From Ideonella alba (GTDB lineage: Bacteria > Pseudomonadota > Gammaproteobacteria > Burkholderiales > Burkholderiaceae_C), in the NCBI RefSeq assembly GCF_018069875.1, contig NZ_JAGQDF010000001.1:372001-436000 (forward strand): a DNA stretch of 64,000 nt. Direction: 5' to 3'. Made by a program: the position numbers and the translations under genes. The notes under the pieces are model-generated. The model was not told the DNA's origin. It saw only the letters and a list, made by a program, of their open reading frames with translations, and ran no database searches. Shown piece by piece: positions 1-64,000 of this stretch; position 1 is the stretch's first letter; every line of letters begins with the position of its first letter.

Positions 1-119
1 GACCACAGCTGCACGCCACCGGCATGGGCCAGGCGGGCCAGTTCATCGGGGGGCAGGCTGCCGTCGGAATGCACCGAGTGGCAGTGCAGATCGGCGTTCA
101 GCAGGTGCACAGCCGCCAT
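1..119 (-). CDS. PHP-domain phosphoesterase, N-terminal fragment
   Basis: Only the first 39 codons lie in the window; the gene runs off the left edge. The start is the ATG at 119. The N-terminus carries the first metal-binding signature of the PHP superfamily, DLHCHSVHSDG at residues 10-20, with H12, H14 and D19 as likely metal ligands. Proteins that begin this way in Proteobacteria are usually the RNase AM / 3',5'-nucleoside bisphosphate phosphatase type (TrpH/YciV), which I infer here, but the short PHP domain of another phosphoesterase cannot be excluded without the rest of the gene. It is divergent from the glutamine-synthetase-like gene that starts at 224. Confidence 0.75.
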   Translation of the reverse strand, partial: MAAVHLLNADLHCHSVHSDGSLPPDELARLAHAGGVQLW

Positions 120-223
120 TCTAGGAACCCGGCCGTGCCGACAAGCGGCCGGGGACATCGGCCTTCCCGGCGCTGTTCCGGCGACCGCCTATCATCCGGG
201 CCCCCGCCACCCCGGCCCGACCG

Positions 224-1588
224 ATGTCTCCGATCCTGCCCCTGCCACTGCCCGACGCCGACACCCTGCGCGATGCGCTGGATGTCTACCCCGACACCCG
301 ACGCGTGGAATGCGCCACCGGCGACTTCAGCTCGGTGGCGCGCGGCAAGCATGTGGCGCGCGCTGATTTCGAGGGCCAGGTGGGCTGCAAGCTGCCTTCG
401 GTGGTGCTGGGCCTGACGCTCACCGGCGGCGAGCCAGCCGACGTCATCGGCCCGGTGCTGCCGGCCAGCTATGCCGATGTGCACCTGGTGCCTGACCTGT
501 CGACGCTGGCGCCGCGCCCCGGCCGGCCGGGCGAGCTGTGCGTGGTGTGCGAGCCCAGCGGCGCGCTGCGCCCGGACCTGGATGCCTCGGCGCTGTCACC
601 ACGCGCAGCGCTGCGTGCGGCGCTGGTGCGGCTGAAGGCGGCGGGCCTGCGCGCCACCGTGGCGCCCGAGCTGGAGTTCTTCCTGCTGGAGCGCGGCGCC
701 GCGGGTGAGCTGCTGGCCGCCCGCGCCCATCCCGATGCGCCGGCCCGCGAGCGCGCCTGCGAGGCCTATTCGCTGGAACGCGCCGGCCACTTCGATGGCT
801 TCTTCGACGCGCTCTACGAGGCCTGCGCCACGCAGCGCATCCCGGTCAGCGGCCATGCGCACGAGTCGGCGCTGTCGCAGTACGAGGTCAATTTCCTGCC
901 CGGCGAGCCGCTGGCCCAGGCCGATGCGGTGTGGCGATTCAAGCGCCTGGCGCGCGAGCTGGCCGCGCGGCGCGGCTTCCTGGCCAGCTTCGCGGCCAAG
1001 CCCTTCCTGGACCAGCCAGGCACCGGCATGCACTGGCACCTGAGCCTGCAGCACACCGACGGCCGCGCCTGGCCGCACGCCTTCAGCCCGCCGGGCGGCG
1101 AGCCGGTGCTGCCGCACTTCATCGCCGGCCTGCAGGCCGGGGCTGCAGCCGCCATGGCCTTCTGCGCCCCCTTCGACATGTCCTATGACCGCATCCGCCT
1201 GAGCGACGCGGCCCCCTCGCACGCCAGCTGGGGCGAGGACAGCCGCTCACTGGCCTTCCGCATCCCGGCCTCCAGCCCGGCGGCCCGCCGCGTCGAGAAC
1301 CGCCTGCCCGGCGGCGATGCCAACCCCTACCTGATCCTGGCCTCGATGATCGGCCTGGGCCTGGACGGCCTGCAGGCCGCTCGCCTGCCGGGCGAGGGCC
1401 AGGCGCTGCCGACATCGCTGTCCGCGGCACTGGACGCGCTGCAATCCAGCAGCCCGCTGCGGGCGCAGCTGGGCGCGCCGCTGGTGGACGCGTATGTCGG
1501 CATCAAGCGCCACGAAAGTGCCGAACGCCAGCGCCACGCGGATCCTCGGCAGCAATGGGACCTATGGCATCTGGTGGAATTGGCTTAA
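224..1588 (+). CDS. glutamine synthetase family protein (gamma-glutamyl-amide ligase type)
   Basis: This 454-residue protein has the glutamine synthetase catalytic fold. Visible motifs are PELEFFLL (metal-binding Glu), HESALSQYEVNF, GMHWHLSL (the catalytic His loop) and the substrate loop RVENRLPGGDANPYL. The length matches gamma-glutamylputrescine synthetase (PuuA) and related amine ligases better than GlnA (about 470 residues), and the N-terminal beta-grasp part is poorly conserved. It probably joins glutamate to an amine using ATP, but the amine cannot be read from sequence. It stands alone, with no polyamine genes in the window. ATG 224 is the first start that keeps the N-domain. Assimilatory GlnA is unlikely because the conserved adenylylation-site region is not evident. 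Confidence 0.85.
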   Translation: MSPILPLPLPDADTLRDALDVYPDTRRVECATGDFSSVARGKHVARADFEGQVGCKLPSVVLGLTLTGGEPADVIGPVLPASYADVHLVPDLSTLAPRPGRPGELCVVCEPSGALRPDLDASALSPRAALRAALVRLKAAGLRATVAPELEFFLLERGAAGELLAARAHPDAPARERACEAYSLERAGHFDGFFDALYEACATQRIPVSGHAHESALSQYEVNFLPGEPLAQADAVWRFKRLARELAARRGFLASFAAKPFLDQPGTGMHWHLSLQHTDGRAWPHAFSPPGGEPVLPHFIAGLQAGAAAAMAFCAPFDMSYDRIRLSDAAPSHASWGEDSRSLAFRIPASSPAARRVENRLPGGDANPYLILASMIGLGLDGLQAARLPGEGQALPTSLSAALDALQSSSPLRAQLGAPLVDAYVGIKRHESAERQRHADPRQQWDLWHLVELA

Positions 1589-2118
1589 CGACAGAAATCG
1601 TCCGTTGCAGTCCATCCAAGTGGTGGCCTGCAGCGGTGGTGACGCAGCCAAGGCCCGAGCGGCCAGGGTCTGTCGTCGCAGACGGTGGCGGTCGGCTGCG
1701 CCGACTTCCCTGTGGTGCTCGGACTGCAGGGCGGCCCACAAACTCGCTCCACTCGCCTGCGGCTCGTTTGGCTCAAACAGTGTGGGCCAGTCAGGGGGCA
1801 TGCCCTGCAGTCCTGCGCTCCTCGGCGCCCCCGACAGCGCCGCCAGCCCCTGGCTGCTCGTTCCTTGTCTGGGGCAGCCGTTGCGGGACCGCTCACTTGG
1901 GCAGTCTCAAGACGACGACCAGCGAGGTGGGGGAAAGGGGTCGAACGAAGTCAAGGAGGAGGCCGAAGGCCGGGGGACATGAGAGAGACCCCTTTCTCCC
2001 ACCTTGCCGCCGTAACCTTGGCGGGCAGTGACTTCCCAGGTCAGCTCGCTGCCGTTTTCGACCGAGCGAAGCTGCGGCAGATCGTCCGCAGCTTCGTGGC
2101 GCCAGGACTGTGTAGGCC
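1589..2118. repeat. gene-free stretch with inverted repeats, likely interspersed intergenic repeat
   Basis: About 530 bp lie between the glutamine-synthetase-like stop and the Rieske oxygenase stop. Frames on both strands are open in places, but none has a start with a ribosome site or a recognisable product. GGCCCACA at 1733-1740 is matched by TGTGGGCC at 1781-1788, and inside that loop GTTTG (1766-1770) can pair with CAAAC at 1774-1778 or 1739-1743. From memory, similar blocks, including the phrase around 1955-1980 (GGAGGCCGAAGGCCGGGGGA), recur between genes in Acidovorax-like Burkholderiales. That recollection is unverified. Confidence 0.5.
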
Positions 2119-3240
2119 TTACCAGGACGAACGGCCCATGCCCATGACCCTGCGGTACCACTCGTGGAAGTGCTTCATGCCGGTTTCCATCGGGGCCTGG
2201 TAGGGGCCGACCTCGTCGTCGCCGCGCTCGAACAGGGCCTTGCGGCCGGCGTCCATGCGCTCGCCGATCTCGTCGTCCTCCAGGCAGGTCTCCATGTAGG
2301 CGGCGCGCTGCGCCTGGCAGAACTCGGGCTCGAAGGCGGCGATTTCCTCGGGGTAGTAGAACTCCACCACGTTGAGGGTGCGGTCCACACTGACCGGGTA
2401 CAGCGTGGAGACCGTCAGCACCTTCGGGTACCACTCGATCATGATGTTCGGGTAGTAGGTCAGCCAGATCGCGCCCTGGTCGGGCAACTGGCCCTCGTGC
2501 ACGCGCAGCACCTCGTCGCGCCAGCGGGTGTAGGCCGGCGAGCCGGCCTGGCGCAGGCGGTCGTGCAGGCCGACGGTCTGCACCGAGTGGTGGCTGCCGA
2601 ACTCCCAGCGCAGGTCGCTGCAGGTGACGAACTGACCCAGACCGGGGTGGAAGGGGCCGACGTGGTAGTCCTCGAGGTAGACCTCGATGAAGGTCTTCCA
2701 GTTGTAACGGCACTCGTGCATCTCGACGTGGTCGAGCACGTAACCCGAGAAATCCAGCGCGGCACGCGGGCCCAGGCCGGCCAGGTCAGCGGCGATGTCG
2801 CGGCCGTTGTCCTCGAAGACCATGCCGTTCCAGGTGCGCACCTTGTAGTTGTTCAGGTGCAGGCAGGGGTCGTGGTCGAAGTGCGGCGCGCCGATCAGCT
2901 GGCCGTGCAGGTCGTAGGTCCAGCGGTGCAGCGGGCATACCACGCTGTTGCGGGTGTTGCCGCGTCCCTTGAGCATGATGGCCTGGCGGTGGCGGCAGAC
3001 GTTGGACACCAGCTCCACGCCCTTGGGCGTGCGCACCAGCATCCGGCCTTCGCCTTCCTGCGGCAGGGCGTAGTAGTCGCCCACATTCGGCACCGCCAGC
3101 TCATGGCTGAGGTACCGAGGACCGTGCTGAAAGATCAGCGCTTGTTCGCGGCGGAACAGGTCCTCATCAAAATAGGTGAAAACAGAGAGTTGAGAGCGCG
3201 TGCGCTCCAGAGCTTCCAGCGTGATGCTCAGGTCCGACAT
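2119..3240 (-). CDS. Rieske non-heme iron oxygenase, alpha-subunit type
   Basis: This 373-residue protein belongs to the aromatic ring-hydroxylating / choline-monooxygenase-like oxygenase family. The Rieske [2Fe-2S] ligands are visible as C82-x-H84 and C102-x2-H105 (CRHR, CPLHRW). The mononuclear iron site is EDYHVGPFH with H193 and H198. The start at 3240 is preferred to the ATG at 3258 because a GGAG lies upstream and homologues begin with this short helix. No ferredoxin or reductase partner gene is adjacent, so electrons must come from elsewhere. It is divergent from xseB-ispA-dxs, a neighbourhood I recall in several Burkholderiales. The substrate is unknown, and a role tied to isoprenoid lipids is only a guess from that neighbourhood. 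Confidence 0.85.
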   Translation of the reverse strand: MSDLSITLEALERTRSQLSVFTYFDEDLFRREQALIFQHGPRYLSHELAVPNVGDYYALPQEGEGRMLVRTPKGVELVSNVCRHRQAIMLKGRGNTRNSVVCPLHRWTYDLHGQLIGAPHFDHDPCLHLNNYKVRTWNGMVFEDNGRDIAADLAGLGPRAALDFSGYVLDHVEMHECRYNWKTFIEVYLEDYHVGPFHPGLGQFVTCSDLRWEFGSHHSVQTVGLHDRLRQAGSPAYTRWRDEVLRVHEGQLPDQGAIWLTYYPNIMIEWYPKVLTVSTLYPVSVDRTLNVVEFYYPEEIAAFEPEFCQAQRAAYMETCLEDDEIGERMDAGRKALFERGDDEVGPYQAPMETGMKHFHEWYRRVMGMGRSSW

Positions 3241-3277
3241 GATCCCCAGGATCTCCAAAAAACATGTCTGCGAACCC

Positions 3278-3302
3278 CCCGCCCGGTGGCCCCGCGGGCG
3301 GG
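3278..3302. other. GC-rich hairpin in the divergent promoter region
   Basis: CCCGCCCG at 3278-3285 pairs with CGGGCGGG at 3295-3302 around a 9-base loop. It sits 38 bp upstream of the Rieske gene start, so it would lie in that gene's leader if transcription starts farther out. There is no T-run, so it is not a clear terminator. Its function is unknown. Confidence 0.3.
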
Positions 3303-3471
3303 ATTGTCGAAGGTGATTGAAAGGGTGAAAGCCGCCGGCACTGCCCGCGGGGGCGCCGATTCTACCCGCGGGGTGTGAACCGGTCTGCAGGGTCTGTTGC
3401 GCTGCAGCGCCGTGTCAGCGCCGTGTGGCGTCCGCCCAACTACAATCGCGGTTTGCACTGCTCTTGACTCC

Positions 3472-3714
3472 ATGCCGCGTTCCAGCCCCAAGGCCGACCC
3501 GGGACAGCCCGCCAGCTACGAGGAAGCCCTGGCCGAACTCGACGGACTGATCGCGGCCATGGAAGGTGGACAGCTGCCACTGGACCGGCTGCTGGGCAGC
3601 TACCAGCGTGCCGCGGTGCTGCTGGAGTTCTGCCGCGGCCGCCTGGACGCTGTGGAACAGCAGGTCAAGGTCCTGGAGGACGGGCAGCTCAAGCCCTGGA
3701 CGAACAACACATGA
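3472..3714 (+). CDS. xseB: exodeoxyribonuclease VII small subunit
   Basis: The 80-residue product carries the XseB pattern [26 protein letters not shown] followed by a helical segment ending in [11 protein letters not shown]; the pattern is split here only for description (residues about 15-40 and 55-67). XseB binds XseA to form exonuclease VII, which degrades single-stranded DNA to oligonucleotides. The ATG at 3472 gives the normal family length; the frame is open further upstream but that extension has no conserved sequence. Its stop overlaps the ispA start (ATGA at 3711-3714), so the two genes are translationally coupled, an arrangement common in Proteobacteria. Confidence 0.95.
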
Positions 3715-4598
3715 AGATCGACGACTGCGAGGCCTGGGCTCGCCACCAGCTGGCGGAGGTCGAGGCTGCCCTGGAGGGCCTGGTGCCGGCCACGGCGCCG
3801 GCCGGCCTGGGCCTGGCCATGCGCTACGCCGTGCTGGATGGCGGCAAGCGCCTGCGCCCGCTGCTGGTGCTGGCGGCGGCCGAGGCTGTCCAGGGCGAGG
3901 CCCTGGCCGCGATGCGCTCGGCGGTGGCGGTGGAGCTGATCCACGCCTACTCGCTGGTCCACGACGACATGCCCTGCATGGACGACGACGCCCTGCGTCG
4001 CGGCAAGCCCACCACGCACGTGGCCTACGGCGAGGCCCAGGCCATGCTGGCGGGCGATGCGATGCAGGCGCTGGCCTTCGAAGTCCTCACGCCGGACGAG
4101 GGCATCGAGCCCGCGCTGCAGGCCCGCCTGGTGCGGCTGCTGGCGCGCGCGTCGGGCTCGGCCGGCATGGCCGGCGGTCAGGCGATCGACCTGGCCAGCG
4201 TCGGCAAGCCGCTGGACGAATCGCAGCTGCGCGACATGCACCGCCGCAAGACCGGCGCCCTGCTGCAGGCCAGCGTGCTGATGGGTGCCGCCTGCGGCCA
4301 GACCAGCGCCGACGCCTGGGAGGCGCTGGCCGAGTACGGCGACGCGATCGGCCTGGCCTTCCAGGTGGTCGACGACATCCTCGACTGCACCCAGGACTCC
4401 GAGGTGCTGGGCAAGACCGCTGGCAAGGACCAGGACGCCAACAAGCCGACCTATGTGTCAACGCTGGGCCTGGAGCAGGCCCAGGCCTACGCCATCGCCC
4501 TGCGTGACCAGGCCCAGGCCGCGCTGCGCCGCGCCGGGCTGCCGGCACCGGCCCGCCTGGCCTGGCTGGCCGACCGCCTGGTCGAGCGCAACAACTGA
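3711..4598 (+). CDS. ispA: (2E,6E)-farnesyl diphosphate synthase
   Basis: This 295-residue polyprenyl synthetase condenses dimethylallyl diphosphate or geranyl diphosphate with isopentenyl diphosphate to give farnesyl diphosphate in the cytoplasm. The first Asp-rich motif, DDMPCMDDD, is at residues 85-93. The second, VVDDILDC, lies near residue 222, and GGKRLRP (residues 44-50) is the isopentenyl-diphosphate-binding loop. The length is typical for IspA. It overlaps xseB by 4 bp, and dxs follows after 8 bp, so xseB-ispA-dxs reads as one operon supplying isoprenoid precursors. Confidence 0.96.
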
Positions 4599-4606
4599 AC
4601 CGCACC

Positions 4607-6532
4607 ATGCCCCAACCGCCTGTTCCCGCCGCGCTGCTGGCCAGCATCGACAGTCCGGCCGACCTGCGCCGGCTTGGCCGTTCGCAGCTGGGCACGCTGG
4701 CCGACGAACTCCGCCAGTTCGTGCTCGACAGCGTCAGCCGCACCGGCGGCCACCTGTCGTCCAACCTGGGCACGGTGGAGCTGTCGATCGCGCTGCACTA
4801 CGTCTACAGCACGCCGCACGACCGCATCGTCTGGGACGTGGGGCACCAGAGCTACCCGCACAAGATCCTCACCGGCCGCCGTGAGGCCATGGCCACGCTC
4901 AAGCAGCTGGGCGGCATCAGCGGCTTCCCGCGCCGGGTGGAGAGCGAGTACGACACCTTCGGCACCGGCCACTCGTCGACCAGCATCTCGGCCGCGCTGG
5001 GCATGGCCCATGCGGCCCGGCTGAAGGGCGAGCAGCGCCGCTGCGTGGCGGTGATCGGCGACGGCGCGCTGACTGGCGGCATGGCCTTCGAGGCCCTGAA
5101 CCACGGCGGTTTCGCCGGTGGCGCCGGCCTGCCCGACGTGCTGGTCATCCTGAACGACAACGACATGTCGATCTCGCCGCCGGTGGGGGCGCTCAACCGC
5201 TACCTGGCGCGCCTGATGAGCGGCAAGTTCTACGCCGCTGCCCGTGAGGGCGCCAAGAGCGTGCTCAAGCACACGCCGCTGTACGAATTCGCCAAGCGCT
5301 TCGAGGAGCACACCAAGGGCATGGTCGTGCCGGGCACGATCTTCGAGGAGTTCGGCTTCAACTACGTGGGGCCGATCGACGGCCACGACCTCGATTCGCT
5401 GATCCCCACGCTCGAGAACCTGCGCGACGCCAAGGGCCCGCAGTTCCTGCACATCGTCACCAAGAAGGGCTGCGGCTACGAGCTGGCCGAGGCCGACCCG
5501 ATCAACTACCACGGCCCGGGCAAGTTCGACCCCAAGATCGGCCTGCAAAAGCCCGCCACGCCGCCCAAGCCCACCTTCACCCAGGTCTTCGGCCAGTGGC
5601 TGTGCGACATGGCGGCGGCCGACACGCGCCTGGTGGGCATCACCCCGGCGATGCGCGAGGGCTCGGGCATGGTCGAGTTCGAGCGGCGCTTCCCCACCCG
5701 CTACCACGATGTGGGCATCGCCGAGCAGCACGCGGTCACCTTTGCCGCCGGCCTGGCCTGCGAGGGCCTGAAGCCGGTGGTGGCGATCTACTCCACCTTC
5801 CTGCAGCGCGGCTATGACCAGCTGATCCACGACGTGGCGCTGCAGAAGCTGCCGGTGGTCTTCGCGCTGGACCGCGCCGGCCTGGTGGGGGCCGACGGCG
5901 CCACCCACGCCGGGGCCTATGACATCGCCTACCTGCGCTGCGTGCCGAACATGAGCGTGCTGACGCCGGCCGACGAACGCGAATGCCGCCGCGCGCTGAC
6001 CACCGCCTTCCACCAGGACCACCCGGTGGCGGTGCGCTACCCGCGCGGCAGCGGCGCCGGCGTGGCGATCGAGCCGCAACTCGATCAGCTGCCCTGGGGC
6101 CGGGGCGAGTTGCGCCGCGAAGGGCGCCGCATCGCCATCCTGGCGTTTGGCACGCTGCTCTACCCGGCGCTGGAAGCGGCCGACAAGCTGGACGCCAGCG
6201 TGGCCAACATGCGCTTCGTCAAGCCGCTGGACCGCGAACTGGTGCTGCAGCTGGCGCGCAGCCACGATGCCCTCGTCACGGTCGAGGAAGGCTGTGTGGC
6301 TGGCGGCGCCGGTGCAGCGTTGCTGGAAGCGCTGGCCGCCGAGGGCCTGGCCGTGCCGGTGCTGAACCTGGGCCTGCCCGACGAATTCATCGAACACGGC
6401 GATCCGGCCAAGCTGCTGTCGCTGTGCGGCCTGGATGCTGCCGGCATCGAGCGGGCCATCGTGCAGCGCTTTGGCGCCACTCCGCTGGCGCTGGTCAAGC
6501 CGGCTGAAACCGAGCGCACGGCCGCGGCCTGA
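4607..6532 (+). CDS. dxs: 1-deoxy-D-xylulose-5-phosphate synthase
   Basis: This 641-residue thiamine-diphosphate enzyme joins pyruvate and glyceraldehyde 3-phosphate in the first step of the MEP isoprenoid pathway. The cofactor motif [15 protein letters not shown] (near residues 148-162) and the paired asparagine stretch [11 protein letters not shown] are clear. The C-terminal transketolase half shows [15 protein letters not shown] and [14 protein letters not shown]. The length is normal. Co-transcription with ispA, 8 bp upstream, places two MEP/isoprenoid steps in one transcript. Confidence 0.97.
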
Positions 6533-6622
6533 CGCATTTTTTTCGAACGCGGCGATCAACCCTTTCAACCGCAACGGGGCCGCTGAAGTGGCATGCTGCA
6601 TGCCTGCCGACCCCGACTGTCC

Positions 6623-7423
6623 ATGAATCAGCTGACCGACGCCCTGCACATCCCCGACACCCAGAGTGAGCGCGACGAGCGCCATCTGGCGATCCAGCGC
6701 GTGGGCGTGAAGGATGTGCGCTACCCGCTGAGCCTGCGCGTGGCGGGCCAGGTGCAGCAGACCGCGGCGCTGTGGAACCTCGATGTGGCCCTGCCTGCCG
6801 AGCAGAAGGGCACGCACATGTCGCGCTTCGTGGCCTGGCTGGAGGAACAGCAGGCGCCGCTGGACGCTGCCACGCTGAAGCTGCAGCTCGATGCCATGCT
6901 CGACAAGCTGCACGCGCAGGAAGGCCGGGTCGAAGCGCGCTTCTCCTTCTTCCTGCGCAAGCGTGCGCCGGTGTCCGGTGTGCAGAGCCTGCTGGATTAC
7001 GCCGGCGCCTGGGTGGCCGAGCGCCGCGGCGGCCACACGGCGATCTGGGCCGAGGTGGGCGTGCCGGTCAAGAGCCTGTGCCCGTGCTCCAAGGAGATCT
7101 CCGACTACGGCGCGCACAACCAGCGCTCGCTGGTCACGATCCGGGTCGAACTGCTGGACCCGCAGGCTCGGCCCATCGAGTGGCATCAGCTGGTGCGCTT
7201 CGCCGAGGAGTCGGCGTCGTCCGAGATCTGGCCGATGCTCAAGCGCGCCGACGAGAAGTGGATCACCGAGCGGGCCTACGAGAACCCGAAGTTCGTCGAG
7301 GACCTGGTGCGCGACGTGGCCTTGCGACTGAATGCCGACGACCGCATCGGCCGCTACCGGGTGGACGTCGAGAACTTCGAGTCCATCCACAACCACTCGG
7401 CCTGGGCGCGCATCGAGCGCTGA
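6623..7423 (+). CDS. folE2: GTP cyclohydrolase FolE2 (type IB)
   Basis: The 266-residue product matches FolE2, which converts GTP to 7,8-dihydroneopterin triphosphate for folate synthesis without the strict zinc requirement of FolE. The metal/active-site segment [19 protein letters not shown] lies near residues 150-168, and the C-terminus [14 protein letters not shown] is a family hallmark. The frame is open upstream, but ATG 6623 gives the expected N-terminus ([14 protein letters not shown]). It lies about 90 bp after dxs on the same strand. A hairpin begins 11 bp after the stop codon. Confidence 0.95.
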
Positions 7424-7434
7424 GCCGCGGCTTT

Positions 7435-7452
7435 GCAGGGCGGAAGCCCTGC
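7435..7452 (+). terminator. hairpin after folE2, possible terminator
   Basis: GCAGGGC at 7435-7441 and GCCCTGC at 7446-7452 form a perfect 7-bp stem with a GGAA tetraloop. It begins 11 bp after the folE2 stop. No clear T-run follows, so it may act with Rho or as a transcript-stabilising hairpin. Confidence 0.5.
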
Positions 7453-7516
7453 GCAACAGGCGCGAAACCTGGCGCGCGCAGCATGAGGTCACCCACACCT
7501 CATCCCCTGCCGCACC

Positions 7517-8368
7517 ATGCCCACACCGTTTGACCACCTCCTGTCCAGCCAGGCTGCGCGCCGCCGCGCGCTGGGCCTCATCGCCTCGGCCGGCGTGATG
7601 CCTCTGTCGCTGCTGGGGTGCGGCGGCGGGGACAGCAGCAGCAGCAGCGTCGCTGAAGACACCAGCACGAGCGGGAGCACGAGTGGCAGCACCGACACCG
7701 GTTCGACCACCGGCACCTGCAGCACGATTCCCAGCGAGACCGCCGGCCCCTACCCGGGCGATGGCACCAACAGCAACAGCAGCGGCGTGGCCAACGCGCT
7801 GCTGCTCAGCGGCATCGTGCGCAGCGACATCCGCACCAGCGTGGACACCGCCAGCGGCACCGCCGAGGGTGTGCCGCTGACGGTCACGCTGACGCTGGTC
7901 GACAGCGGCAACAGCTGCGCCGTGCTGGCCGGCTACGCGGTCTACCTGTGGCACGCCACGCGCGATGGTGAGTATTCGATGTACTCCAGCGCGGTGGTGG
8001 GCGAGAACTACCTGCGCGGTGTGCAGGTCAGCGATGCCAACGGCCAGGTCAGCTTCACCACCATCTTCCCCGGCTGCTACAGCGGGCGCTGGCCGCACAT
8101 CCACTTCGAGGTCTACCCCAGCCTGGCCTCGGCCACCAGCGGCGCCAACGATGTGAAGACCTCGCAGCTGGCGCTGCCGGCCTCGGCCTGCGCCCAGGTC
8201 TATGCCAATGCCAGCGGCTATGCCAGCAGCGCCACCAACTTCGGCAACATCTCGCTGGCCAGCGACAACGTGTTCGGCAACGACAGCGGCGTGTTGCAAC
8301 TGGCCACGGTGACCGGCAGCGTCAGCGCCGGCTTCGCGGCCACGCTGCAGGTGGGCGTCGCCGTCTGA
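7517..8368 (+). CDS. secreted intradiol ring-cleavage dioxygenase-like lipoprotein
   Basis: This 283-residue protein resembles the protocatechuate 3,4-dioxygenase fold. Likely Fe(III) ligands are visible as Y153 (DGEY), Y188, H194 and H196 in CYSGRWPHIHFEV, with R191 conserved. The N-terminus has RRR at 15-17, a hydrophobic stretch and the lipobox LLGC (C35), so it looks like an exported, possibly Tat-dependent lipoprotein. A Ser/Thr/Gly-rich linker spans residues 40-68. Cytoplasmic intradiol enzymes act on catechols from aromatic catabolism, but no such pathway is encoded here. The exported form may oxidise extracellular or envelope catechols; the substrate is unknown. Confidence 0.8.
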   Translation: MPTPFDHLLSSQAARRRALGLIASAGVMPLSLLGCGGGDSSSSSVAEDTSTSGSTSGSTDTGSTTGTCSTIPSETAGPYPGDGTNSNSSGVANALLLSGIVRSDIRTSVDTASGTAEGVPLTVTLTLVDSGNSCAVLAGYAVYLWHATRDGEYSMYSSAVVGENYLRGVQVSDANGQVSFTTIFPGCYSGRWPHIHFEVYPSLASATSGANDVKTSQLALPASACAQVYANASGYASSATNFGNISLASDNVFGNDSGVLQLATVTGSVSAGFAATLQVGVAV

Positions 8369-8395
8369 GTGCGGGGGCATGGCAGGATGCGGGGC

Positions 8396-9427
8396 ATGAC
8401 GCCGCTGCATCCGCTCGCCCGACTGCCCCTGATCCAGGCCCCGATGGCGGGCTCGCAAGGCCTGCGCCTGGCCCGTGCCGTGGCCGCCACCGGGGCCGTG
8501 GGCAGCCTGCCGGCCGGCATGCTCGATGCCGCCGCCCTGGCGCGCGCGCTGGGCGAGTGGGCCGCTGATGGCACGGGGGTGCTCAACGTCAACTTCTTCT
8601 GCCACCGGCCGCCGCCGGACGATCCACCGCGCATCGCGCGCTGGCATGCCCGGCTGGCGCCCTACACGGCCGAGGCCGGCCTGCCGGCGCCCCAGGGGGT
8701 GCCGCGGCCGACGCGCCACCCTTTCGACACCGCGATGGCCGAGGCCCTGGCCGCCGCGCCGCCGCCGATCGTCAGCTTCCACTTCGGCCTGCCCGAGGCG
8801 GCCCTGCTGGCGCGCGTGCGCGCGCTGGGCTGCCGGGTCTGGAGCAGCGCCACCACCGTGGACGAGGCGCGTTGGCTGCTGGACCAGGGGGTCGATGCGC
8901 TGATCCTGCAGGGCCTGGAGGCCGGCGGCCACCGCGGCCACTTCCTGCGCGAGGACCTGGACCTGAGCGCCCAGGCGGGTTGGCGTGATCTGCTCGCTGC
9001 GGTGCGGCCGCTCGCCGGTGCGACGCCATTGATCGCTGCCGGCGGCATCGCCGACGCGGCCACGGTGCGCGAGGCGCTGAGCGCCGGTGCCGCCGCCGTG
9101 CAGGTGGGCACGGCCTTTCTGCGCTGCCCCGAGGCGGACACCGGCGCGGTCCACCGCGCCGCGCTGGCGGCCGGTGGCGAGACGGCGCTGACCAACCTCT
9201 TCTCCGGCCGCCCGGCGCGCGGGCTGGTGAACCGCCTGATGCGCGAGGCCGGCCCGATCAGCGCCGACGCGCCGGCCTTTCCGCTGGCCAGTGCCGACCT
9301 GGCGCCGCTGCGGGCCTGGGCCGAGGGCCAGGGCCGAGGCGACTTCTCGCCCTTGTGGGCCGGCACCGCGCACGCGCTGGCGCGAGAAGAGCCGGCGGCC
9401 GCCGTGGTGGCGCGCCTGCTGGCCTGA
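8396..9427 (+). CDS. nitronate monooxygenase / 2-nitropropane dioxygenase family
   Basis: This 343-residue flavin-dependent TIM-barrel protein starts with LPLIQAPMAG, the usual nitronate monooxygenase entry strand. It also has LNVNFFCHRPP, SFHFGLP, ILQGLEAGGHRGHF and the FMN-phosphate region LIAAGGIADAATVREALSAGA followed by GTAFLRCPEA (segments listed separately). It oxidises alkyl nitronates with FMN and oxygen, though many family members have unknown substrates. Upstream in-frame starts exist at GTG 8369 and ATG 8387, but ATG 8396 has AGGA at 8384-8387 with 8-base spacing and gives the family N-terminus. It converges on the CoA-transferase gene. Confidence 0.87.
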   Translation: MTPLHPLARLPLIQAPMAGSQGLRLARAVAATGAVGSLPAGMLDAAALARALGEWAADGTGVLNVNFFCHRPPPDDPPRIARWHARLAPYTAEAGLPAPQGVPRPTRHPFDTAMAEALAAAPPPIVSFHFGLPEAALLARVRALGCRVWSSATTVDEARWLLDQGVDALILQGLEAGGHRGHFLREDLDLSAQAGWRDLLAAVRPLAGATPLIAAGGIADAATVREALSAGAAAVQVGTAFLRCPEADTGAVHRAALAAGGETALTNLFSGRPARGLVNRLMREAGPISADAPAFPLASADLAPLRAWAEGQGRGDFSPLWAGTAHALAREEPAAAVVARLLA

Positions 9428-10609
9428 TCAGCCCAGCACGCCGGCGGCGCGCAGATCGGCGATTTCGCCGTCGCGGTAACCCAGCTGGCGCAGCAGTGTG
9501 TCACCGTGTTCGCCGATGCCCGGCGGGTTCGAACGCAGCGGCGGGCGCTGGCCGTCCAGCGTGATCGGCAGCAGCGGTGTCAGGGTCTGGCGGCCATCGG
9601 GCAGCGTCACCGGCACCAGGCCGCCGCTGGCCAGCAGGTGCGGGTCCTGCATCAGCTGCTCGGGCCGGCTGATCGGCGCAAAGGGCAGGCCCTCGCGCTC
9701 GAAGACCGCCGCCAGCGCCGACGCCCGCCAGCCCGCCAGCGCCTCGCGCAGCGCCGGCATCAGCCAGTCGCGTGACTGCACGCGGCCGTTGTTGGTGGCC
9801 AGTCGCGGGTCGTCGGCCCAGTCGGCAAAGCCGAAGGCGGTGCAGAAGCTGCGCCACTGGCCGTCGCTGACCACGGCCAGGAAGATCTGCTCGCCGTCCT
9901 TGACGGTGAACACGTCGTAGATGCCCCAGGCGCTGATGCGCTGCGGCATCGGCCGCGGTGCCTGGCCGGTCACCGCGTACTGCATCATGTGCTGGGCCAC
10001 CAGCAGGATGTTGTTCTCGAACAGCGCGCTTTGCACCTGCTGGCCGCGGCCGGTGGTCTCGCGCGCCTTGAGTGCGGCCATCGCGCCCAGCGCGCCGAAC
10101 AGGCCACCCATGATGTCGTTGACGCTGCTGCCGGCGCGCAGCGGCTGGCCCTCGGGGCCGGTCATGTAGGCCAGGCCGCCCATCATCTGCACCACCTCGT
10201 CCAGCGCGGTGCGGTGCTCGTAGGGGCCGGGCAGGAAGCCCTTATGGGTCACATAGACCAGGCGCGGGTTCAGCGCCGACAGCGCCGCCCAGCCCAGGCC
10301 CAGCTTGTCCATGGTGCCGCTGCGGAAGTTCTCGCTGAAGACATCGGCGGTGGCCACCAGTTTCAGCACCACCTCCAGACCGCGCGGGTCCTTCACATCC
10401 AGCGCCAGGCTCTTCTTGTTGCGGTTGAAGACCGGGAAGAAGCCGGCACCCGAGCCCAGGAGGCGGCGCGTGGCATCGCCCTCCAGCGGCTCGACCTTGA
10501 TGACCTCGGCACCCAGGTCGGCCAGCACCAGGCCGCAGGTCGGGCCCATGACCATGTGGGTGAACTCGACGACGCGGGTGTCGGCGTAGGGCAGGGTGGG
10601 GGCGCTCAT
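9428..10609 (-). CDS. family III CoA-transferase (CaiB/BaiF)
   Basis: The 393-residue protein has the CaiB/BaiF interlocked-fold pattern: an early VVEFTHMVMGPTCGLVLADLGAEVIKVE stretch (residues 13-40), FNRNKKSLALD, and the catalytic aspartate D165 in SSVNDIMGG. It moves CoA between an acyl-CoA donor and a carboxylic acid. It is translated right after an HMG-CoA-lyase homologue (4-bp overlap at 10606-10609) under a divergent IclR regulator. A two-step route that activates a branched dicarboxylic or hydroxy-acid and cleaves the CoA ester is therefore likely. Candidate substrates are 3-hydroxy-3-methylglutarate or citramalate-like acids (inference). Confidence 0.9.
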   Translation of the reverse strand: MSAPTLPYADTRVVEFTHMVMGPTCGLVLADLGAEVIKVEPLEGDATRRLLGSGAGFFPVFNRNKKSLALDVKDPRGLEVVLKLVATADVFSENFRSGTMDKLGLGWAALSALNPRLVYVTHKGFLPGPYEHRTALDEVVQMMGGLAYMTGPEGQPLRAGSSVNDIMGGLFGALGAMAALKARETTGRGQQVQSALFENNILLVAQHMMQYAVTGQAPRPMPQRISAWGIYDVFTVKDGEQIFLAVVSDGQWRSFCTAFGFADWADDPRLATNNGRVQSRDWLMPALREALAGWRASALAAVFEREGLPFAPISRPEQLMQDPHLLASGGLVPVTLPDGRQTLTPLLPITLDGQRPPLRSNPPGIGEHGDTLLRQLGYRDGEIADLRAAGVLG

Positions 10610-11556
10610 GCGGGGATCCGGGTGGCTGGGACGAAGCCCCGCGGCACGCCGGCCTCGGCCAGCATGCCGTACAGCGGCTCACCGGGCAGGCCGGCGGCCA
10701 GGGGCGCCCGGGCGGCAATCAGGCGGTCCAGGTCGATGCCGGTGGCCACGCCCATGGCCTCGAACAGGAAGACCAGGTCCTCGGTCACCACATTGCCGCT
10801 GGCGCCGGGGGCATACGGGCAGCCGCCCAGGCCGGCCAGCGAGGCATCGAAGGTTCGCACGCCCACGTCCCAGGCCGCCAGCGCATTGGCCAGGCCCAGG
10901 CCGCGGGTGTTGTGCAGGTGGGCGGCGCCGGCCTTGTCGCCGATCGCCGCGCGCAGCCGGGTGAAGAGGCGCCGCACCTGGGCCGGGTGGGCCATGCCGG
11001 TGGTGTCGGACAGGCCGACCTCGTCCACGCCCGCTTCGGCCAGGGCCTCGGCCAGCGCGATCACCTCGTCCTCGGGCACGGCGCCCTGCAGCGTGCAGCC
11101 GAAGGCGGTGGACAGGCCCACCTCCACCGCCAACTGCGGCGCCTGCTCGGCCCGCCAGGCCAGCACCGCGCGCACCTCGTCCAGCATCTGCTGCGGCGTG
11201 CGGCGCACATTGGCCAGCGAGTGGGCTGCGCTGGCCGAAACCGGCAGCGTGATCTTGTGCACCCCGGCGGCGGCCGCCGCCTGTGCACCCTGCAGGTTGG
11301 GCACCAACGCCATCACCGTCAGGCCCGGGTGGCGCAGCGCATGGCGCACCACCGCGGCAGTGTCGGCCAGCTGCGGCAGCAGCTTGGGCGAGACGAAGGA
11401 GCCGACCTCGATCTCGCGCAGGCCGGCGGCGGCCAGCGCGTCGATCCAGGCGCACTTGGCGGCCAGCGGCATGGTGGCGCGCACGCTTTGCAGGCCGTCG
11501 CGCGGGCCGACCTCACTGATCAGCACCGTGGGCGCTGCGCTTGACGAAGCCTTCAT
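10606..11556 (-). CDS. hydroxymethylglutaryl-CoA lyase
   Basis: This 316-residue HMGL-type aldolase has the catalytic entry motif EVGPRDGLQS (residues 15-24), and GLGGCPYAPGASGNV, which contains the catalytic cysteine loop of true HMG-CoA lyases. It cleaves 3-hydroxy-3-methylglutaryl-CoA to acetyl-CoA and acetoacetate, or a similar 3-hydroxy-acyl-CoA. It is the first gene of a two-gene operon with the CoA-transferase (4-bp overlap). The start ATG at 11556 lies next to a 15-bp palindrome shared with the divergent IclR gene. Confidence 0.9.
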   Translation of the reverse strand: MKASSSAAPTVLISEVGPRDGLQSVRATMPLAAKCAWIDALAAAGLREIEVGSFVSPKLLPQLADTAAVVRHALRHPGLTVMALVPNLQGAQAAAAAGVHKITLPVSASAAHSLANVRRTPQQMLDEVRAVLAWRAEQAPQLAVEVGLSTAFGCTLQGAVPEDEVIALAEALAEAGVDEVGLSDTTGMAHPAQVRRLFTRLRAAIGDKAGAAHLHNTRGLGLANALAAWDVGVRTFDASLAGLGGCPYAPGASGNVVTEDLVFLFEAMGVATGIDLDRLIAARAPLAAGLPGEPLYGMLAEAGVPRGFVPATRIPA

Positions 11557-11569
11557 GGATTCTGTCTAA

Positions 11570-11584
11570 TAGAACAACGTTCTA
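11570..11584. promoter_or_regulatory. 15-bp palindrome, probable IclR-family operator
   Basis: TAGAACAACGTTCTA is a perfect 6-bp inverted repeat around 3 bases. It lies in the 41-bp gap between the divergent HMG-CoA lyase and IclR starts. IclR-type repressors bind such short palindromes in divergent intergenic regions; the site and its ligand are inferred. Confidence 0.55.
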
Positions 11585-11597
11585 ACAATTATCGCGC

Positions 11598-12305
11598 ATG
11601 CCCCGCTCCGCTGCCCAGCCCTCCATCACCGACCTGGATCCCGCCCCCGGCGGCGTGGCCGCGGTCGACCGCGCACTGGGCCTGCTGCGCACCTTCGAGG
11701 ACGGCTCGCCCCGGCTGGGCCTGGCCGAGCTGTCGCGTCGCAGCGGCCTGTACAAAAGCACGGTGCTGCGCCTGCTGGCCTCGCTGCTGCACGCCGGCTT
11801 CCTGGTGCGCGAGGGGGAGGCCTACGCCCCCGGTCCCACGCTGATGCGCCTGGGTGCCCAGGCCCAGCCCGAGGACGCGCTGGCCGCTGCCGTGCCACCG
11901 GCGCTGCGCGCGCTGGTGGCGGCCACGCGCGAGAGCGCGGCCTTCCATGTGCGCCGCGGCGAACACCGGCTGTGCCTGTACCGCGAGGACTCGCCGCAAC
12001 TGCTGCGCGACCACATCCGCGCCGGCGACCTGCTGCCGCTGGACCGCGGTGCCGGCGGCCGGGTCCTGATGGCCTTCGCGGGCGCGCGCGGCCGGGTCTA
12101 TGACGCGATCCGCCGCGACGGCGTGGTGGTGATGTCGGGCGACCGCGTGCCCGACCTGACCGGCGTCTCGGCGCCGGTGTTCGGCGCCGGCGGGCGGCTG
12201 CTGGGCGCGCTCACGCTGACGCTGCCCACCACCCGCCACCAGCCCGGCTTCGTGGGCGCGGTGAAGGACGCGGCGCAGGCGCTCAGCGCCCGCCTGGGCG
12301 GCTGA
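11598..12305 (+). CDS. IclR-family transcriptional regulator
   Basis: The 235-residue regulator has an N-terminal winged helix (residues about 18-75, with LAELSRRSGLYKSTVLRLLASL) and a C-terminal effector domain (ESAAFHVRRGEHRLCLYRED, then GVSAPVFGAGGRLLGALTLT), given here as separate segments. It is divergent from the HMG-CoA lyase/CoA-transferase pair and shares a 41-bp control region with a palindrome, so it most likely represses that pair and its own gene. The effector is unknown, probably the pathway substrate. The start codon ATG 11598 is within 15 bp of the palindrome, consistent with autoregulation. Confidence 0.88.
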   Translation: MPRSAAQPSITDLDPAPGGVAAVDRALGLLRTFEDGSPRLGLAELSRRSGLYKSTVLRLLASLLHAGFLVREGEAYAPGPTLMRLGAQAQPEDALAAAVPPALRALVAATRESAAFHVRRGEHRLCLYREDSPQLLRDHIRAGDLLPLDRGAGGRVLMAFAGARGRVYDAIRRDGVVVMSGDRVPDLTGVSAPVFGAGGRLLGALTLTLPTTRHQPGFVGAVKDAAQALSARLGG

Positions 12306-13892
12306 TCAGCGGCGCTCGGCCAGCGCCTGCTCCTTGGGCCAGCTGATCTGGTAGTCGGCCTGCAGGGTCCAGCGCTCGCCGGCGGCCAGGCGGCGCTGCC
12401 AGGCGACGACGCCGGCCTCGTCCAGCCAGGCCTGGGTGGCGGGTGCGGGATCGAAGCGCTTGTCCACCTGCACCCGCTCGTCGGTGCTGACGGGGCTGGA
12501 CTCCAGCACGCGCAGCTCGATCGGCGTGGCGTGGCGGTTCTCCAGTTCGTAGCGGCGCGTCACGCGGCGCTCGCTGCGCTGGCCGATGAAGCCGCTGCTG
12601 GCCTGCTGGTTGGGCGGCTGCAGCACCTGCACGCGCAGCTTGTCATCGCGGCCAAAGGGCAGCGACAGCGTGGCCCGCTGACCCAGGCGCAGCGTGCTGC
12701 TGCCTACCGCCTGGCCGTCGCGCAGCAGCTGCAACGGGCCGTCGGGCCAGGCGCCGGCCGGTCGGGGCAGCTCGGCCAGCAGCCAGGCGCTGGCGTCCTG
12801 AGCCGGCACGGCCTGCACCAGCAGCGTGGCGGTGAAGCGCTGGCGGCCCAGGCTCAGCGCTACCCGTTCGGCGCCGCTGCCGATGTCTACCTTGCCCGGC
12901 AGATTGAATGCCGTGGCGAACTCGCCTTCCTGCATCTGCACCGCGAAGTCGAGACCGTCCGGCGGGGGCGCTGCCGGTGCAGCGTCCATGGCCATCGGGG
13001 CCGCCTTCAGGCTGGCCCCCTGCGGACCGTTCCGGGGCGGCAAGGGCTCGCGCAGCGCCAGCGTCCAGGGGCGCGGCTGCGGGCCGGCGGTCGCGCCGCG
13101 CGGCGAGCCGGTGGACAGCGTCAGTGCCACGCCGCGCCAGTCCTCACCGCTGCGCTGCAGCACCTGAGCCAGGCGCTCGATCTCGAGCTGGCCCGCGGTG
13201 GTGTCGAGCTGGGCGCGGTAAGCCGGTGCCCAGGTCGGTCCGGCCACCTGGTAGCGCAGGCGCAGCGTGGCCTCGGCGCTGGCCGCCACGGCGATGCGCA
13301 GCTGGCGCACCTCGCCGCCCTGCTGCAGCAGGCGGTCGCGTTCGGCCTTCAGCGGCGAGAGCTCACGGCGCAGTGCTTCGCGCTCGCGCTCGATCCGGTG
13401 CTGCTCGTTCAGTGCAGTCTGGCCTGCCTTCTGCATCGCGGCCAGCTGGGCGGCGAGGTTGCCCGCGGGCGCCGGCACGCGCGGGGCGCTGGCGGCATCG
13501 GCAGGCGCCAGCGCGCGCAGGTAGCCCAGGGCCAGCGCGTGGCCCTCGTGTTCGGCATCCAGCGCGGCGAGCTTGTCTTCCAGCGCTCGCACGCGGGCAT
13601 CCAGCGGCGTGGCCTGGCATTCGGGCGCCTGCTCGCGCGGCCGGTTCAGCGCGGTGACTGCGCCGGTGCGCAGCGCGGCATCGGGCTCCAGCCGCAGCGA
13701 GCCCATGTCGAACTGCGCGCTCAGGCAGTCCAGCACCAGCTCACGGCTGCCGGGCGCCACACGCGCCACGCGCTCGACCTCGGCCAGGCCGGGGTAGACA
13801 GTGACGCGCTCGATCGGAGCGGTCTGTGCGCCCGCTTGTGGGGCCCACAGCGTCAAGACGGTCGCGGCCCAGCGGCCCCATGGCAGATGCAT
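12306..13892 (-). CDS. mucoidy inhibitor MuiA family protein (DUF4139), exported
   Basis: The 528-residue protein has a signal peptide (residues 1-22, ending in GAQT) and then the DUF4140 beta domain starting IERVTVYPGLAEVERVA. A Leu/Glu/Arg-rich coiled coil covers residues about 85-185, and the C-terminal DUF4139 domain includes RRYELENRHATPIELRVLE. This is the usual order for MuiA-like proteins. Their molecular role is unresolved; the name comes from effects on capsule or mucoidy. It is monocistronic and divergent from the small secreted protein at 13969. Confidence 0.85.
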   Translation of the reverse strand: MHLPWGRWAATVLTLWAPQAGAQTAPIERVTVYPGLAEVERVARVAPGSRELVLDCLSAQFDMGSLRLEPDAALRTGAVTALNRPREQAPECQATPLDARVRALEDKLAALDAEHEGHALALGYLRALAPADAASAPRVPAPAGNLAAQLAAMQKAGQTALNEQHRIEREREALRRELSPLKAERDRLLQQGGEVRQLRIAVAASAEATLRLRYQVAGPTWAPAYRAQLDTTAGQLEIERLAQVLQRSGEDWRGVALTLSTGSPRGATAGPQPRPWTLALREPLPPRNGPQGASLKAAPMAMDAAPAAPPPDGLDFAVQMQEGEFATAFNLPGKVDIGSGAERVALSLGRQRFTATLLVQAVPAQDASAWLLAELPRPAGAWPDGPLQLLRDGQAVGSSTLRLGQRATLSLPFGRDDKLRVQVLQPPNQQASSGFIGQRSERRVTRRYELENRHATPIELRVLESSPVSTDERVQVDKRFDPAPATQAWLDEAGVVAWQRRLAAGERWTLQADYQISWPKEQALAERR

Positions 13893-13968
13893 GCTCTGTC
13901 TCCCTGATCTCGGCCTGCGCCGGAGTCGTCACATGGTAGCCTGAGCGCTTGCACTGCTTCGACATCCC

Positions 13969-14541
13969 ATGAACCTGTTCCGTCGACCGTCGCTTCCCCT
14001 GTTGGCCTTGTTCTGGTCGAGCGTGCTGGGCAGCGCCGCCGTGCATGCCTATGAGCCGCCTGCGGGCGCGCCGACCGCCCAGATACGCCTGACCGCGGCC
14101 CGGGCGTTCAACACCAACATGATCATCGGCCACGCCCCGGAGTGCCGGCCCACCAAGGTCTATCGCTTCGCACTCCTGGGTGTCGCCAACTTGTTCGGCG
14201 GCCACCCGACCCTGGACATGCCGCTGAAGCCGGCGGTGCCGCCGGCGCAGATCTACGAGGCGACGGTCGAGGCGGATCGCACGCTGGTTGTGCTGGCCAC
14301 GGCCAGCAGCTCACTGCTGCCCGTGGCCGGGCTGCTGGACAAATGCAAGGTCGAGACGCATTTCCATGCCCGGGCCGGCGGCCGCTACGAAGCGAACTAC
14401 ACCATCGAGAACAACGACCGGTGCACGCTTCAGATCAGCGAACTGCTGCCCGATTCTGAGGGCGGCTGGCGTCGCGCGGAGGTGGCCACCCTGCCCAAGC
14501 CGCCGGCGGCCTGCGACGCTGCCCCTGAGCCGCCGCGCTGA
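13969..14541 (+). CDS. secreted protein of unknown function
   Basis: I do not recognise a family for this 190-residue protein. It begins with a clear signal peptide (residues 1-27, cleavage after VHA), and the mature part has three cysteines (C57, C125 and C147 approximately) and no transmembrane segment. A beta-rich pattern with VYRFALLGVANLFGG and YTIENNDRCTLQISELL suggests a compact periplasmic domain. It lies between the MuiA-like gene (divergent) and bfd (convergent). Codon use looks like its neighbours, so recent transfer is not indicated. Confidence 0.6.
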   Translation: MNLFRRPSLPLLALFWSSVLGSAAVHAYEPPAGAPTAQIRLTAARAFNTNMIIGHAPECRPTKVYRFALLGVANLFGGHPTLDMPLKPAVPPAQIYEATVEADRTLVVLATASSSLLPVAGLLDKCKVETHFHARAGGRYEANYTIENNDRCTLQISELLPDSEGGWRRAEVATLPKPPAACDAAPEPPR

Positions 14542-14559
14542 GGGCTGTCGTCGCAGTCG

Positions 14560-14775
14560 TCAGGCAGCAGCCGACGGCATCGCGGCCTGGCGAAGCCCCT
14601 GCATCGGCCCGGCCACGGCCTCCTCGAACACTTCACGTGCGCAGTCGTGGCAGCAGCCGCAGCAGGAGGCGGCGCGCGTCAGGTCCTTGAGCTGTTCAAA
14701 GTCGCGCACGCCCTGCACCTGCACCGCGTGGCGGATGTCGCGGTCGCTGACGCGGTGGCACAGGCAGACGATCAT
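14560..14775 (-). CDS. bfd: bacterioferritin-associated ferredoxin
   Basis: This 71-residue [2Fe-2S] protein starts MIVCLCHRVSD, giving C4 and C6, and continues with a second cysteine group SCCGCCHDC near residues 37-45. Bfd reduces ferric iron stored in bacterioferritin so that it can leave the shell. The ATG at 14775 gives the full family length; the frame stays open upstream but without conserved sequence. It lies 115 bp downstream of bfr on the same strand, with a Fur-like site between them. Confidence 0.92.
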   Translation of the reverse strand: MIVCLCHRVSDRDIRHAVQVQGVRDFEQLKDLTRAASCCGCCHDCAREVFEEAVAGPMQGLRQAAMPSAAA

Positions 14776-14822
14776 GGCGGGCTCGGGCAGGCAGGTGGTG
14801 GACAGGACTGAAGCATATACAA

Positions 14823-14841
14823 AATGCGAATCAGTCGCAAT
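14823..14841. promoter_or_regulatory. bfd: putative Fur box upstream of bfd
   Basis: AATGCGAATCAGTCGCAAT is AT-rich relative to the surroundings and is an imperfect palindrome (ATGCGA / TCGCAA). It resembles the 19-bp Fur box with half-sites AATGCGAAT as seen in betaproteobacterial iron genes. It lies about 48 bp upstream of the bfd start, where a repressor site would be expected. The match is partial. Confidence 0.45.
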
Positions 14842-14890
14842 AGCATTAGCCCAACCAGGGGTGATCACCCCGGCGCCGCCCGATCCCGCG

Positions 14891-15367
14891 TCAGGACGAC
14901 TCGCCCATCTGGGACTGCAGCCAGTTGGGCTCGCCCACCTGGGCGACCAGGCCGATCTGGGTTTCGAGGTCGTCGATGTGCTCCTCGGTGTCGTCGAGGA
15001 TCTCCAGCAGGATGTCGCGTGAGACATAGTCGCGCACCGATTCGCAGTGGGCGATCGCCTCCTTCAGCAGCGGGTGCGAGGCCTGTTCCAGCCGCAGGTC
15101 GCAGTGCAGCACCTCGATGGCGTTCTCGCCGATGTAGAGCTTGCCCAGGTCCTGCAGGTTGGGCAGGCCCTCCAGCATCAGCACGCGCTCGACCAGCTTG
15201 TCGGCGTGCTTCATCTCCTCGATCGACTCTTCGTACTCGTGCTTGGCTCGCTTGCTCAGCCCCCAGTTCTTCAGCATCCGGGCGTGCAGGAAGTACTGGT
15301 TGATCGCGGTGAGTTCACACTTCAGCTGGGCATTGAGGTACTCGATGACCTTGGCGTCGCCTTTCAT
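14891..15367 (-). CDS. bfr: bacterioferritin
   Basis: The 158-residue protein is a full-length bacterioferritin. The ferroxidase ligands E18, E51 and H54 are in place ([15 protein letters not shown]), with later Glu/His ligands in the C-terminal helices. M52, the axial heme b ligand, is present. It forms 24-mer iron storage shells. ATG 15367 has AGGAG 7 bases upstream and gives the family length, so longer frames reaching 15550 are rejected. It pairs functionally with bfd, which lies just downstream. Confidence 0.95.
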
Positions 15368-15587
15368 TGCGGGCTCCTGAAGAGGGTGGGGACTGACCGA
15401 TTGTGGGGTGGCCCGAGCGCGGCCGACATCGCCCCGCGAGAAAAGACCCGCACTGAGGCTGGTAGCGCGAATCGCTCGCGTTGAGCCCAGCCAGCGCCGG
15501 TGTTCGATCACCCGGCGCGGGACGAGGCGGCGCCTCGCGCACCGCCACACCGTGCTGCGCGGGAGCGCCTGCCTGCCAGGGCGGCGC

Positions 15588-17287
<1,700 letters not shown>

Positions 17288-17429
17288 CGTCAGTTCCCTC
17301 GGGTCAGGGCAGGATGTTCGGGCAGGCAGCGCGTGCTGCGCCGCAGCACGGCGCGCATTCTGCCCTTAATGACGACCGGACCCAACCGGAGCACCCAATC
17401 CCTGCACAACGAACGAGGAGCATGCAGCT

Positions 17430-18794
<1,365 letters not shown>

Positions 18795-18857
18795 CAGCCA
18801 GGTGACAACGCGGGGGGTTATCCTCGGCGCATTCCCTGCACTGAGAGGCCCCCTGCG

Positions 18858-19898
18858 ATGTCCGATCCCACCGCCCGCATCCCCGCCACGCTGATCGCCG
18901 GTGACGGCATCGGCCCCGAGATCATGGACGCCACCCTGGCGGCGCTGGACGCGCTGGGCGCGCCCTTCGACTGGGACGCGCAGACCGCCGGCCTGGGGGG
19001 GGTGCAGGCCTGCAACGACCCGCTGCCGCCGGCCACGCTGGACAGCATCCGCCGCACCCGGCTGGCCCTGAAGGGCCCGCTGGAGACGCCGGTGGGTGGC
19101 GGCTACCGCTCGTCCAACGTGCGCCTGCGCGAGGAGTTCAAGCTCTTCGCCAACCTGCGCCCGGCGCTGACCGTCATCCCCGGTGGCCGGTTCGACAAGA
19201 TCGACCTGGTCGTGGTGCGCGAGAACCTCGAGGGCCTGTACATCGGCCACGAGCACTACGTGCAGATCGACGGCGACCCGCACGCGGTGGCCATGGCCAC
19301 CGGCATCAACACGCGCGCCGGTTGCCGCCGCATCCTGGAGTACGCGTTCGAACACGCGATCGCCACCGGGCGCAAGAAGATCACGCTGGTGCACAAGGCC
19401 AACATCATGAAGGCGCTGACCGGCATCTTCAAGGAGACCGGCGAGCAGCTGTACGAGGAGAAGTACAAGGGCCGCATCGCCTTCGACACGGTGATCGTCG
19501 ACGCCTGCGCGATGAAGCTGGTGCTCAACCCCTGGCAGTTCGACGTGATCGTCACCACCAACCTGTTCGGCGACATCCTCTCCGACCTGGTGGCGGGCCT
19601 GGTGGGGGGCCTGGGCATGGCGCCGGGCGCCAACATCGGCGCCGATGCGGCCATCTTCGAGGCGGTGCACGGCAGTGCGCCGGACATTGCCGGCAAGGGC
19701 ATCGCCAACCCGGTGGCGCTGATGCTGGCCGCGGCGATGATGCTGGAGCACGTGGGTCACCTGGACAAGGCGCGGCGCCTGCGCCAGGCCATCGACGCCA
19801 CGCTGAACATCGACAAGGTTCGCACCGGCGACCTGGGCGGCAAGGCCAGCACCGCGGCCTTCACCCAGGCCCTGGTGGCGCGCATCCGCGGCGCCTGA
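18858..19898 (+). CDS. isocitrate/isopropylmalate dehydrogenase family, NAD-type isocitrate dehydrogenase
   Basis: This 346-residue beta-decarboxylating dehydrogenase starts LIAGDGIGPEIM and has the substrate loop YRSSNVRLRE, the phosphorylation-region-like SSNVRLR, KANIMK, and the metal site VTTNLFGDILSDLVAGLVGG. The C-terminal EAVHGSAPDIAGKGIANP is the cofactor loop. Length and sequence fit the NAD-dependent isocitrate dehydrogenases rather than the 410-residue NADP Icd. LeuB is less likely because leuC and leuD are absent nearby. A run of eight G residues at 18995-19002 is a possible slippage spot, but the frame is intact here. Confidence 0.85.
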   Translation: MSDPTARIPATLIAGDGIGPEIMDATLAALDALGAPFDWDAQTAGLGGVQACNDPLPPATLDSIRRTRLALKGPLETPVGGGYRSSNVRLREEFKLFANLRPALTVIPGGRFDKIDLVVVRENLEGLYIGHEHYVQIDGDPHAVAMATGINTRAGCRRILEYAFEHAIATGRKKITLVHKANIMKALTGIFKETGEQLYEEKYKGRIAFDTVIVDACAMKLVLNPWQFDVIVTTNLFGDILSDLVAGLVGGLGMAPGANIGADAAIFEAVHGSAPDIAGKGIANPVALMLAAAMMLEHVGHLDKARRLRQAIDATLNIDKVRTGDLGGKASTAAFTQALVARIRGA

Positions 19899-19909
19899 GG
19901 CTGCGCTGG

Positions 19910-19933
19910 CGGCAGCGCCCTCAGGCGCTGCCG
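19910..19933. terminator. bidirectional hairpin between convergent genes
   Basis: GGCAGCGCC (19911-19919) pairs perfectly with GGCGCTGCC (19924-19932), extended by a C-G pair to 10 bp, with the 4-base loop CTCA. The loop contains the stop codon of the flavoprotein gene (19921-19923 on the minus strand), so the hairpin ends both converging transcripts and lies partly in coding sequence. No T-run follows on either side. Confidence 0.55.
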
Positions 19934-21231
19934 TGCTTGGTCTCGAAGCGGATGCCGATCTCCTGCAGCAGCGGGGTTGGCAGCACGCCCCCGGCGCAGA
20001 TGATCACCGCCTGGTTGTCCAAGGTACGGGTCATGCCGTCGGCGCGGCGCAGCAGCACCTCGCCGGGCGTGATGCGCTCGACCTGCGAGCCCAACTGCAC
20101 GTCCACACGGCCCGCCTGCTGCAACGCGGCCAGCGTGTCGCGGTTCTTGGCCTTGACGCGTGAGAAGGCCTCGCCGCGGTAGCTCAGCGTCACCTGCGTG
20201 CCCGCTTCGCCGGCCAAGGCGATCGCCGCCTCCAGCGCACTGTCGCCGCCGCCCACCACCAGCACCGCCTGGCCGGCGTACTGCACCGGATCAACCAGCC
20301 GGTAGGCCACCTTGGGCAGGTCCTCGCCCGGCACGTCGAGCGTGCGCGGCGTGCCGCGCCGGCCGATGGCCAGCAGCACGCTGCGGGCGCGCCAGATGCG
20401 CCGGCCGGTCTGCACCTCGAAGCCGCCATCATCGAGCGCACGCACACCGGTCATGCGTTCGCCGTATTGCAGCGGCAACTGATGCTGCAGCGTCACGCCG
20501 TGCCAGAAGGCCAGCAGGTCCTCCTTGCTGATCTCGTTCATCTTCACCAGCCCCACCAGCGACAGCTTCACCGGCGCGGTCATCGCCACCTTCTGGCGCG
20601 GGTAGTGGAAGATCGAGCCGCCCAGCGAGTTTTCCTGCTCCAGGATCGCGAAGCGGTGGCCGCGCTCGAGCGCGGCCAGGCCGGCGCTCAGGCCGGCCGG
20701 CCCTGCGCCCACGATCAGCACATCCAGTTCGTCAGCGTCCACGGCCCGCGGTCGTCCGCCGGCGATGGCCTCCATCGCCTGGCGGCCCTGCTCGGCGGCC
20801 TTGCGGATCAGGCCCATGCCGCCCAGCTCGCCGGCGATGTAGATGCCCGGCACATTGGTCTGGAAGTCGGGTTGCAGCAGCGGGATGTCGACGCCGCGCC
20901 GCGCGGTGCCGAAGACCAGGCTGATCGCGTCGAAGGGACAGGCCGCGTGGCAGGCGCCGTGGCCGATGCAGGCCGAGGCGTTGATCAGCACCGCCTTGCC
21001 GCCGACGATGCCCAGCGCCCCCTCGGGACAGTCGCGCACGCAGGTGCCCGAGCCGATGCAGCGCGCCGGGTCCACCACCGGGTGCAGCGTGGCCGGCTCG
21101 TTCAGGCCGGCCGCCACGCTCTGCGCATGCGCCTGCGCGTCCAGGCGTTGCCGGCGCCGACGCCAGCCCAGATGCAGACCCACGGCCAGCAGCAGCACCA
21201 CCGCATACGGTGCGATCAGGCTCAGACCCAT
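19921..21231 (-). CDS. membrane-anchored iron-sulfur flavoprotein, NAD(P)H-type oxidoreductase
   Basis: The 436-residue protein has one N-terminal membrane helix (residues 5-22) followed by basic residues, then a ferredoxin-like domain, then a thioredoxin-reductase-like FAD/NAD(P) module. FAD binds at VGAGPAGLSAGLAALERG and NAD(P) at VVGGGDSALEAA. The two cluster motifs read CIGSGTCVRDCP and CIGHGACHAACP, so each has Ser or His where the second cysteine of a CxxCxxCxxxCP site normally stands. It is the last gene of the ccm/cytochrome train, 16 bp after ccmI. A role moving electrons between NAD(P)H and the membrane or periplasmic cytochromes, or supplying reductant for heme attachment, is inference. 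Confidence 0.78.
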   Translation of the reverse strand: MGLSLIAPYAVVLLLAVGLHLGWRRRRQRLDAQAHAQSVAAGLNEPATLHPVVDPARCIGSGTCVRDCPEGALGIVGGKAVLINASACIGHGACHAACPFDAISLVFGTARRGVDIPLLQPDFQTNVPGIYIAGELGGMGLIRKAAEQGRQAMEAIAGGRPRAVDADELDVLIVGAGPAGLSAGLAALERGHRFAILEQENSLGGSIFHYPRQKVAMTAPVKLSLVGLVKMNEISKEDLLAFWHGVTLQHQLPLQYGERMTGVRALDDGGFEVQTGRRIWRARSVLLAIGRRGTPRTLDVPGEDLPKVAYRLVDPVQYAGQAVLVVGGGDSALEAAIALAGEAGTQVTLSYRGEAFSRVKAKNRDTLAALQQAGRVDVQLGSQVERITPGEVLLRRADGMTRTLDNQAVIICAGGVLPTPLLQEIGIRFETKHGSA

Positions 21232-21247
21232 GGCGACTCCGCGGGGC

Positions 21248-22462
21248 TCAGCGCACCTCGCGCTCGATGACGATGCGCAGCCCGCTGGCGCCGGGCGCCA
21301 CGCTGGCGCTCAGGCCTTCCAGATCACCCGGCTGCGGCATCGCCTGGCCCGACTTGGACACGCGCGCTCCCACCACCACCGCAGGCGCGCCCGACAGCCG
21401 CGCGGCGGGGCTCATGGCCATCGAGTCGTCCAGCGTGAAGTCGGCCGGCAGGTCGCGCGCGCGCTTCTTCAGGATGGCCAGCGGCATGCGCGAGCCTTCG
21501 GCCGGGCGGGCGAAGATGAACACGGTGTCGTCCGGCGCGGCCTTGGCGGCCAGGGCCGCCGACAGCTCGACCCGGCCGCTGACCGAGGCGCCGGCCGCGG
21601 CCACCGGCGTGGCCGGCGCCGGCGACGCCTCGGCCGCTGGCAGTCCGGCGGCCTGACGGGCCTCGGCCAGCGCGCTCTGCAGCTGCTTGACCAGGTCGGA
21701 GTCCGGCGGGCCCACCTTGACCGCGCGTTCCCAGTGGCGCACCGCGGTCTTGAGGTCGCCGTTGTCGAAGGCCAGCGAGCCGGCCAGGGCCAGCGCCTTC
21801 AGGTTGTCGGGCTCGGCCTTCAGGGCGGCGGCGATCAGCTGGGTCGGCTCGCCCTGGAAGCTGCGGCCATTGACCATGGCCAGCGCGTCAGCCAGGTCGG
21901 CCAGCGCCTGGCCATTGGCGGGCTGCAGGGCCAGCACCTTGCGGTAGGCCGGCACGGCTTCGCTGAAGCGGCCCAGCACCGAATACGAGCGACCCAGCAT
22001 CAGCCAGCCTTCGGCATCGTCCGGCTTGGCCTTCAGGCGTTCGGTCAGCGACGCGAGCATGTCCTCGATCTGCTGCGTGCCCATGGCGTGCGGCGCCTGG
22101 CCCGGCGCGGCGCCGGTCTCGGCCGGGGCCGCCGCCGGGCTGCCCGGCTGAACCGACCAGCCCGGCAGGTTGCCGCGCCAGGCGTACATCGCGGCGCCGA
22201 ACAGCAGCACGAAACCGGCCATCGCCAGCGCGGTGCGGCGGCTGACCCGCGGTGCAGCGGGGGTGGGGGCGGCTGGCGCTGCCGCAGTGGCCGCGGGGGC
22301 CGGGGTCGCCGCGGCCGGGCTGGCCATCACGGCGTCCACCAGGCGGCGTTCAAGCTCGGCCCGGGCGGTGGCGGCCGCCTCGGGGGACAGGGCGCCGCTG
22401 GTGGCCAGGGCGTCGATTTGCCGCAGCTGGTCTTTCAGCGCGGCGATGGCATCAGTGGTCAT
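21248..22462 (-). CDS. ccmI: cytochrome c biogenesis protein CcmI
   Basis: The 404-residue protein has an N-terminal helical segment, an Ala/Pro-rich linker and one membrane helix near residues 78-94. TPR repeats follow at about 125-260 (for example EGWLMLGRSYSVLGRFSEAVPAYRKVL, 27 residues, split in function as a helix pair), then a beta C-terminal domain. CcmI holds apocytochromes for the CcmF/CcmH heme ligation complex. It overlaps ccmH by 4 bp. The short cytoplasmic N-terminus before the membrane helix is atypical, since many CcmI proteins have two membrane helices. Confidence 0.9.
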   Translation of the reverse strand: MTTDAIAALKDQLRQIDALATSGALSPEAAATARAELERRLVDAVMASPAAATPAPAATAAAPAAPTPAAPRVSRRTALAMAGFVLLFGAAMYAWRGNLPGWSVQPGSPAAAPAETGAAPGQAPHAMGTQQIEDMLASLTERLKAKPDDAEGWLMLGRSYSVLGRFSEAVPAYRKVLALQPANGQALADLADALAMVNGRSFQGEPTQLIAAALKAEPDNLKALALAGSLAFDNGDLKTAVRHWERAVKVGPPDSDLVKQLQSALAEARQAAGLPAAEASPAPATPVAAAGASVSGRVELSAALAAKAAPDDTVFIFARPAEGSRMPLAILKKRARDLPADFTLDDSMAMSPAARLSGAPAVVVGARVSKSGQAMPQPGDLEGLSASVAPGASGLRIVIEREVR

Positions 22463-22914
22463 GATCGGGGCAATTCACTCTGGCCCTCGTCGGGCGTCTC
22501 GGGGTCGAAGGCCTCGTCGGGCAGGCGGGCGCGGCGGCGCAGCAGCCAGCCCAGGCCCAGCAGGGCGCCCAGGCTCAGCAGCGCCGGCCCGCCCCACAGC
22601 AGCGCGGTGCGGGCGTTCAGCGGCGGCTTGTAGAGCACGAAGTCGCCATAGCGGTCGGTCATGAAGCTGCGCACCTGCTCGTCGGTCTTGCCGGCGGCCA
22701 GCTGCTCGCGGATCTGCTGGCGCAGGTCCACGGCCAGGCCGGCATGCGAGTCGGCCACGGTCTGGTTCTGGCAGACCAGGCAGCGCAGCTCGGTGGCGAT
22801 CGCCATCATCCGCGCCTCCAGCGCCGGGTCGTCAGCCACCGAGCGGGCTTCACCCGCCCAGGCGTTCAGGGTGGCGGCCAGCAGCGCGCTGGCGATGAGC
22901 AGTCGTCTAGCCAT
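22459..22914 (-). CDS. ccmH: cytochrome c biogenesis protein CcmH
   Basis: The 151-residue protein has a signal peptide (cleavage near residue 20), the redox motif LRCLVCQNQ (C45 and C48) and one C-terminal membrane helix at about 105-123. CcmH keeps apocytochrome CXXCH cysteines reduced and forms the heme-ligation module with CcmF and CcmI. Overlaps with ccmG (8 bp) and ccmI (4 bp) show tight coupling. Confidence 0.95.
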   Translation of the reverse strand: MARRLLIASALLAATLNAWAGEARSVADDPALEARMMAIATELRCLVCQNQTVADSHAGLAVDLRQQIREQLAAGKTDEQVRSFMTDRYGDFVLYKPPLNARTALLWGGPALLSLGALLGLGWLLRRRARLPDEAFDPETPDEGQSELPRS

Positions 22915-23437
22915 TGAGTTGCTTCAGCAGCGGTTCGATCTTGTCGCGCAGGACCTCGGGCGTGACCGGGCCGATGTGCTTCATGCGCACCACGCCCTGG
23001 GCGTCGATGACGAAGGTCTCGGGAACGCCGTAGACGCCATAGTCCAGGCCGATGCGGCCGTCGGGGTCGAAGATCGAGGTGGTGTAGGGGTTGCCCAGCT
23101 GGCGCAGCCACTGCAGGCCGTCGGCGCGCTGGTCCTTGTAGTTCAGGCCGATCAGCTTGACCGTCTGGCCCGGTCGGCGCGACCACTCGACCAGCACCGG
23201 GTGCTCGTCGCGGCAGGCGCCGCACCAGCTGGCCCAGACATTGAGCACCCAGGCACGACCCAGCAGGTCTTCGCGGCTGATGCGCTGCTGCGCGTCGGCC
23301 AGCGTGGGCGCCGCGAACGGCGGGGCCGACTTGCCGACCAGCGGCGACGGCACCTCGCGCGGGTCGCGCGACAGGCCGACGAACAGGAAACCGGCCAGCA
23401 CCAGGAACAGCGCCAGCGGAATAAGCAGCTTCTTCAT
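22907..23437 (-). CDS. ccmG: thiol:disulfide interchange protein CcmG/DsbE
   Basis: The 176-residue membrane-anchored thioredoxin-fold protein has an N-terminal helix (residues 4-21) and the active site WCGACRDEHP with C72 and C75, followed by the family's GVYGVPETFVID cis-proline region. CcmG reduces apocytochrome or CcmH disulfides in the periplasm. It overlaps ccmF by 4 bp. Confidence 0.95.
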   Translation of the reverse strand: MKKLLIPLALFLVLAGFLFVGLSRDPREVPSPLVGKSAPPFAAPTLADAQQRISREDLLGRAWVLNVWASWCGACRDEHPVLVEWSRRPGQTVKLIGLNYKDQRADGLQWLRQLGNPYTTSIFDPDGRIGLDYGVYGVPETFVIDAQGVVRMKHIGPVTPEVLRDKIEPLLKQLNG

Positions 23438-25422
23438 GCCGGGGCTCCCTGCGCTGCGCTGGCCGCGCTGGCCGTGCTGGTGGCGCGGCGCGCGCTGCGG
23501 TAGCGGCGGTCGCTGACGGCCAGCGCGCCGCCCAGCGACATCAGCACGCAGCCCAGCCAGATCCAGGTGATCATCGGCTTGTGCTGCACGCGCAGTGTCC
23601 AGGCGCCGTCGGGCAGGGCCTCGCCCATCGAGACATACAGGTCGCGCGCCAGGTTGGTGTCGATCGCGGCCTCGGTCATCGGATTGCTCTGCACGCGGTA
23701 GATGCGTTTTTGCGGCGTCAGCGTGGCCACCACGGCGCCGTTGCGGGTGACCTCGACCGTGCCCTGCATCGCGCGGTAGTTGGGGCCGGGCACCTCGTCC
23801 AGCGACTTCAGCGTGAACTGGTAGCCACCGACCTGGGTGCTGTCGCCGGGCATCATGCGCACGTCGCGCTCGGTCTCGTGGGTGCGCACCACCGTCACGC
23901 CCAGGATGAAGGCCGCCACGCCCAGGTGGGCCAGCAGCATGCCGCCCTGTGCGCGGCCGATCTGCCGCAGCGCCTGCATCGCCCGGCCGGCGCGGGCGGC
24001 CGGCAGCAGGCGCTCAGCCAGGTCGGTCAGCACGCCGGCAGCGACCCAGTAGGCCATCAGGTAGCCCAGCACCGAGCCGAAGGAGGCGCGCCCCGCCAGC
24101 ACCGCCGTGGCGGCGGCGGCCAGCACCGTGACCACGGCCGCCCAGCGCACGCGGCGCGCCAGTGACGGGATCTCGTCGCCCTTCCAGCGCGCCAGCGGGC
24201 CCACGCCCAGCAGGAAGATCATCGGCGCCATCAGGCCGGTGAAGACCTGGTCGAAGTAGGGCGGGCCCACCGAGATCTTGCCCAGGCCCATCGCATCCAG
24301 GAACAGCGGGTAGAGCGTGCCCAGCAGCACCGCGCCGCAGGCGGCCGCGAACAGCATGTTGTTGGCCAGCAGCGCGGCCTCCTTGGACACCGCGGCAAAG
24401 CGCTGGCCCAGGCCCACGTGGCTGGCGCGCCAGGCGTAGAGCAGCAGCGACGCGCCCACCACGATCACCAGGAAGCCCAGGATGAACAGGCCGCGGCGCG
24501 GGTCGGTGGCGAAGGCATGCACGCTGGACAGCACGCCCGAGCGGACCAGGAAGGTGCCCAGCAGCGACAGCGAGAACGCGACGATGGCCAGCAGCACCGT
24601 CCAGGCCTTGAAGCTGCCGCGCTTCTCGGTCACCGCCAGCGAGTGGATCAGCGCCGTGCCCAGCAGCCAGGGCATGAAGGAGGCGTTCTCCACCGGGTCC
24701 CAGAACCACCAGCCGCCCCAGCCCAGCTCATAGTAGGCCCAGGCGCTGCCCAGCGCGATGCCCAGGGTCAGGAAGATCCAGGCCGCCACCGTCCAGGGGC
24801 GCGACCAGCGCGCCCAGGTGGCGTCCAGGTGGCCGCCGATCAGCGCCGCGATCGCGAAGGCATAGGCCACCGAGAAGCCCACGTAGCCCATGTAGAGCAT
24901 CGGCGGGTGGAAGACCATGCCCGGGTCCTGCAGCAGCGGGTTCAGGTCGCGGCCGTCCGGGGCGGCGGGAATCAGGCGATCAAAGGGGTTGGAGGTGAAC
25001 AGCGTGAAGGCCAGGAAGCCCACGCCGATCCAGCCCATCAGCGCCAGCACGCGCGCCATCACGGCCTCGGGCAGCGAGCGTGAGAACGCCGCCACCGCGA
25101 GCGACCACACCGACAGCATGCCCACCCACAGCAGCAGCGAGCCCTCGTGGCCGCCCCAGACGCCGGCCAGCCGGTAGGCCAGCGGCAGGGCCGAGTTCGA
25201 ATTGGTGGCCACGTACAGCACCGAGAAGTCGTGCCGCACGAACGACGCCGCCAGACAGCCCAGCGCGATGAACACCAACAGGGCCTGCCAGGCCGCCAGC
25301 GGACGGCCCAGGGCCATCCAGTCAGCGCGGCCGCGCTGCGCGCCCATCAGCGGCATCACGCCTTGCAGCAGGGCCACGCCCAGCGCCAGGATCAGGGCCA
25401 GGTGGCCGAGTTCAGGGATCAC
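23434..25422 (-). CDS. ccmF: heme lyase subunit CcmF
   Basis: The 662-residue polytopic protein has more than a dozen hydrophobic helices and the periplasmic tryptophan-rich WWD domain [19 protein letters not shown] near residues 235-253. CcmF takes heme from holo-CcmE and attaches it to CXXCH motifs together with CcmH and CcmI. Length is normal. It overlaps ccmE and ccmG by 4 bp each. Confidence 0.96.
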
Positions 25423-25886
25423 TTCGGGCCTCCTTGGGGCACCACCAGCGTCTCGCTGGGGGCCGGCGCCTGGCCGGCCTTCTTCAGGGCTTCAGCCGCC
25501 TCGGGCGGCATGTAGTTCTCGTCGTGCTTGGCCAGCACTTCCTTGGCCATGAAGCCGCCGTCCGGGCCCAGCGTGCCCTGCGCGACCACGCCCTTGCCCT
25601 CCTTGAAGAGGTCGGGCAGCGTGCCGTCGAAGCGCACCGGCACCTCGCGCACCGTGTCGGTGACGACGAACTGGGCGGTGATGCCCTCGCGGCTGACGCT
25701 GCCGGCCTTGACCAGGCCGCCCAGGCGGAAGGTGCGCTCCTTCGGCGCCTCGCCCGCGGCGATCTGGCTGGGCGTGTAGAAGAACACCATGTTGCTGCGG
25801 AAGGCATTCAGCACCAGCGCCGCGATGCCCGCCAGCGCCAGCAGCACCACGCCGATGATGGTGAATCGCTTCTGGCGCGGCGTCAT
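25419..25886 (-). CDS. ccmE: heme chaperone CcmE
   Basis: The 155-residue protein has an N-terminal membrane anchor (residues 8-28) and an OB-fold. The covalent heme-binding His is H121 in [12 protein letters not shown], with Y125 as the usual second ligand. It carries heme from the CcmABCD complex to CcmF. It overlaps ccmD (ATGA) and ccmF by 4 bp. Confidence 0.96.
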
Positions 25887-26047
25887 GCCTCAGCCCCTTC
25901 GCGTGCGGCAGCGCGGGCACGGGCCAGGCGCCGCCGCGAGGTGATCGCATCCACCGCCATCACCAGCACGGTGAAGGCATAGGCGCCCCAGACAAAGCGG
26001 CCATGACCGCCCATGGCCAGGAAGGCGTCCAGTGAGTCCCACTGCAT
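25883..26047 (-). CDS. ccmD: heme exporter small subunit CcmD
   Basis: The 54-residue product begins [18 protein letters not shown] and continues with one membrane helix ([17 protein letters not shown]) and a basic tail ([12 protein letters not shown]). That is the standard CcmD layout. CcmD helps release holo-CcmE from CcmABC. It lies 2 bp after ccmC and overlaps the ccmE start by 4 bp, exactly where CcmD sits in other ccm operons. Confidence 0.93.
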
Positions 26048-26049
26048 TC

Positions 26050-26802
26050 TCAGGATTCCTCGGTGTGTCGGTAGCGCTGGGCCACCCAGTCGGATTCGGA
26101 TTCAAGCTCCAGCACCAGCGCACGGGCGCGGCTGAAGATCACGGCGAAGGCGAAGGCCCAGAAGGCGATCGTCATCAGGCCCATGGCCTGCAACATCGTC
26201 TGCGCCATCTTCGGGGCCGCCGTCATGCTGACAGAGGCGCCCTGGTGCAGCGTGTTCCACCAGCGTACCGAAAAATAGATGATGGGCACATTAAGAGCCC
26301 CTACCAGCGACAGCAGCGCGCCGGCCTGGGCCGAGCGGCGCGGGTCGTCGATCGCCTCGACCAGCGCGATGTAGCCCAGGTAGAGCAGCAGCAGGATCAG
26401 CTCCGAGGTCAGCCGCGCATCCCACACCCACCAGGTGCCCCAGGTGGGCTGGCCCCACAGCGCACCGGTGACCAGGGCCACCGCGGTGAACATCGCCCCG
26501 GTGGGCGCGATGGCGCGCGCCAGCGTGCTGCCCATGCGGGCGTTCAGGCCCCAGCCCAGCGCGCTCCAGAAGGCGATCGCCAGGTACAGCAGCATGCTCA
26601 TCCAGGCGGCGGGCACGTGGATGAAGATGATGCGGTAGGCCTCGCCCTGCTGGAAGTCGGTGGGGGCGACGAAGAAGCCCATCCACAGACCCGCCAGGCC
26701 GGTGAGGGCGGCCACCGCCCAGCACCAGGGCGTGGCGGCGGCGGCCAGCGCATCGAAGCGCGACGGGGCGGCGAAGGTGGTCCAGCGCAGGGGAGCGTTC
26801 AT
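26050..26802 (-). CDS. ccmC: heme handling protein CcmC
   Basis: The 250-residue protein has six membrane helices and the WWD signature WGTWWVWDARLTSELILL near residues 124-141. CcmC delivers heme to CcmE. ATG 26802 lies 4 bp after the ccmB stop; a TTG at 26814 would overlap ccmB by 8 bp and is a possible alternative start. Neighbour order ccmA-B-C-D-E is canonical. Confidence 0.95.
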   Translation of the reverse strand: MNAPLRWTTFAAPSRFDALAAAATPWCWAVAALTGLAGLWMGFFVAPTDFQQGEAYRIIFIHVPAAWMSMLLYLAIAFWSALGWGLNARMGSTLARAIAPTGAMFTAVALVTGALWGQPTWGTWWVWDARLTSELILLLLYLGYIALVEAIDDPRRSAQAGALLSLVGALNVPIIYFSVRWWNTLHQGASVSMTAAPKMAQTMLQAMGLMTIAFWAFAFAVIFSRARALVLELESESDWVAQRYRHTEES

Positions 26803-26806
26803 GGCG

Positions 26807-27463
26807 TCATTCAACAGCGATGCGCAGTGCAGCGGCGGTGGCCGGCGGCGCCACCAGGGTGGTCAGGATCAGCAGCGCGCCCAGCAGCGACAAAGGCGCC
26901 TGCGCCGACTCGCCATGCTGCGCCGCCACCACCGCGCCACTGCCGAAGATCAGCGCCGGCACCGCCAGCGGCAGCACCAGCAGGAAGACCAGCGTGGCGC
27001 CGTTGCGCAGGCCCAGCGTCAGCGCGCCGCCCAGGGCGCCCAGCAGGCTCAGCACCGGCGTGCCCAGCAGCAGCGCCAGCGCCAGCATGCCCGAGGTGGC
27101 GGCGTCCAGGTTGAACAGCAGCCCGGCCAGCGGCGCCAGCAGCACCAGTGGCGCGCCGCCCTGCAGCCAGTGCGCCAGCACGCGCACGGCGACCAGGCCG
27201 GGCAGCCAGTGGCGGCCGATCAGCATCTGCTCCAGCGTGCCGTCCTGCCAGTCGCCGGTGAACAGCGTGCCCACCGACAGCATCATCGCCAGCAGCGCGC
27301 ACACCCACACCACGCCCGGCGCGATGCGCGAGAGCAGCGCTGCATCGGCCCCCACGCCCAGCGGGAACAGCGCCAGCGCGGCGATGAAGAAGGCCAGCGG
27401 CAGCAGCCACTGCCCGGGCGATCGGGCGGCCAGCAGCAGGTCACGGCGCAGCAGGTCGATCAT
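26807..27463 (-). CDS. ccmB: heme exporter permease CcmB
   Basis: The 218-residue integral membrane protein starts MIDLLRRDLLLAAR and has six hydrophobic helices. CcmB is the permease half of the CcmAB ABC transporter that powers release of holo-CcmE. It overlaps ccmA by 4 bp. The frame is open far upstream inside ccmA, but that part is an out-of-frame shadow of ccmA. Confidence 0.94.
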   Translation of the reverse strand: MIDLLRRDLLLAARSPGQWLLPLAFFIAALALFPLGVGADAALLSRIAPGVVWVCALLAMMLSVGTLFTGDWQDGTLEQMLIGRHWLPGLVAVRVLAHWLQGGAPLVLLAPLAGLLFNLDAATSGMLALALLLGTPVLSLLGALGGALTLGLRNGATLVFLLVLPLAVPALIFGSGAVVAAQHGESAQAPLSLLGALLILTTLVAPPATAAALRIAVE

Positions 27464-28065
27464 GAGACAGCGGCGGACAGGTCCAGCGTCTCCAGACCCG
27501 GCAGATGCACCGCCTGGTGGCTGGTCAGCACCACGGCGCCGCCAGCCTGGCGGTGGTCCTGCAGCACCTGGTCGAGCAGGGCGCAGGCCTCGCGGTCGAG
27601 GGCGTCGTAGGGTTCGTCGAGCAGCCAGATCCGGGCCTCGCCCAGCCACAGACGCGCCAGCGCCAGCTTGCGCCGCTGGCCCTGCGAGAGCTTGCGCACC
27701 GGGAACGCCAGGCGCCGGCCCAGGCCCACCCGCTCGAGCACGGCGCGCAGCCGGGCGTCCTCGGGCACCGGGCCGTGCAGGCTGCACAGGAAGCGCAGGG
27801 CCTCGCCCACGTTCAGTTCGTCCTTCAGCGCATTGCTGTGGCCCAGGTAGGCCACGGGCGCCTGGCGGTCGATGCGACCCGAGGCCGCCGGCGCCAGACC
27901 GGCCAGCAGGCGCAGCAGGCTGGTCTTGCCGCTGCCGTTGGCACCCCGGAGCCACAGGGCCTGGCCCGCGCGCAGCCGCAGGCCCACGCCACTGAAGACA
28001 CGCCGGCCGCCCCGGCGGCAGCCGAGGTCGGTGGCGGTCAGCAGGTCTGCATCGTCAGAGGTCAA
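27460..28065 (-). CDS. ccmA: heme exporter ATPase CcmA
   Basis: The 201-residue ABC ATPase has Walker A GANGSGKT (residues 41-48), the signature LSQGQRRKLALARL and Walker B IWLLDEP. The start appears to be the TTG at 28065, because no ATG or GTG precedes the conserved N-terminus. That places 11 bp of overlap with the upstream beta-barrel gene, so translation is coupled to it and the ccm genes cannot easily be separated from the cytochrome genes. Confidence 0.95.
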   Translation of the reverse strand: MTSDDADLLTATDLGCRRGGRRVFSGVGLRLRAGQALWLRGANGSGKTSLLRLLAGLAPAASGRIDRQAPVAYLGHSNALKDELNVGEALRFLCSLHGPVPEDARLRAVLERVGLGRRLAFPVRKLSQGQRRKLALARLWLGEARIWLLDEPYDALDREACALLDQVLQDHRQAGGAVVLTSHQAVHLPGLETLDLSAAVS

Positions 28066-30247
28066 GCCGGTAACCCAGGTAATAGAACACGCGTGTCGAG
28101 TTGTCGTTCAGTGTCGGGCTGGTGGTCTTGCTGGATTCGGCGCTGACCTCGCCCTCGATGACCCATTTCTCGCCGCCGCGCCAGGCCAGCCGCAGGCCCG
28201 GGCTCCAGCGCAGGGTCTTCACGCCGCCGGTGCCATTGTCACCGTAGATGCGCAGCGACGGCTCCAGCTGCAGCCGCGCCATGGGCACCGACATGTTGTT
28301 GTAGCTCAGCTGCCAGCCGTTGTGACCGGGCTGCTTGAACAGCGTCAGGCTGGCCACGTGGGTGTCGCGCTCGGAGTAGAGGTTGGTGCCGATCAGCTGC
28401 AGGCTGCCCGACAGGATGTTGCCCGAGGCCGGGCTGCCGGGGTAGTTGATCGAGGGCACCGGCGCGATCGCGCCAACGCTGGTCAGGCGGATGTCGGCGC
28501 CCACCTGCCACTGCGGCGTGACCGGGTGGGTCACGCCCACCAGGCCCTGCTTGGAGTAGGCGGTCGTGGCCGCCACCGAGTGGCGCAGCTCGCTCAGGCT
28601 GCGGTAGGCCAGCAGGTCGGACAGGCGCCGCGGCAGCGCGCGGCTGGGGTCGGCGAAGAACAGCGCGTTGCCCAGCATCAGCAGCGGCACGGCGCGGTAG
28701 TCGGCCAGGATGTTGAGGGTGGTGCCGCCCGACAGCGTGGCCGTGCCCTGCAGCGAGGCCACGTTGGTGCCACGCAGCGTCAGGTCGTATTCATACTGGC
28801 TGAAGACCGAGGTGGCCCCTTCGAACCAGCGCATGTCCAGGCCCATGGCGCGGCGATCGACCTCGCCGTCGATCTGCTGCTGCATCACGTAGAGGCTGGC
28901 GCCGAGGTTCTCGGTCAGCGCCTCGGCGTCCAGCGAGAGGCCGCCGAAGTAGCGCCGCGTGTCGAGCAGGTCGTCGGTGGGCTGGCCGGCGACGGCGCCG
29001 ATCTTCCACTTCGGCTTGAAGGTCCAGCTGCCCTGGATGCCGTCGAAGCGGCCCAGCACGCCACCGCCCAGACCGCTTTGCCGACCCACCCGGGCCTGCA
29101 GGCCGGGGCCGGCCTCCTTCCAGTCGACATAGGCCGCGGTCAGGCGGTTGCGCGACGGCCGGCCGGGCATCATTTCGTAGGTGTGGTTGTCGCGGAAGGC
29201 GGCGCGCAGGTCGCGCTCGGCGTCGCGCTGGCGCCAGTTCAGGTCGATCGACGACGAGACCTGCTTCTGGTCGGTGCCCGACAGCGTGGTGTCGGAAATG
29301 ATCTTGGGCAGCTGGCCCTCGAGCGGCGTGTCCTTGAGCTGGGTCTGGGTCTGCGAGGCACCACCGTAGAAGTACTGCGACCACGAGCCGCTGAGCTGGC
29401 TGGTGGCGGCGCGGCGCGCGGCGTCGGCCGGCTCGGCCTGCGCCAGGGTGGGTGCCGGAGCGCTGCCGCCGCCCAGTTCGGCCAGCAGGCCGCGCATCCG
29501 GGGCACGCCGTTGCCCGAGGGGTAGAGCTGCAGGTACAGCTCGGCCTCGCGCTGCGCGCCGGCACGGTCGCCCTTGGCCAGACGCGCCGCGGCGATCGCC
29601 TCCTGGGCCTCGGGGGTGCGGGCGTTGGGTGGCAGGTTCAGGGCTTCGTTGAGCTGCTCGATCGCCAGATCCGGCTCGCCCCGCGTCAGCGATTCGCGGG
29701 CCAGTCCGATCAGCTGGCCGGCCCGGGCGGTGACCTCGGCGTCGCTGGGCGTGCCGATGACCGGCGCCGGCTCGATCAGGGCCGAGGAGGCGCTGCTGAG
29801 CGCCTCGCCCTGGCCTTCGAGCACCACATCGATCGAGCGGTTGTCGCGGCCGGCGCGCGCGCGCAGGCGCACGCCCTTGTCGATGCGCACGACGAGCTTG
29901 CGGTTGGTCAGCTCGCGCGCCGTGCCGTCCTCGGTGACGACGACGCGCGGCAGCGCACCGGCCTGCAGCTGACGCCGCTCGCCGTCGATGAAGTTGGGCT
30001 GCTCGCGGGCGGTCACCACGTCGTAGTAGATCTGCACCAGGTCATCGCCGCCCGAGGCCACGCTGCGGCGGAACTGCACCTGCACCGTCATGCGGATCGT
30101 CATCACCGCGTCCTTGCCCTCGCGGCGCAAGGCCAGCTCGTCGATGACCTGGGCCTGCACGGCGGGTGCGCCCAGGGCGCCCAGCGCGGTCAGGGCGGCC
30201 AGGGCCAGCGGTCGGTGCAGTCGGCGGGTGGGGTGGTGGTGGGTCAT
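28055..30247 (-). CDS. outer-membrane beta-barrel protein with AMIN-like and TPR-like N-terminus
   Basis: The 730-residue protein has a signal peptide (residues 1-32). A beta-rich region at about 35-150 resembles an AMIN domain (LVQIYYDVV, RKLVVRIDKGVRLRARAG), and helical TPR-like repeats follow at about 175-245. From about 270 onward come alternating amphipathic strands rich in aromatic residues, consistent with a beta-barrel; the last residues are YYLGYRLDL. No heme motif is present. It sits between the giant cytochrome gene (13 bp upstream) and ccmA (11-bp overlap) and has a strong GAGGAGG ribosome site. I infer that it is the porin of a porin-cytochrome conduit, comparable in role to MtrB/PioB but not recognisably homologous by eye. 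Confidence 0.72.
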   Translation of the reverse strand: MTHHHPTRRLHRPLALAALTALGALGAPAVQAQVIDELALRREGKDAVMTIRMTVQVQFRRSVASGGDDLVQIYYDVVTAREQPNFIDGERRQLQAGALPRVVVTEDGTARELTNRKLVVRIDKGVRLRARAGRDNRSIDVVLEGQGEALSSASSALIEPAPVIGTPSDAEVTARAGQLIGLARESLTRGEPDLAIEQLNEALNLPPNARTPEAQEAIAAARLAKGDRAGAQREAELYLQLYPSGNGVPRMRGLLAELGGGSAPAPTLAQAEPADAARRAATSQLSGSWSQYFYGGASQTQTQLKDTPLEGQLPKIISDTTLSGTDQKQVSSSIDLNWRQRDAERDLRAAFRDNHTYEMMPGRPSRNRLTAAYVDWKEAGPGLQARVGRQSGLGGGVLGRFDGIQGSWTFKPKWKIGAVAGQPTDDLLDTRRYFGGLSLDAEALTENLGASLYVMQQQIDGEVDRRAMGLDMRWFEGATSVFSQYEYDLTLRGTNVASLQGTATLSGGTTLNILADYRAVPLLMLGNALFFADPSRALPRRLSDLLAYRSLSELRHSVAATTAYSKQGLVGVTHPVTPQWQVGADIRLTSVGAIAPVPSINYPGSPASGNILSGSLQLIGTNLYSERDTHVASLTLFKQPGHNGWQLSYNNMSVPMARLQLEPSLRIYGDNGTGGVKTLRWSPGLRLAWRGGEKWVIEGEVSAESSKTTSPTLNDNSTRVFYYLGYRLDL

Positions 30248-30260
30248 GTGTCGGGCCTCC

Positions 30261-32639
30261 TCAGTCCCATTCGGTATACGTGCTGCCCTTGCCGCCCAGG
30301 GGCTTGTGGCAGCCGGATTCGGAGCAGTCGAGCGGGGTCTTGCCCTTGGCCTCGTGGGTCAGCGACTTGCGCTCCATGTTCCCCAGGTAGCTGGTCCCGC
30401 TGGCGTGGCAGGCCTTGCACCAGCCCGCGCCGCCACCCAGGCTGCCGTTGTGGTTCATGCGCATCGTTCCCCAGCTGGCGGTGCTGTTGTGGCAGGCCTT
30501 GCAGTCCATGGCCGCGCCGTTGAGCAGCTGGGTCTCGGGGATGTGGTTGGTCGGCTTGGCCTGCAGGCCCTGGCTCACGTAGCTGCTGATGTGGCAGCCC
30601 TTGCAGGTCTGGCTGGCCACGGCCGAGTGGTTCATCGTCACCGAGGTGCCGAAGCTCACCTGCGAGCGGTGGCAGGCGTCGCACTTGGCCGTGGGCACGG
30701 TCACCGGGATGTGGGTGGCCGGCTTGCCGCGCGCGACGGTGCCGTTGTGGCAGTTGTCGCAGGTGCCCGAGCCGATCTGGTCGGTGGCCGAGTGGCGGTA
30801 CTGCACGTTGTTCCAGCTGGACGTGGAGCGGTGGCAGTCCTCGCAGACGCTCACGCCGTTGTGCACCGGGGTGGCGGGCTTGCCCACCGCGCCCAGGTAG
30901 CTGCCGGTGTGGCAGGTCCCGCACTGCGTGCTGAGGCTGTAGTAGGCGTGGATGCGGCCCGGATTCCAGCTGGCGTAGCCACCCTTGTGGCAGGCGTCGC
31001 AGTTGGCCGAGGCCATCACCGCGATCTGCTGGTAGGGCACGTGGTTGGTCGGCTTGCCGTCGGCCGGCGGGTAGCGGCCGGTGTGGCAGCTGGCGCACTG
31101 CGCGGTGACCACGGTCTGGGTGTGGTTCCACTTGCTGGGCTTGAAGGCCGTGACGGTGTGGCAGGCCCAGCAGTTGGTGTTGCCCACCGGGATGTGGTTG
31201 GCGCCCTTGCCGATGGCCTGGCTGCCGTTGTGGCAGCCGCCGCAGTTGGTGGTGGCGCCGAAGCCGCTGTGGTCGGGCTTGCCAGTGGTGGCCCAGCTGC
31301 CGGTGCTGTGGCAGTCCTCGCACTTGGTCACGCCGTTGTGCACCGGGGTGGCCGGCTTGCCCACCGCACCCAGGTAGCTGCCGGTGTGGCAGGTGCTGCA
31401 CAGGCTGCTGACGTTGAAGTACAGGTGGAAGCGGCCGGGGTTCCAGCTGTTGTAGCCGGCCTTGTGGCAGGCATCGCAGTTGGCGCTGGCCGAGGGCGGG
31501 ATCAGCTGATAGGGCACGTGCGTGCCCGGCTTGCCCTCGGCCGGCGGGTAGCCGCCGGTGTGGCAGGTGGCGCACTGGGCGGTGACCACCACCTGGGTGT
31601 GGTTCCACTTGCTGGGCTTGAAGGCGGTGACCGTGTGGCAGGCCCAGCAGTTGGTCAGGCCCACCGGGATGTGCTGGGCGCCCTTGCCGATCGCCTGGCT
31701 GCCGTTGTGGCAGTTGGCGCAGTTGGTGGTGCTGCCGTAGGTCGAGTGGTCCGGCTTGCCATTGCTGTCCCAACTGCCGGTCTTGTGGCAGTCCTCGCAC
31801 TTGGTCACGCCGTTGTGGATCGGCGTGGCCGGCTTGCCCACGGCGCCCAGGTAGCCGCCGGTGTGGCAGGTGCTGCACTGGCTGGTGACGTTGTAGTAGG
31901 CGTGGAAGCGACCCGGGTCCCAGCTGCCGTAGCCGGCCTTGTGGCAGGCGTCGCAGTTGGCGCTGGCCGACACGCTGACCTGCTGGTAGGGCACGTGGTT
32001 GCCCGGCTTGCCGTCGGCCGGCGGGTAGCGGCCGGTGTGGCAGCTGGCGCATTGCGCGGTGACCACGGTCTGGGTGTGGTTCCACTTGCTGGGGCGCCAG
32101 CTGCTGACACTGTGGCAGCTGAAGCAGTTGGTGGCGCCCACCGGGATGTGGCTGGGGCCCTTGTCGCTGGCCTGGCTGCCGTTGTGGCAGTTGGCGCAGG
32201 TGGTGGAGGCGCCGAAGCCGCTGTGGTCGGGCTTGCCGTTGCTGGCCCAGCTGCTGGTGCTGTGGCAGCCTTCGCAGTTGCTCACGCCGTTGTGCACGGG
32301 GGTGGCGGGCTTGCCCACCGCGCCCAGGTAGCTGCCGGTGTGGCAGGCGCTGCACTGGCTGCTGACGTTGTAGTAGGCGTGGAAGCGGCCCGGGTCCCAG
32401 CTGCCGTAGCCGGCCTTGTGGCAGGCGTCGCAGTTGGCGCTGGCCGACACGCTGACCTGCTGGTAGGGCACGTGGTTGCCCGGCTTGCCGTCGGCCGGCG
32501 GGTAGCGGCCGGTGTGGCAGCTGGCGCACTGCGCGGTGACCACGGTCTGGGTGTGGTCGGCTTGCCGTCGGCCGGCGGGTAGCGGCCGGTGTGGCAGCTG
32601 GCGCACTGCGCGGTGACCACGGTCTGGGTGTGGTTCCAC
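30261..32639 (-). pseudogene. giant multiheme cytochrome c, C-terminal part (frame-broken)
   Basis: This is the downstream piece of a cytochrome gene whose frame is broken at 32557/32558. In the cytochrome frame it encodes 27 CXXCH sites and one CX4CH (CSESGCH) near the C-terminus, with no membrane segment. The first 27 residues from the ATG at 32639 are out of frame and meaningless, so this piece has no credible start or signal peptide of its own. It is made of 159-residue, six-heme modules that repeat every 477 bp (31081, 31558, 32035, 32512), then degenerates toward the C-terminus. Joined to the N-terminal piece it would give about 1,150 residues and about 42 hemes. It may be a real lesion or an assembly error in near-identical repeats. 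Confidence 0.8.
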
Positions 32640-33059
32640 TTGCTGGGCTTCCAGGTGCCGGTGCTGTGGCAGCTGAAGCAGTTGGTGCTGCCCACCGGGA
32701 TGTGACTGGCGCCCTTGTCACTGGCGGTGCTGCCGTTGTGGCAGCTGGCGCAGTTGGTGGTGGCGCCAAAGCCCGAGTGGTCGACCTTGGACACCGACCA
32801 GTTGCCGCTGCTGTGGCAGGCCTCGCAGGGCGCGGTGGTGGCGATGTGGTTGCCGGGCTTGCCGGGGGCCGACGCGTAGCTGCCGTTGTGGCAGGTGGCG
32901 CACTGGCCCGTGGGGCTGAAGCTGGCATGGAAGCGCGCGCCGCTCCAGCTGGCATAGCCGCTCTTGTGGCAGGCGTCGCAGTTGGCGCTGGCCGAGACGC
33001 TGACCTGCTGGTAGGGCAGGTGATTGGACGACCTGCCGTCCGCCGGCGGATAGCTGCCG
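31081..33059. repeat. 477-bp tandem modules inside the giant cytochrome gene
   Basis: The marker GTGTGGCAGCTGGCGCA (minor variants) begins at 31081, 31558, 32035, 32512, 32589 and, degenerate, 33060. Spacings are 477, 477, 477, 77 and 471 bp. Each full unit encodes 159 residues with six CXXCH motifs. Units are nearly identical in long stretches at the DNA level, so unequal recombination or slippage can change heme number. Confidence 0.85.
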
Positions 33060-33718
33060 TTGTGGCAGCTGGCGCACTGGGCCGCGACCGGCTGCTGGGT
33101 GTGGTTCCAGCGCGAGGGCTTCCAGCTGCCGGTGCCGTGGCAGCTCAGGCAGTTGGCGCTGCCGCTGGGGATGTGGTTGGTCGATTTGCCGCTCGCCTGG
33201 CGACCGTTGTGGCAGCTGGCGCAGTCGGTGGCCGAGGTGTAGCCGCTGTGGTCGGGCCGTGCGCCCGCCCAGGTGGCGGTGATGTGGCAGCTGTCGCAGC
33301 TGGCGTTGGTGGCCAGGTGGCCCGCGTTCTTGCCGGTGGCGGTGACGCCGTTGTGGCAGCTGGCGCAGGTGCCGGCCGCGGTGCCTGCATGGTCGAAGCG
33401 GGCGTTGTCGAAGCTGCGGGTACTGTGGCAGCTGTCGCAGCGCTGGGTGGTCTGCACGTGCTGCGTCGACTTGACCACGTTGTTGCGCGACCAGTTGCTG
33501 CCGCTGGTGTGGCAGGTCGCGCAGTCGCGCGGCGTGCCCTTGAGCTGCCCATTGAGGTGACAGGACTCGCAGCGCACGTTCGCATGGGCGCCCTGCAGCG
33601 CGAAGCCGGTGCTCAGGTGATCAAAGTCCTTGCGGCCGGTCTGGGCCGCCACCGGCGACGCGGCAAGCAGCCCGGCCCACAGCAGCAGCAGGCAGAGCAA
33701 TCGGTGCAGCAGGCTCAT
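32282..33718 (-). pseudogene. giant multiheme cytochrome c, N-terminal part (frame-broken)
   Basis: From ATG 33718 this frame encodes a signal peptide (residues 1-26, ending PVAAQ) and 14 CXXCH heme sites in about 387 residues. After the junction at 32558 it reads about 91 out-of-frame, Ala/Pro/Thr/Arg-rich residues to a stop at 32282. The cytochrome frame continues at the other side of the junction to 30261. Its start overlaps the stop of the 24-heme cytochrome gene by 4 bp (33715-33718), so both are translated together. Local motifs such as CASCHNG, CDACHKSGY and CFSCHSTG place it in the doubled-CXXCH, NapC-independent multiheme group. It is exported, and periplasmic or outer-surface location is inferred. 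Confidence 0.8.
32481..32634. repeat. perfect 77-bp tandem duplication that breaks the cytochrome frame
   Basis: Bases 32481-32557 and 32558-32634 are identical. Because 77 is not a multiple of three, the cytochrome frame shifts at the junction. 77 bp also equals one 477-bp module minus 400 bp, and the junction shows the short homology TGGT shared by both module positions. The sequence therefore fits either a new duplication or a 400-bp deletion inside an extra module. Confidence 0.9.
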
Positions 33719-35562
33719 CGTGGCACTCCCGAGGCAGGGCTGGGTGACGGGGATGTGGGGCGGCGCGCCAGCAGTTCGCGCCAGCCGCTGGTCTGGTGGC
33801 AGGTCTCGCAACGCAGGCCGAAGCCGCCGTCATGGACGTCGTCGCCGCGGTGGCAGGACTGGCAGCTGTCGCCCAGCGGCGCGGTCTTGCGCCCGGCCGG
33901 CGCCGGCGCGCGGTGGCAGGCCTCGCAGGTCAGCGGCTGGTGCTTGCCGGTCAGCGGGTAGCGGGTCTGACGGGTGTGGTCGAACTGCGCCAGCTTCCAG
34001 TGGCGCGCGTTGTGGCAGCTCTCGCAGGCCGGGCCCTGGGCACCCTTGTGGCGGTCGTCGGCGCGGTGGCAGCCCAGGCAGTCGCGCGGTGCATCGCGGT
34101 AGCGCAGCGTCTTGTGGCAGGCACCGCACTCGACCTTCACGTGGGCACCCAGCAGCGCGAAGCGGGCCAGCTTGTGGTCGTAGGGCGCGTCCTTCCAGCG
34201 GCGGTCGTTGTGACAGCTCTCGCAGACCGTTCCCAGCTGGCCCTCGTGCTTGTCGTCCTTGCGGTGGCAGCCGATGCAGTCGCGCGGCGTGTCCCGGTAG
34301 TGCTTCAGGTCCTGGTGGCAATCGGCGCAGCGGACCTTGGCGGCGGCGTGGGCGCCGCGCAGCGTGAAGCGGGCGACATCGTGGTCGAAGCGCGGGATCT
34401 TCCAGCTGCGCTCGCCGTGGCAGGCCGCACAGGCCTCGCCGACGTTGCCGGCATGCTTGTCGTCCTGACGGTGGCAGCCGATGCAGCTGCGCGGCGCGTC
34501 GCGGTAGACCGGTGTGCCCTTGGGTCCTGGCTTGTGGCAGGCCTCGCACTTCGCATCGGCGTGCTTGCCCAGCAGCGGGAAGCGGGCGCGGTCGTGGTCG
34601 AAGCGGCCGGTCTGCTTCCAGTCGTTCTCCTGGTGGCAGGCGGCGCACTCGGTGCCCAGGCTGCCCTGGTGCTTGTCGTCCTTGCGGTGGCAGGACAGGC
34701 AGTCGGTGGCGGTCTTCTCGCGGTACAGCGCGCCGGTGTGGCAGCTGTCGCAGCGCACCGCACGGTGCTTGCCGCGCAGCGGGTAGCGGGTCTCGCTGTC
34801 GTGGTTGAAGCTGATGGTTTTCCAGGACTTCTCGCCGTGGCAGCTCTCGCACTTCTCGCCGTAGCGGCCCTTGTGCTTGTCGTCGGCCTTGTGGCAGCCC
34901 ACGCAGGTGGTGGGCACGCCGGCGTACTTCGCCTTGGGGTGGCAATCGGCGCAGGCCACGTCCGCGTGCTTGCCCTTGAGCGCGAAGCTGGTGGTCGCGT
35001 GGTCGAAGCGGGCCTCTTTCCAGTTATTCTCGGTGTGGCAGTCGGCGCACTTCGTGCCCAGCGAGCCCTTGTGAACATCGTCCTTGCGATGGCACGCCTG
35101 GCAGTCCTGCGGTGCCTCGGCCCAGCGCTTGCCGGGCAGATGGCACTTGGCGCACTCGACCTGGGCATGGGCCTGGCGCAGCACCCAGTCCGTCTCGCGG
35201 TGGTCGAAGGCCTTGGTGTCAAGCTGCACGATGCGCGCCTCGCGGCCCTTGTGGTCGGTGTGGCAGCTGCGGCAGGCCTGGGGCTTCTGGCGCCCGTGGA
35301 AGCCGGTCTTCTGGCGCAGGTCCTGGCCGATCGGCTTGTGGCAATCGGCGCACAAGCGGTCCTGCGCCGCGCGGTCGAAGCGCACGTGGCAGCTGGCGCA
35401 GTCGTCCTGCCACTTGGCGTGCGACTGGGTCAGCACCCCCGGCGACAGCGCCGACTCCAGCGACTGCGCCGCCGCCGGTGTCAGCAGCGCCAGCCACAGC
35501 GCGGCCACAGCGGCGAACAGGCGCCACAGCCACGGGTAGGGGCGGGACAGGCATCGCGGCAT
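33715..35562 (-). CDS. 24-heme periplasmic cytochrome c
   Basis: The 615-residue protein has a signal peptide (residues 1-32, ending PAAAQ) and 24 CXXCH motifs, with no lipobox or membrane helix after cleavage. A unit of three hemes recurs about every 68-75 residues in the form C-x-GCH..DDKHKG..GxxCxSCH..W..FDH..RFxLxGKH..CxxCH, so the protein is a chain of repeats. The His-rich spacing (FDH, GKH) supplies distal heme ligands. It overlaps the giant cytochrome by 4 bp and lies 6 bp after the cytochrome b gene. A role as periplasmic electron carrier between inner membrane and outer-membrane components is inferred. Confidence 0.88.
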   Translation of the reverse strand: MPRCLSRPYPWLWRLFAAVAALWLALLTPAAAQSLESALSPGVLTQSHAKWQDDCASCHVRFDRAAQDRLCADCHKPIGQDLRQKTGFHGRQKPQACRSCHTDHKGREARIVQLDTKAFDHRETDWVLRQAHAQVECAKCHLPGKRWAEAPQDCQACHRKDDVHKGSLGTKCADCHTENNWKEARFDHATTSFALKGKHADVACADCHPKAKYAGVPTTCVGCHKADDKHKGRYGEKCESCHGEKSWKTISFNHDSETRYPLRGKHRAVRCDSCHTGALYREKTATDCLSCHRKDDKHQGSLGTECAACHQENDWKQTGRFDHDRARFPLLGKHADAKCEACHKPGPKGTPVYRDAPRSCIGCHRQDDKHAGNVGEACAACHGERSWKIPRFDHDVARFTLRGAHAAAKVRCADCHQDLKHYRDTPRDCIGCHRKDDKHEGQLGTVCESCHNDRRWKDAPYDHKLARFALLGAHVKVECGACHKTLRYRDAPRDCLGCHRADDRHKGAQGPACESCHNARHWKLAQFDHTRQTRYPLTGKHQPLTCEACHRAPAPAGRKTAPLGDSCQSCHRGDDVHDGGFGLRCETCHQTSGWRELLARRPTSPSPSPASGVPR

Positions 35563-35568
35563 CCGGTG

Positions 35569-36438
35569 TCAGTAGGCGTGCACGGCGAACACGTGCACCA
35601 GCGCGCAGATCACCATCAGGTAGACAAAGGGCAGGTGCAGCACATGCCACAGCGAGAACAGCCGTTCCCAGGACGCGAAGTGCGCCACCCGCAGCACCGC
35701 GGCCAGGTGGCGTGCCGCCAGCGCGCGCCACTCCTGGCGCAGCTCGCGCAGTGCCCGCGTGCGGCCCTGCTCACGCTCGACCTGGCGGCAATGGCGGTCG
35801 ATCTCGCGGCGGGCGGCGCGCAGCACGCCGCGCGAGCGCCACCACAGGCGCAGCATCGGCCAGGGCGAGGCGCCGCTGTGGCGGCGCGGGTCGTCCTCGA
35901 CCGCGTGTTCAAAGGCCAGCAGGCGCGCGGCGGCTTCGGGCGGAAAGCTGGTGGCGTGCGTCAGCGCCTGGTGGCTGCTCTGCACCGATTGCCGCAACTC
36001 GGCCAGTTCCGTGCGGCGCTGGGTCAGGCCGTGGTGAACCTGCACGTACAGGTAGCGGCCGACAATGCCGCTGCCCGCCACCACCAGCATCGACAGCAAG
36101 GCCACCGCCGCGTTGATCGAGCCGATGCGGAAGTTGCAGTGCACCAGCACCAGCCACGGACCCGCCAGACCCAGCAGCATGTGGGCGATGAACCAGGCCC
36201 GGGTGTTGCCCCAGCCGCGCATCCAGCGCACCCGCTTGCGCATCGGGTACAGGAACAGCGCCAGCATCGCCAGGCCGCCCGCCACGCCGATCCAGTAGCC
36301 GGCGTCGGAGCCGGCGTCCAGATCCGCCCAGCGCCCGACCTGCCAGGCGCTGGCCACGCCCAGCAGCACACCGGCGGCCACGGTCAGACCGTGGCGCCAG
36401 GGCGCAGGTTCAGCGGAGCGGAGGGTGGTGGTGTTCAC
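35569..36438 (-). CDS. cytochrome b-like integral membrane protein
   Basis: The 289-residue protein has five likely membrane helices (about 16-33, 46-64, 83-103, 110-132 and 258-285). Candidate heme b ligands lie in AHMLLG, LVHC, VHHG, WHVLHLP and LVHVFAVH. An Arg/Glu-rich soluble loop of about 115 residues (140-255) sits between helices 4 and 5. It resembles cytochrome b561 or ferric-reductase-like electron carriers. The start is GTG 36438. It is the first gene of the long minus-strand train, so it probably links the quinone pool to the multiheme cytochromes; direction of electron flow cannot be read. Confidence 0.75.
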   Translation of the reverse strand: MNTTTLRSAEPAPWRHGLTVAAGVLLGVASAWQVGRWADLDAGSDAGYWIGVAGGLAMLALFLYPMRKRVRWMRGWGNTRAWFIAHMLLGLAGPWLVLVHCNFRIGSINAAVALLSMLVVAGSGIVGRYLYVQVHHGLTQRRTELAELRQSVQSSHQALTHATSFPPEAAARLLAFEHAVEDDPRRHSGASPWPMLRLWWRSRGVLRAARREIDRHCRQVEREQGRTRALRELRQEWRALAARHLAAVLRVAHFASWERLFSLWHVLHLPFVYLMVICALVHVFAVHAY

Positions 36439-36451
36439 GGCAGCCGGATGT

Positions 36452-36470
36452 AATGTGCGAGTTGCACATT
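36452..36470. promoter_or_regulatory. 19-bp palindrome upstream of the cytochrome train
   Basis: AATGTGCGAGTTGCACATT has perfect 7-bp arms around 5 bases. It starts 14 bp upstream of the GTG start of the cytochrome b-like gene. It contains TGTGC/GCACA half-sites that recur at 36521-36534. It is a candidate operator; the regulator is unknown. Confidence 0.55.
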
Positions 36471-36520
36471 TATTCTAAGGGATCCCGGGTCCCGTGCGGG
36501 ACCGGTGTGGTGTCCAACCG

Positions 36521-36534
36521 TGTGCAAGCGCACA
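36521..36534. promoter_or_regulatory. second TGTGC/GCACA palindrome
   Basis: TGTGCAAGCGCACA repeats the half-sites of the 36452 palindrome with a 4-base spacer, about 66 bp away centre to centre. A third inverted repeat, GGTCCCG/CGGGACC at 36488-36503, lies between them. The pair suggests binding by one dimeric regulator at two sites. The intergenic region is shared with nudB, so either gene set could be the target. Confidence 0.45.
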
Positions 36535-36650
36535 AGCCAGCACATCCGAGCGGTCCCGGCCGGCATGCTCGCGGAAGTGGCTGACGGCCGTCTTAGCGGG
36601 TCTTGGCCGTGCCGCAGCCGGCCGGATTCACCCTTGGATACCATTCCGGC

Positions 36651-37127
36651 ATGACCCCAGCCGTCCCAGACCCGCGTCCGCCCAAGATCCCCGAATCGGT
36701 GCTGGTGGTGATCCACACCCCCGATCTGCAGGTGCTGCTGCTGGAGCGCGCCGACGCGCCGGGCTACTGGCAAAGCGTGACCGGCTCGAAGGACTGCCTC
36801 GACGAGGCGCTGACCGAGACCTGCCGCCGCGAAGTGCACGAGGAAACCGGCCTGGTGGCCGAGCCGCCGTGGCTGAGCGACTGGCAGCTGTCCAACGTCT
36901 ACGAGATCTATCCGCGCTGGCGGCACCGCTACGCGGCGGGGGTGACGCACAACACCGAGCACGTCTTCGGCCTGTGCCTGCCGGCGATCCAGCCGGTGCG
37001 CCTGGCGCCGCGCGAGCACACTGCCCATGTCTGGCTGCCCTGGCGCGAGGCGGCTGACCGCTGCTTCTCTCCCTCGAACGCCGAGGCCATCCTGCAACTG
37101 CCCAGCCGGATCGGGGGTGGCCGTTGA
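36651..37127 (+). CDS. nudB: dihydroneopterin triphosphate diphosphatase (Nudix)
   Basis: The 158-residue Nudix hydrolase has the box GSKDCLDEALTETCRREVHEETGL (residues about 45-68: G, then REVHEE with catalytic Glu). It has the NudB-type C-terminus with EHTAHVWLPWREA. NudB removes pyrophosphate from dihydroneopterin triphosphate in folate synthesis, complementing folE2 elsewhere in this window. ATG 36651 is preferred over an in-frame ATG at 36603. Its stop overlaps the next gene (TGATG). Confidence 0.88.
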   Translation: MTPAVPDPRPPKIPESVLVVIHTPDLQVLLLERADAPGYWQSVTGSKDCLDEALTETCRREVHEETGLVAEPPWLSDWQLSNVYEIYPRWRHRYAAGVTHNTEHVFGLCLPAIQPVRLAPREHTAHVWLPWREAADRCFSPSNAEAILQLPSRIGGGR

Positions 37128-37927
37128 TGCGTGCCTCCGCCTTCGGCCACACCAGCACGCACGGCAGCGGCGTGCTGCGGGTGGCCACCTACAACATCCA
37201 CAAGGGCGTGCGCGGCCTGGGCCCGCGCAAGCGGCTGGAGATCCACAACCTGGGTCTGGGCATCGAGGCGCTGGACGCCGACATCGTCTGCCTGCAGGAG
37301 GTGCGGCTGTTCCACCGCCGCGATGCCCAGCGCTTCGACCACACCTGGTTCGGCTGGCCCGAGGAGGGCCAGGCCGAGTTCCTGGCGCCCGAGGGCTATG
37401 CCTCGGCCTACCGCACCAATGCGGTGACACGCGATGGCGAGCATGGCAACGCGCTGCTGTCACGCTGGCCGTTGGGCGAGGTGGGGCACCATGATGTCTC
37501 GGACCACCGCTTCGAGCAGCGCGGCCTGCTGCATGTGCCGGTGCTGTGGCAGCAGCTGCGCGTGCATGTGGTGGTGGCCCACTTCGGCCTGATCCATGCC
37601 AGCCGGGTGCGCCAGGTGCACCGCCTGGCCGACTACCTGGCCGCCGAGGTGCCTGCCAACGAGCCGCTGCTGGTGGCCGGTGATTTCAATGACTGGGGCG
37701 AGCGCCTGGACGTGCCGATGCGTGAGCGCTGCGGCCTGCAGCGTGCACGGGCGCCGGCGGGGGCGATCGACCAGCGGCTGACCTTCCCGTCGCGGGTGCC
37801 GGTGTTCGCGCTCGACCGGGTCTACCTGCGCGGGCTGCGCTGCCTGAACACGATGGTGCCGCGCGGCACCGCCTGGGCGCGGATGTCCGACCACCTGCCG
37901 CTGCTGGCGGACCTGGAGCCCGTCTGA
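37127..37927 (+). CDS. endonuclease/exonuclease/phosphatase family protein
   Basis: The 266-residue protein has the EEP fold with ATYNIHKGVRG (N-terminal Asn), VCLQEVRLF (catalytic Glu), VVAHFGL, VAGDFNDWG and a final SDHLPLLADLE (catalytic Asp-His). It hydrolyses phosphodiester or phosphomonoester bonds; the substrate is unknown. ATG 37127 overlaps the nudB stop; a TTG at 37124 is possible. In other Burkholderiales such genes precede a ClsB-type cardiolipin synthase, as here. Confidence 0.85.
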   Translation: MRASAFGHTSTHGSGVLRVATYNIHKGVRGLGPRKRLEIHNLGLGIEALDADIVCLQEVRLFHRRDAQRFDHTWFGWPEEGQAEFLAPEGYASAYRTNAVTRDGEHGNALLSRWPLGEVGHHDVSDHRFEQRGLLHVPVLWQQLRVHVVVAHFGLIHASRVRQVHRLADYLAAEVPANEPLLVAGDFNDWGERLDVPMRERCGLQRARAPAGAIDQRLTFPSRVPVFALDRVYLRGLRCLNTMVPRGTAWARMSDHLPLLADLEPV

Positions 37928-39222
37928 GCCGGCCCGCCGCACCGACCGGATCGCCGCACGGGGGTGTCGCCGGCACCGCCTGGTACTGGCACGCCCAGCC
38001 GGTCTTCCTGGGCGGCAACGAGGTGCAACTGCTGCAAGGCGGCGATGCGCTGTTCCCGGCGATGGAAGCGGCGATCGCACGGGCCCGCCACGAGATCTGG
38101 CTGGCCACCTACATCTTCCACCACGACCCCAGCGCCGAGCGCATGGCCGCGGCGCTGGCCGCTGCCGCGGCACGCGGTGTGCGGGTGCGGGTGGTGGTCG
38201 ACGGCTTTGGCTCGCACGCCAGCCTGGCCCGGCTGCAGCAATGGCTGCAGCCGCAGGGCGTGGCACTGGCGGTGTTCCGGCCGCTGGAGCGCTGGTGGAA
38301 CTGGCTGCAGCCGGGGCAACTGCGCCGGCTGCACCAGAAGCTGTGCGTGGTCGACGGCGAGGTGGGCTTCGTGGGCGGCATCAACGTGATCGACGACCGG
38401 GTCGACCTGAACCACGGGCCGCTGGACGCGCCGCGGCTGGATTTCGCCGTCGAGGTGCGCGGCCCGGCGGTGCTGCCGATCGAGCAGGCCTCGCGCGCCG
38501 TCTGGACACGCGCCGCCTTTGGCCGCGACTGGCAGGGCGAGATGCTGGCGCTGGCGCGCAGCGCGAAGCCGATGAGCGGCCTGCGCCGGCTGCTGCGCTC
38601 GGTGCGTCTGATGCCGCCGCTGCCGGCGCTGCCGCAGCGGCCCGACCCGGTGCAGGTGGCGCTGGTGGTGCGCGACAACCTGCGCCAGCGCCGCGCGATC
38701 GAGCGGGCCTACATCGAGGCGATCGACGGCGCGCGCCAGCGTGTCGACCTGATTTCGCCGTACTTCTACCCCGGCCAGGGATTCCGACGCGCGTTGCGCC
38801 GCGCCGCCCGGCGCGGTGTGCAGGTGCGGCTGCTGCTCCAGGGCCGGCCCGACTACAGGCTGGCGGCCACCGCGGCGCGCGTGCTTTACGACGAACTGCT
38901 GGGCCAGGGCGTGCAGATCTTCGAGTACACGCCGGCCTTCCTGCACGCCAAGGTCTGTGTGGTCGACGACGACTGGGCCACCGTGGGCAGCTCCAACATC
39001 GACCCGCTGTCGCTGCTGCTGAACCTGGAGGCCAACCTGCTGGTGCGCGACCGTGCCTTTGCCGCCACCACCGCGGCGGCCTTCGAGCAGGCGGTGGCCT
39101 TGTCGCAGCGCGTGACCGACGCGCCGCTGGGCCGTGGCGCCTTCGCCGCGCTGCGCCGCGGCCTGATCGCCTCGCTGGCCCACTGGTACCTGCGCATGGC
39201 GGGCCTGAGCGGCCGCTACTGA
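37924..39222 (+). CDS. clsB: phospholipase D family protein, cardiolipin synthase ClsB-like
   Basis: The protein has two HKD motifs, HQKLCVVDGEVGFVGGIN and HAKVCVVDDDWATVGSSN, so it is a phospholipase-D-type transferase that most likely makes cardiolipin from phosphatidylglycerol and a second lipid. The frame has no ATG, GTG or TTG between a stop at 37681 and GTG 38023. The conserved N-terminal strand (VFLGGNEVQLL) extends upstream of that GTG, so I propose a CTG start at 37924, which overlaps the previous stop as CTGA. With GTG 38023 the protein would be 399 residues; with CTG it is 432 residues. Confidence 0.82.
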   Translation: MSRPAAPTGSPHGGVAGTAWYWHAQPVFLGGNEVQLLQGGDALFPAMEAAIARARHEIWLATYIFHHDPSAERMAAALAAAAARGVRVRVVVDGFGSHASLARLQQWLQPQGVALAVFRPLERWWNWLQPGQLRRLHQKLCVVDGEVGFVGGINVIDDRVDLNHGPLDAPRLDFAVEVRGPAVLPIEQASRAVWTRAAFGRDWQGEMLALARSAKPMSGLRRLLRSVRLMPPLPALPQRPDPVQVALVVRDNLRQRRAIERAYIEAIDGARQRVDLISPYFYPGQGFRRALRRAARRGVQVRLLLQGRPDYRLAATAARVLYDELLGQGVQIFEYTPAFLHAKVCVVDDDWATVGSSNIDPLSLLLNLEANLLVRDRAFAATTAAAFEQAVALSQRVTDAPLGRGAFAALRRGLIASLAHWYLRMAGLSGRY

Positions 39223-39330
39223 GGCGGCCTGCGCTGGGGCGGCCTGCAGCGGGCCGCGGCCCCCGCGGGCCCGCTGAGGCCGAGGTGACCCTGCACCGTT
39301 GTGCGGCGACACAGAAGCACACCATTGCGC

Positions 39331-39363
39331 TCAACATATGTGTTGACAGCACATTCTGTTGAG
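39331..39363. promoter_or_regulatory. palindrome plus TTGACA element upstream of nonaheme cytochrome
   Basis: TCAACATATGTGTTGA (39331-39346) is a 6-bp inverted repeat with a 4-base spacer. A third half-site, TGTTGAG, lies at 39357-39363. TTGACA at 39343-39348 is a perfect -35 hexamer that overlaps the palindrome, so a regulator bound here could block RNA polymerase. No clear -10 sequence is seen, so the promoter is tentative. It lies about 100 bp upstream of the cytochrome start. Confidence 0.45.
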
Positions 39364-39460
39364 CGGAGCATCCGTGTCCAATCCACCTAGATACCCACGC
39401 CCGTTGGGGTATATAGCCGTTCACACCGCACCGGCGATCTGCCCCCGGAGGACCCACACG

Positions 39461-41140
39461 ATGCGACCCTTGACCCTGTGGTCCCGCCTGCTGGCGGGCC
39501 TGGCACTGAGCAGTGCCGCCCTGTTGCCGGCCCAGGCCGCTGTCCTCAAGGTGGTGGGCTGGAACGATCTGGGCATGCACTGCATGGACTCCGACTACTC
39601 GGTGTTCAGCATCCTGCCGCCGTTCAACACGCTGCATGCGCAGGTGATTGACACCACCAACAACAAGCTGGTGACCAGCGGTGTCACGGTCAGCTTCGAG
39701 GCGCTGGCCGACCTCGGCGGCTCGCGCAACACCTATTCGGTGGGCAAGACCAATTTCTGGGATTACGCCAAGCCGCTGTATGGCGCCGACCTGCCTCCGG
39801 GCATCGGCCTGACCGGCCTGGGCACCGCGGGCGTCACGCCGCAGGCCATGAGCTGGCAGGCCACGCCGGCGATGTGGGAGGCGGTGGGCATCCCCATCAC
39901 CCCGGTCGATGACACGTTCAAGAAGAACACCTACCCGATGACCAAGGTGGTGGTGCGCGACAGCACCGGCACCGAGGTGGCGCACGCCCGTGTGGTCCTG
40001 CCGGTCTCGGACGAGATGACCTGCGTGGCCTGTCATGCCTCCGGCTCGCAGGACGCGGCCAAGCCGGCACGCGGCTGGGTCTACGACCCGCGCGGACCCG
40101 AGAAGGACTACCGCCGCAACATCCTGGCACGTCATGACGACCAGCATCTGGGGACGGCCAAGTACAAGAAGGCGCTGCTGGCCGCCGGATACTCGAAGAA
40201 GGGCCTGCTGGATTCGGCGGATGGCGGTCACCCGATCCTGTGCGCGGCCTGCCATGCCTCCAACGCACTGCCCGGGACGGGCCAGGTCGGCATTTCGGCC
40301 ATGACCTCCGCCACGCACACGCTGCACGCGTCGGTGATCAATCCCAACACGGGCCTGAAGCTGGGCGACGACAAGGACCGCGGCGCCTGCTACATGTGCC
40401 ACCCGGGTGCTGAAACCAAGTGCCTGCGCGGCGTGATGGGCAACGCCACCGGCCCGGATGGCCTGCCCTCGATCCAGTGCCAGAGCTGCCACTCGACGAT
40501 GGCCAAGGTCGGCTCGCCCAAGCGCGTGGGCTGGCTGCAGCAACCCACCTGCCAGGCCTGCCACTACGACGGCAAGCGCGACCTGATGGCGGTGAACGCC
40601 AAGGGCCAGGTCAAGACCCCGGCCGACACCCGCTTCGCCACCAACGCCAACGTGCCGGCCCCGGGCTTCAACCTGTACCGCTTCAGCAAGGGCCACGGCG
40701 GCCTGCAGTGCGAGGCCTGCCACGGCTCCACGCACGCCGAGTACACCAGCTCGCACGACGGCGACAACCAGGTGTCCATCGACACCCAGGGCCATGTCGG
40801 CACGCTCAGCGAGTGCAGCGCCTGCCACAGCAACCTGCGCACCACGGCCAACGGCGGTCCGCATGGCCTGCACACCATCGGCCAGGCCTGGGTGGGTGGC
40901 CACGGCAATGCCGCCGAGCGTGATCGTCAGGCCTGTGCGTACTGCCACGGCGCCGACTTCCGCGGCTCGCCGCTGGCCAAGACCGCGGCCGTCCGCGACT
41001 TCAATGCCGATGGCAAGAAGAAGCACTACGAGGCCGGCACCCAGGTGACCTGCTACGACTGCCACAACGGCCCGGGCGGCAATCTGGCCCGCAAGGCCCA
41101 GCGCGCCGAGGCCACCCGGCTGGTCACCGCCGCGCACTGA
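39461..41140 (+). CDS. nonaheme cytochrome c
   Basis: The 559-residue protein has a signal peptide (residues 1-26, ending AQAA) and nine CXXCH motifs: CVACH, CAACH, CYMCH, CQSCH, CQACH, CEACH, CSACH, CAYCH and CYDCH. The N-terminal 170 residues are heme-free and contain the distinctive GMHCMDSDYSVFSILPP, which I recall from multiheme cytochromes of metal-respiring bacteria, without a settled name. ATG 39461 follows a CGGAGGA ribosome site. It is on the opposite strand from the cytochrome/ccm train, about 3 kb away, and would depend on that ccm set. A role in the same electron conduit is inferred. Confidence 0.87.
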   Translation: MRPLTLWSRLLAGLALSSAALLPAQAAVLKVVGWNDLGMHCMDSDYSVFSILPPFNTLHAQVIDTTNNKLVTSGVTVSFEALADLGGSRNTYSVGKTNFWDYAKPLYGADLPPGIGLTGLGTAGVTPQAMSWQATPAMWEAVGIPITPVDDTFKKNTYPMTKVVVRDSTGTEVAHARVVLPVSDEMTCVACHASGSQDAAKPARGWVYDPRGPEKDYRRNILARHDDQHLGTAKYKKALLAAGYSKKGLLDSADGGHPILCAACHASNALPGTGQVGISAMTSATHTLHASVINPNTGLKLGDDKDRGACYMCHPGAETKCLRGVMGNATGPDGLPSIQCQSCHSTMAKVGSPKRVGWLQQPTCQACHYDGKRDLMAVNAKGQVKTPADTRFATNANVPAPGFNLYRFSKGHGGLQCEACHGSTHAEYTSSHDGDNQVSIDTQGHVGTLSECSACHSNLRTTANGGPHGLHTIGQAWVGGHGNAAERDRQACAYCHGADFRGSPLAKTAAVRDFNADGKKKHYEAGTQVTCYDCHNGPGGNLARKAQRAEATRLVTAAH

Positions 41141-41159
41141 GCGGCTGAGCGCACCCCCG

Positions 41160-41183
41160 CACGGCGGCCCGCGGGCCGCCGTG
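41160..41183 (+). terminator. strong hairpin after the nonaheme cytochrome gene
   Basis: CACGGCGGCCC (41160-41170) pairs perfectly with GGGCCGCCGTG (41173-41183), an 11-bp GC-only stem with a minimal loop. It begins 20 bp after the cytochrome stop and is followed by TGCCTTTC. It also lies just beyond the hutF stop on the other strand, so it may serve both directions. Confidence 0.65.
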
Positions 41184-41203
41184 TGCCTTTCACCGTGGGT
41201 GTG

Positions 41204-42583
41204 TCAGACGGACTGCCACAGCCGCTGCATCACCGCCGCCAGGCGCTCGGCGGCGGCCTCGCGGCCGGGCTGGTGGTTCGACTGTCGCACCCAGGTGCCG
41301 GCCACCATCACGTCGCGCCAGGGCCGTGTGGGCGCCGAGAACACCAGCGCATCCAGCCGATGACTGGCCGGGATGCCGGTCAAGGCCGGGTCGTCCGCCG
41401 CCATCACCAGCAGATCGGCGCGCGCCCCCGGCGTCAGGCCCCAGGCCGGCAGGCCCGCAGCGGCGGCACCAGCCTGGCGCGCCGCTTCGAACAGGCGGGC
41501 CGCGGTGGCCGGCTGCGATCGCGCCGGATCAGCCGCCAGGTTGCGTTGCCGACGGGCCAGGCGCTGGCCCCACTCCAGCCAGCGCAGTTCCTCGCGCCAG
41601 TCGCGCGTGACCTGGCTGTCCGAGCCCACCGCCACCGGCACACCGGCAGCCAGCCAGGCCGACAGGTCGGTCAGGCCGTCACCCAGGTCGGCCTCGGTGC
41701 CGGGGCAGATCACCACGCCGGCGCCGCTGGCTGCCACGCCGGCGACCTCGGCGGGCGTCGCATGCGTGGCGTGGACCAGTTGCCAGCGGGCATCCAGCAG
41801 CTGTTCGTGCAGCAGCCACTCGATCGGCCGTCGACCGGTGGCGGCCAGGCAGTCGTCGACTTCGCCGGTCTGTTCGGCCACGTGGATGTGGATCGCACCG
41901 GACCAGCCCGCGGCCAGGTGGGCCAGGCGGTGAATGGACTCGGGCGCGGCGCCGCGCAGCGAATGGATCGCGAGGCCGGCGTCGAAGCGCGCATCAGCCT
42001 GGGTGCGCAGGCGCTGGCTGGCCGACCAGACCTCGTCGGCGCCCAGCCGGAAGCGCGCCTGGTCGGGCCGCAGTGCGCCGTGGCGGAAGCCGGCGCGCTC
42101 GTACAGCACCGGCAGCAGCGTCAGGCCGATGCCGCTGGCACGCGCGCTGTCGCGCAATGCCCAGGCCATGGCCAGCGGGTCGGCATGCGGCTGACCGTCG
42201 GCCTGGTGCTGCAGGTAGTGGAATTCGCAGACCTGGGTGTAGCCGCCCTCGATCAGCTCATGGAACAGGTGGGTGGCGATGTCGCGCACCTCGTCCACGC
42301 TGACCTGACCGGCCACGCGGTACATGCGGTCGCGCCAGCTCCAGAAGTCGTCGCTGTCCTGCTCGCGCCGCTCCGACAGCCCGGCAAAGGCGCGCTGGAA
42401 CGCGTGGCTGTGCGCATCCACCAGGCCCGGCAGCCCCGGGCCGGCCAGGCGCTCGGCGTGCGGCGGGCAGGGCTGGTCGGCGACGATGCGCGCCCAGCAG
42501 CCGGCGCCGTCGACCTCCAGCAGCACCTGGTCCTGCCAGCGGCCATCGACCCAGGCCTGCGGGGCCCACAGCAGGCGGCTCAT
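41204..42583 (-). CDS. hutF: formimidoylglutamate deiminase
   Basis: The 459-residue amidohydrolase converts N-formimidoyl-glutamate to N-formyl-glutamate and ammonia. It has GLVDAHSHAFQRAFAGL (metal-binding His pair), HIHVAEQ, HATHATPAE and VAVGSDSQV (metal Asp). ATG 42583 overlaps the hutG stop by 4 bp; a longer frame has no conserved sequence. With hutG this defines the five-step hut pathway that goes through formylglutamate. Confidence 0.95.
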   Translation of the reverse strand: MSRLLWAPQAWVDGRWQDQVLLEVDGAGCWARIVADQPCPPHAERLAGPGLPGLVDAHSHAFQRAFAGLSERREQDSDDFWSWRDRMYRVAGQVSVDEVRDIATHLFHELIEGGYTQVCEFHYLQHQADGQPHADPLAMAWALRDSARASGIGLTLLPVLYERAGFRHGALRPDQARFRLGADEVWSASQRLRTQADARFDAGLAIHSLRGAAPESIHRLAHLAAGWSGAIHIHVAEQTGEVDDCLAATGRRPIEWLLHEQLLDARWQLVHATHATPAEVAGVAASGAGVVICPGTEADLGDGLTDLSAWLAAGVPVAVGSDSQVTRDWREELRWLEWGQRLARRQRNLAADPARSQPATAARLFEAARQAGAAAAGLPAWGLTPGARADLLVMAADDPALTGIPASHRLDALVFSAPTRPWRDVMVAGTWVRQSNHQPGREAAAERLAAVMQRLWQSV

Positions 42584-43392
42584 CGCGCCGCCCCGTGCGC
42601 CAGCATCGTGCGCAGCAGCCCGTCCAGCACCGGCTGCAGGCGCGCCACGCGGGCCGCATCCAGCCGCGGCTCGCCCTGCGCGGGCATGGCCTCGTCCATC
42701 GCGCATTGCCAGCCCATCTCCAGCTGCACGGCCTGCACGCCCTGGGCCGGCTGGCCGTAATGCCGGGTGATGTAGCCGCCCTTGAAGCGGCCGTCGACCA
42801 CCCAGCTGAAGCGGTCCTGGGCTGCCAGGACCTCGCGCAGCGCGTCGCGCAGCGCGGGCGTGGCGGCCTGGCCGTCGGCGGTGCCCAGGTTCAGGTCGGG
42901 CAGGCGCCCGTCGAACAGCCAGGGCAGCTCGGGGCGGATGCTGTGGCCGTCGAACAGCAGCGCATGGCCGTGCTCGGTGCGCAGCCGGGCCAGCTCAGCG
43001 GTCAGGGCCTCGTGGTACGGGCGCCAGTACTGCTCGCGGCGGCGGGCGATCTCGGCGGCGTCGGGCGCCTGGCCGGGGCGGTAGATCGGCAGGCCCTCGA
43101 AGTTGCGCGTGGGGCACAGCTCGGTGTTGTTCGCACCCGGGTACATCGGGGCGTCGGTGGGCGGTCGGTTCAGGTCGATCAGGTAGCGTGAATGGCGCGG
43201 CACGATCAGGCTGGCGCCCAGGTCGCGGGCGAAGGCGTAGAGCTCGTCCAGGCACCAGTCGGTGTCCTCGACGCGCAGCGCGCGTTCGGTGTAGCGCGGC
43301 TGCTGGTCCAGCGGCAGCGCGGTGCCGGCATGCGGCACGCTGACCAGCAGCGGCCGGTGGCCGCGGTGCAGGGTGAAGACGGGATGGGTCAC
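42580..43392 (-). CDS. hutG: N-formylglutamate deformylase
   Basis: The 270-residue metal-dependent enzyme hydrolyses N-formylglutamate to glutamate and formate. Motifs are LVSVPHAGTALP, SRYLIDLNRPP and FDGHSIRPELPWLFDGRLPDLNLG (catalytic Glu/His region, residues about 147-170). The family end RLQPVLDGLL is intact. It lies between hutI and hutF in the hutC-D-I-G-F direction, with a 64-bp gap from hutI. Confidence 0.95.
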   Translation of the reverse strand: MTHPVFTLHRGHRPLLVSVPHAGTALPLDQQPRYTERALRVEDTDWCLDELYAFARDLGASLIVPRHSRYLIDLNRPPTDAPMYPGANNTELCPTRNFEGLPIYRPGQAPDAAEIARRREQYWRPYHEALTAELARLRTEHGHALLFDGHSIRPELPWLFDGRLPDLNLGTADGQAATPALRDALREVLAAQDRFSWVVDGRFKGGYITRHYGQPAQGVQAVQLEMGWQCAMDEAMPAQGEPRLDAARVARLQPVLDGLLRTMLAHGAAR

Positions 43393-43456
43393 TGGTCAGT
43401 CCTCCGTGCGGCGCACGGCGCTGTGCGCGCGGGGTAGCGGCACCGGCCCGGCGCGC

Positions 43457-44659
43457 TCATGCGGTCTCCCGGCCGGCCACCCAGGTGCGGCAGGTGGGGC
43501 GTTGACCAAAGGCATAGGCCAGCGTGCGGGGGTGGTCGATGTCGAAATGGGCGAGGTCGGCGCGTTGGCCTGGCTGCAGCGTACCGCGGTCGGCCAGCCC
43601 CAGCGCGCGCGCGCCCTCGCGGGTCATGCCCGCCACGGCCTCCTCAGGGGTCAGGCGCAGCAGCGTGCAGGCCAGATGGATCATCAGCAGCGGCGACAGC
43701 GTCGGCGAGCTGCCGGGGTTGTGGTCGGTGGCCACGGCGATCGGCACGCCGGCGGCGCGCAGGCGCTCGATGGGTGGCAGCTTCGTCTCGCGCAGGAAAT
43801 GGAAGGCGCCGGGCAGCAGCACCGCCACGGTGCCGGCGGCGGCCATCGCGGCGATGCCCTCGTCGCTGAGCCATTCCAGGTGGTCGGCGCTGAGTGCACC
43901 GAAGCGCGCCGCCAGCGCGGCGCCGCCGCTCTCGCTGAGCTGCTCGGCATGCAGCTTGACCGGCAGCCCCAGCGCGCGAGCCACCTCAAACACCCGCTCG
44001 ACCTGGGCCGGGCTGAAGGCGATGCGCTCGCAGAAGGCATCGACCGCGTCGACCAGGCCCTCGGCCTGCCAGCGCGGTAGCCAGGTGCAGACGGCGTCGA
44101 TGTAGTCATCGGCGCGACCGGCGTACTCGGGCGGCAGCGCATGCGCCGGCAAGGCGGTGGTGCGCACCGTCTGGCCCGTGGCTGCGCCCACTGCGCGCGC
44201 CACGCGCAGGCAGCGCGCCTCGTCGGCCTCGGTCAGGCCGTAGCCGGATTTGATCTCCAGTGTCGTCACGCCTTCAGCGCGCAGCGCGCGGGCGCGGCGC
44301 AGGGCCCCGTGCAGCAGGTCCTCGTCGGTGGCGCTGCGGGTGGCGCTGACGGTGGCGCGGATGCCGCCGCCCTCGCGGGCGATCTGCTCGTAGCTGATGC
44401 CTTGCAGACGGCGCTCGAACTCGGCCGCGCGGTCGCCGCCGTAGACCAGGTGGGTGTGGGCATCGACCAGGCCCGGCAGCAGCACGCCGCCGTGCAGGTC
44501 GATCACCTCGTCGTTGCGCGCGTCGGCCGGCACCGCATCGGCGGGGCCCACCCAGACGATGCGTCCGTCCTCGGCCAGCAGCGCGCCATCGGCCATCCAG
44601 CCCCAGGGGCTGGCGCCGTCCATCGTCGCGATCGCCGCACCACGCCAGAGCTGCCTCAT
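43457..44659 (-). CDS. hutI: imidazolonepropionase
   Basis: The 400-residue amidohydrolase opens the imidazolone ring to form N-formimidoyl-glutamate. It has [36 protein letters not shown] and [12 protein letters not shown], all in family order. The start ATG 44659 overlaps the hutD stop by 4 bp, and upstream in-frame sequence is a shadow of hutD. Confidence 0.96.
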
Positions 44660-45225
44660 CGGGTGCCTCCGCGCGGCAGGGCCAGCCAGTAGGCGGGCGC
44701 ACTGGCACCGGCCAGTTGCCAGGCGTGCGGGTCGTCCTCGCTCCACAGCAGCGTGCCGGCGGGCACCGCCAGCGGCGCTTCGCCTGCACGGCGCAGCCAG
44801 GCGTGGCCATGGCTGTACAGACCGCGCCAGCGTGGGCCCGGCGGCAGGCCCAGCGCCAGTGCCCAGGCGATGCAGCCGGGGCCCTCGGCGTGGCGCACCA
44901 TCAGGTTCAGGTCGCGCGTGGGACCGTCCAGCGGCTCGCAGTGCGGCGCTTCGGCGCCATCGAAGGCCAGCGGCGGGCTGTCGGTGCTGAGCGTCTGGCG
45001 GTGCGCGCCGAAGTGCAGGCGCACGCCGGCACCTTCGAGCACCGCAAAACCGCGCCAGTGGCCGGGCCAGGGCGAGAAGGGCCCGGGCGAGCGCACCTCG
45101 GCCACGCTGACGCGCAGCGTCCAGTCGTCAGGCCCGGGCCAGGTCAGCAGGGTGCGGGTGCTGCCGCCGCCGTTGCGCCAGGGCTCCGGCGCGGCCTGGT
45201 CCAGGTGGATGCGGTGGATCGTCAT
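44656..45225 (-). CDS. hutD: HutD family protein
   Basis: The 189-residue cupin-like protein has the HutD pattern [12 protein letters not shown] near residues 14-25 and a central [10 protein letters not shown]. HutD modulates histidine catabolism in Pseudomonas, probably by sensing or limiting urocanate or a later intermediate. It is not a catalytic step. It overlaps hutC and hutI by 4 bp each. Confidence 0.9.
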
Positions 45226-45938
45226 GGCTGGAAATCTCCCTGCAGCTGGTAGCGGGCGCCGGGATGCACCAGCCGGGCCAGCGTGATCGGTCCCTGGCGG
45301 CTGAAGGTGCGGCGCACGATCACCAGGCAGGGATCCCCCCGGCCGATGCCCAGCCACTGCGCTTCCGGCGCGGTCGGCAGCGCGGCCTCGACCTGGTACT
45401 GCGCGCGCCACAGCGCGGTGGCGCCGAACAGGTAGTGGGTGGGGGTGATGCGGGTGAAGTCCTGTGCCAGGTACTGCGGCGCCTCGGCCGGGTTGACGTA
45501 GCGGTCCTCGCACTGCAGCGCGATGCCGTTCTCGCGGTGGACGATCACGGTGTGGAACACCATGGTGCCCTCGGCCACGCCCAGCTGCGCGGCCAGCGCC
45601 GGCGCCGCCGCCTCCTCGCGCTGCAGCATCACCTGGGCCTCGTGCTGGTGGCCGCGCTCGGCGATCTCCTCGTGCAGGTCACGCAGCATCAGCGTGGACG
45701 AGACCTTGTGCAGCGCCGCCGCGAAGGTGCCCACACCCTGCACGCGGTCGACCAGGCCCTCGGCCTGCAGCTCCTTGAGTGCGCGGTTGACGGTCATGCG
45801 GCTGACGTGGAACTGCGCGACCAGCTCGGCCTCGGAGGGCATCTGCGCGCCCGGCGGCCAGTCACCGGCGGCCAGCCGATCCTTCAGGTGCTGCTTGACC
45901 TGTGCATAGGGCGCTTGCGGGGATCTGGGGGAAACCAT
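45222..45938 (-). CDS. hutC: GntR-family histidine utilisation repressor
   Basis: The 238-residue regulator has a GntR winged helix at residues about 8-70 (MPSEAELVAQFHVSRMTVNRAL) and a UTRA effector domain after about residue 90. HutC represses hut genes until urocanate binds. ATG 45938 fits the family start; an ATG at 45959 would add seven residues. It is the first gene of hutC-D-I-G-F and is divergent from hutU across a 96-bp region with a HutC-like palindrome. Confidence 0.92.
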   Translation of the reverse strand: MVSPRSPQAPYAQVKQHLKDRLAAGDWPPGAQMPSEAELVAQFHVSRMTVNRALKELQAEGLVDRVQGVGTFAAALHKVSSTLMLRDLHEEIAERGHQHEAQVMLQREEAAAPALAAQLGVAEGTMVFHTVIVHRENGIALQCEDRYVNPAEAPQYLAQDFTRITPTHYLFGATALWRAQYQVEAALPTAPEAQWLGIGRGDPCLVIVRRTFSRQGPITLARLVHPGARYQLQGDFQP

Positions 45939-45962
45939 GGTGGCGGATCGTACTTGCATAAA

Positions 45963-45976
45963 CCTGTCTAGACAAG
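45963..45976. promoter_or_regulatory. hutC: HutC operator-like palindrome
   Basis: CCTGTCTAGACAAG has a perfect 10-bp core (TGTCTAGACA) and resembles the CTTGT...ACAAG operators of HutC. It lies between the divergent hutC and hutU starts, so one repressor dimer could control both directions. Confidence 0.6.
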
Positions 45977-46034
45977 TAGAGTCCATCCCCATCGCACGGC
46001 GACCTGACCGCCGCGCACCCTGCCGGAGACCGCC

Positions 46035-47735
<1,701 letters not shown>

Positions 47736-47751
47736 GCGAGCCGCCGACGTG

Positions 47752-48729
47752 TCAGTCCAGCTTGGTCCCCGAGGCCTTGACGGCCGCCGCCCAGCGCGGC
47801 ATTTCCGTGGCCAGGAAGCCGCGGAAGGCCTCATGGTCCAGGAAGGCCGGATCGGCCCCCTGGCTGACCATGCGGGTGCGGATGTCGGGCGTCTCGAGCA
47901 CCGCCTTGAAGGCGCCCGAGAGCTTCTCCAGCACCGGCCTGGGTGTGCCCGCCGGCGCCAGCACGCCATAGAAGCCCACCACGTCGAAGCCCATCAGGCC
48001 CGACTCGATCAGCGTGGGCGTGTCGGGCAGCGCGGCGCTGCGCTCGCGGCTGGTCACGGCCAGCGCGCGCAGCTTGCCGGCCTTCACGTACTGCGCGGCT
48101 TGCGGCACCGACTCGGCCATCAGCTGCACCTGGCCGGCGATCAGGTCGGTGAAGGCTGGCGCGCTGCCGCGGTAGGGAATGTGGACGATGAAGGTGCCGG
48201 TGGCCTGCTTGAACATCTCGGGCACCAGGTGGCTGATGCCGCCGTTGCCGGCCGAGCCGTAGTTCAGCCGGCCGGGCTGGCTCTTGGCCAGCTTCACCAG
48301 TTCGGCCACGCTGTTGGCGGGCACGGCCGGGTTGACCACCAGCGCCAGCGGTTGCTGGGCGGTGCGCGCCACCGGCGCGAAGTCCTTCAGCGTCTGGTAG
48401 CTGAGCTTGCTGTAGACGGCCGGGTTGATGACCATCGTGCCGGTGTTGGCCATCAGCAGCGTGTGGCCGTCGGGTTCGCTCTTGGCGACGAACTCGGCGC
48501 CCACGGTGCCGCCGGCGCCGGCCTTGTAGTCGATCACCACCGGCTGGCCCAGGCGCTTGCCCAGTTCATCGGCCAGCAGCCGTGCATGCGCGTCGAGCGG
48601 GCCGCCGGCCGGAAAGCCGATGATGATCTTCACCGGCTTGCTGGGAAAGGCCTGCGCCTGGGCTGCGAGCGGCCCGCCGGCCAGGGCGAGCGCCGCGAGG
48701 GCGCCGAGCATCAGTCGTCGTGGTTGCAT
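47752..48729 (-). CDS. Bug-family tripartite tricarboxylate transporter substrate-binding protein
   Basis: The 325-residue periplasmic binding protein has a signal peptide (residues 1-27, ending AQAQA) and the Bug entry [20 protein letters not shown]. Later motifs are [19 protein letters not shown] and [12 protein letters not shown]. It captures a small carboxylate or amide for a TctA/TctB-type transporter, which is not encoded nearby; Burkholderiales have many orphan Bug proteins. It lies on the opposite strand between hutU and hutH, so uptake of urocanate, histidine or a related acid is possible but unproven. Confidence 0.88.
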
Positions 48730-48824
48730 CTGGACATCCTGGCCGCACGCGGCCGACAAAACCGCGATGTTGGCGCCGCCGCGCGCCACCATCCCTCCGT
48801 ATTCCCCCTGTCGATGGAATCCCC

Positions 48825-50375
48825 ATGAGCCTTGAGCTGACCCTGGTCCCCGGCGCGCTGACGCTGGAGCAACTCACCGCCATCCACGCCGCGCCGCTGC
48901 GCCTGGTGCTGGACGACGCCGCCCGCCCGGCGATCCGCGCCAGCGCCGCCGTGGTGCAGGCCGCGGCGGCCGGCGACGCGCCGGTCTACGGCGTCAACAC
49001 CGGCTTCGGCAAGCTGGCCAGCACGCGCATCAGCGCCGCGGACCTGGCGCTGCTGCAGCTCAACCTGATCCGCAGCCACAGCGTGGGCGTGGGCGAGCCG
49101 CTGGCCGCGCCCGTGGTGCGGCTGATGCTGGCAATGAAGGCGGCCAGCCTGGCGCGCGCCCATTCCGGCGTGCGCGAGCTGGTGATCGACACCCTGCTGG
49201 CGGTGCACAACGCCGGCCTGGTGCCCTGGGTGCCGGCGCAGGGCTCGGTGGGCGCCTCGGGCGATCTGGCGCCGCTGTCGCACATGACGCTGGCGCTGCT
49301 GGGCGAAGGCCACTTCAATGTGGACGGCGCCAAGGTACCGGCGGCGGGCCTGCTGGCCCAGCACGGCATCGCGCCGCTGGCGCTGCAGGCCAAGGAGGGC
49401 CTGGCGCTGATCAACGGCACGCAAACCTCCGCCGCCCTGGCGCTGCACGGTGTGCTGGCCTTCGAGCCGGTGCTGGAGAGTGCGCTGGTGATTGGCGCGC
49501 TGACGGTGGACGCCGCGCGCGGCAGCGACGGCCCCTTCGATCCGCGCATCCACGCGCTGCGCGGCCAGCCCGGCCAGATCGACGTGGCCCAGTACTACCG
49601 TGCGCTGCTGGCCGGCAGCGCGATCCGCCAGTCGCACACCGACGGCGACGACCGTGTGCAGGACCCCTACTGCCTGCGCTGCCAGCCCCAGGTGGTGGGC
49701 GCCTGCCTCGATCAGCTGCGCCACGCCGCGCTGGTGCTGGTGCGGGAGGCCAATGCGGTGACCGACAACCCGCTGGTGTTCTTCGAGGACGGCAGCATGG
49801 TCAGTGGCGGCAACTTCCACGCCGAGCCGGTGGCGCTGGCGGCCGACGCCTGCGCGGTGGCCATCGCCGAGGTGGGCGCGATCGCCGAGCGGCGCATCGC
49901 GATGCTGATCGATGCCGGCGTCTCGCGCCTGCCGCCCTTCCTGACCAGCAACGCCGGCCTGAACAGCGGCTTCATGATCGCCCACGTCACCGCCGCGGCG
50001 CTGGCCAGCGAGAACAAGTCGCTGGCTCACCCGGCCAGCGTCGACAGCCTGCCCACCAGCGCCAACCAGGAGGACCATGTCAGCATGGCCACCTTCGCCG
50101 CGCGCCGCCTGCAGCCGATGATCGACAACGTGGCCCGCATCCTGGCGATCGAGTGGCTGGCTTCGGCCCAGGGCATCGAGTTCCTGCGACCGCTGGCCAG
50201 CTCGGCCGTGCTGGAGCGCGCCCACGCGCTGCTGCGCGCCGAGGTGCCGGCGATGCCGGTGGACCGCTACCTGGCGCCCGACATCGATGCCGCCACCGCG
50301 CTGGTGCGCCGGGGCGCGCTGAGCGAGCTGTTCAAGGCGATGCCGGGACTGCCGGCGCTGTGGGTGCCGGTCTGA
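48825..50375 (+). CDS. hutH: histidine ammonia-lyase
   Basis: The 516-residue enzyme removes ammonia from histidine to form urocanate. The MIO cofactor precursor A144-S145-G146 is seen in [15 protein letters not shown], and [10 protein letters not shown] supplies the catalytic Tyr region. ATG 48825 gives the family N-terminus. It lies downstream of hutU on the same strand but behind an opposite-strand Bug gene, so it likely has its own promoter in the 95 bp before it. Confidence 0.96.
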
Positions 50376-50396
50376 CCGGCTGACGCCGCCGCGGCC

Positions 50397-50786
50397 TCAG
50401 TGGTCGTGGCCGCAGCCCGGGCCATGGACGTGCCCGTGGTCATGGCTGTGTGAGTGACCGTGGTCATGGTCGTGGCCGTGGTCGTGGCCACATCCGGGCC
50501 CGTGCACGTGCGGCGCCACCGCCACCTTGACCGGAATCGCCACCGGGTCCGGCGTCTCGCCGGCGGCCGGCTGCACCGTGATCAGCGAGCCATCGCTGGC
50601 CAGCAGCACATCGCCGGTGCGCATGCCGGTGGGCAGGTTCACCGCCAGGGTGCGTCCCTGGCTGTCGGTGCCCTCGAACTGGCCGCTGCGGCGCTGCGCC
50701 TGCGGCACCGCCACCGTGGCAGCACGCTTGAGCAGCACGGCGGCCAGGCCCTGGCCCTGGGGGACGAGTTTCGCGATGGTCAGCAT
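50397..50786 (-). CDS. UreE N-domain protein with His-rich tail (orphan)
   Basis: The 129-residue protein starts [21 protein letters not shown] and matches the UreE N-terminal domain to about residue 80 ([23 protein letters not shown]). The conserved UreE C-terminal metal-binding domain is missing. Instead there is a tail of about 40 residues with 15 histidines and two cysteines in which [11 protein letters not shown] occurs twice. No urease genes are in the window. It could store or deliver nickel, zinc or cobalt; a degenerate urease chaperone is the alternative. It converges on hutH. Confidence 0.75.
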
Positions 50787-50979
50787 GGTGGCAGCAGATC
50801 CAGGCAGGACAAACCCACATCCTACCCTCGCTGGCATGCGAGTTGCGTGCACAAGGGCTTGACGACAGCCCGGTTTCATCGCGGTTACAGCCGAGTGGTG
50901 CGGGCACGGGCACGGTGCAGAATCGGTGACGGACGATGGCTGCCCCGCCAGGTCGTCCGAGAAGACCGAGGAGACACCC

Positions 50980-52256
<1,277 letters not shown>

Positions 52257-52257
<1 letters not shown>

Positions 52258-53723
52258 TGGCTGCCGCTCCCCGCATCCTGCAGGTCTGCGCCGAGATCTT
52301 CCCGCTGCTGAAGACCGGCGGGCTGGCCGACGTGGCCGGCGCGTTGCCGGGAGCCCTGGTGGCCGAAGGGGCCGATCCCCGGGTGCTGCTGCCGGGCTTT
52401 GCGCCCATCCTGGCGGGCCTGCAGGATGCCCAGGAGGTGGGCTGGCTGCCCGCACGCGGCCAGGTGCCCGCCGCGCGTCTGCTGACCGGCCTGCTGCCGG
52501 CCTGCGGCGGCGTTCGGGCCTATGTGATCGACGCCCCGGACCTGTACCAGCGCGAGGGCGGCCCCTACGCCGACGCCCGCCAGCAGCCCTGGGGCGACAA
52601 CCACCTGCGCTTTGCCCGCCTGGGCTGGGCCGCGGCCGAGCTGGCCGCCGGTGTCGACCCCTTTTGGACGCCCGATGTGGTGCATGCCCACGACTGGCAC
52701 GCCGGACTGGCGCCCGCCTGCATGCGGGCGCTGGGCGTGCGCGCCGGGGCGCTCTACACCATCCACAACCTGGCCTACCAGGGTGACTTCGACGCCGCGC
52801 TGTTCCCGTCGCTGGGCCTGCCCGCGGTGCAGTTCCAGCCTGACGGCCTGGAGTTCTGGGGCCGGGTCAACTTCATGAAGGCCGGCCTGTACTACGCCGA
52901 CCGGCTGAGCACCGTCAGCCCCAGCTACGCCCGCGAGATCCAGCACCCGGAGCAGGGCATGGGCCTGGACGGCCTGCTGCGAGCCCGCGCCGAGGTGCTG
53001 CACGGGGTGCTCAACGGCGTCGATCCGGCAGTCTGGCATCCGGCCACCGATGCGCTGATCCCCGCCCGCTACGACGCCGCCAGGCTGGCCGGCAAGGCGC
53101 GCTGCAAGGCGGCGCTGCAGCAGCAACTGGGCCTGACCGAGGACGCCGCCGCGCCGCTGTTCTGCGTGGTCAGCCGCCTGACCGAGCAGAAGGGCCTGCA
53201 CCTGATGCTGCAGGCGTTGCCGGCACTGCTGGAGCGCGGCGCCCAGTTCGCGCTGCTGGGCAGCGGCGACGCCTGGATGGAGCAGGCCTTCCGCGACCTG
53301 GCGGCCGCACACCCGAGGGCTGCGGCGGTGCGCATCGGCTATGACGAGCCCTTCGCCCACGGCCTGATTGCCGGCGCCGACGCGATCGTCGTGCCCTCGC
53401 GCTTCGAGCCCTGCGGCCTGACCCAGCTCTATGGCCTGGCCTACGGCACGCTGCCGGTGGTGCGTCGGGTGGGCGGCCTGGCCGACACCGTCACCGACTG
53501 CGCGCTCGAGAACCTGGCCGACGGCACGGCCACCGGCATCGTCTTCGACGCCTTCGACCCGGCGGCCCTGGACGCCGCGCTGCGCCGCGCCCAGGCCCTG
53601 CACCAGCGCAAGGCCGACTGGAAGGCGGTGCAGCGCACCGCCATGGCCCGTCGCCACGACTGGCAACCGGCCGCCCGCGACTACCTCCACCTCTACCACC
53701 TGATCACCGACGCCCGCCGCTGA
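52257..53723 (+). CDS. glgA: glycogen synthase
   Basis: The 488-residue GT5 enzyme transfers glucose from ADP-glucose to glycogen. It has [14 protein letters not shown] (K19-x-G-G), [20 protein letters not shown] and the EX7E region [15 protein letters not shown]. The start ATG 52257 overlaps the glgC stop (TGATG), giving coupled translation. Length is normal. Confidence 0.96.
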
Positions 53724-53725
53724 CC

Positions 53726-56221
<2,496 letters not shown>

Positions 56222-56260
56222 AATCGCGCGATCTTTTCCTCGCCCCCGAAGGCACCTCCC

Positions 56261-56587
56261 TTGGACCTGAAGCTTCCGATCCGCATCATCGACGAACTCG
56301 ACGACGACATCGTCGAGTCCACCGGCATCCTCGACCTCGCCAGCGGCGAGATCTTCGACGTCAAGCTCTCCGACAGCAACGATCCGCCCTATGAGGGCTT
56401 CCCCGCCGAAGACGAGAGCTACGATTTCACCAGCGGCGTCCTGAGCAATGGCAAGAAGGACGTGGAGTTCCGCATCGAGGTGGACGTGGTGGGCCAGCGC
56501 TATTCGGTCACGCCCAGCGAACTGCTGGAACTGAAGGGCCGCGCCGCCAAGCTGTTCTCCGCGCCTCCGGGCACCTCCACACGCTGA
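56261..56587 (+). CDS. small conserved hypothetical protein
   Basis: I do not recognise a named family for this 108-residue acidic protein. It starts with TTG at 56261 (MDLKLPIRIIDELDDDIVES) because no other start lies in frame upstream; only a weak AAGG precedes it. It has an Asp/Glu-rich N-terminal third and a C-terminal helix LLELKGRAAKLF. There is no signal peptide or membrane segment. Homologues with this beginning seem to occur in other Burkholderiales, from memory. It lies 39 bp after glgP and 52 bp before rdgC, on the same strand. Confidence 0.6.
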   Translation: MDLKLPIRIIDELDDDIVESTGILDLASGEIFDVKLSDSNDPPYEGFPAEDESYDFTSGVLSNGKKDVEFRIEVDVVGQRYSVTPSELLELKGRAAKLFSAPPGTSTR

Positions 56588-56639
56588 GCCCCGCCCCGGG
56601 ACGGCTTCTCCTGCTGCACCGCTGCGGCGGTGCCATGCC

Positions 56640-57617
56640 ATGTTCAAGAACCTGATCGTCTACCGCCTGGCCCCCGAGTGGCAGCCCGATGCCACCGCCG
56701 CCGAGGCCGCGCTGCAGGCCGCGCGCTTCACGCCCTGCGGCCTGACGCAGCCGGTCTCGGCCGGCTTCGTCGAGCCGCGTGGCCAGGCCCACGGCCCGCT
56801 GCTGGAGCTGGTGGGCGGCCAGTGGCTGCTGAAGCTGCAGACCGAGTCGCGCCTGCTGCCCTCGGCCGTGGTCAAGCGCCGCGTCGATGAACTGGCCGAG
56901 CAGATCGAGCAGCAGACCGGCCGCCAGCCCGGCAAGCGCGAGAAGCGCGAGCTCAAGGACCAGGCCACGCTGGAGCTGCTGCCCCAGGCCTTCACCCGCC
57001 AGGGCGCGACCCGCATCTGGATCGACCCCCAGGCCCGCGCGCTGATGGTGGACGCCAGCAGCGCCAAGCGTGCCGAGGACGTGGTGACGCTGCTGACCAA
57101 GGCGCTGCCCGGTTTCGGCGTGCGCGCGCTGCAGACCACGCTGTCGCCCGCCGCCGCGATGGCCGCCTGGCTGCTGGAGGGCGAGGCCCCGGCCCCGTTC
57201 CACCTGGAGCGCGAGTGCGAGCTGAAGGCGCCTGATGAAGTGCGCGCCACCGTGCGCTACACCCGCCACCACCTCGACATCGACGAGGTGCGGGAGCACA
57301 TCAAGGCCGGCAAGCAGGCCACCAAGCTGGCGCTTGGGTGGCGCGGCCGCGTGGCCTTCATCCTGACCGACACGCTGCAGGTCAAGCGCATCGCCTTCGA
57401 CGATGTGGTCTTCGAATCCACCAAGGGTTCCCAGACCGCGCCCGAGGAAGCCTTCGACGCCGACGCCGCGATCGCCACCGGCGAGCTGGCGCCGCTGGTG
57501 GCCGAGCTGATCGAGGCGCTGGACGGCGAGCTGGATGAGAGCGCCGGGCCGGCGGTGCCGGCCAGCGAGCCCGCCGCGGTCGCGACCGCGGCCGAAGAAT
57601 CCGCGCCCTGGGACTGA
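56640..57617 (+). CDS. rdgC: recombination-associated protein RdgC
   Basis: The 325-residue protein matches RdgC, a ring-shaped DNA-binding protein that restrains RecA. It begins MFKNLIVYRLAPEW and has LQTESRLLPSAVVKRRVDEL and LALGWRGRVAFILTDTLQVKRI-type C-terminal segments, each in family order. It is slightly longer than the usual 300 residues because of an Ala/Glu/Pro-rich C-terminal tail. Confidence 0.94.
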   Translation: MFKNLIVYRLAPEWQPDATAAEAALQAARFTPCGLTQPVSAGFVEPRGQAHGPLLELVGGQWLLKLQTESRLLPSAVVKRRVDELAEQIEQQTGRQPGKREKRELKDQATLELLPQAFTRQGATRIWIDPQARALMVDASSAKRAEDVVTLLTKALPGFGVRALQTTLSPAAAMAAWLLEGEAPAPFHLERECELKAPDEVRATVRYTRHHLDIDEVREHIKAGKQATKLALGWRGRVAFILTDTLQVKRIAFDDVVFESTKGSQTAPEEAFDADAAIATGELAPLVAELIEALDGELDESAGPAVPASEPAAVATAAEESAPWD

Positions 57618-57623
57618 GGCCCG

Positions 57624-58328
57624 CTACTGGTAGGTGTAGCCCGACTCTCCGGTGATGTTGGCGCCGGTCTTGTTGGATGACATCTTCAGCCGGACCATCT
57701 TGTCGATCCCCGCGGACGGGGACCGGGTGCCCCAGAAGTCGCCGCGCACCCGGCTGCTCACCGACAGGTACAGCGGGAGCCGGGTGCCTGCCGTGGTCTT
57801 GACGCGCACCGACACTGTGCCCGAGACGTCGGGGACGGTTCCGGAGACATCGCTGCAGACGCTCTTGCCCGCCAGACCGATGCACACGCCCACGAAGTGG
57901 AAATCGTCCATCGGGCCTGGCGTGCTGGTACTCAGGCTGACCTTGGCCGTGTAGGTCATCGGCTCGCCCACCGCGACACCGGGTGCGGCCGCAATGATCC
58001 CGTCGAAGACCCATGCGTTGGCCTCGCAGCTGGCGCTGCCGATCATGGTCAAGGGGTAGTTGGCGCTGGCGACCGACGTCTGCACCCGGCCGAAGGACGC
58101 GCTGGTGCTGCATCGAGACCAGAAACCGTCAGCCAAGCCGCCCTCCGCGGCTGCGGTGTAGGTCGACAGCGCATTGCCGACGTTGTGCTCGGTCAGATCG
58201 TAGGGCGGCTGGCTCCCCAAGCTTCCTCCGACGGCGTGGGCCTTGACATCCACATAGACCTGGGCGTGGGCCGGTCCGCTGCTGGACAGCAACAGGACGA
58301 GAGGGAGCAGGATCTGAGCGTGACGCAT
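57624..58328 (-). CDS. secreted beta-rich protein of unknown function
   Basis: I do not recognise the family of this 234-residue protein. It has a signal peptide (residues 1-22, ending AHAQ), cysteines near 73, 99, 148 and 157 that may form two disulfides, and a Ser/Thr/Val/Gly-rich, likely all-beta mature part. The start is ATG 58328; a TTG one codon upstream is also in frame. It converges on rdgC with a 6-bp gap and has a 129-bp gap to the GH94 stop. It could be a surface or pilin-like coat protein (guess). Confidence 0.6.
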   Translation of the reverse strand: MRHAQILLPLVLLLSSSGPAHAQVYVDVKAHAVGGSLGSQPPYDLTEHNVGNALSTYTAAAEGGLADGFWSRCSTSASFGRVQTSVASANYPLTMIGSASCEANAWVFDGIIAAAPGVAVGEPMTYTAKVSLSTSTPGPMDDFHFVGVCIGLAGKSVCSDVSGTVPDVSGTVSVRVKTTAGTRLPLYLSVSSRVRGDFWGTRSPSAGIDKMVRLKMSSNKTGANITGESGYTYQ

Positions 58329-58457
58329 CAAGATCTCCAGGGAATGGACACCGGCCCGAGCCTAGGCCCAGGTGGGTGTTGGAACCATCGGGCGTTGTGA
58401 TGATGGCCACGGCGGCGCAAGGCCCTGGCGTGGGCCGCCCAGGCGCGGTCATCCCGC

Positions 58458-61400
58458 TCACCCGATCACGATCTCGACCGCCACGGGTGTTCCTGCCGGC
58501 GCGGCCTCGGACCAGACTGCCCGGTCGATGGACACGGCCCCGGCCCGGTAGCCATGGGGGCGGCGCCGGAATGCCAGGGCGTGCCCTTCAACGGTCACGC
58601 CCCGCACGCCGCAACCCTGAGCGCCCACCCGGTAGCGCACGGACCACCGCTGGCCGTTCAGGGTGAGCGTCACCTCCAGCGCATCCATCGCCGCCGGCAT
58701 CACCGGGTCGATCACCACTGCGTCGTGCTCCAGGCGGATGCCCAGGAACTGGCGGATCACCAGTGACAGCGCGATGCCCGCACCGCTGGAGTAGACGCGC
58801 CAGCCGCCCTCCAGCGGCACCTCGCCACGGGCGATGCGCTCGTAGTGGTCTTGGGCCTCATACCTGTCGCTGAACAGCGCATCGCTGCTGCTGTAGTAGC
58901 AGTTGGCCTGGCGCGGGGCCCCTTGGGGCAGGCGCCGGTGCAGGTCCACCGGGGTGGCCAGACCCAGCGCCTCGGCGAAGCCGTCGGCATCCCCCAGGTG
59001 GGCCAGCGCCTCGGCCCAGCGCAGGTGGGCGTGGGTGTACATCAGGCCGATCTCGCGGCCGAAATAGCTGCTGCTCTCGGCGCGCTGGAACAGCGTCTGC
59101 GGGCCGCCGCGGTAGGGCAGCGGAGCGTCGAACAGGCGGGCGCCGTCGGGGCCCATCAGGTGCTGCCGGATCAGCGCGACATGGTGGCGCGCCTCCTCGG
59201 GCGTCAGCAGGTCGTTGAGGATGGCGTGCATCATCGGCAGCAGGCTGTGGCGCACGCCGGTGCGCGTGTCGCGCGGGTGCAGCAGCCACTCGGGCGGCTG
59301 ACCGGGCGGGCGCAGCAGGTAGCCGGCGATCTGGCCGTCGGCGATCAGGTGCTGGCGGAACGCTTCGCGCACCGCCTGGGCGCGCTCGGCCAGCGCCGCG
59401 GCCTCGGGGCGACCGGCCTGCTGCAGCGCGCATGACAGCGTGCTCAGCACCTGGTGGTGCAGCGTGACGGTCCAACTGCTGCACAGGTGCTCGCGCAGCG
59501 CGGGATCGGCGGGCTGCAGCGCGTCGTTCCAGTCACCATGGCCGTAGGCCGCCAGCAGCGTGCCGGGCAGCACGCGGGCCTCGGTGATGGCCAGCGCGCG
59601 CTGGGCGTGCTGCCACAGCGTCTCGGGCGGGCCGTCCTGGTGGTAGGGCAGCGGCTCGTCCAGCAGCGCGAAGTCGCCGCTGGCAATCAGGTACTGGCCC
59701 AGCGCCAGCAGCGGCCAGTAGACGATGTCGCCGTGCGAGTCGCCGGCGCGGATCTCCCGTTCGCGCTCGAAGAACATGAACCATTGCGGCCAGTCGCCGC
59801 TGCGGTCCTGGGCGCTGAAGACCTGACGCAGCAGGGTGCGCACGGGGCCGGTGTGCTGCAGCGCCAGCAGCAATTCGACCGGCCCCTGGCAGACATCGCG
59901 CGTGCCCCAGCCGCCGCCGCTGAACTGCTCCAGCCCGCGCGGCGCCAGGAAGTGCACCAGCGCGTTGTGCTGGAACCAGGGCAGGATGGTGGCCAGCCGC
60001 TGCGGCAGGTCCTGGCCGGGCGGCGCGGTCACCTCGGCCAGCGGGCTGGGGGGCAATGCGGCGGCAGCGGGGGGCGCTGCCTCGACCAGTCCCCCGTGCA
60101 GCGTGCAGCCGCCGGCCCTGGCGGGCGCGCAGCGCAGCGCCAGCCAGGGCGTGCCCTGCGGGCGGCCGCTGTCGAACAGCAGGCGGTCGTCATCGATTGC
60201 TTCGAGCACCGTGCCGGGGGTGGCGCGCAGCGTGAAGCGGCCCAGCGGGAAGCGCTCGCCCAAGGGTGTGCCCGGGCGGGTGAACACGTGCAGGGCGTGG
60301 CCGTCGCGGGCCCAGCGCGGTGTGGTGGCGTCGACCCCGTCGTCGCCGTCGATCGCCACCTGCAGCGCCAGCAGCACGCGCAGCGGCGCGCCCTCGGCCA
60401 CGCGCCAGTCCAGCGTCAGCGCATGCGGGCGGTGCTGCAGGCCGGCGCGCACCTCGATCAGTCCGCCGTCATGCCGGTACCACCATCGCGCGCTGTCGGG
60501 CGTCATCGCGAAGGCGCTGGGCTGGTCCAGCAGGCGCCAGCCGCCAGCGGTCTCGACGAACAGGCGCAGGCCCTGGCTGCGGAACTGACCCAGGTAGCCG
60601 CGCACCGTGCCCAGCCAGCGGTTGATGCCCACATGGCCCTGGGTGACCATCGAGTGGAACACGCCGCCCATCCAGCAGGTGCTGGTGAGTGCGGACTCGT
60701 CGGGTTCGAGCGCGTCGCCACTGCGCAGCAGGTGGCCGTGCGGGCGCAGCACCTGGCGCGCCTTGGCGGGGGTCACCAGGTGCTGCGCCCCGACGAAGGC
60801 GGACAGCAACCGGCCCTCGGCGTTGCGCTCCTCATGCCGGCGCTCGCCGGGCACCCAGGCCTGCAGCGTGGCATCGTCGGGCGCGTGGCAGGCCAGTGCG
60901 GGGGCGCTGCAGAAGAGGCTGCGCGGCGCGGCGGCGGTCGCCGGCCAGGCCGGTGGCGCCGGCGGGCAGTGGGCCTCGGCCATCGCCGTCACCGTGTCCA
61001 CCCAGGCCAGGTCGGCCGGGCCGCTGGCCGCCGGGTGATCGGCCAGCAGCAGGGCGAAGAATCCCAGTTGCGCCCGCGCACCTGGCGGCAGGGTCAGCGC
61101 CTCGTCCTGCAGCGCCAGCAGCGCGTGTTCGTGCTGCAGGCGCTGCGCCGGCAGGCCCTGCCGCAGCGCCGCTGCGTCGCCGTCTGCGTTGTCGTCTGCG
61201 CCGCGGCCCCACCACTGCAGGCCGTCGGTGGCCCAGGCCACGCAGCGCCGCAGCGAGCCCAGCAGCAGCCAGGGGTGGCGGCCCTCGACGGCCAGGTTCT
61301 GCCGGGTGGCCAGCACCGTGCCGTGGCGCGGGTGCGTCAGCGGCTGGTGGTCCAGGTAGTGGCTGACGTAGTACTCGTTGGTGCGCACCGCGCCCCAGGG

Positions 61401-61802
61401 CGCCAGGCCGGGGTCCAGCGCGTGCAGCGCATCCAGCTGCAGTGTGTCGGGGCCCTCGTTGTGCAGCTCCACATGCCAGAACCACGCGGTGTCGGTGGCC
61501 GAGGGCACCAGGTGCACGCGCCAGGCCAGGGCCTCCCAGCGGCCCTGGGCATGCAGCCCCAGCGCGTCGGCGTGCACGGTGGACGGGCTGCGCGGACCCA
61601 GCAGCGGCACCGCCTGCGGCCCGGTGCTGCTCAGGCGACGCAGCCACAGCCCGTGCGGACCGGCCTCGTGCGCGCTGGCCGCGTGCTGGTTGATGCTCAG
61701 GCCCCGCGCCTGCAGCCGCCGCAAGCTGCCATGGGCGGTGAACAGGCCATCCAGCCCGGCGGGGCTGGTGACGCGCAGGTCGGTGCAGATGGGAGCGCTC
61801 AT
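58458..61802 (-). CDS. GH94-family glycoside phosphorylase-like protein
   Basis: The 1,114-residue protein has GH94 hallmarks: GGWGTRDVCQGP, GDIVYWPLLALGQY and GHGDWNDALQPAD, with a catalytic Asp near residue 757-760, plus DALFSDRYEAQDHY near the C-terminus. GH94 enzymes split beta-linked glucosides with phosphate (cellobiose, laminaribiose or beta-1,2-glucan). The length exceeds single-domain cellobiose phosphorylases (about 800), with an extra N-terminal beta-sandwich of about 280 residues; the substrate cannot be read. It heads a set with an esterase and a further glycosidase on the same strand. Confidence 0.85.
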   Translation of the reverse strand: MSAPICTDLRVTSPAGLDGLFTAHGSLRRLQARGLSINQHAASAHEAGPHGLWLRRLSSTGPQAVPLLGPRSPSTVHADALGLHAQGRWEALAWRVHLVPSATDTAWFWHVELHNEGPDTLQLDALHALDPGLAPWGAVRTNEYYVSHYLDHQPLTHPRHGTVLATRQNLAVEGRHPWLLLGSLRRCVAWATDGLQWWGRGADDNADGDAAALRQGLPAQRLQHEHALLALQDEALTLPPGARAQLGFFALLLADHPAASGPADLAWVDTVTAMAEAHCPPAPPAWPATAAAPRSLFCSAPALACHAPDDATLQAWVPGERRHEERNAEGRLLSAFVGAQHLVTPAKARQVLRPHGHLLRSGDALEPDESALTSTCWMGGVFHSMVTQGHVGINRWLGTVRGYLGQFRSQGLRLFVETAGGWRLLDQPSAFAMTPDSARWWYRHDGGLIEVRAGLQHRPHALTLDWRVAEGAPLRVLLALQVAIDGDDGVDATTPRWARDGHALHVFTRPGTPLGERFPLGRFTLRATPGTVLEAIDDDRLLFDSGRPQGTPWLALRCAPARAGGCTLHGGLVEAAPPAAAALPPSPLAEVTAPPGQDLPQRLATILPWFQHNALVHFLAPRGLEQFSGGGWGTRDVCQGPVELLLALQHTGPVRTLLRQVFSAQDRSGDWPQWFMFFEREREIRAGDSHGDIVYWPLLALGQYLIASGDFALLDEPLPYHQDGPPETLWQHAQRALAITEARVLPGTLLAAYGHGDWNDALQPADPALREHLCSSWTVTLHHQVLSTLSCALQQAGRPEAAALAERAQAVREAFRQHLIADGQIAGYLLRPPGQPPEWLLHPRDTRTGVRHSLLPMMHAILNDLLTPEEARHHVALIRQHLMGPDGARLFDAPLPYRGGPQTLFQRAESSSYFGREIGLMYTHAHLRWAEALAHLGDADGFAEALGLATPVDLHRRLPQGAPRQANCYYSSSDALFSDRYEAQDHYERIARGEVPLEGGWRVYSSGAGIALSLVIRQFLGIRLEHDAVVIDPVMPAAMDALEVTLTLNGQRWSVRYRVGAQGCGVRGVTVEGHALAFRRRPHGYRAGAVSIDRAVWSEAAPAGTPVAVEIVIG

Positions 61803-61809
61803 GCAGGAA

Positions 61810-62553
61810 TCAGCGGCGGCGCTGGGCCAGCAGCCAGCGCAGCAGTTCGGGGGTGTCGTAGGCGCGGGTCCAGCTGTCGTGGCCCACGCCGGGGTATTCG
61901 GTGAAGCGCGGCTGCCCGCCGGCGGCGCGCAGCGCGGCGATCAGCGCGCGGTGCGGGCCGATCGGCACCGCGTCGTCGGCGTCGCCGTGGAAAGCCCAGA
62001 CCGGCATGTCCTTCAGCGCCTCCACGCGGTCCTCGTCGCCGTAGCCGCAGATCGGGGCGATCGCGGCCAGGTCGCGTGGGTACTCGGCCGCCCAGGCCCA
62101 GGTGCCGAAGCCGCCCATCGACAGGCCGGTGCAGACCACGCGGTCCGGGTCGGCGGGCAGCGTGGGCAGCAGGTGCTGCAGCAGCGCGTGCAGCAGGTGG
62201 GCGTCCCAGGCGGTGCCGGGTTCCAGCTGCGGCCCGACGACGATGAAGGGGAAGTCGTCCTGACGGTCCAGCGTCTTCAGCGGCCCGTGCACGCGCACCG
62301 CCTGCAGGTCCTTGCCGCGCTCGCCGGAGCCGTGCAGGAAGAACATCAGCGGCCAGCGGCGCGTGGGCTCGGTGGTCACGGCGCGCGGCAGGTACAGCCA
62401 GTAGCGCAGGCGCGCGCGCACCAGCACCTGGACGTCGGCGGCCTGCGCGTGCAGGCCCGGGGTGGGGGGGGTCATGGTGGTGCAGGCCGCCAGCGGCGGC
62501 AGGGTGAGGCCGGCCAGGCCCAGTTGAAGCACGTGTCGGCGGGGGAGCGTCAT
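61810..62553 (-). CDS. alpha/beta-hydrolase esterase, lipoprotein
   Basis: The 247-residue alpha/beta-hydrolase has the nucleophile elbow GLSMGG (S145), a catalytic Asp in GDADDAVP (D194) and H225 in GVGHDSW. The N-terminus has a twin-arginine PRRHVLQLG and lipobox LAAC (C24), so it is likely an exported lipoprotein. Related enzymes remove acetyl or feruloyl groups from polysaccharides or act on poly-hydroxybutyrate. Context suggests a polysaccharide esterase. It lies 8 bp upstream of the GH94 gene and overlaps the next gene by 4 bp. A run of eight C residues (62464-62471) lies in its linker. Confidence 0.85.
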   Translation of the reverse strand: MTLPRRHVLQLGLAGLTLPPLAACTTMTPPTPGLHAQAADVQVLVRARLRYWLYLPRAVTTEPTRRWPLMFFLHGSGERGKDLQAVRVHGPLKTLDRQDDFPFIVVGPQLEPGTAWDAHLLHALLQHLLPTLPADPDRVVCTGLSMGGFGTWAWAAEYPRDLAAIAPICGYGDEDRVEALKDMPVWAFHGDADDAVPIGPHRALIAALRAAGGQPRFTEYPGVGHDSWTRAYDTPELLRWLLAQRRR

Positions 62554-64000
62554 CGCGTGGACTCCAGCGTGATCGTCAGCGGCGGCGCGGGCAGCGCCAG
62601 TTCGCGGCCCTGCCAGGGCAGCGTCTGGCCCTGGGCATCGCGGGCGGTGGGCAGCGGCGCGCCCTCGGGCCAGCGCAGGCGCAGGCCGCCGGCAGGGGGG
62701 GAATCCAGCGCCTGCACGGCCAGCGTCCAGCCACCGGTCATGGGTGTCAGCGACCAGCCCAGCGGACCGTGCGAGGTGCGCAGGCCGCGCACTGCCCAGG
62801 GTTCACCCAGCCAGGCGGCGCGCAGGCCCGCACCGATCACCAGGCTGCGGTCGTGCTCGCGCTCGTAGGCCAGTGCATCCAGTGCGCTGCGCAGGTAGTC
62901 GGAGCTGACCCAGGCGTGCGGCATGTCGCCCAGGAAGTGCACCTGGCGCGGGCGGCGCATCACCACCTCGGCCCACTGGTTCCAGCCGGCGGGGCGCTGG
63001 TCGGCGAAGAAGAAGTCCAGCATCTGCCAGGCGCGCTCGCCCTGGCCCAGGCGCAGCAGCGCGCCGACGCTGCGCAACTCGTAGGGCGTGTAGTCGGCCC
63101 AGTCGCGCTGACCCAGGCGGCGCGCCTCGGCCTCCTGCCAGTAGCGCTCGAAGGTGGCCTGCAGCCATTCGGCGGGCAGCAGGTCATCGGCCTGCGCGGG
63201 GCTGAGGGCCACGGTGGTGGAGGTGGCATCGAAGTCGCCCAGTTCGGCGGCGCCGGGAATGAAGGTGATGCCCTTGGCCTGCATCGCGCGGGCGATGGAG
63301 GTGCGCAGTTCGGTGGCGAACTCGTCGCGCCAGCCGGCCCAGCGGGTGGCGCTGGCAGGGTCGCCCATCGCCCGGGCCAGCGCCGGTGCGTCGCGGTAGC
63401 CGCGCAGCGCCCAGAAGTTGTCCCAGTACGAGTGCATGGGTTTCTCGGAGTAGCCCTCGTGACTGATCGAGGCGGGCATCAGGCCGAAGAAGGCGTCACG
63501 GCCGGGGGCGCGGTTGGCATCGGTGCGCTCGCTCTGGCGCAGCGATTCCATGTAGGCCACCACGCGCTGCACGCGTGGCCAGTGGCGCTGCAGGAAGGCG
63601 CGGTCGCCGGTGTGCTGCCACACCAGCATCACCGCATGCAGATACTGGCCGTGGCTGTCGTTCTCGGGCACCGGGTCGGCGCCGCGGCGGTCGATGCAGC
63701 AGGGCACCTTGCCGTTGGCGAACAGGCGCTCGCCGAACCAGTCGACGAAGTCGCGCGAGGCCTCCGCTTCGCCCGCGCGCAGCAGACCCTCCACCATCAT
63801 CGCGCCGTCGCGGATCCAGCTGCGCGCGTAGCTGCGGGTGCCCGGCTGCAGCGCCGGGCCATCGCGGCTGATCAGGATCTGCGCCATTGCGCTGCGCAGG
63901 CTGTCGGCCACCCGCTGCGCGGCGGCGGGCAGCTGCAGCGTGACGGCGCCCAGGCGTTGGCGCCAGGCGGTGGCGATGCGCTCGAAGCGGGCGTCCAGAC
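62550..64000 (-). CDS. six-hairpin glycosidase-like protein, C-terminal part (runs off window)
   Basis: At least 480 residues of an (alpha/alpha)6-type glycoside hydrolase are visible; the N-terminus lies beyond 64000. Motifs include RSYARSWIRDGAMMVEGLLRAG (residues about 54-75 of the visible part), WVSSDYLRSALDAL and YSEKPMHSYWDNFWALRG. It resembles GH15/amylo-glucosidase-like or GH63-like proteins; the exact family is uncertain. It overlaps the esterase start by 4 bp, so the three carbohydrate genes form one operon. Confidence 0.75.
   Translation of the reverse strand, partial: LDARFERIATAWRQRLGAVTLQLPAAAQRVADSLRSAMAQILISRDGPALQPGTRSYARSWIRDGAMMVEGLLRAGEAEASRDFVDWFGERLFANGKVPCCIDRRGADPVPENDSHGQYLHAVMLVWQHTGDRAFLQRHWPRVQRVVAYMESLRQSERTDANRAPGRDAFFGLMPASISHEGYSEKPMHSYWDNFWALRGYRDAPALARAMGDPASATRWAGWRDEFATELRTSIARAMQAKGITFIPGAAELGDFDATSTTVALSPAQADDLLPAEWLQATFERYWQEAEARRLGQRDWADYTPYELRSVGALLRLGQGERAWQMLDFFFADQRPAGWNQWAEVVMRRPRQVHFLGDMPHAWVSSDYLRSALDALAYEREHDRSLVIGAGLRAAWLGEPWAVRGLRTSHGPLGWSLTPMTGGWTLAVQALDSPPAGGLRLRWPEGAPLPTARDAQGQTLPWQGRELALPAPPLTITLESTR

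What the first reader, a model, noticed from the sequence alone, without database searches (positions are those of the whole stretch)
19921..36438. A single gene train for a trans-envelope electron conduit with its own cytochrome-maturation system
Fourteen minus-strand genes, overlapping or within about 16 bp of each other, encode in order a cytochrome b-like membrane protein, a 24-heme cytochrome, a giant repeat-built cytochrome, an outer-membrane barrel protein, CcmABCDEFGHI and an iron-sulfur flavoprotein. From memory this resembles the PCC3 porin-cytochrome clusters proposed in neutrophilic iron oxidisers, but here it appears in a Burkholderiales-like genome and carries the whole maturation set. 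The likely role is electron exchange across the outer membrane.
Basis: partly seen in the sequence, partly recalled or inferred. Interest (0 to 1): 0.9.

Follow-up and report, generated by a model that had tools for sequence, protein, structure and literature searches.

The report
PCC3 electron conduit with maturation genes
A bacterium related to Ideonella carries one run of genes for a known but untested kind of protein wire across its cell envelope, together with the machinery that loads the wire with heme and an overlooked iron-sulfur flavin protein that accompanies nearly every such wire in the genomes sampled.

Summary
The gene train is real: 14 minus-strand genes, spaced -11 to +16 bp, for an inner-membrane b-type candidate (IMP), a 24-heme cytochrome, a giant cytochrome, a beta-barrel, CcmA-I and an Fe-S flavoprotein. 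As assembled, the giant gene is broken by an exact 77-bp tandem duplication. Its length equals the assembler's k-mer (11 pairs of contig ends share exactly 77 bp), and two congeners have an intact 40-heme ORF. The first four genes are a PCC3 porin-cytochrome cluster (He et al. 2017), already known from Leptothrix, so the host is not unusual. Not described in the passages I read: (1) the flavoprotein is nearly inseparable from the IMP (31 of 32 IMP+ against 2 of 367 IMP- family genomes; 33 of 34 against 2 of 240 class genomes); (2) ccm is a recurrent neighbour (14 of 25 fully flanked named loci), though the host also has System II; (3) a Bacteroidota plasmid has a similar run headed by System II CcsBA. 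I read it as an outer-membrane conduit with its own heme-loading genes and an NAD(P)H-type inner end. Direction and substrate are untested.

The parts
35569..36438 (-). IMP: PCC3-type inner-membrane protein, candidate two-heme b-type cytochrome
   Evidence: W82-X3-H86-X13-H100, S123-G-X2-G, W264-X3-H268-X13-H282; these residues invariant in 34 aligned sequences, the window's included; no Pfam/NCBIfam hit at E <= 0.001
33715..35562 (-). 24-heme c-type cytochrome, candidate periplasmic subunit
   Evidence: 24 CXXCH, N-terminal hydrophobic segment; Cytochrome_C7 etc.
30261..33718 (-). Giant repeat-built c-type cytochrome gene, split into two frames as assembled (14 + 27 CXXCH; 40 once the duplicate is discounted)
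   Evidence: intact 40-CXXCH ORF in G014 and G015
32481..32634 (.). Exact 77-bp tandem duplication that breaks the giant gene; probable assembly artefact
   Evidence: 2 x 77 bp, 100%; 11 contig-end pairs of the same assembly share exactly 77 bp
28055..30247 (-). Outer-membrane barrel (PCC3 porin): N-terminal beta domain, TPR-like helices, about 22 predicted barrel strands
   Evidence: AlphaFold model pLDDT 80.6, pTM 0.55 (strands counted by me from its list); relatives; generic barrel hits only
27460..28065 (-). ccmA
   Evidence: TIGR01189 above cut-off
26807..27463 (-). ccmB
   Evidence: PF03379, TIGR01190; ATG start
26050..26814 (-). ccmC
   Evidence: TIGR01191 above cut-off
25883..26047 (-). 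ccmD (54 aa)
   Evidence: PF04995 E 4.6e-10
25419..25886 (-). ccmE
   Evidence: PF03100 E 6.1e-35
23434..25422 (-). ccmF
   Evidence: PF16327, TIGR00353 above cut-off
22907..23437 (-). ccmG (thioredoxin-like)
   Evidence: Redoxin/AhpC-TSA and position in operon
22459..22914 (-). ccmH
   Evidence: PF03918 E 5.9e-46
21248..22462 (-). ccmI (CycH-type TPR chaperone)
   Evidence: PF23892, PF23914
19921..21231 (-). Membrane-anchored Fe-S flavoprotein: one N-terminal hydrophobic helix, two Fe-S motifs with Ser61 and His91 at the usual second-Cys positions, TrxR/FNR-like FAD and NAD(P) domains without CXXC

Best explanation
This is a PCC3-type porin-cytochrome conduit encoded with its heme-loading genes. 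Electrons would pass between the cell exterior and the inner membrane along the giant 40-heme cytochrome, the barrel and the 24-heme periplasmic cytochrome, and cross the inner membrane on two b hemes of the IMP. The Fe-S flavoprotein, anchored by one helix, is most likely the cytoplasmic partner of the IMP, passing electrons between the b hemes and NAD(P)(H) through two Fe-S clusters and FAD, so the pair would work like a split ferric-reductase/NOX-type enzyme. CcmA-I, co-encoded, would supply the heme attachment that a 64-heme pair of cytochromes demands, beside the host's System II. Shown: gene content, order, motifs, co-occurrence and recurrence of the linkage. Inferred: single transcript, cell locations, heme b binding, electron path, partner, direction and substrate.
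For: The PCC3 features that could be tested are met, apart from a clean count of five helices. Flavoprotein-IMP co-occurrence 31/32 vs 2/367 and 33/34 vs 2/240; the one class miss, G622, has a flavoprotein fragment beside its IMP; same contig within 20 kb in 29 of 33 class genomes and 18 of 31 family genomes. The flavin part matches YpdA and FNR/TrxR-like structures and has GXGXXG and GGGDSA motifs but no CXXC, arguing for electron rather than disulfide transfer. The genome's weaker IMP relative on contig C4 lies between a decaheme cytochrome and an NAD-binding/2Fe-2S reductase. CcmF in 31/32 IMP+ vs 137/367 IMP- family genomes. In the genus sample (16 genomes) the flavoprotein is in 5, and these 5 have CcmF (G002 only a fragment); of the other 11, two have a CcmF, 47 and 50% identical to the window's; ResB in all 16. 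A Bacteroidota plasmid has CcsBA-IMP-flavoprotein-23-heme-40-heme-538 aa protein in one run.
Against: No expression, localisation or biochemical data. Hydropathy gave 4, not 5, helices for the IMP at the threshold used. ccm is not always linked: within 20 kb of the IMP in 9 of 31 family genomes having both, and far away in G022, G129 and G379, which have 1, 1 and 3 contigs. In other genomes the flavoprotein lies near ccmF while the IMP is on another contig, so a role in cytochrome maturation is possible. Relatives of the flavoprotein at 46-50% identity occur in four virus-classified contigs with no heme ORF, IMP or barrel hit within the flank held. The RuBisCO neighbour of the second IMP would suit electron uptake as well. 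Shared ancestry inflates the Fisher values.
Confidence: 0.66

Rival explanations
1. PCC3 with a quinone-linked inner end, as He et al. proposed: the IMP exchanges electrons with the quinone pool, and the flavoprotein is an accessory.
For: Published model for PCC3 (passages seen); the IMP has the two HX13H pairs that the paper likens to quinone-active b cytochromes.
Against: It does not explain why an Fe-S flavoprotein accompanies nearly every IMP in two samples.
Confidence: 0.22
2. The flavoprotein is a maturation factor, supplying reductant for heme or apocytochrome thiols of the giant cytochromes, so the train is 'conduit plus maturation set' only.
For: It lies within 10 kb of ccmF in 14 family genomes and directly follows ccmI here; its fold is TrxR-like.
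Against: CcmF is in 168 of 399 family genomes, the flavoprotein in 33; it has no CXXC; in the Emticicia plasmid it lies between the IMP and the cytochromes.
Confidence: 0.15
3. The cluster is decaying: the giant cytochrome gene is truly frameshifted in this strain.
For: The supplied sequence has the frameshift.
Against: Duplication length equals the assembly k-mer seen at contig ends; the 77-mer also occurs exactly elsewhere in the gene, a typical place for such an error; the neighbouring genes of the run are open.
Confidence: 0.06
4. The ccm genes are a housekeeping operon that happens to lie downstream.
For: ccmF is common in the family sample (168 of 399) and often unlinked to PCC3.
Against: All 16 genus genomes have ResB, and CcmF above 60% identity to the window's was seen in the genus only with PCC3 parts; linkage recurs in 14 of 25 fully flanked named loci.
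Confidence: 0.15

Closest known systems
PCC3 porin-cytochrome cluster (He et al. 2017, PMC5566968; Sideroxydans, Leptothrix)
   Same: Porin, giant candidate extracellular cytochrome, >20-heme candidate periplasmic cytochrome, IMP with the published motifs; repeats
   Different: Here followed without a break by ccmA-I and an Fe-S flavoprotein. The main text of that paper has no occurrence of 'flavo', 'ferredoxin', 'FAD', 'maturation' or 'biogenesis'; the CL21 paper counts four genes (passages)
MtrCAB / MtoAB / PioAB
   Same: Barrel plus periplasmic and outer cytochromes as an outer-membrane conduit (general knowledge)
   Different: 24 and 40 hemes instead of 10; barrel of about 22 predicted strands with a TPR-like N-terminal part, and no MtrB-type entry among the 50 structures listed; none of the 14 genes was assigned as CymA-type
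PCC4 (He et al. 2017)
   Same: IMP with the same motifs; some PCC4 clusters have an Fe-S gene beside the IMP and other redox genes (section read)
   Different: PCC4 has periplasmic cytochromes of 4, 5 and 10 hemes and no extracellular cytochrome
YpdA/Bdr and TrxR-type ferredoxin-NADP reductases
   Same: FAD/NAD(P) domain (E 7.2e-38 to 7a7b; Foldseek 1.4e-20 to 7apr)
   Different: Adds a membrane helix and two Fe-S motifs; no CXXC; Ala at the position where, from recall, YpdA has its Cys
System I cytochrome c maturation (CcmA-I)
   Same: Complete set in one run
   Different: Co-encoded with its presumed client cytochromes, in a host that also has System II

Membership tests
PCC3 | Outer-membrane beta-barrel gene beside the cytochrome genes | tested here: met
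   AlphaFold barrel; 80 named relatives kept of 356; heme ORF and IMP context
PCC3 | Periplasmic multiheme cytochrome with about 21 (21-27) hemes | tested here: met
   24 CXXCH and hydrophobic N-terminal segment; location itself not tested
PCC3 | Extracellular multiheme cytochrome with very many hemes and repeats | tested here: met
   40 CXXCH after discounting the duplicate; 477-bp repeats; the single open frame is seen only in relatives; location not tested
PCC3 | IMP of about 300 aa with SGXXG and two WX3HX13H motifs | tested here: met
   289 aa; motifs at 82, 123, 264; motif residues invariant in 34 aligned sequences
PCC3 | Five transmembrane helices in the IMP | tested here: inconclusive
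   Simple hydropathy finds 4 above threshold; no structure of the IMP was predicted
PCC3 | Electron transfer across the outer membrane | not testable with these tools
   Described as functionally unverified in the PCC3 papers seen (passages)
System I maturation | CcmA, B, C, D, E, F, G, H, I all present | tested here: met
   CcmG by redoxin-family hits and position
System I maturation | It matures the PCC3 cytochromes | not testable with these tools
   Only co-occurrence, 31/32 vs 137/367
MtrCAB/MtoAB | Decaheme MtrA-type periplasmic cytochrome | tested here: not met
   24 hemes; NCBIfam decaheme models below their cut-offs (e.g. TIGR03508 33 of 192 bits)
YpdA/TrxR | Redox-active Cys (CXXC of TrxR) | tested here: not met
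   No CXXC in the protein; TIGR04018 156 bits against cut-off 340

The most novel reading that the evidence does not exclude
PCC3 is a self-contained, transferable electron-exchange module of at least five core parts whose inner end is not the quinone pool but a membrane NAD(P)H oxidoreductase made of the IMP and the Ser/His-ligated Fe-S flavoprotein. The module recruits its own heme-attachment machinery: System I in Burkholderiales, System II CcsBA on a Bacteroidota plasmid. Because outward electron flow through a b-heme pair is favoured by the membrane potential, the module may mainly export excess reducing power rather than oxidise iron, in line with the report that both PCC3 clusters are down-regulated on Fe(II) in strain ES-1.
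Probability: 0.33. Interest if true: 0.82.

Novelty: new variant of a known kind. Interest (0 to 1): 0.6.

Why it matters
PCC3 has been proposed since 2017 as a possible iron-oxidation route, and its function remains unverified. A near-obligate Fe-S flavoprotein partner gives it a concrete inner end that can be purified and assayed, and predicts an electron path different from the published model. Co-encoded heme-attachment genes, System I here and System II on a Bacteroidota plasmid, suggest that very large cytochromes bring their own maturation capacity, which bears on how such conduits spread and how to express them in laboratory hosts.

Tried and rejected
Considered and rejected: a biological frameshift in the giant gene (favour assembly error); a claim that ccm linkage is unique to this genome; a claim that the Burkholderiales host is unusual; membership in MtrCAB or PCC4. 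The 9-heme cytochrome at 39347-41140 was considered as part of the system and rejected: no relative at E <= 1e-20 in 19 other genomes, eight of which carry PCC3 parts.

Led nowhere: fold comparison of the barrel (the 50 listed hits are porins, FadL, pilus ushers and a cellulose exporter); IMP search of plasmids (no match); promoter/terminator scan (one promoter-like site on the other strand, terminator-like sites below the shuffled mean); two literature searches with no hit. In one search the rows 'giantN', 'giantC' and 'ccmD' used my mis-framed coordinates, so their identities are not used; the heme-ORF counts of that call do not depend on them. I first counted 4 PCC3+ genomes in the genus from the IMP alone; the flavoprotein search raised this to 5, G002 being a fragmented MAG. 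Genome lists and positions for searches were typed. Cut-offs were chosen after seeing a clear gap: weakest IMP counted 1.3e-63 in the family and 2.1e-49 in the class sample; weakest flavoprotein counted 5.1e-133 and 1.2e-95. Rows not counted: 15 family genomes whose best IMP hit is 4.0e-7 to 3.4e-17, and 13 class genomes whose best flavoprotein-profile hit is 1.0e-62 or weaker, in frames of about 780-860 residues. The family flavoprotein search was run with a limit of 1e-60 and the class IMP search with 1e-20, so weaker rows there were not seen. The place list was cut short, so linkage counts for ccmF could miss weak second copies. The 80 named loci are the best of 356 by similarity to this barrel, so they lean towards its relatives.
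Full report
Observation. Fourteen genes lie on the minus strand with gaps of -11 to +16 bp. All nine Ccm proteins were checked by family models; CcmG is assigned from redoxin-family hits and position. The 24-heme protein has 24 CXXCH motifs and an N-terminal hydrophobic segment.

The giant gene. In the supplied sequence it is not one reading frame. Heme motifs run in one frame from 33571 to 32605 (14 motifs) and continue in another from 32528 to 30419 (27 motifs). The switch is an exact tandem duplication of 77 bp at 32481-32634, 2.0 copies at 100% identity, the only exact tandem duplication with a unit of 25-399 bp found in the window. Three things point to an assembly error. The same 77-mer also occurs exactly at 31050-31126, in the repeats of the same gene. 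Among the 58 readable contig ends of this assembly (14 of 72 are masked), 11 pairs share exactly 77 terminal bases, the mark of a k-mer of 77 (that assemblers leave such ends is general knowledge). G014 and G015 of the same genus have one intact ORF with 40 motifs, which equals 14 + 27 less the one counted twice. G014's contig has the same length as the Ideonella aquatica 4Y11 contig that carries the closest named relative, barrel 93% identical. The giant repeats also break another assembly: in G427 the two halves of the cluster end at contig ends in this gene.

What family it is. He et al. 2017 (PMC5566968; abstract, passages and section 16 seen; supplements not seen) defined PCC3 as a porin, an extracellular cytochrome (median 34 hemes), a periplasmic cytochrome (median 21) and an IMP of about 300 aa; they report five helices, SGXXG and two WX3HX13H motifs for the IMPs. 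The window matches: 40 and 24 hemes, a barrel, and an IMP with all three motifs, invariant in 34 aligned sequences; the helix count stays open. PCC3 is already known from Leptothrix and other Betaproteobacteria and from Leptothrix/Sphaerotilus genomes (PMC13386937, passages), so the Burkholderiales setting is ordinary. Its function is called unverified (PMC12442390, passages), and both PCC3 clusters of strain ES-1 were down-regulated on Fe(II) (PMC8788666, passages).

The flavoprotein. This is the main addition. In a family sample of 399 genomes, 32 have a strong PCC3 IMP and 33 the flavoprotein; 31 have both, one only the IMP (G371) and two only the flavoprotein (G034, G400); these three have 270-290 contigs each. 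In a class sample of 274 genomes, 34 have the IMP and 35 the flavoprotein, 33 both. The IMP-only genome G622 has a flavoprotein fragment next to its IMP. Fisher values (1e-42, 5e-39) ignore shared ancestry; the class sample spans 222 genera, and the two samples share a few genomes. The genes are on one contig within 20 kb in 29 of 33 class and 18 of 31 family genomes. In 25 named barrel loci with full flanks, out of 80 kept of 356 found, the IMP is present in 24, the flavoprotein in 23, ccmF in 14 and ccmI in 19. I found no published mention: the He main text has no 'flavo', 'ferredoxin' or 'FAD', and the CL21 and ES-1 main texts no 'FAD' or '4Fe-4S'. The listings name it in no title or abstract start; most listed papers were not opened, and supplements could not be searched.

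Its build. One N-terminal hydrophobic helix followed by an Arg-rich stretch suggests a cytoplasmic soluble part. Two Fe-S motifs follow, C58-x2-S61-x2-C64-x3-C68 and C88-x2-H91-x2-C94-x3-C98. The position of the usual second Cys is Ser in 31 of 32 and His in 32 of 32 aligned sequences, and both hold in a Bacteroidota relative. That Ser and His bind the clusters is not shown. The rest matches YpdA and ferredoxin-NADP reductases of the TrxR type by sequence and by fold (model pLDDT 82.2; Foldseek), with GXGXXG and GGGDSA motifs and no CXXC. Four virus-classified contigs carry relatives with Cys at the first position and His at the second, and no heme ORF, IMP or barrel hit in the flank held, which is short on one side of L209. 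So the wider family is not tied to PCC3.

The ccm genes. In the family sample CcmF is in 31 of 32 IMP+ and 137 of 367 IMP- genomes. It is within 20 kb of the IMP in 9 of the 31, and within 10 kb of the flavoprotein in 14 genomes, two of which lack a counted IMP. In the genus sample of 16, ResB (System II) is in all 16; the flavoprotein is in 5, all with a CcmF match (a fragment in G002); two of the other 11 have a CcmF, 47 and 50% identical to the window's. Unlinked cases exist: in G022 and G058 the ccm operon lies elsewhere with its own CcmI, yet the PCC3 locus keeps a second CcmI-type ORF. In G014 the train sits between the same neighbours as here.

An independent case. The flavoprotein search of plasmids (E <= 1e-60) hit one record, Emticicia oligotrophica pEMTOL02 (Bacteroidota). 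There CcsBA (ResB plus Cytochrom_C_asm domains), an IMP with both WX3HX13H motifs and SGVVG, the flavoprotein, a 23-heme and a 40-heme cytochrome and a 538-aa protein lie in one run. The last protein matches the barrel profile only at E 0.006 for one sequence, so its identity is open. The layout is similar, with the other maturation system.

Mechanism. Barrel and cytochromes as an outer-membrane wire follows the Mtr precedent (general knowledge). The IMP as a b-type transmembrane carrier follows He et al. That the flavoprotein is its cytoplasmic partner is my inference from co-occurrence, topology and fold. It is supported by the genome's second, weakly related IMP (contig C4), which lies between a decaheme cytochrome and an NAD-binding/2Fe-2S reductase, near a LysR gene and RuBisCO. 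Direction is open. Outward flow is favoured by membrane potential (general knowledge) and fits the ES-1 report; the RuBisCO neighbour of the second IMP would rather suggest uptake.

Verdict. A real, well-formed PCC3 cluster with a ccm set, one probable assembly error, and a newly noticed companion protein. The finding is a variant of a known kind; its interest rests on the flavoprotein and on the recurring maturation genes of either system.

Noticed in passing
window 39347-41140 (+): A 9-CXXCH cytochrome with a signal-like N-terminus about 3 kb from the cluster on the other strand, with no relative at E <= 1e-20 in 19 other genomes searched, 14 of them congeners.
   Followed up: partly
L041 (G000:C4) 8.5-17.5 kb: Decaheme cytochrome, PCC3-IMP-like protein, NAD-binding/2Fe-2S reductase and cation ATPase in one run beside a LysR gene and RuBisCO large subunit.
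   Followed up: partly
L207 (NC_018749.1, 67281-98447): PCC3-like cluster on a Bacteroidota plasmid with System II CcsBA at its head.
   Followed up: partly
L208-L211: Relatives of the Fe-S flavoprotein in contigs classed as viral, in L210 a few genes from a ClpX-like gene, with a canonical first Fe-S motif and His in the second.
   Followed up: partly
L033 17468-18028; L035 11954-13093: A second CcmI-type ORF after the PCC3 barrel although a ccm operon with its own CcmI lies elsewhere in both genomes.
   Followed up: partly
L202 (G249): A PCC3 locus with only ccmA, ccmB and ccmC detected between barrel and flavoprotein, with ccmF elsewhere in the genome.
   Followed up: no
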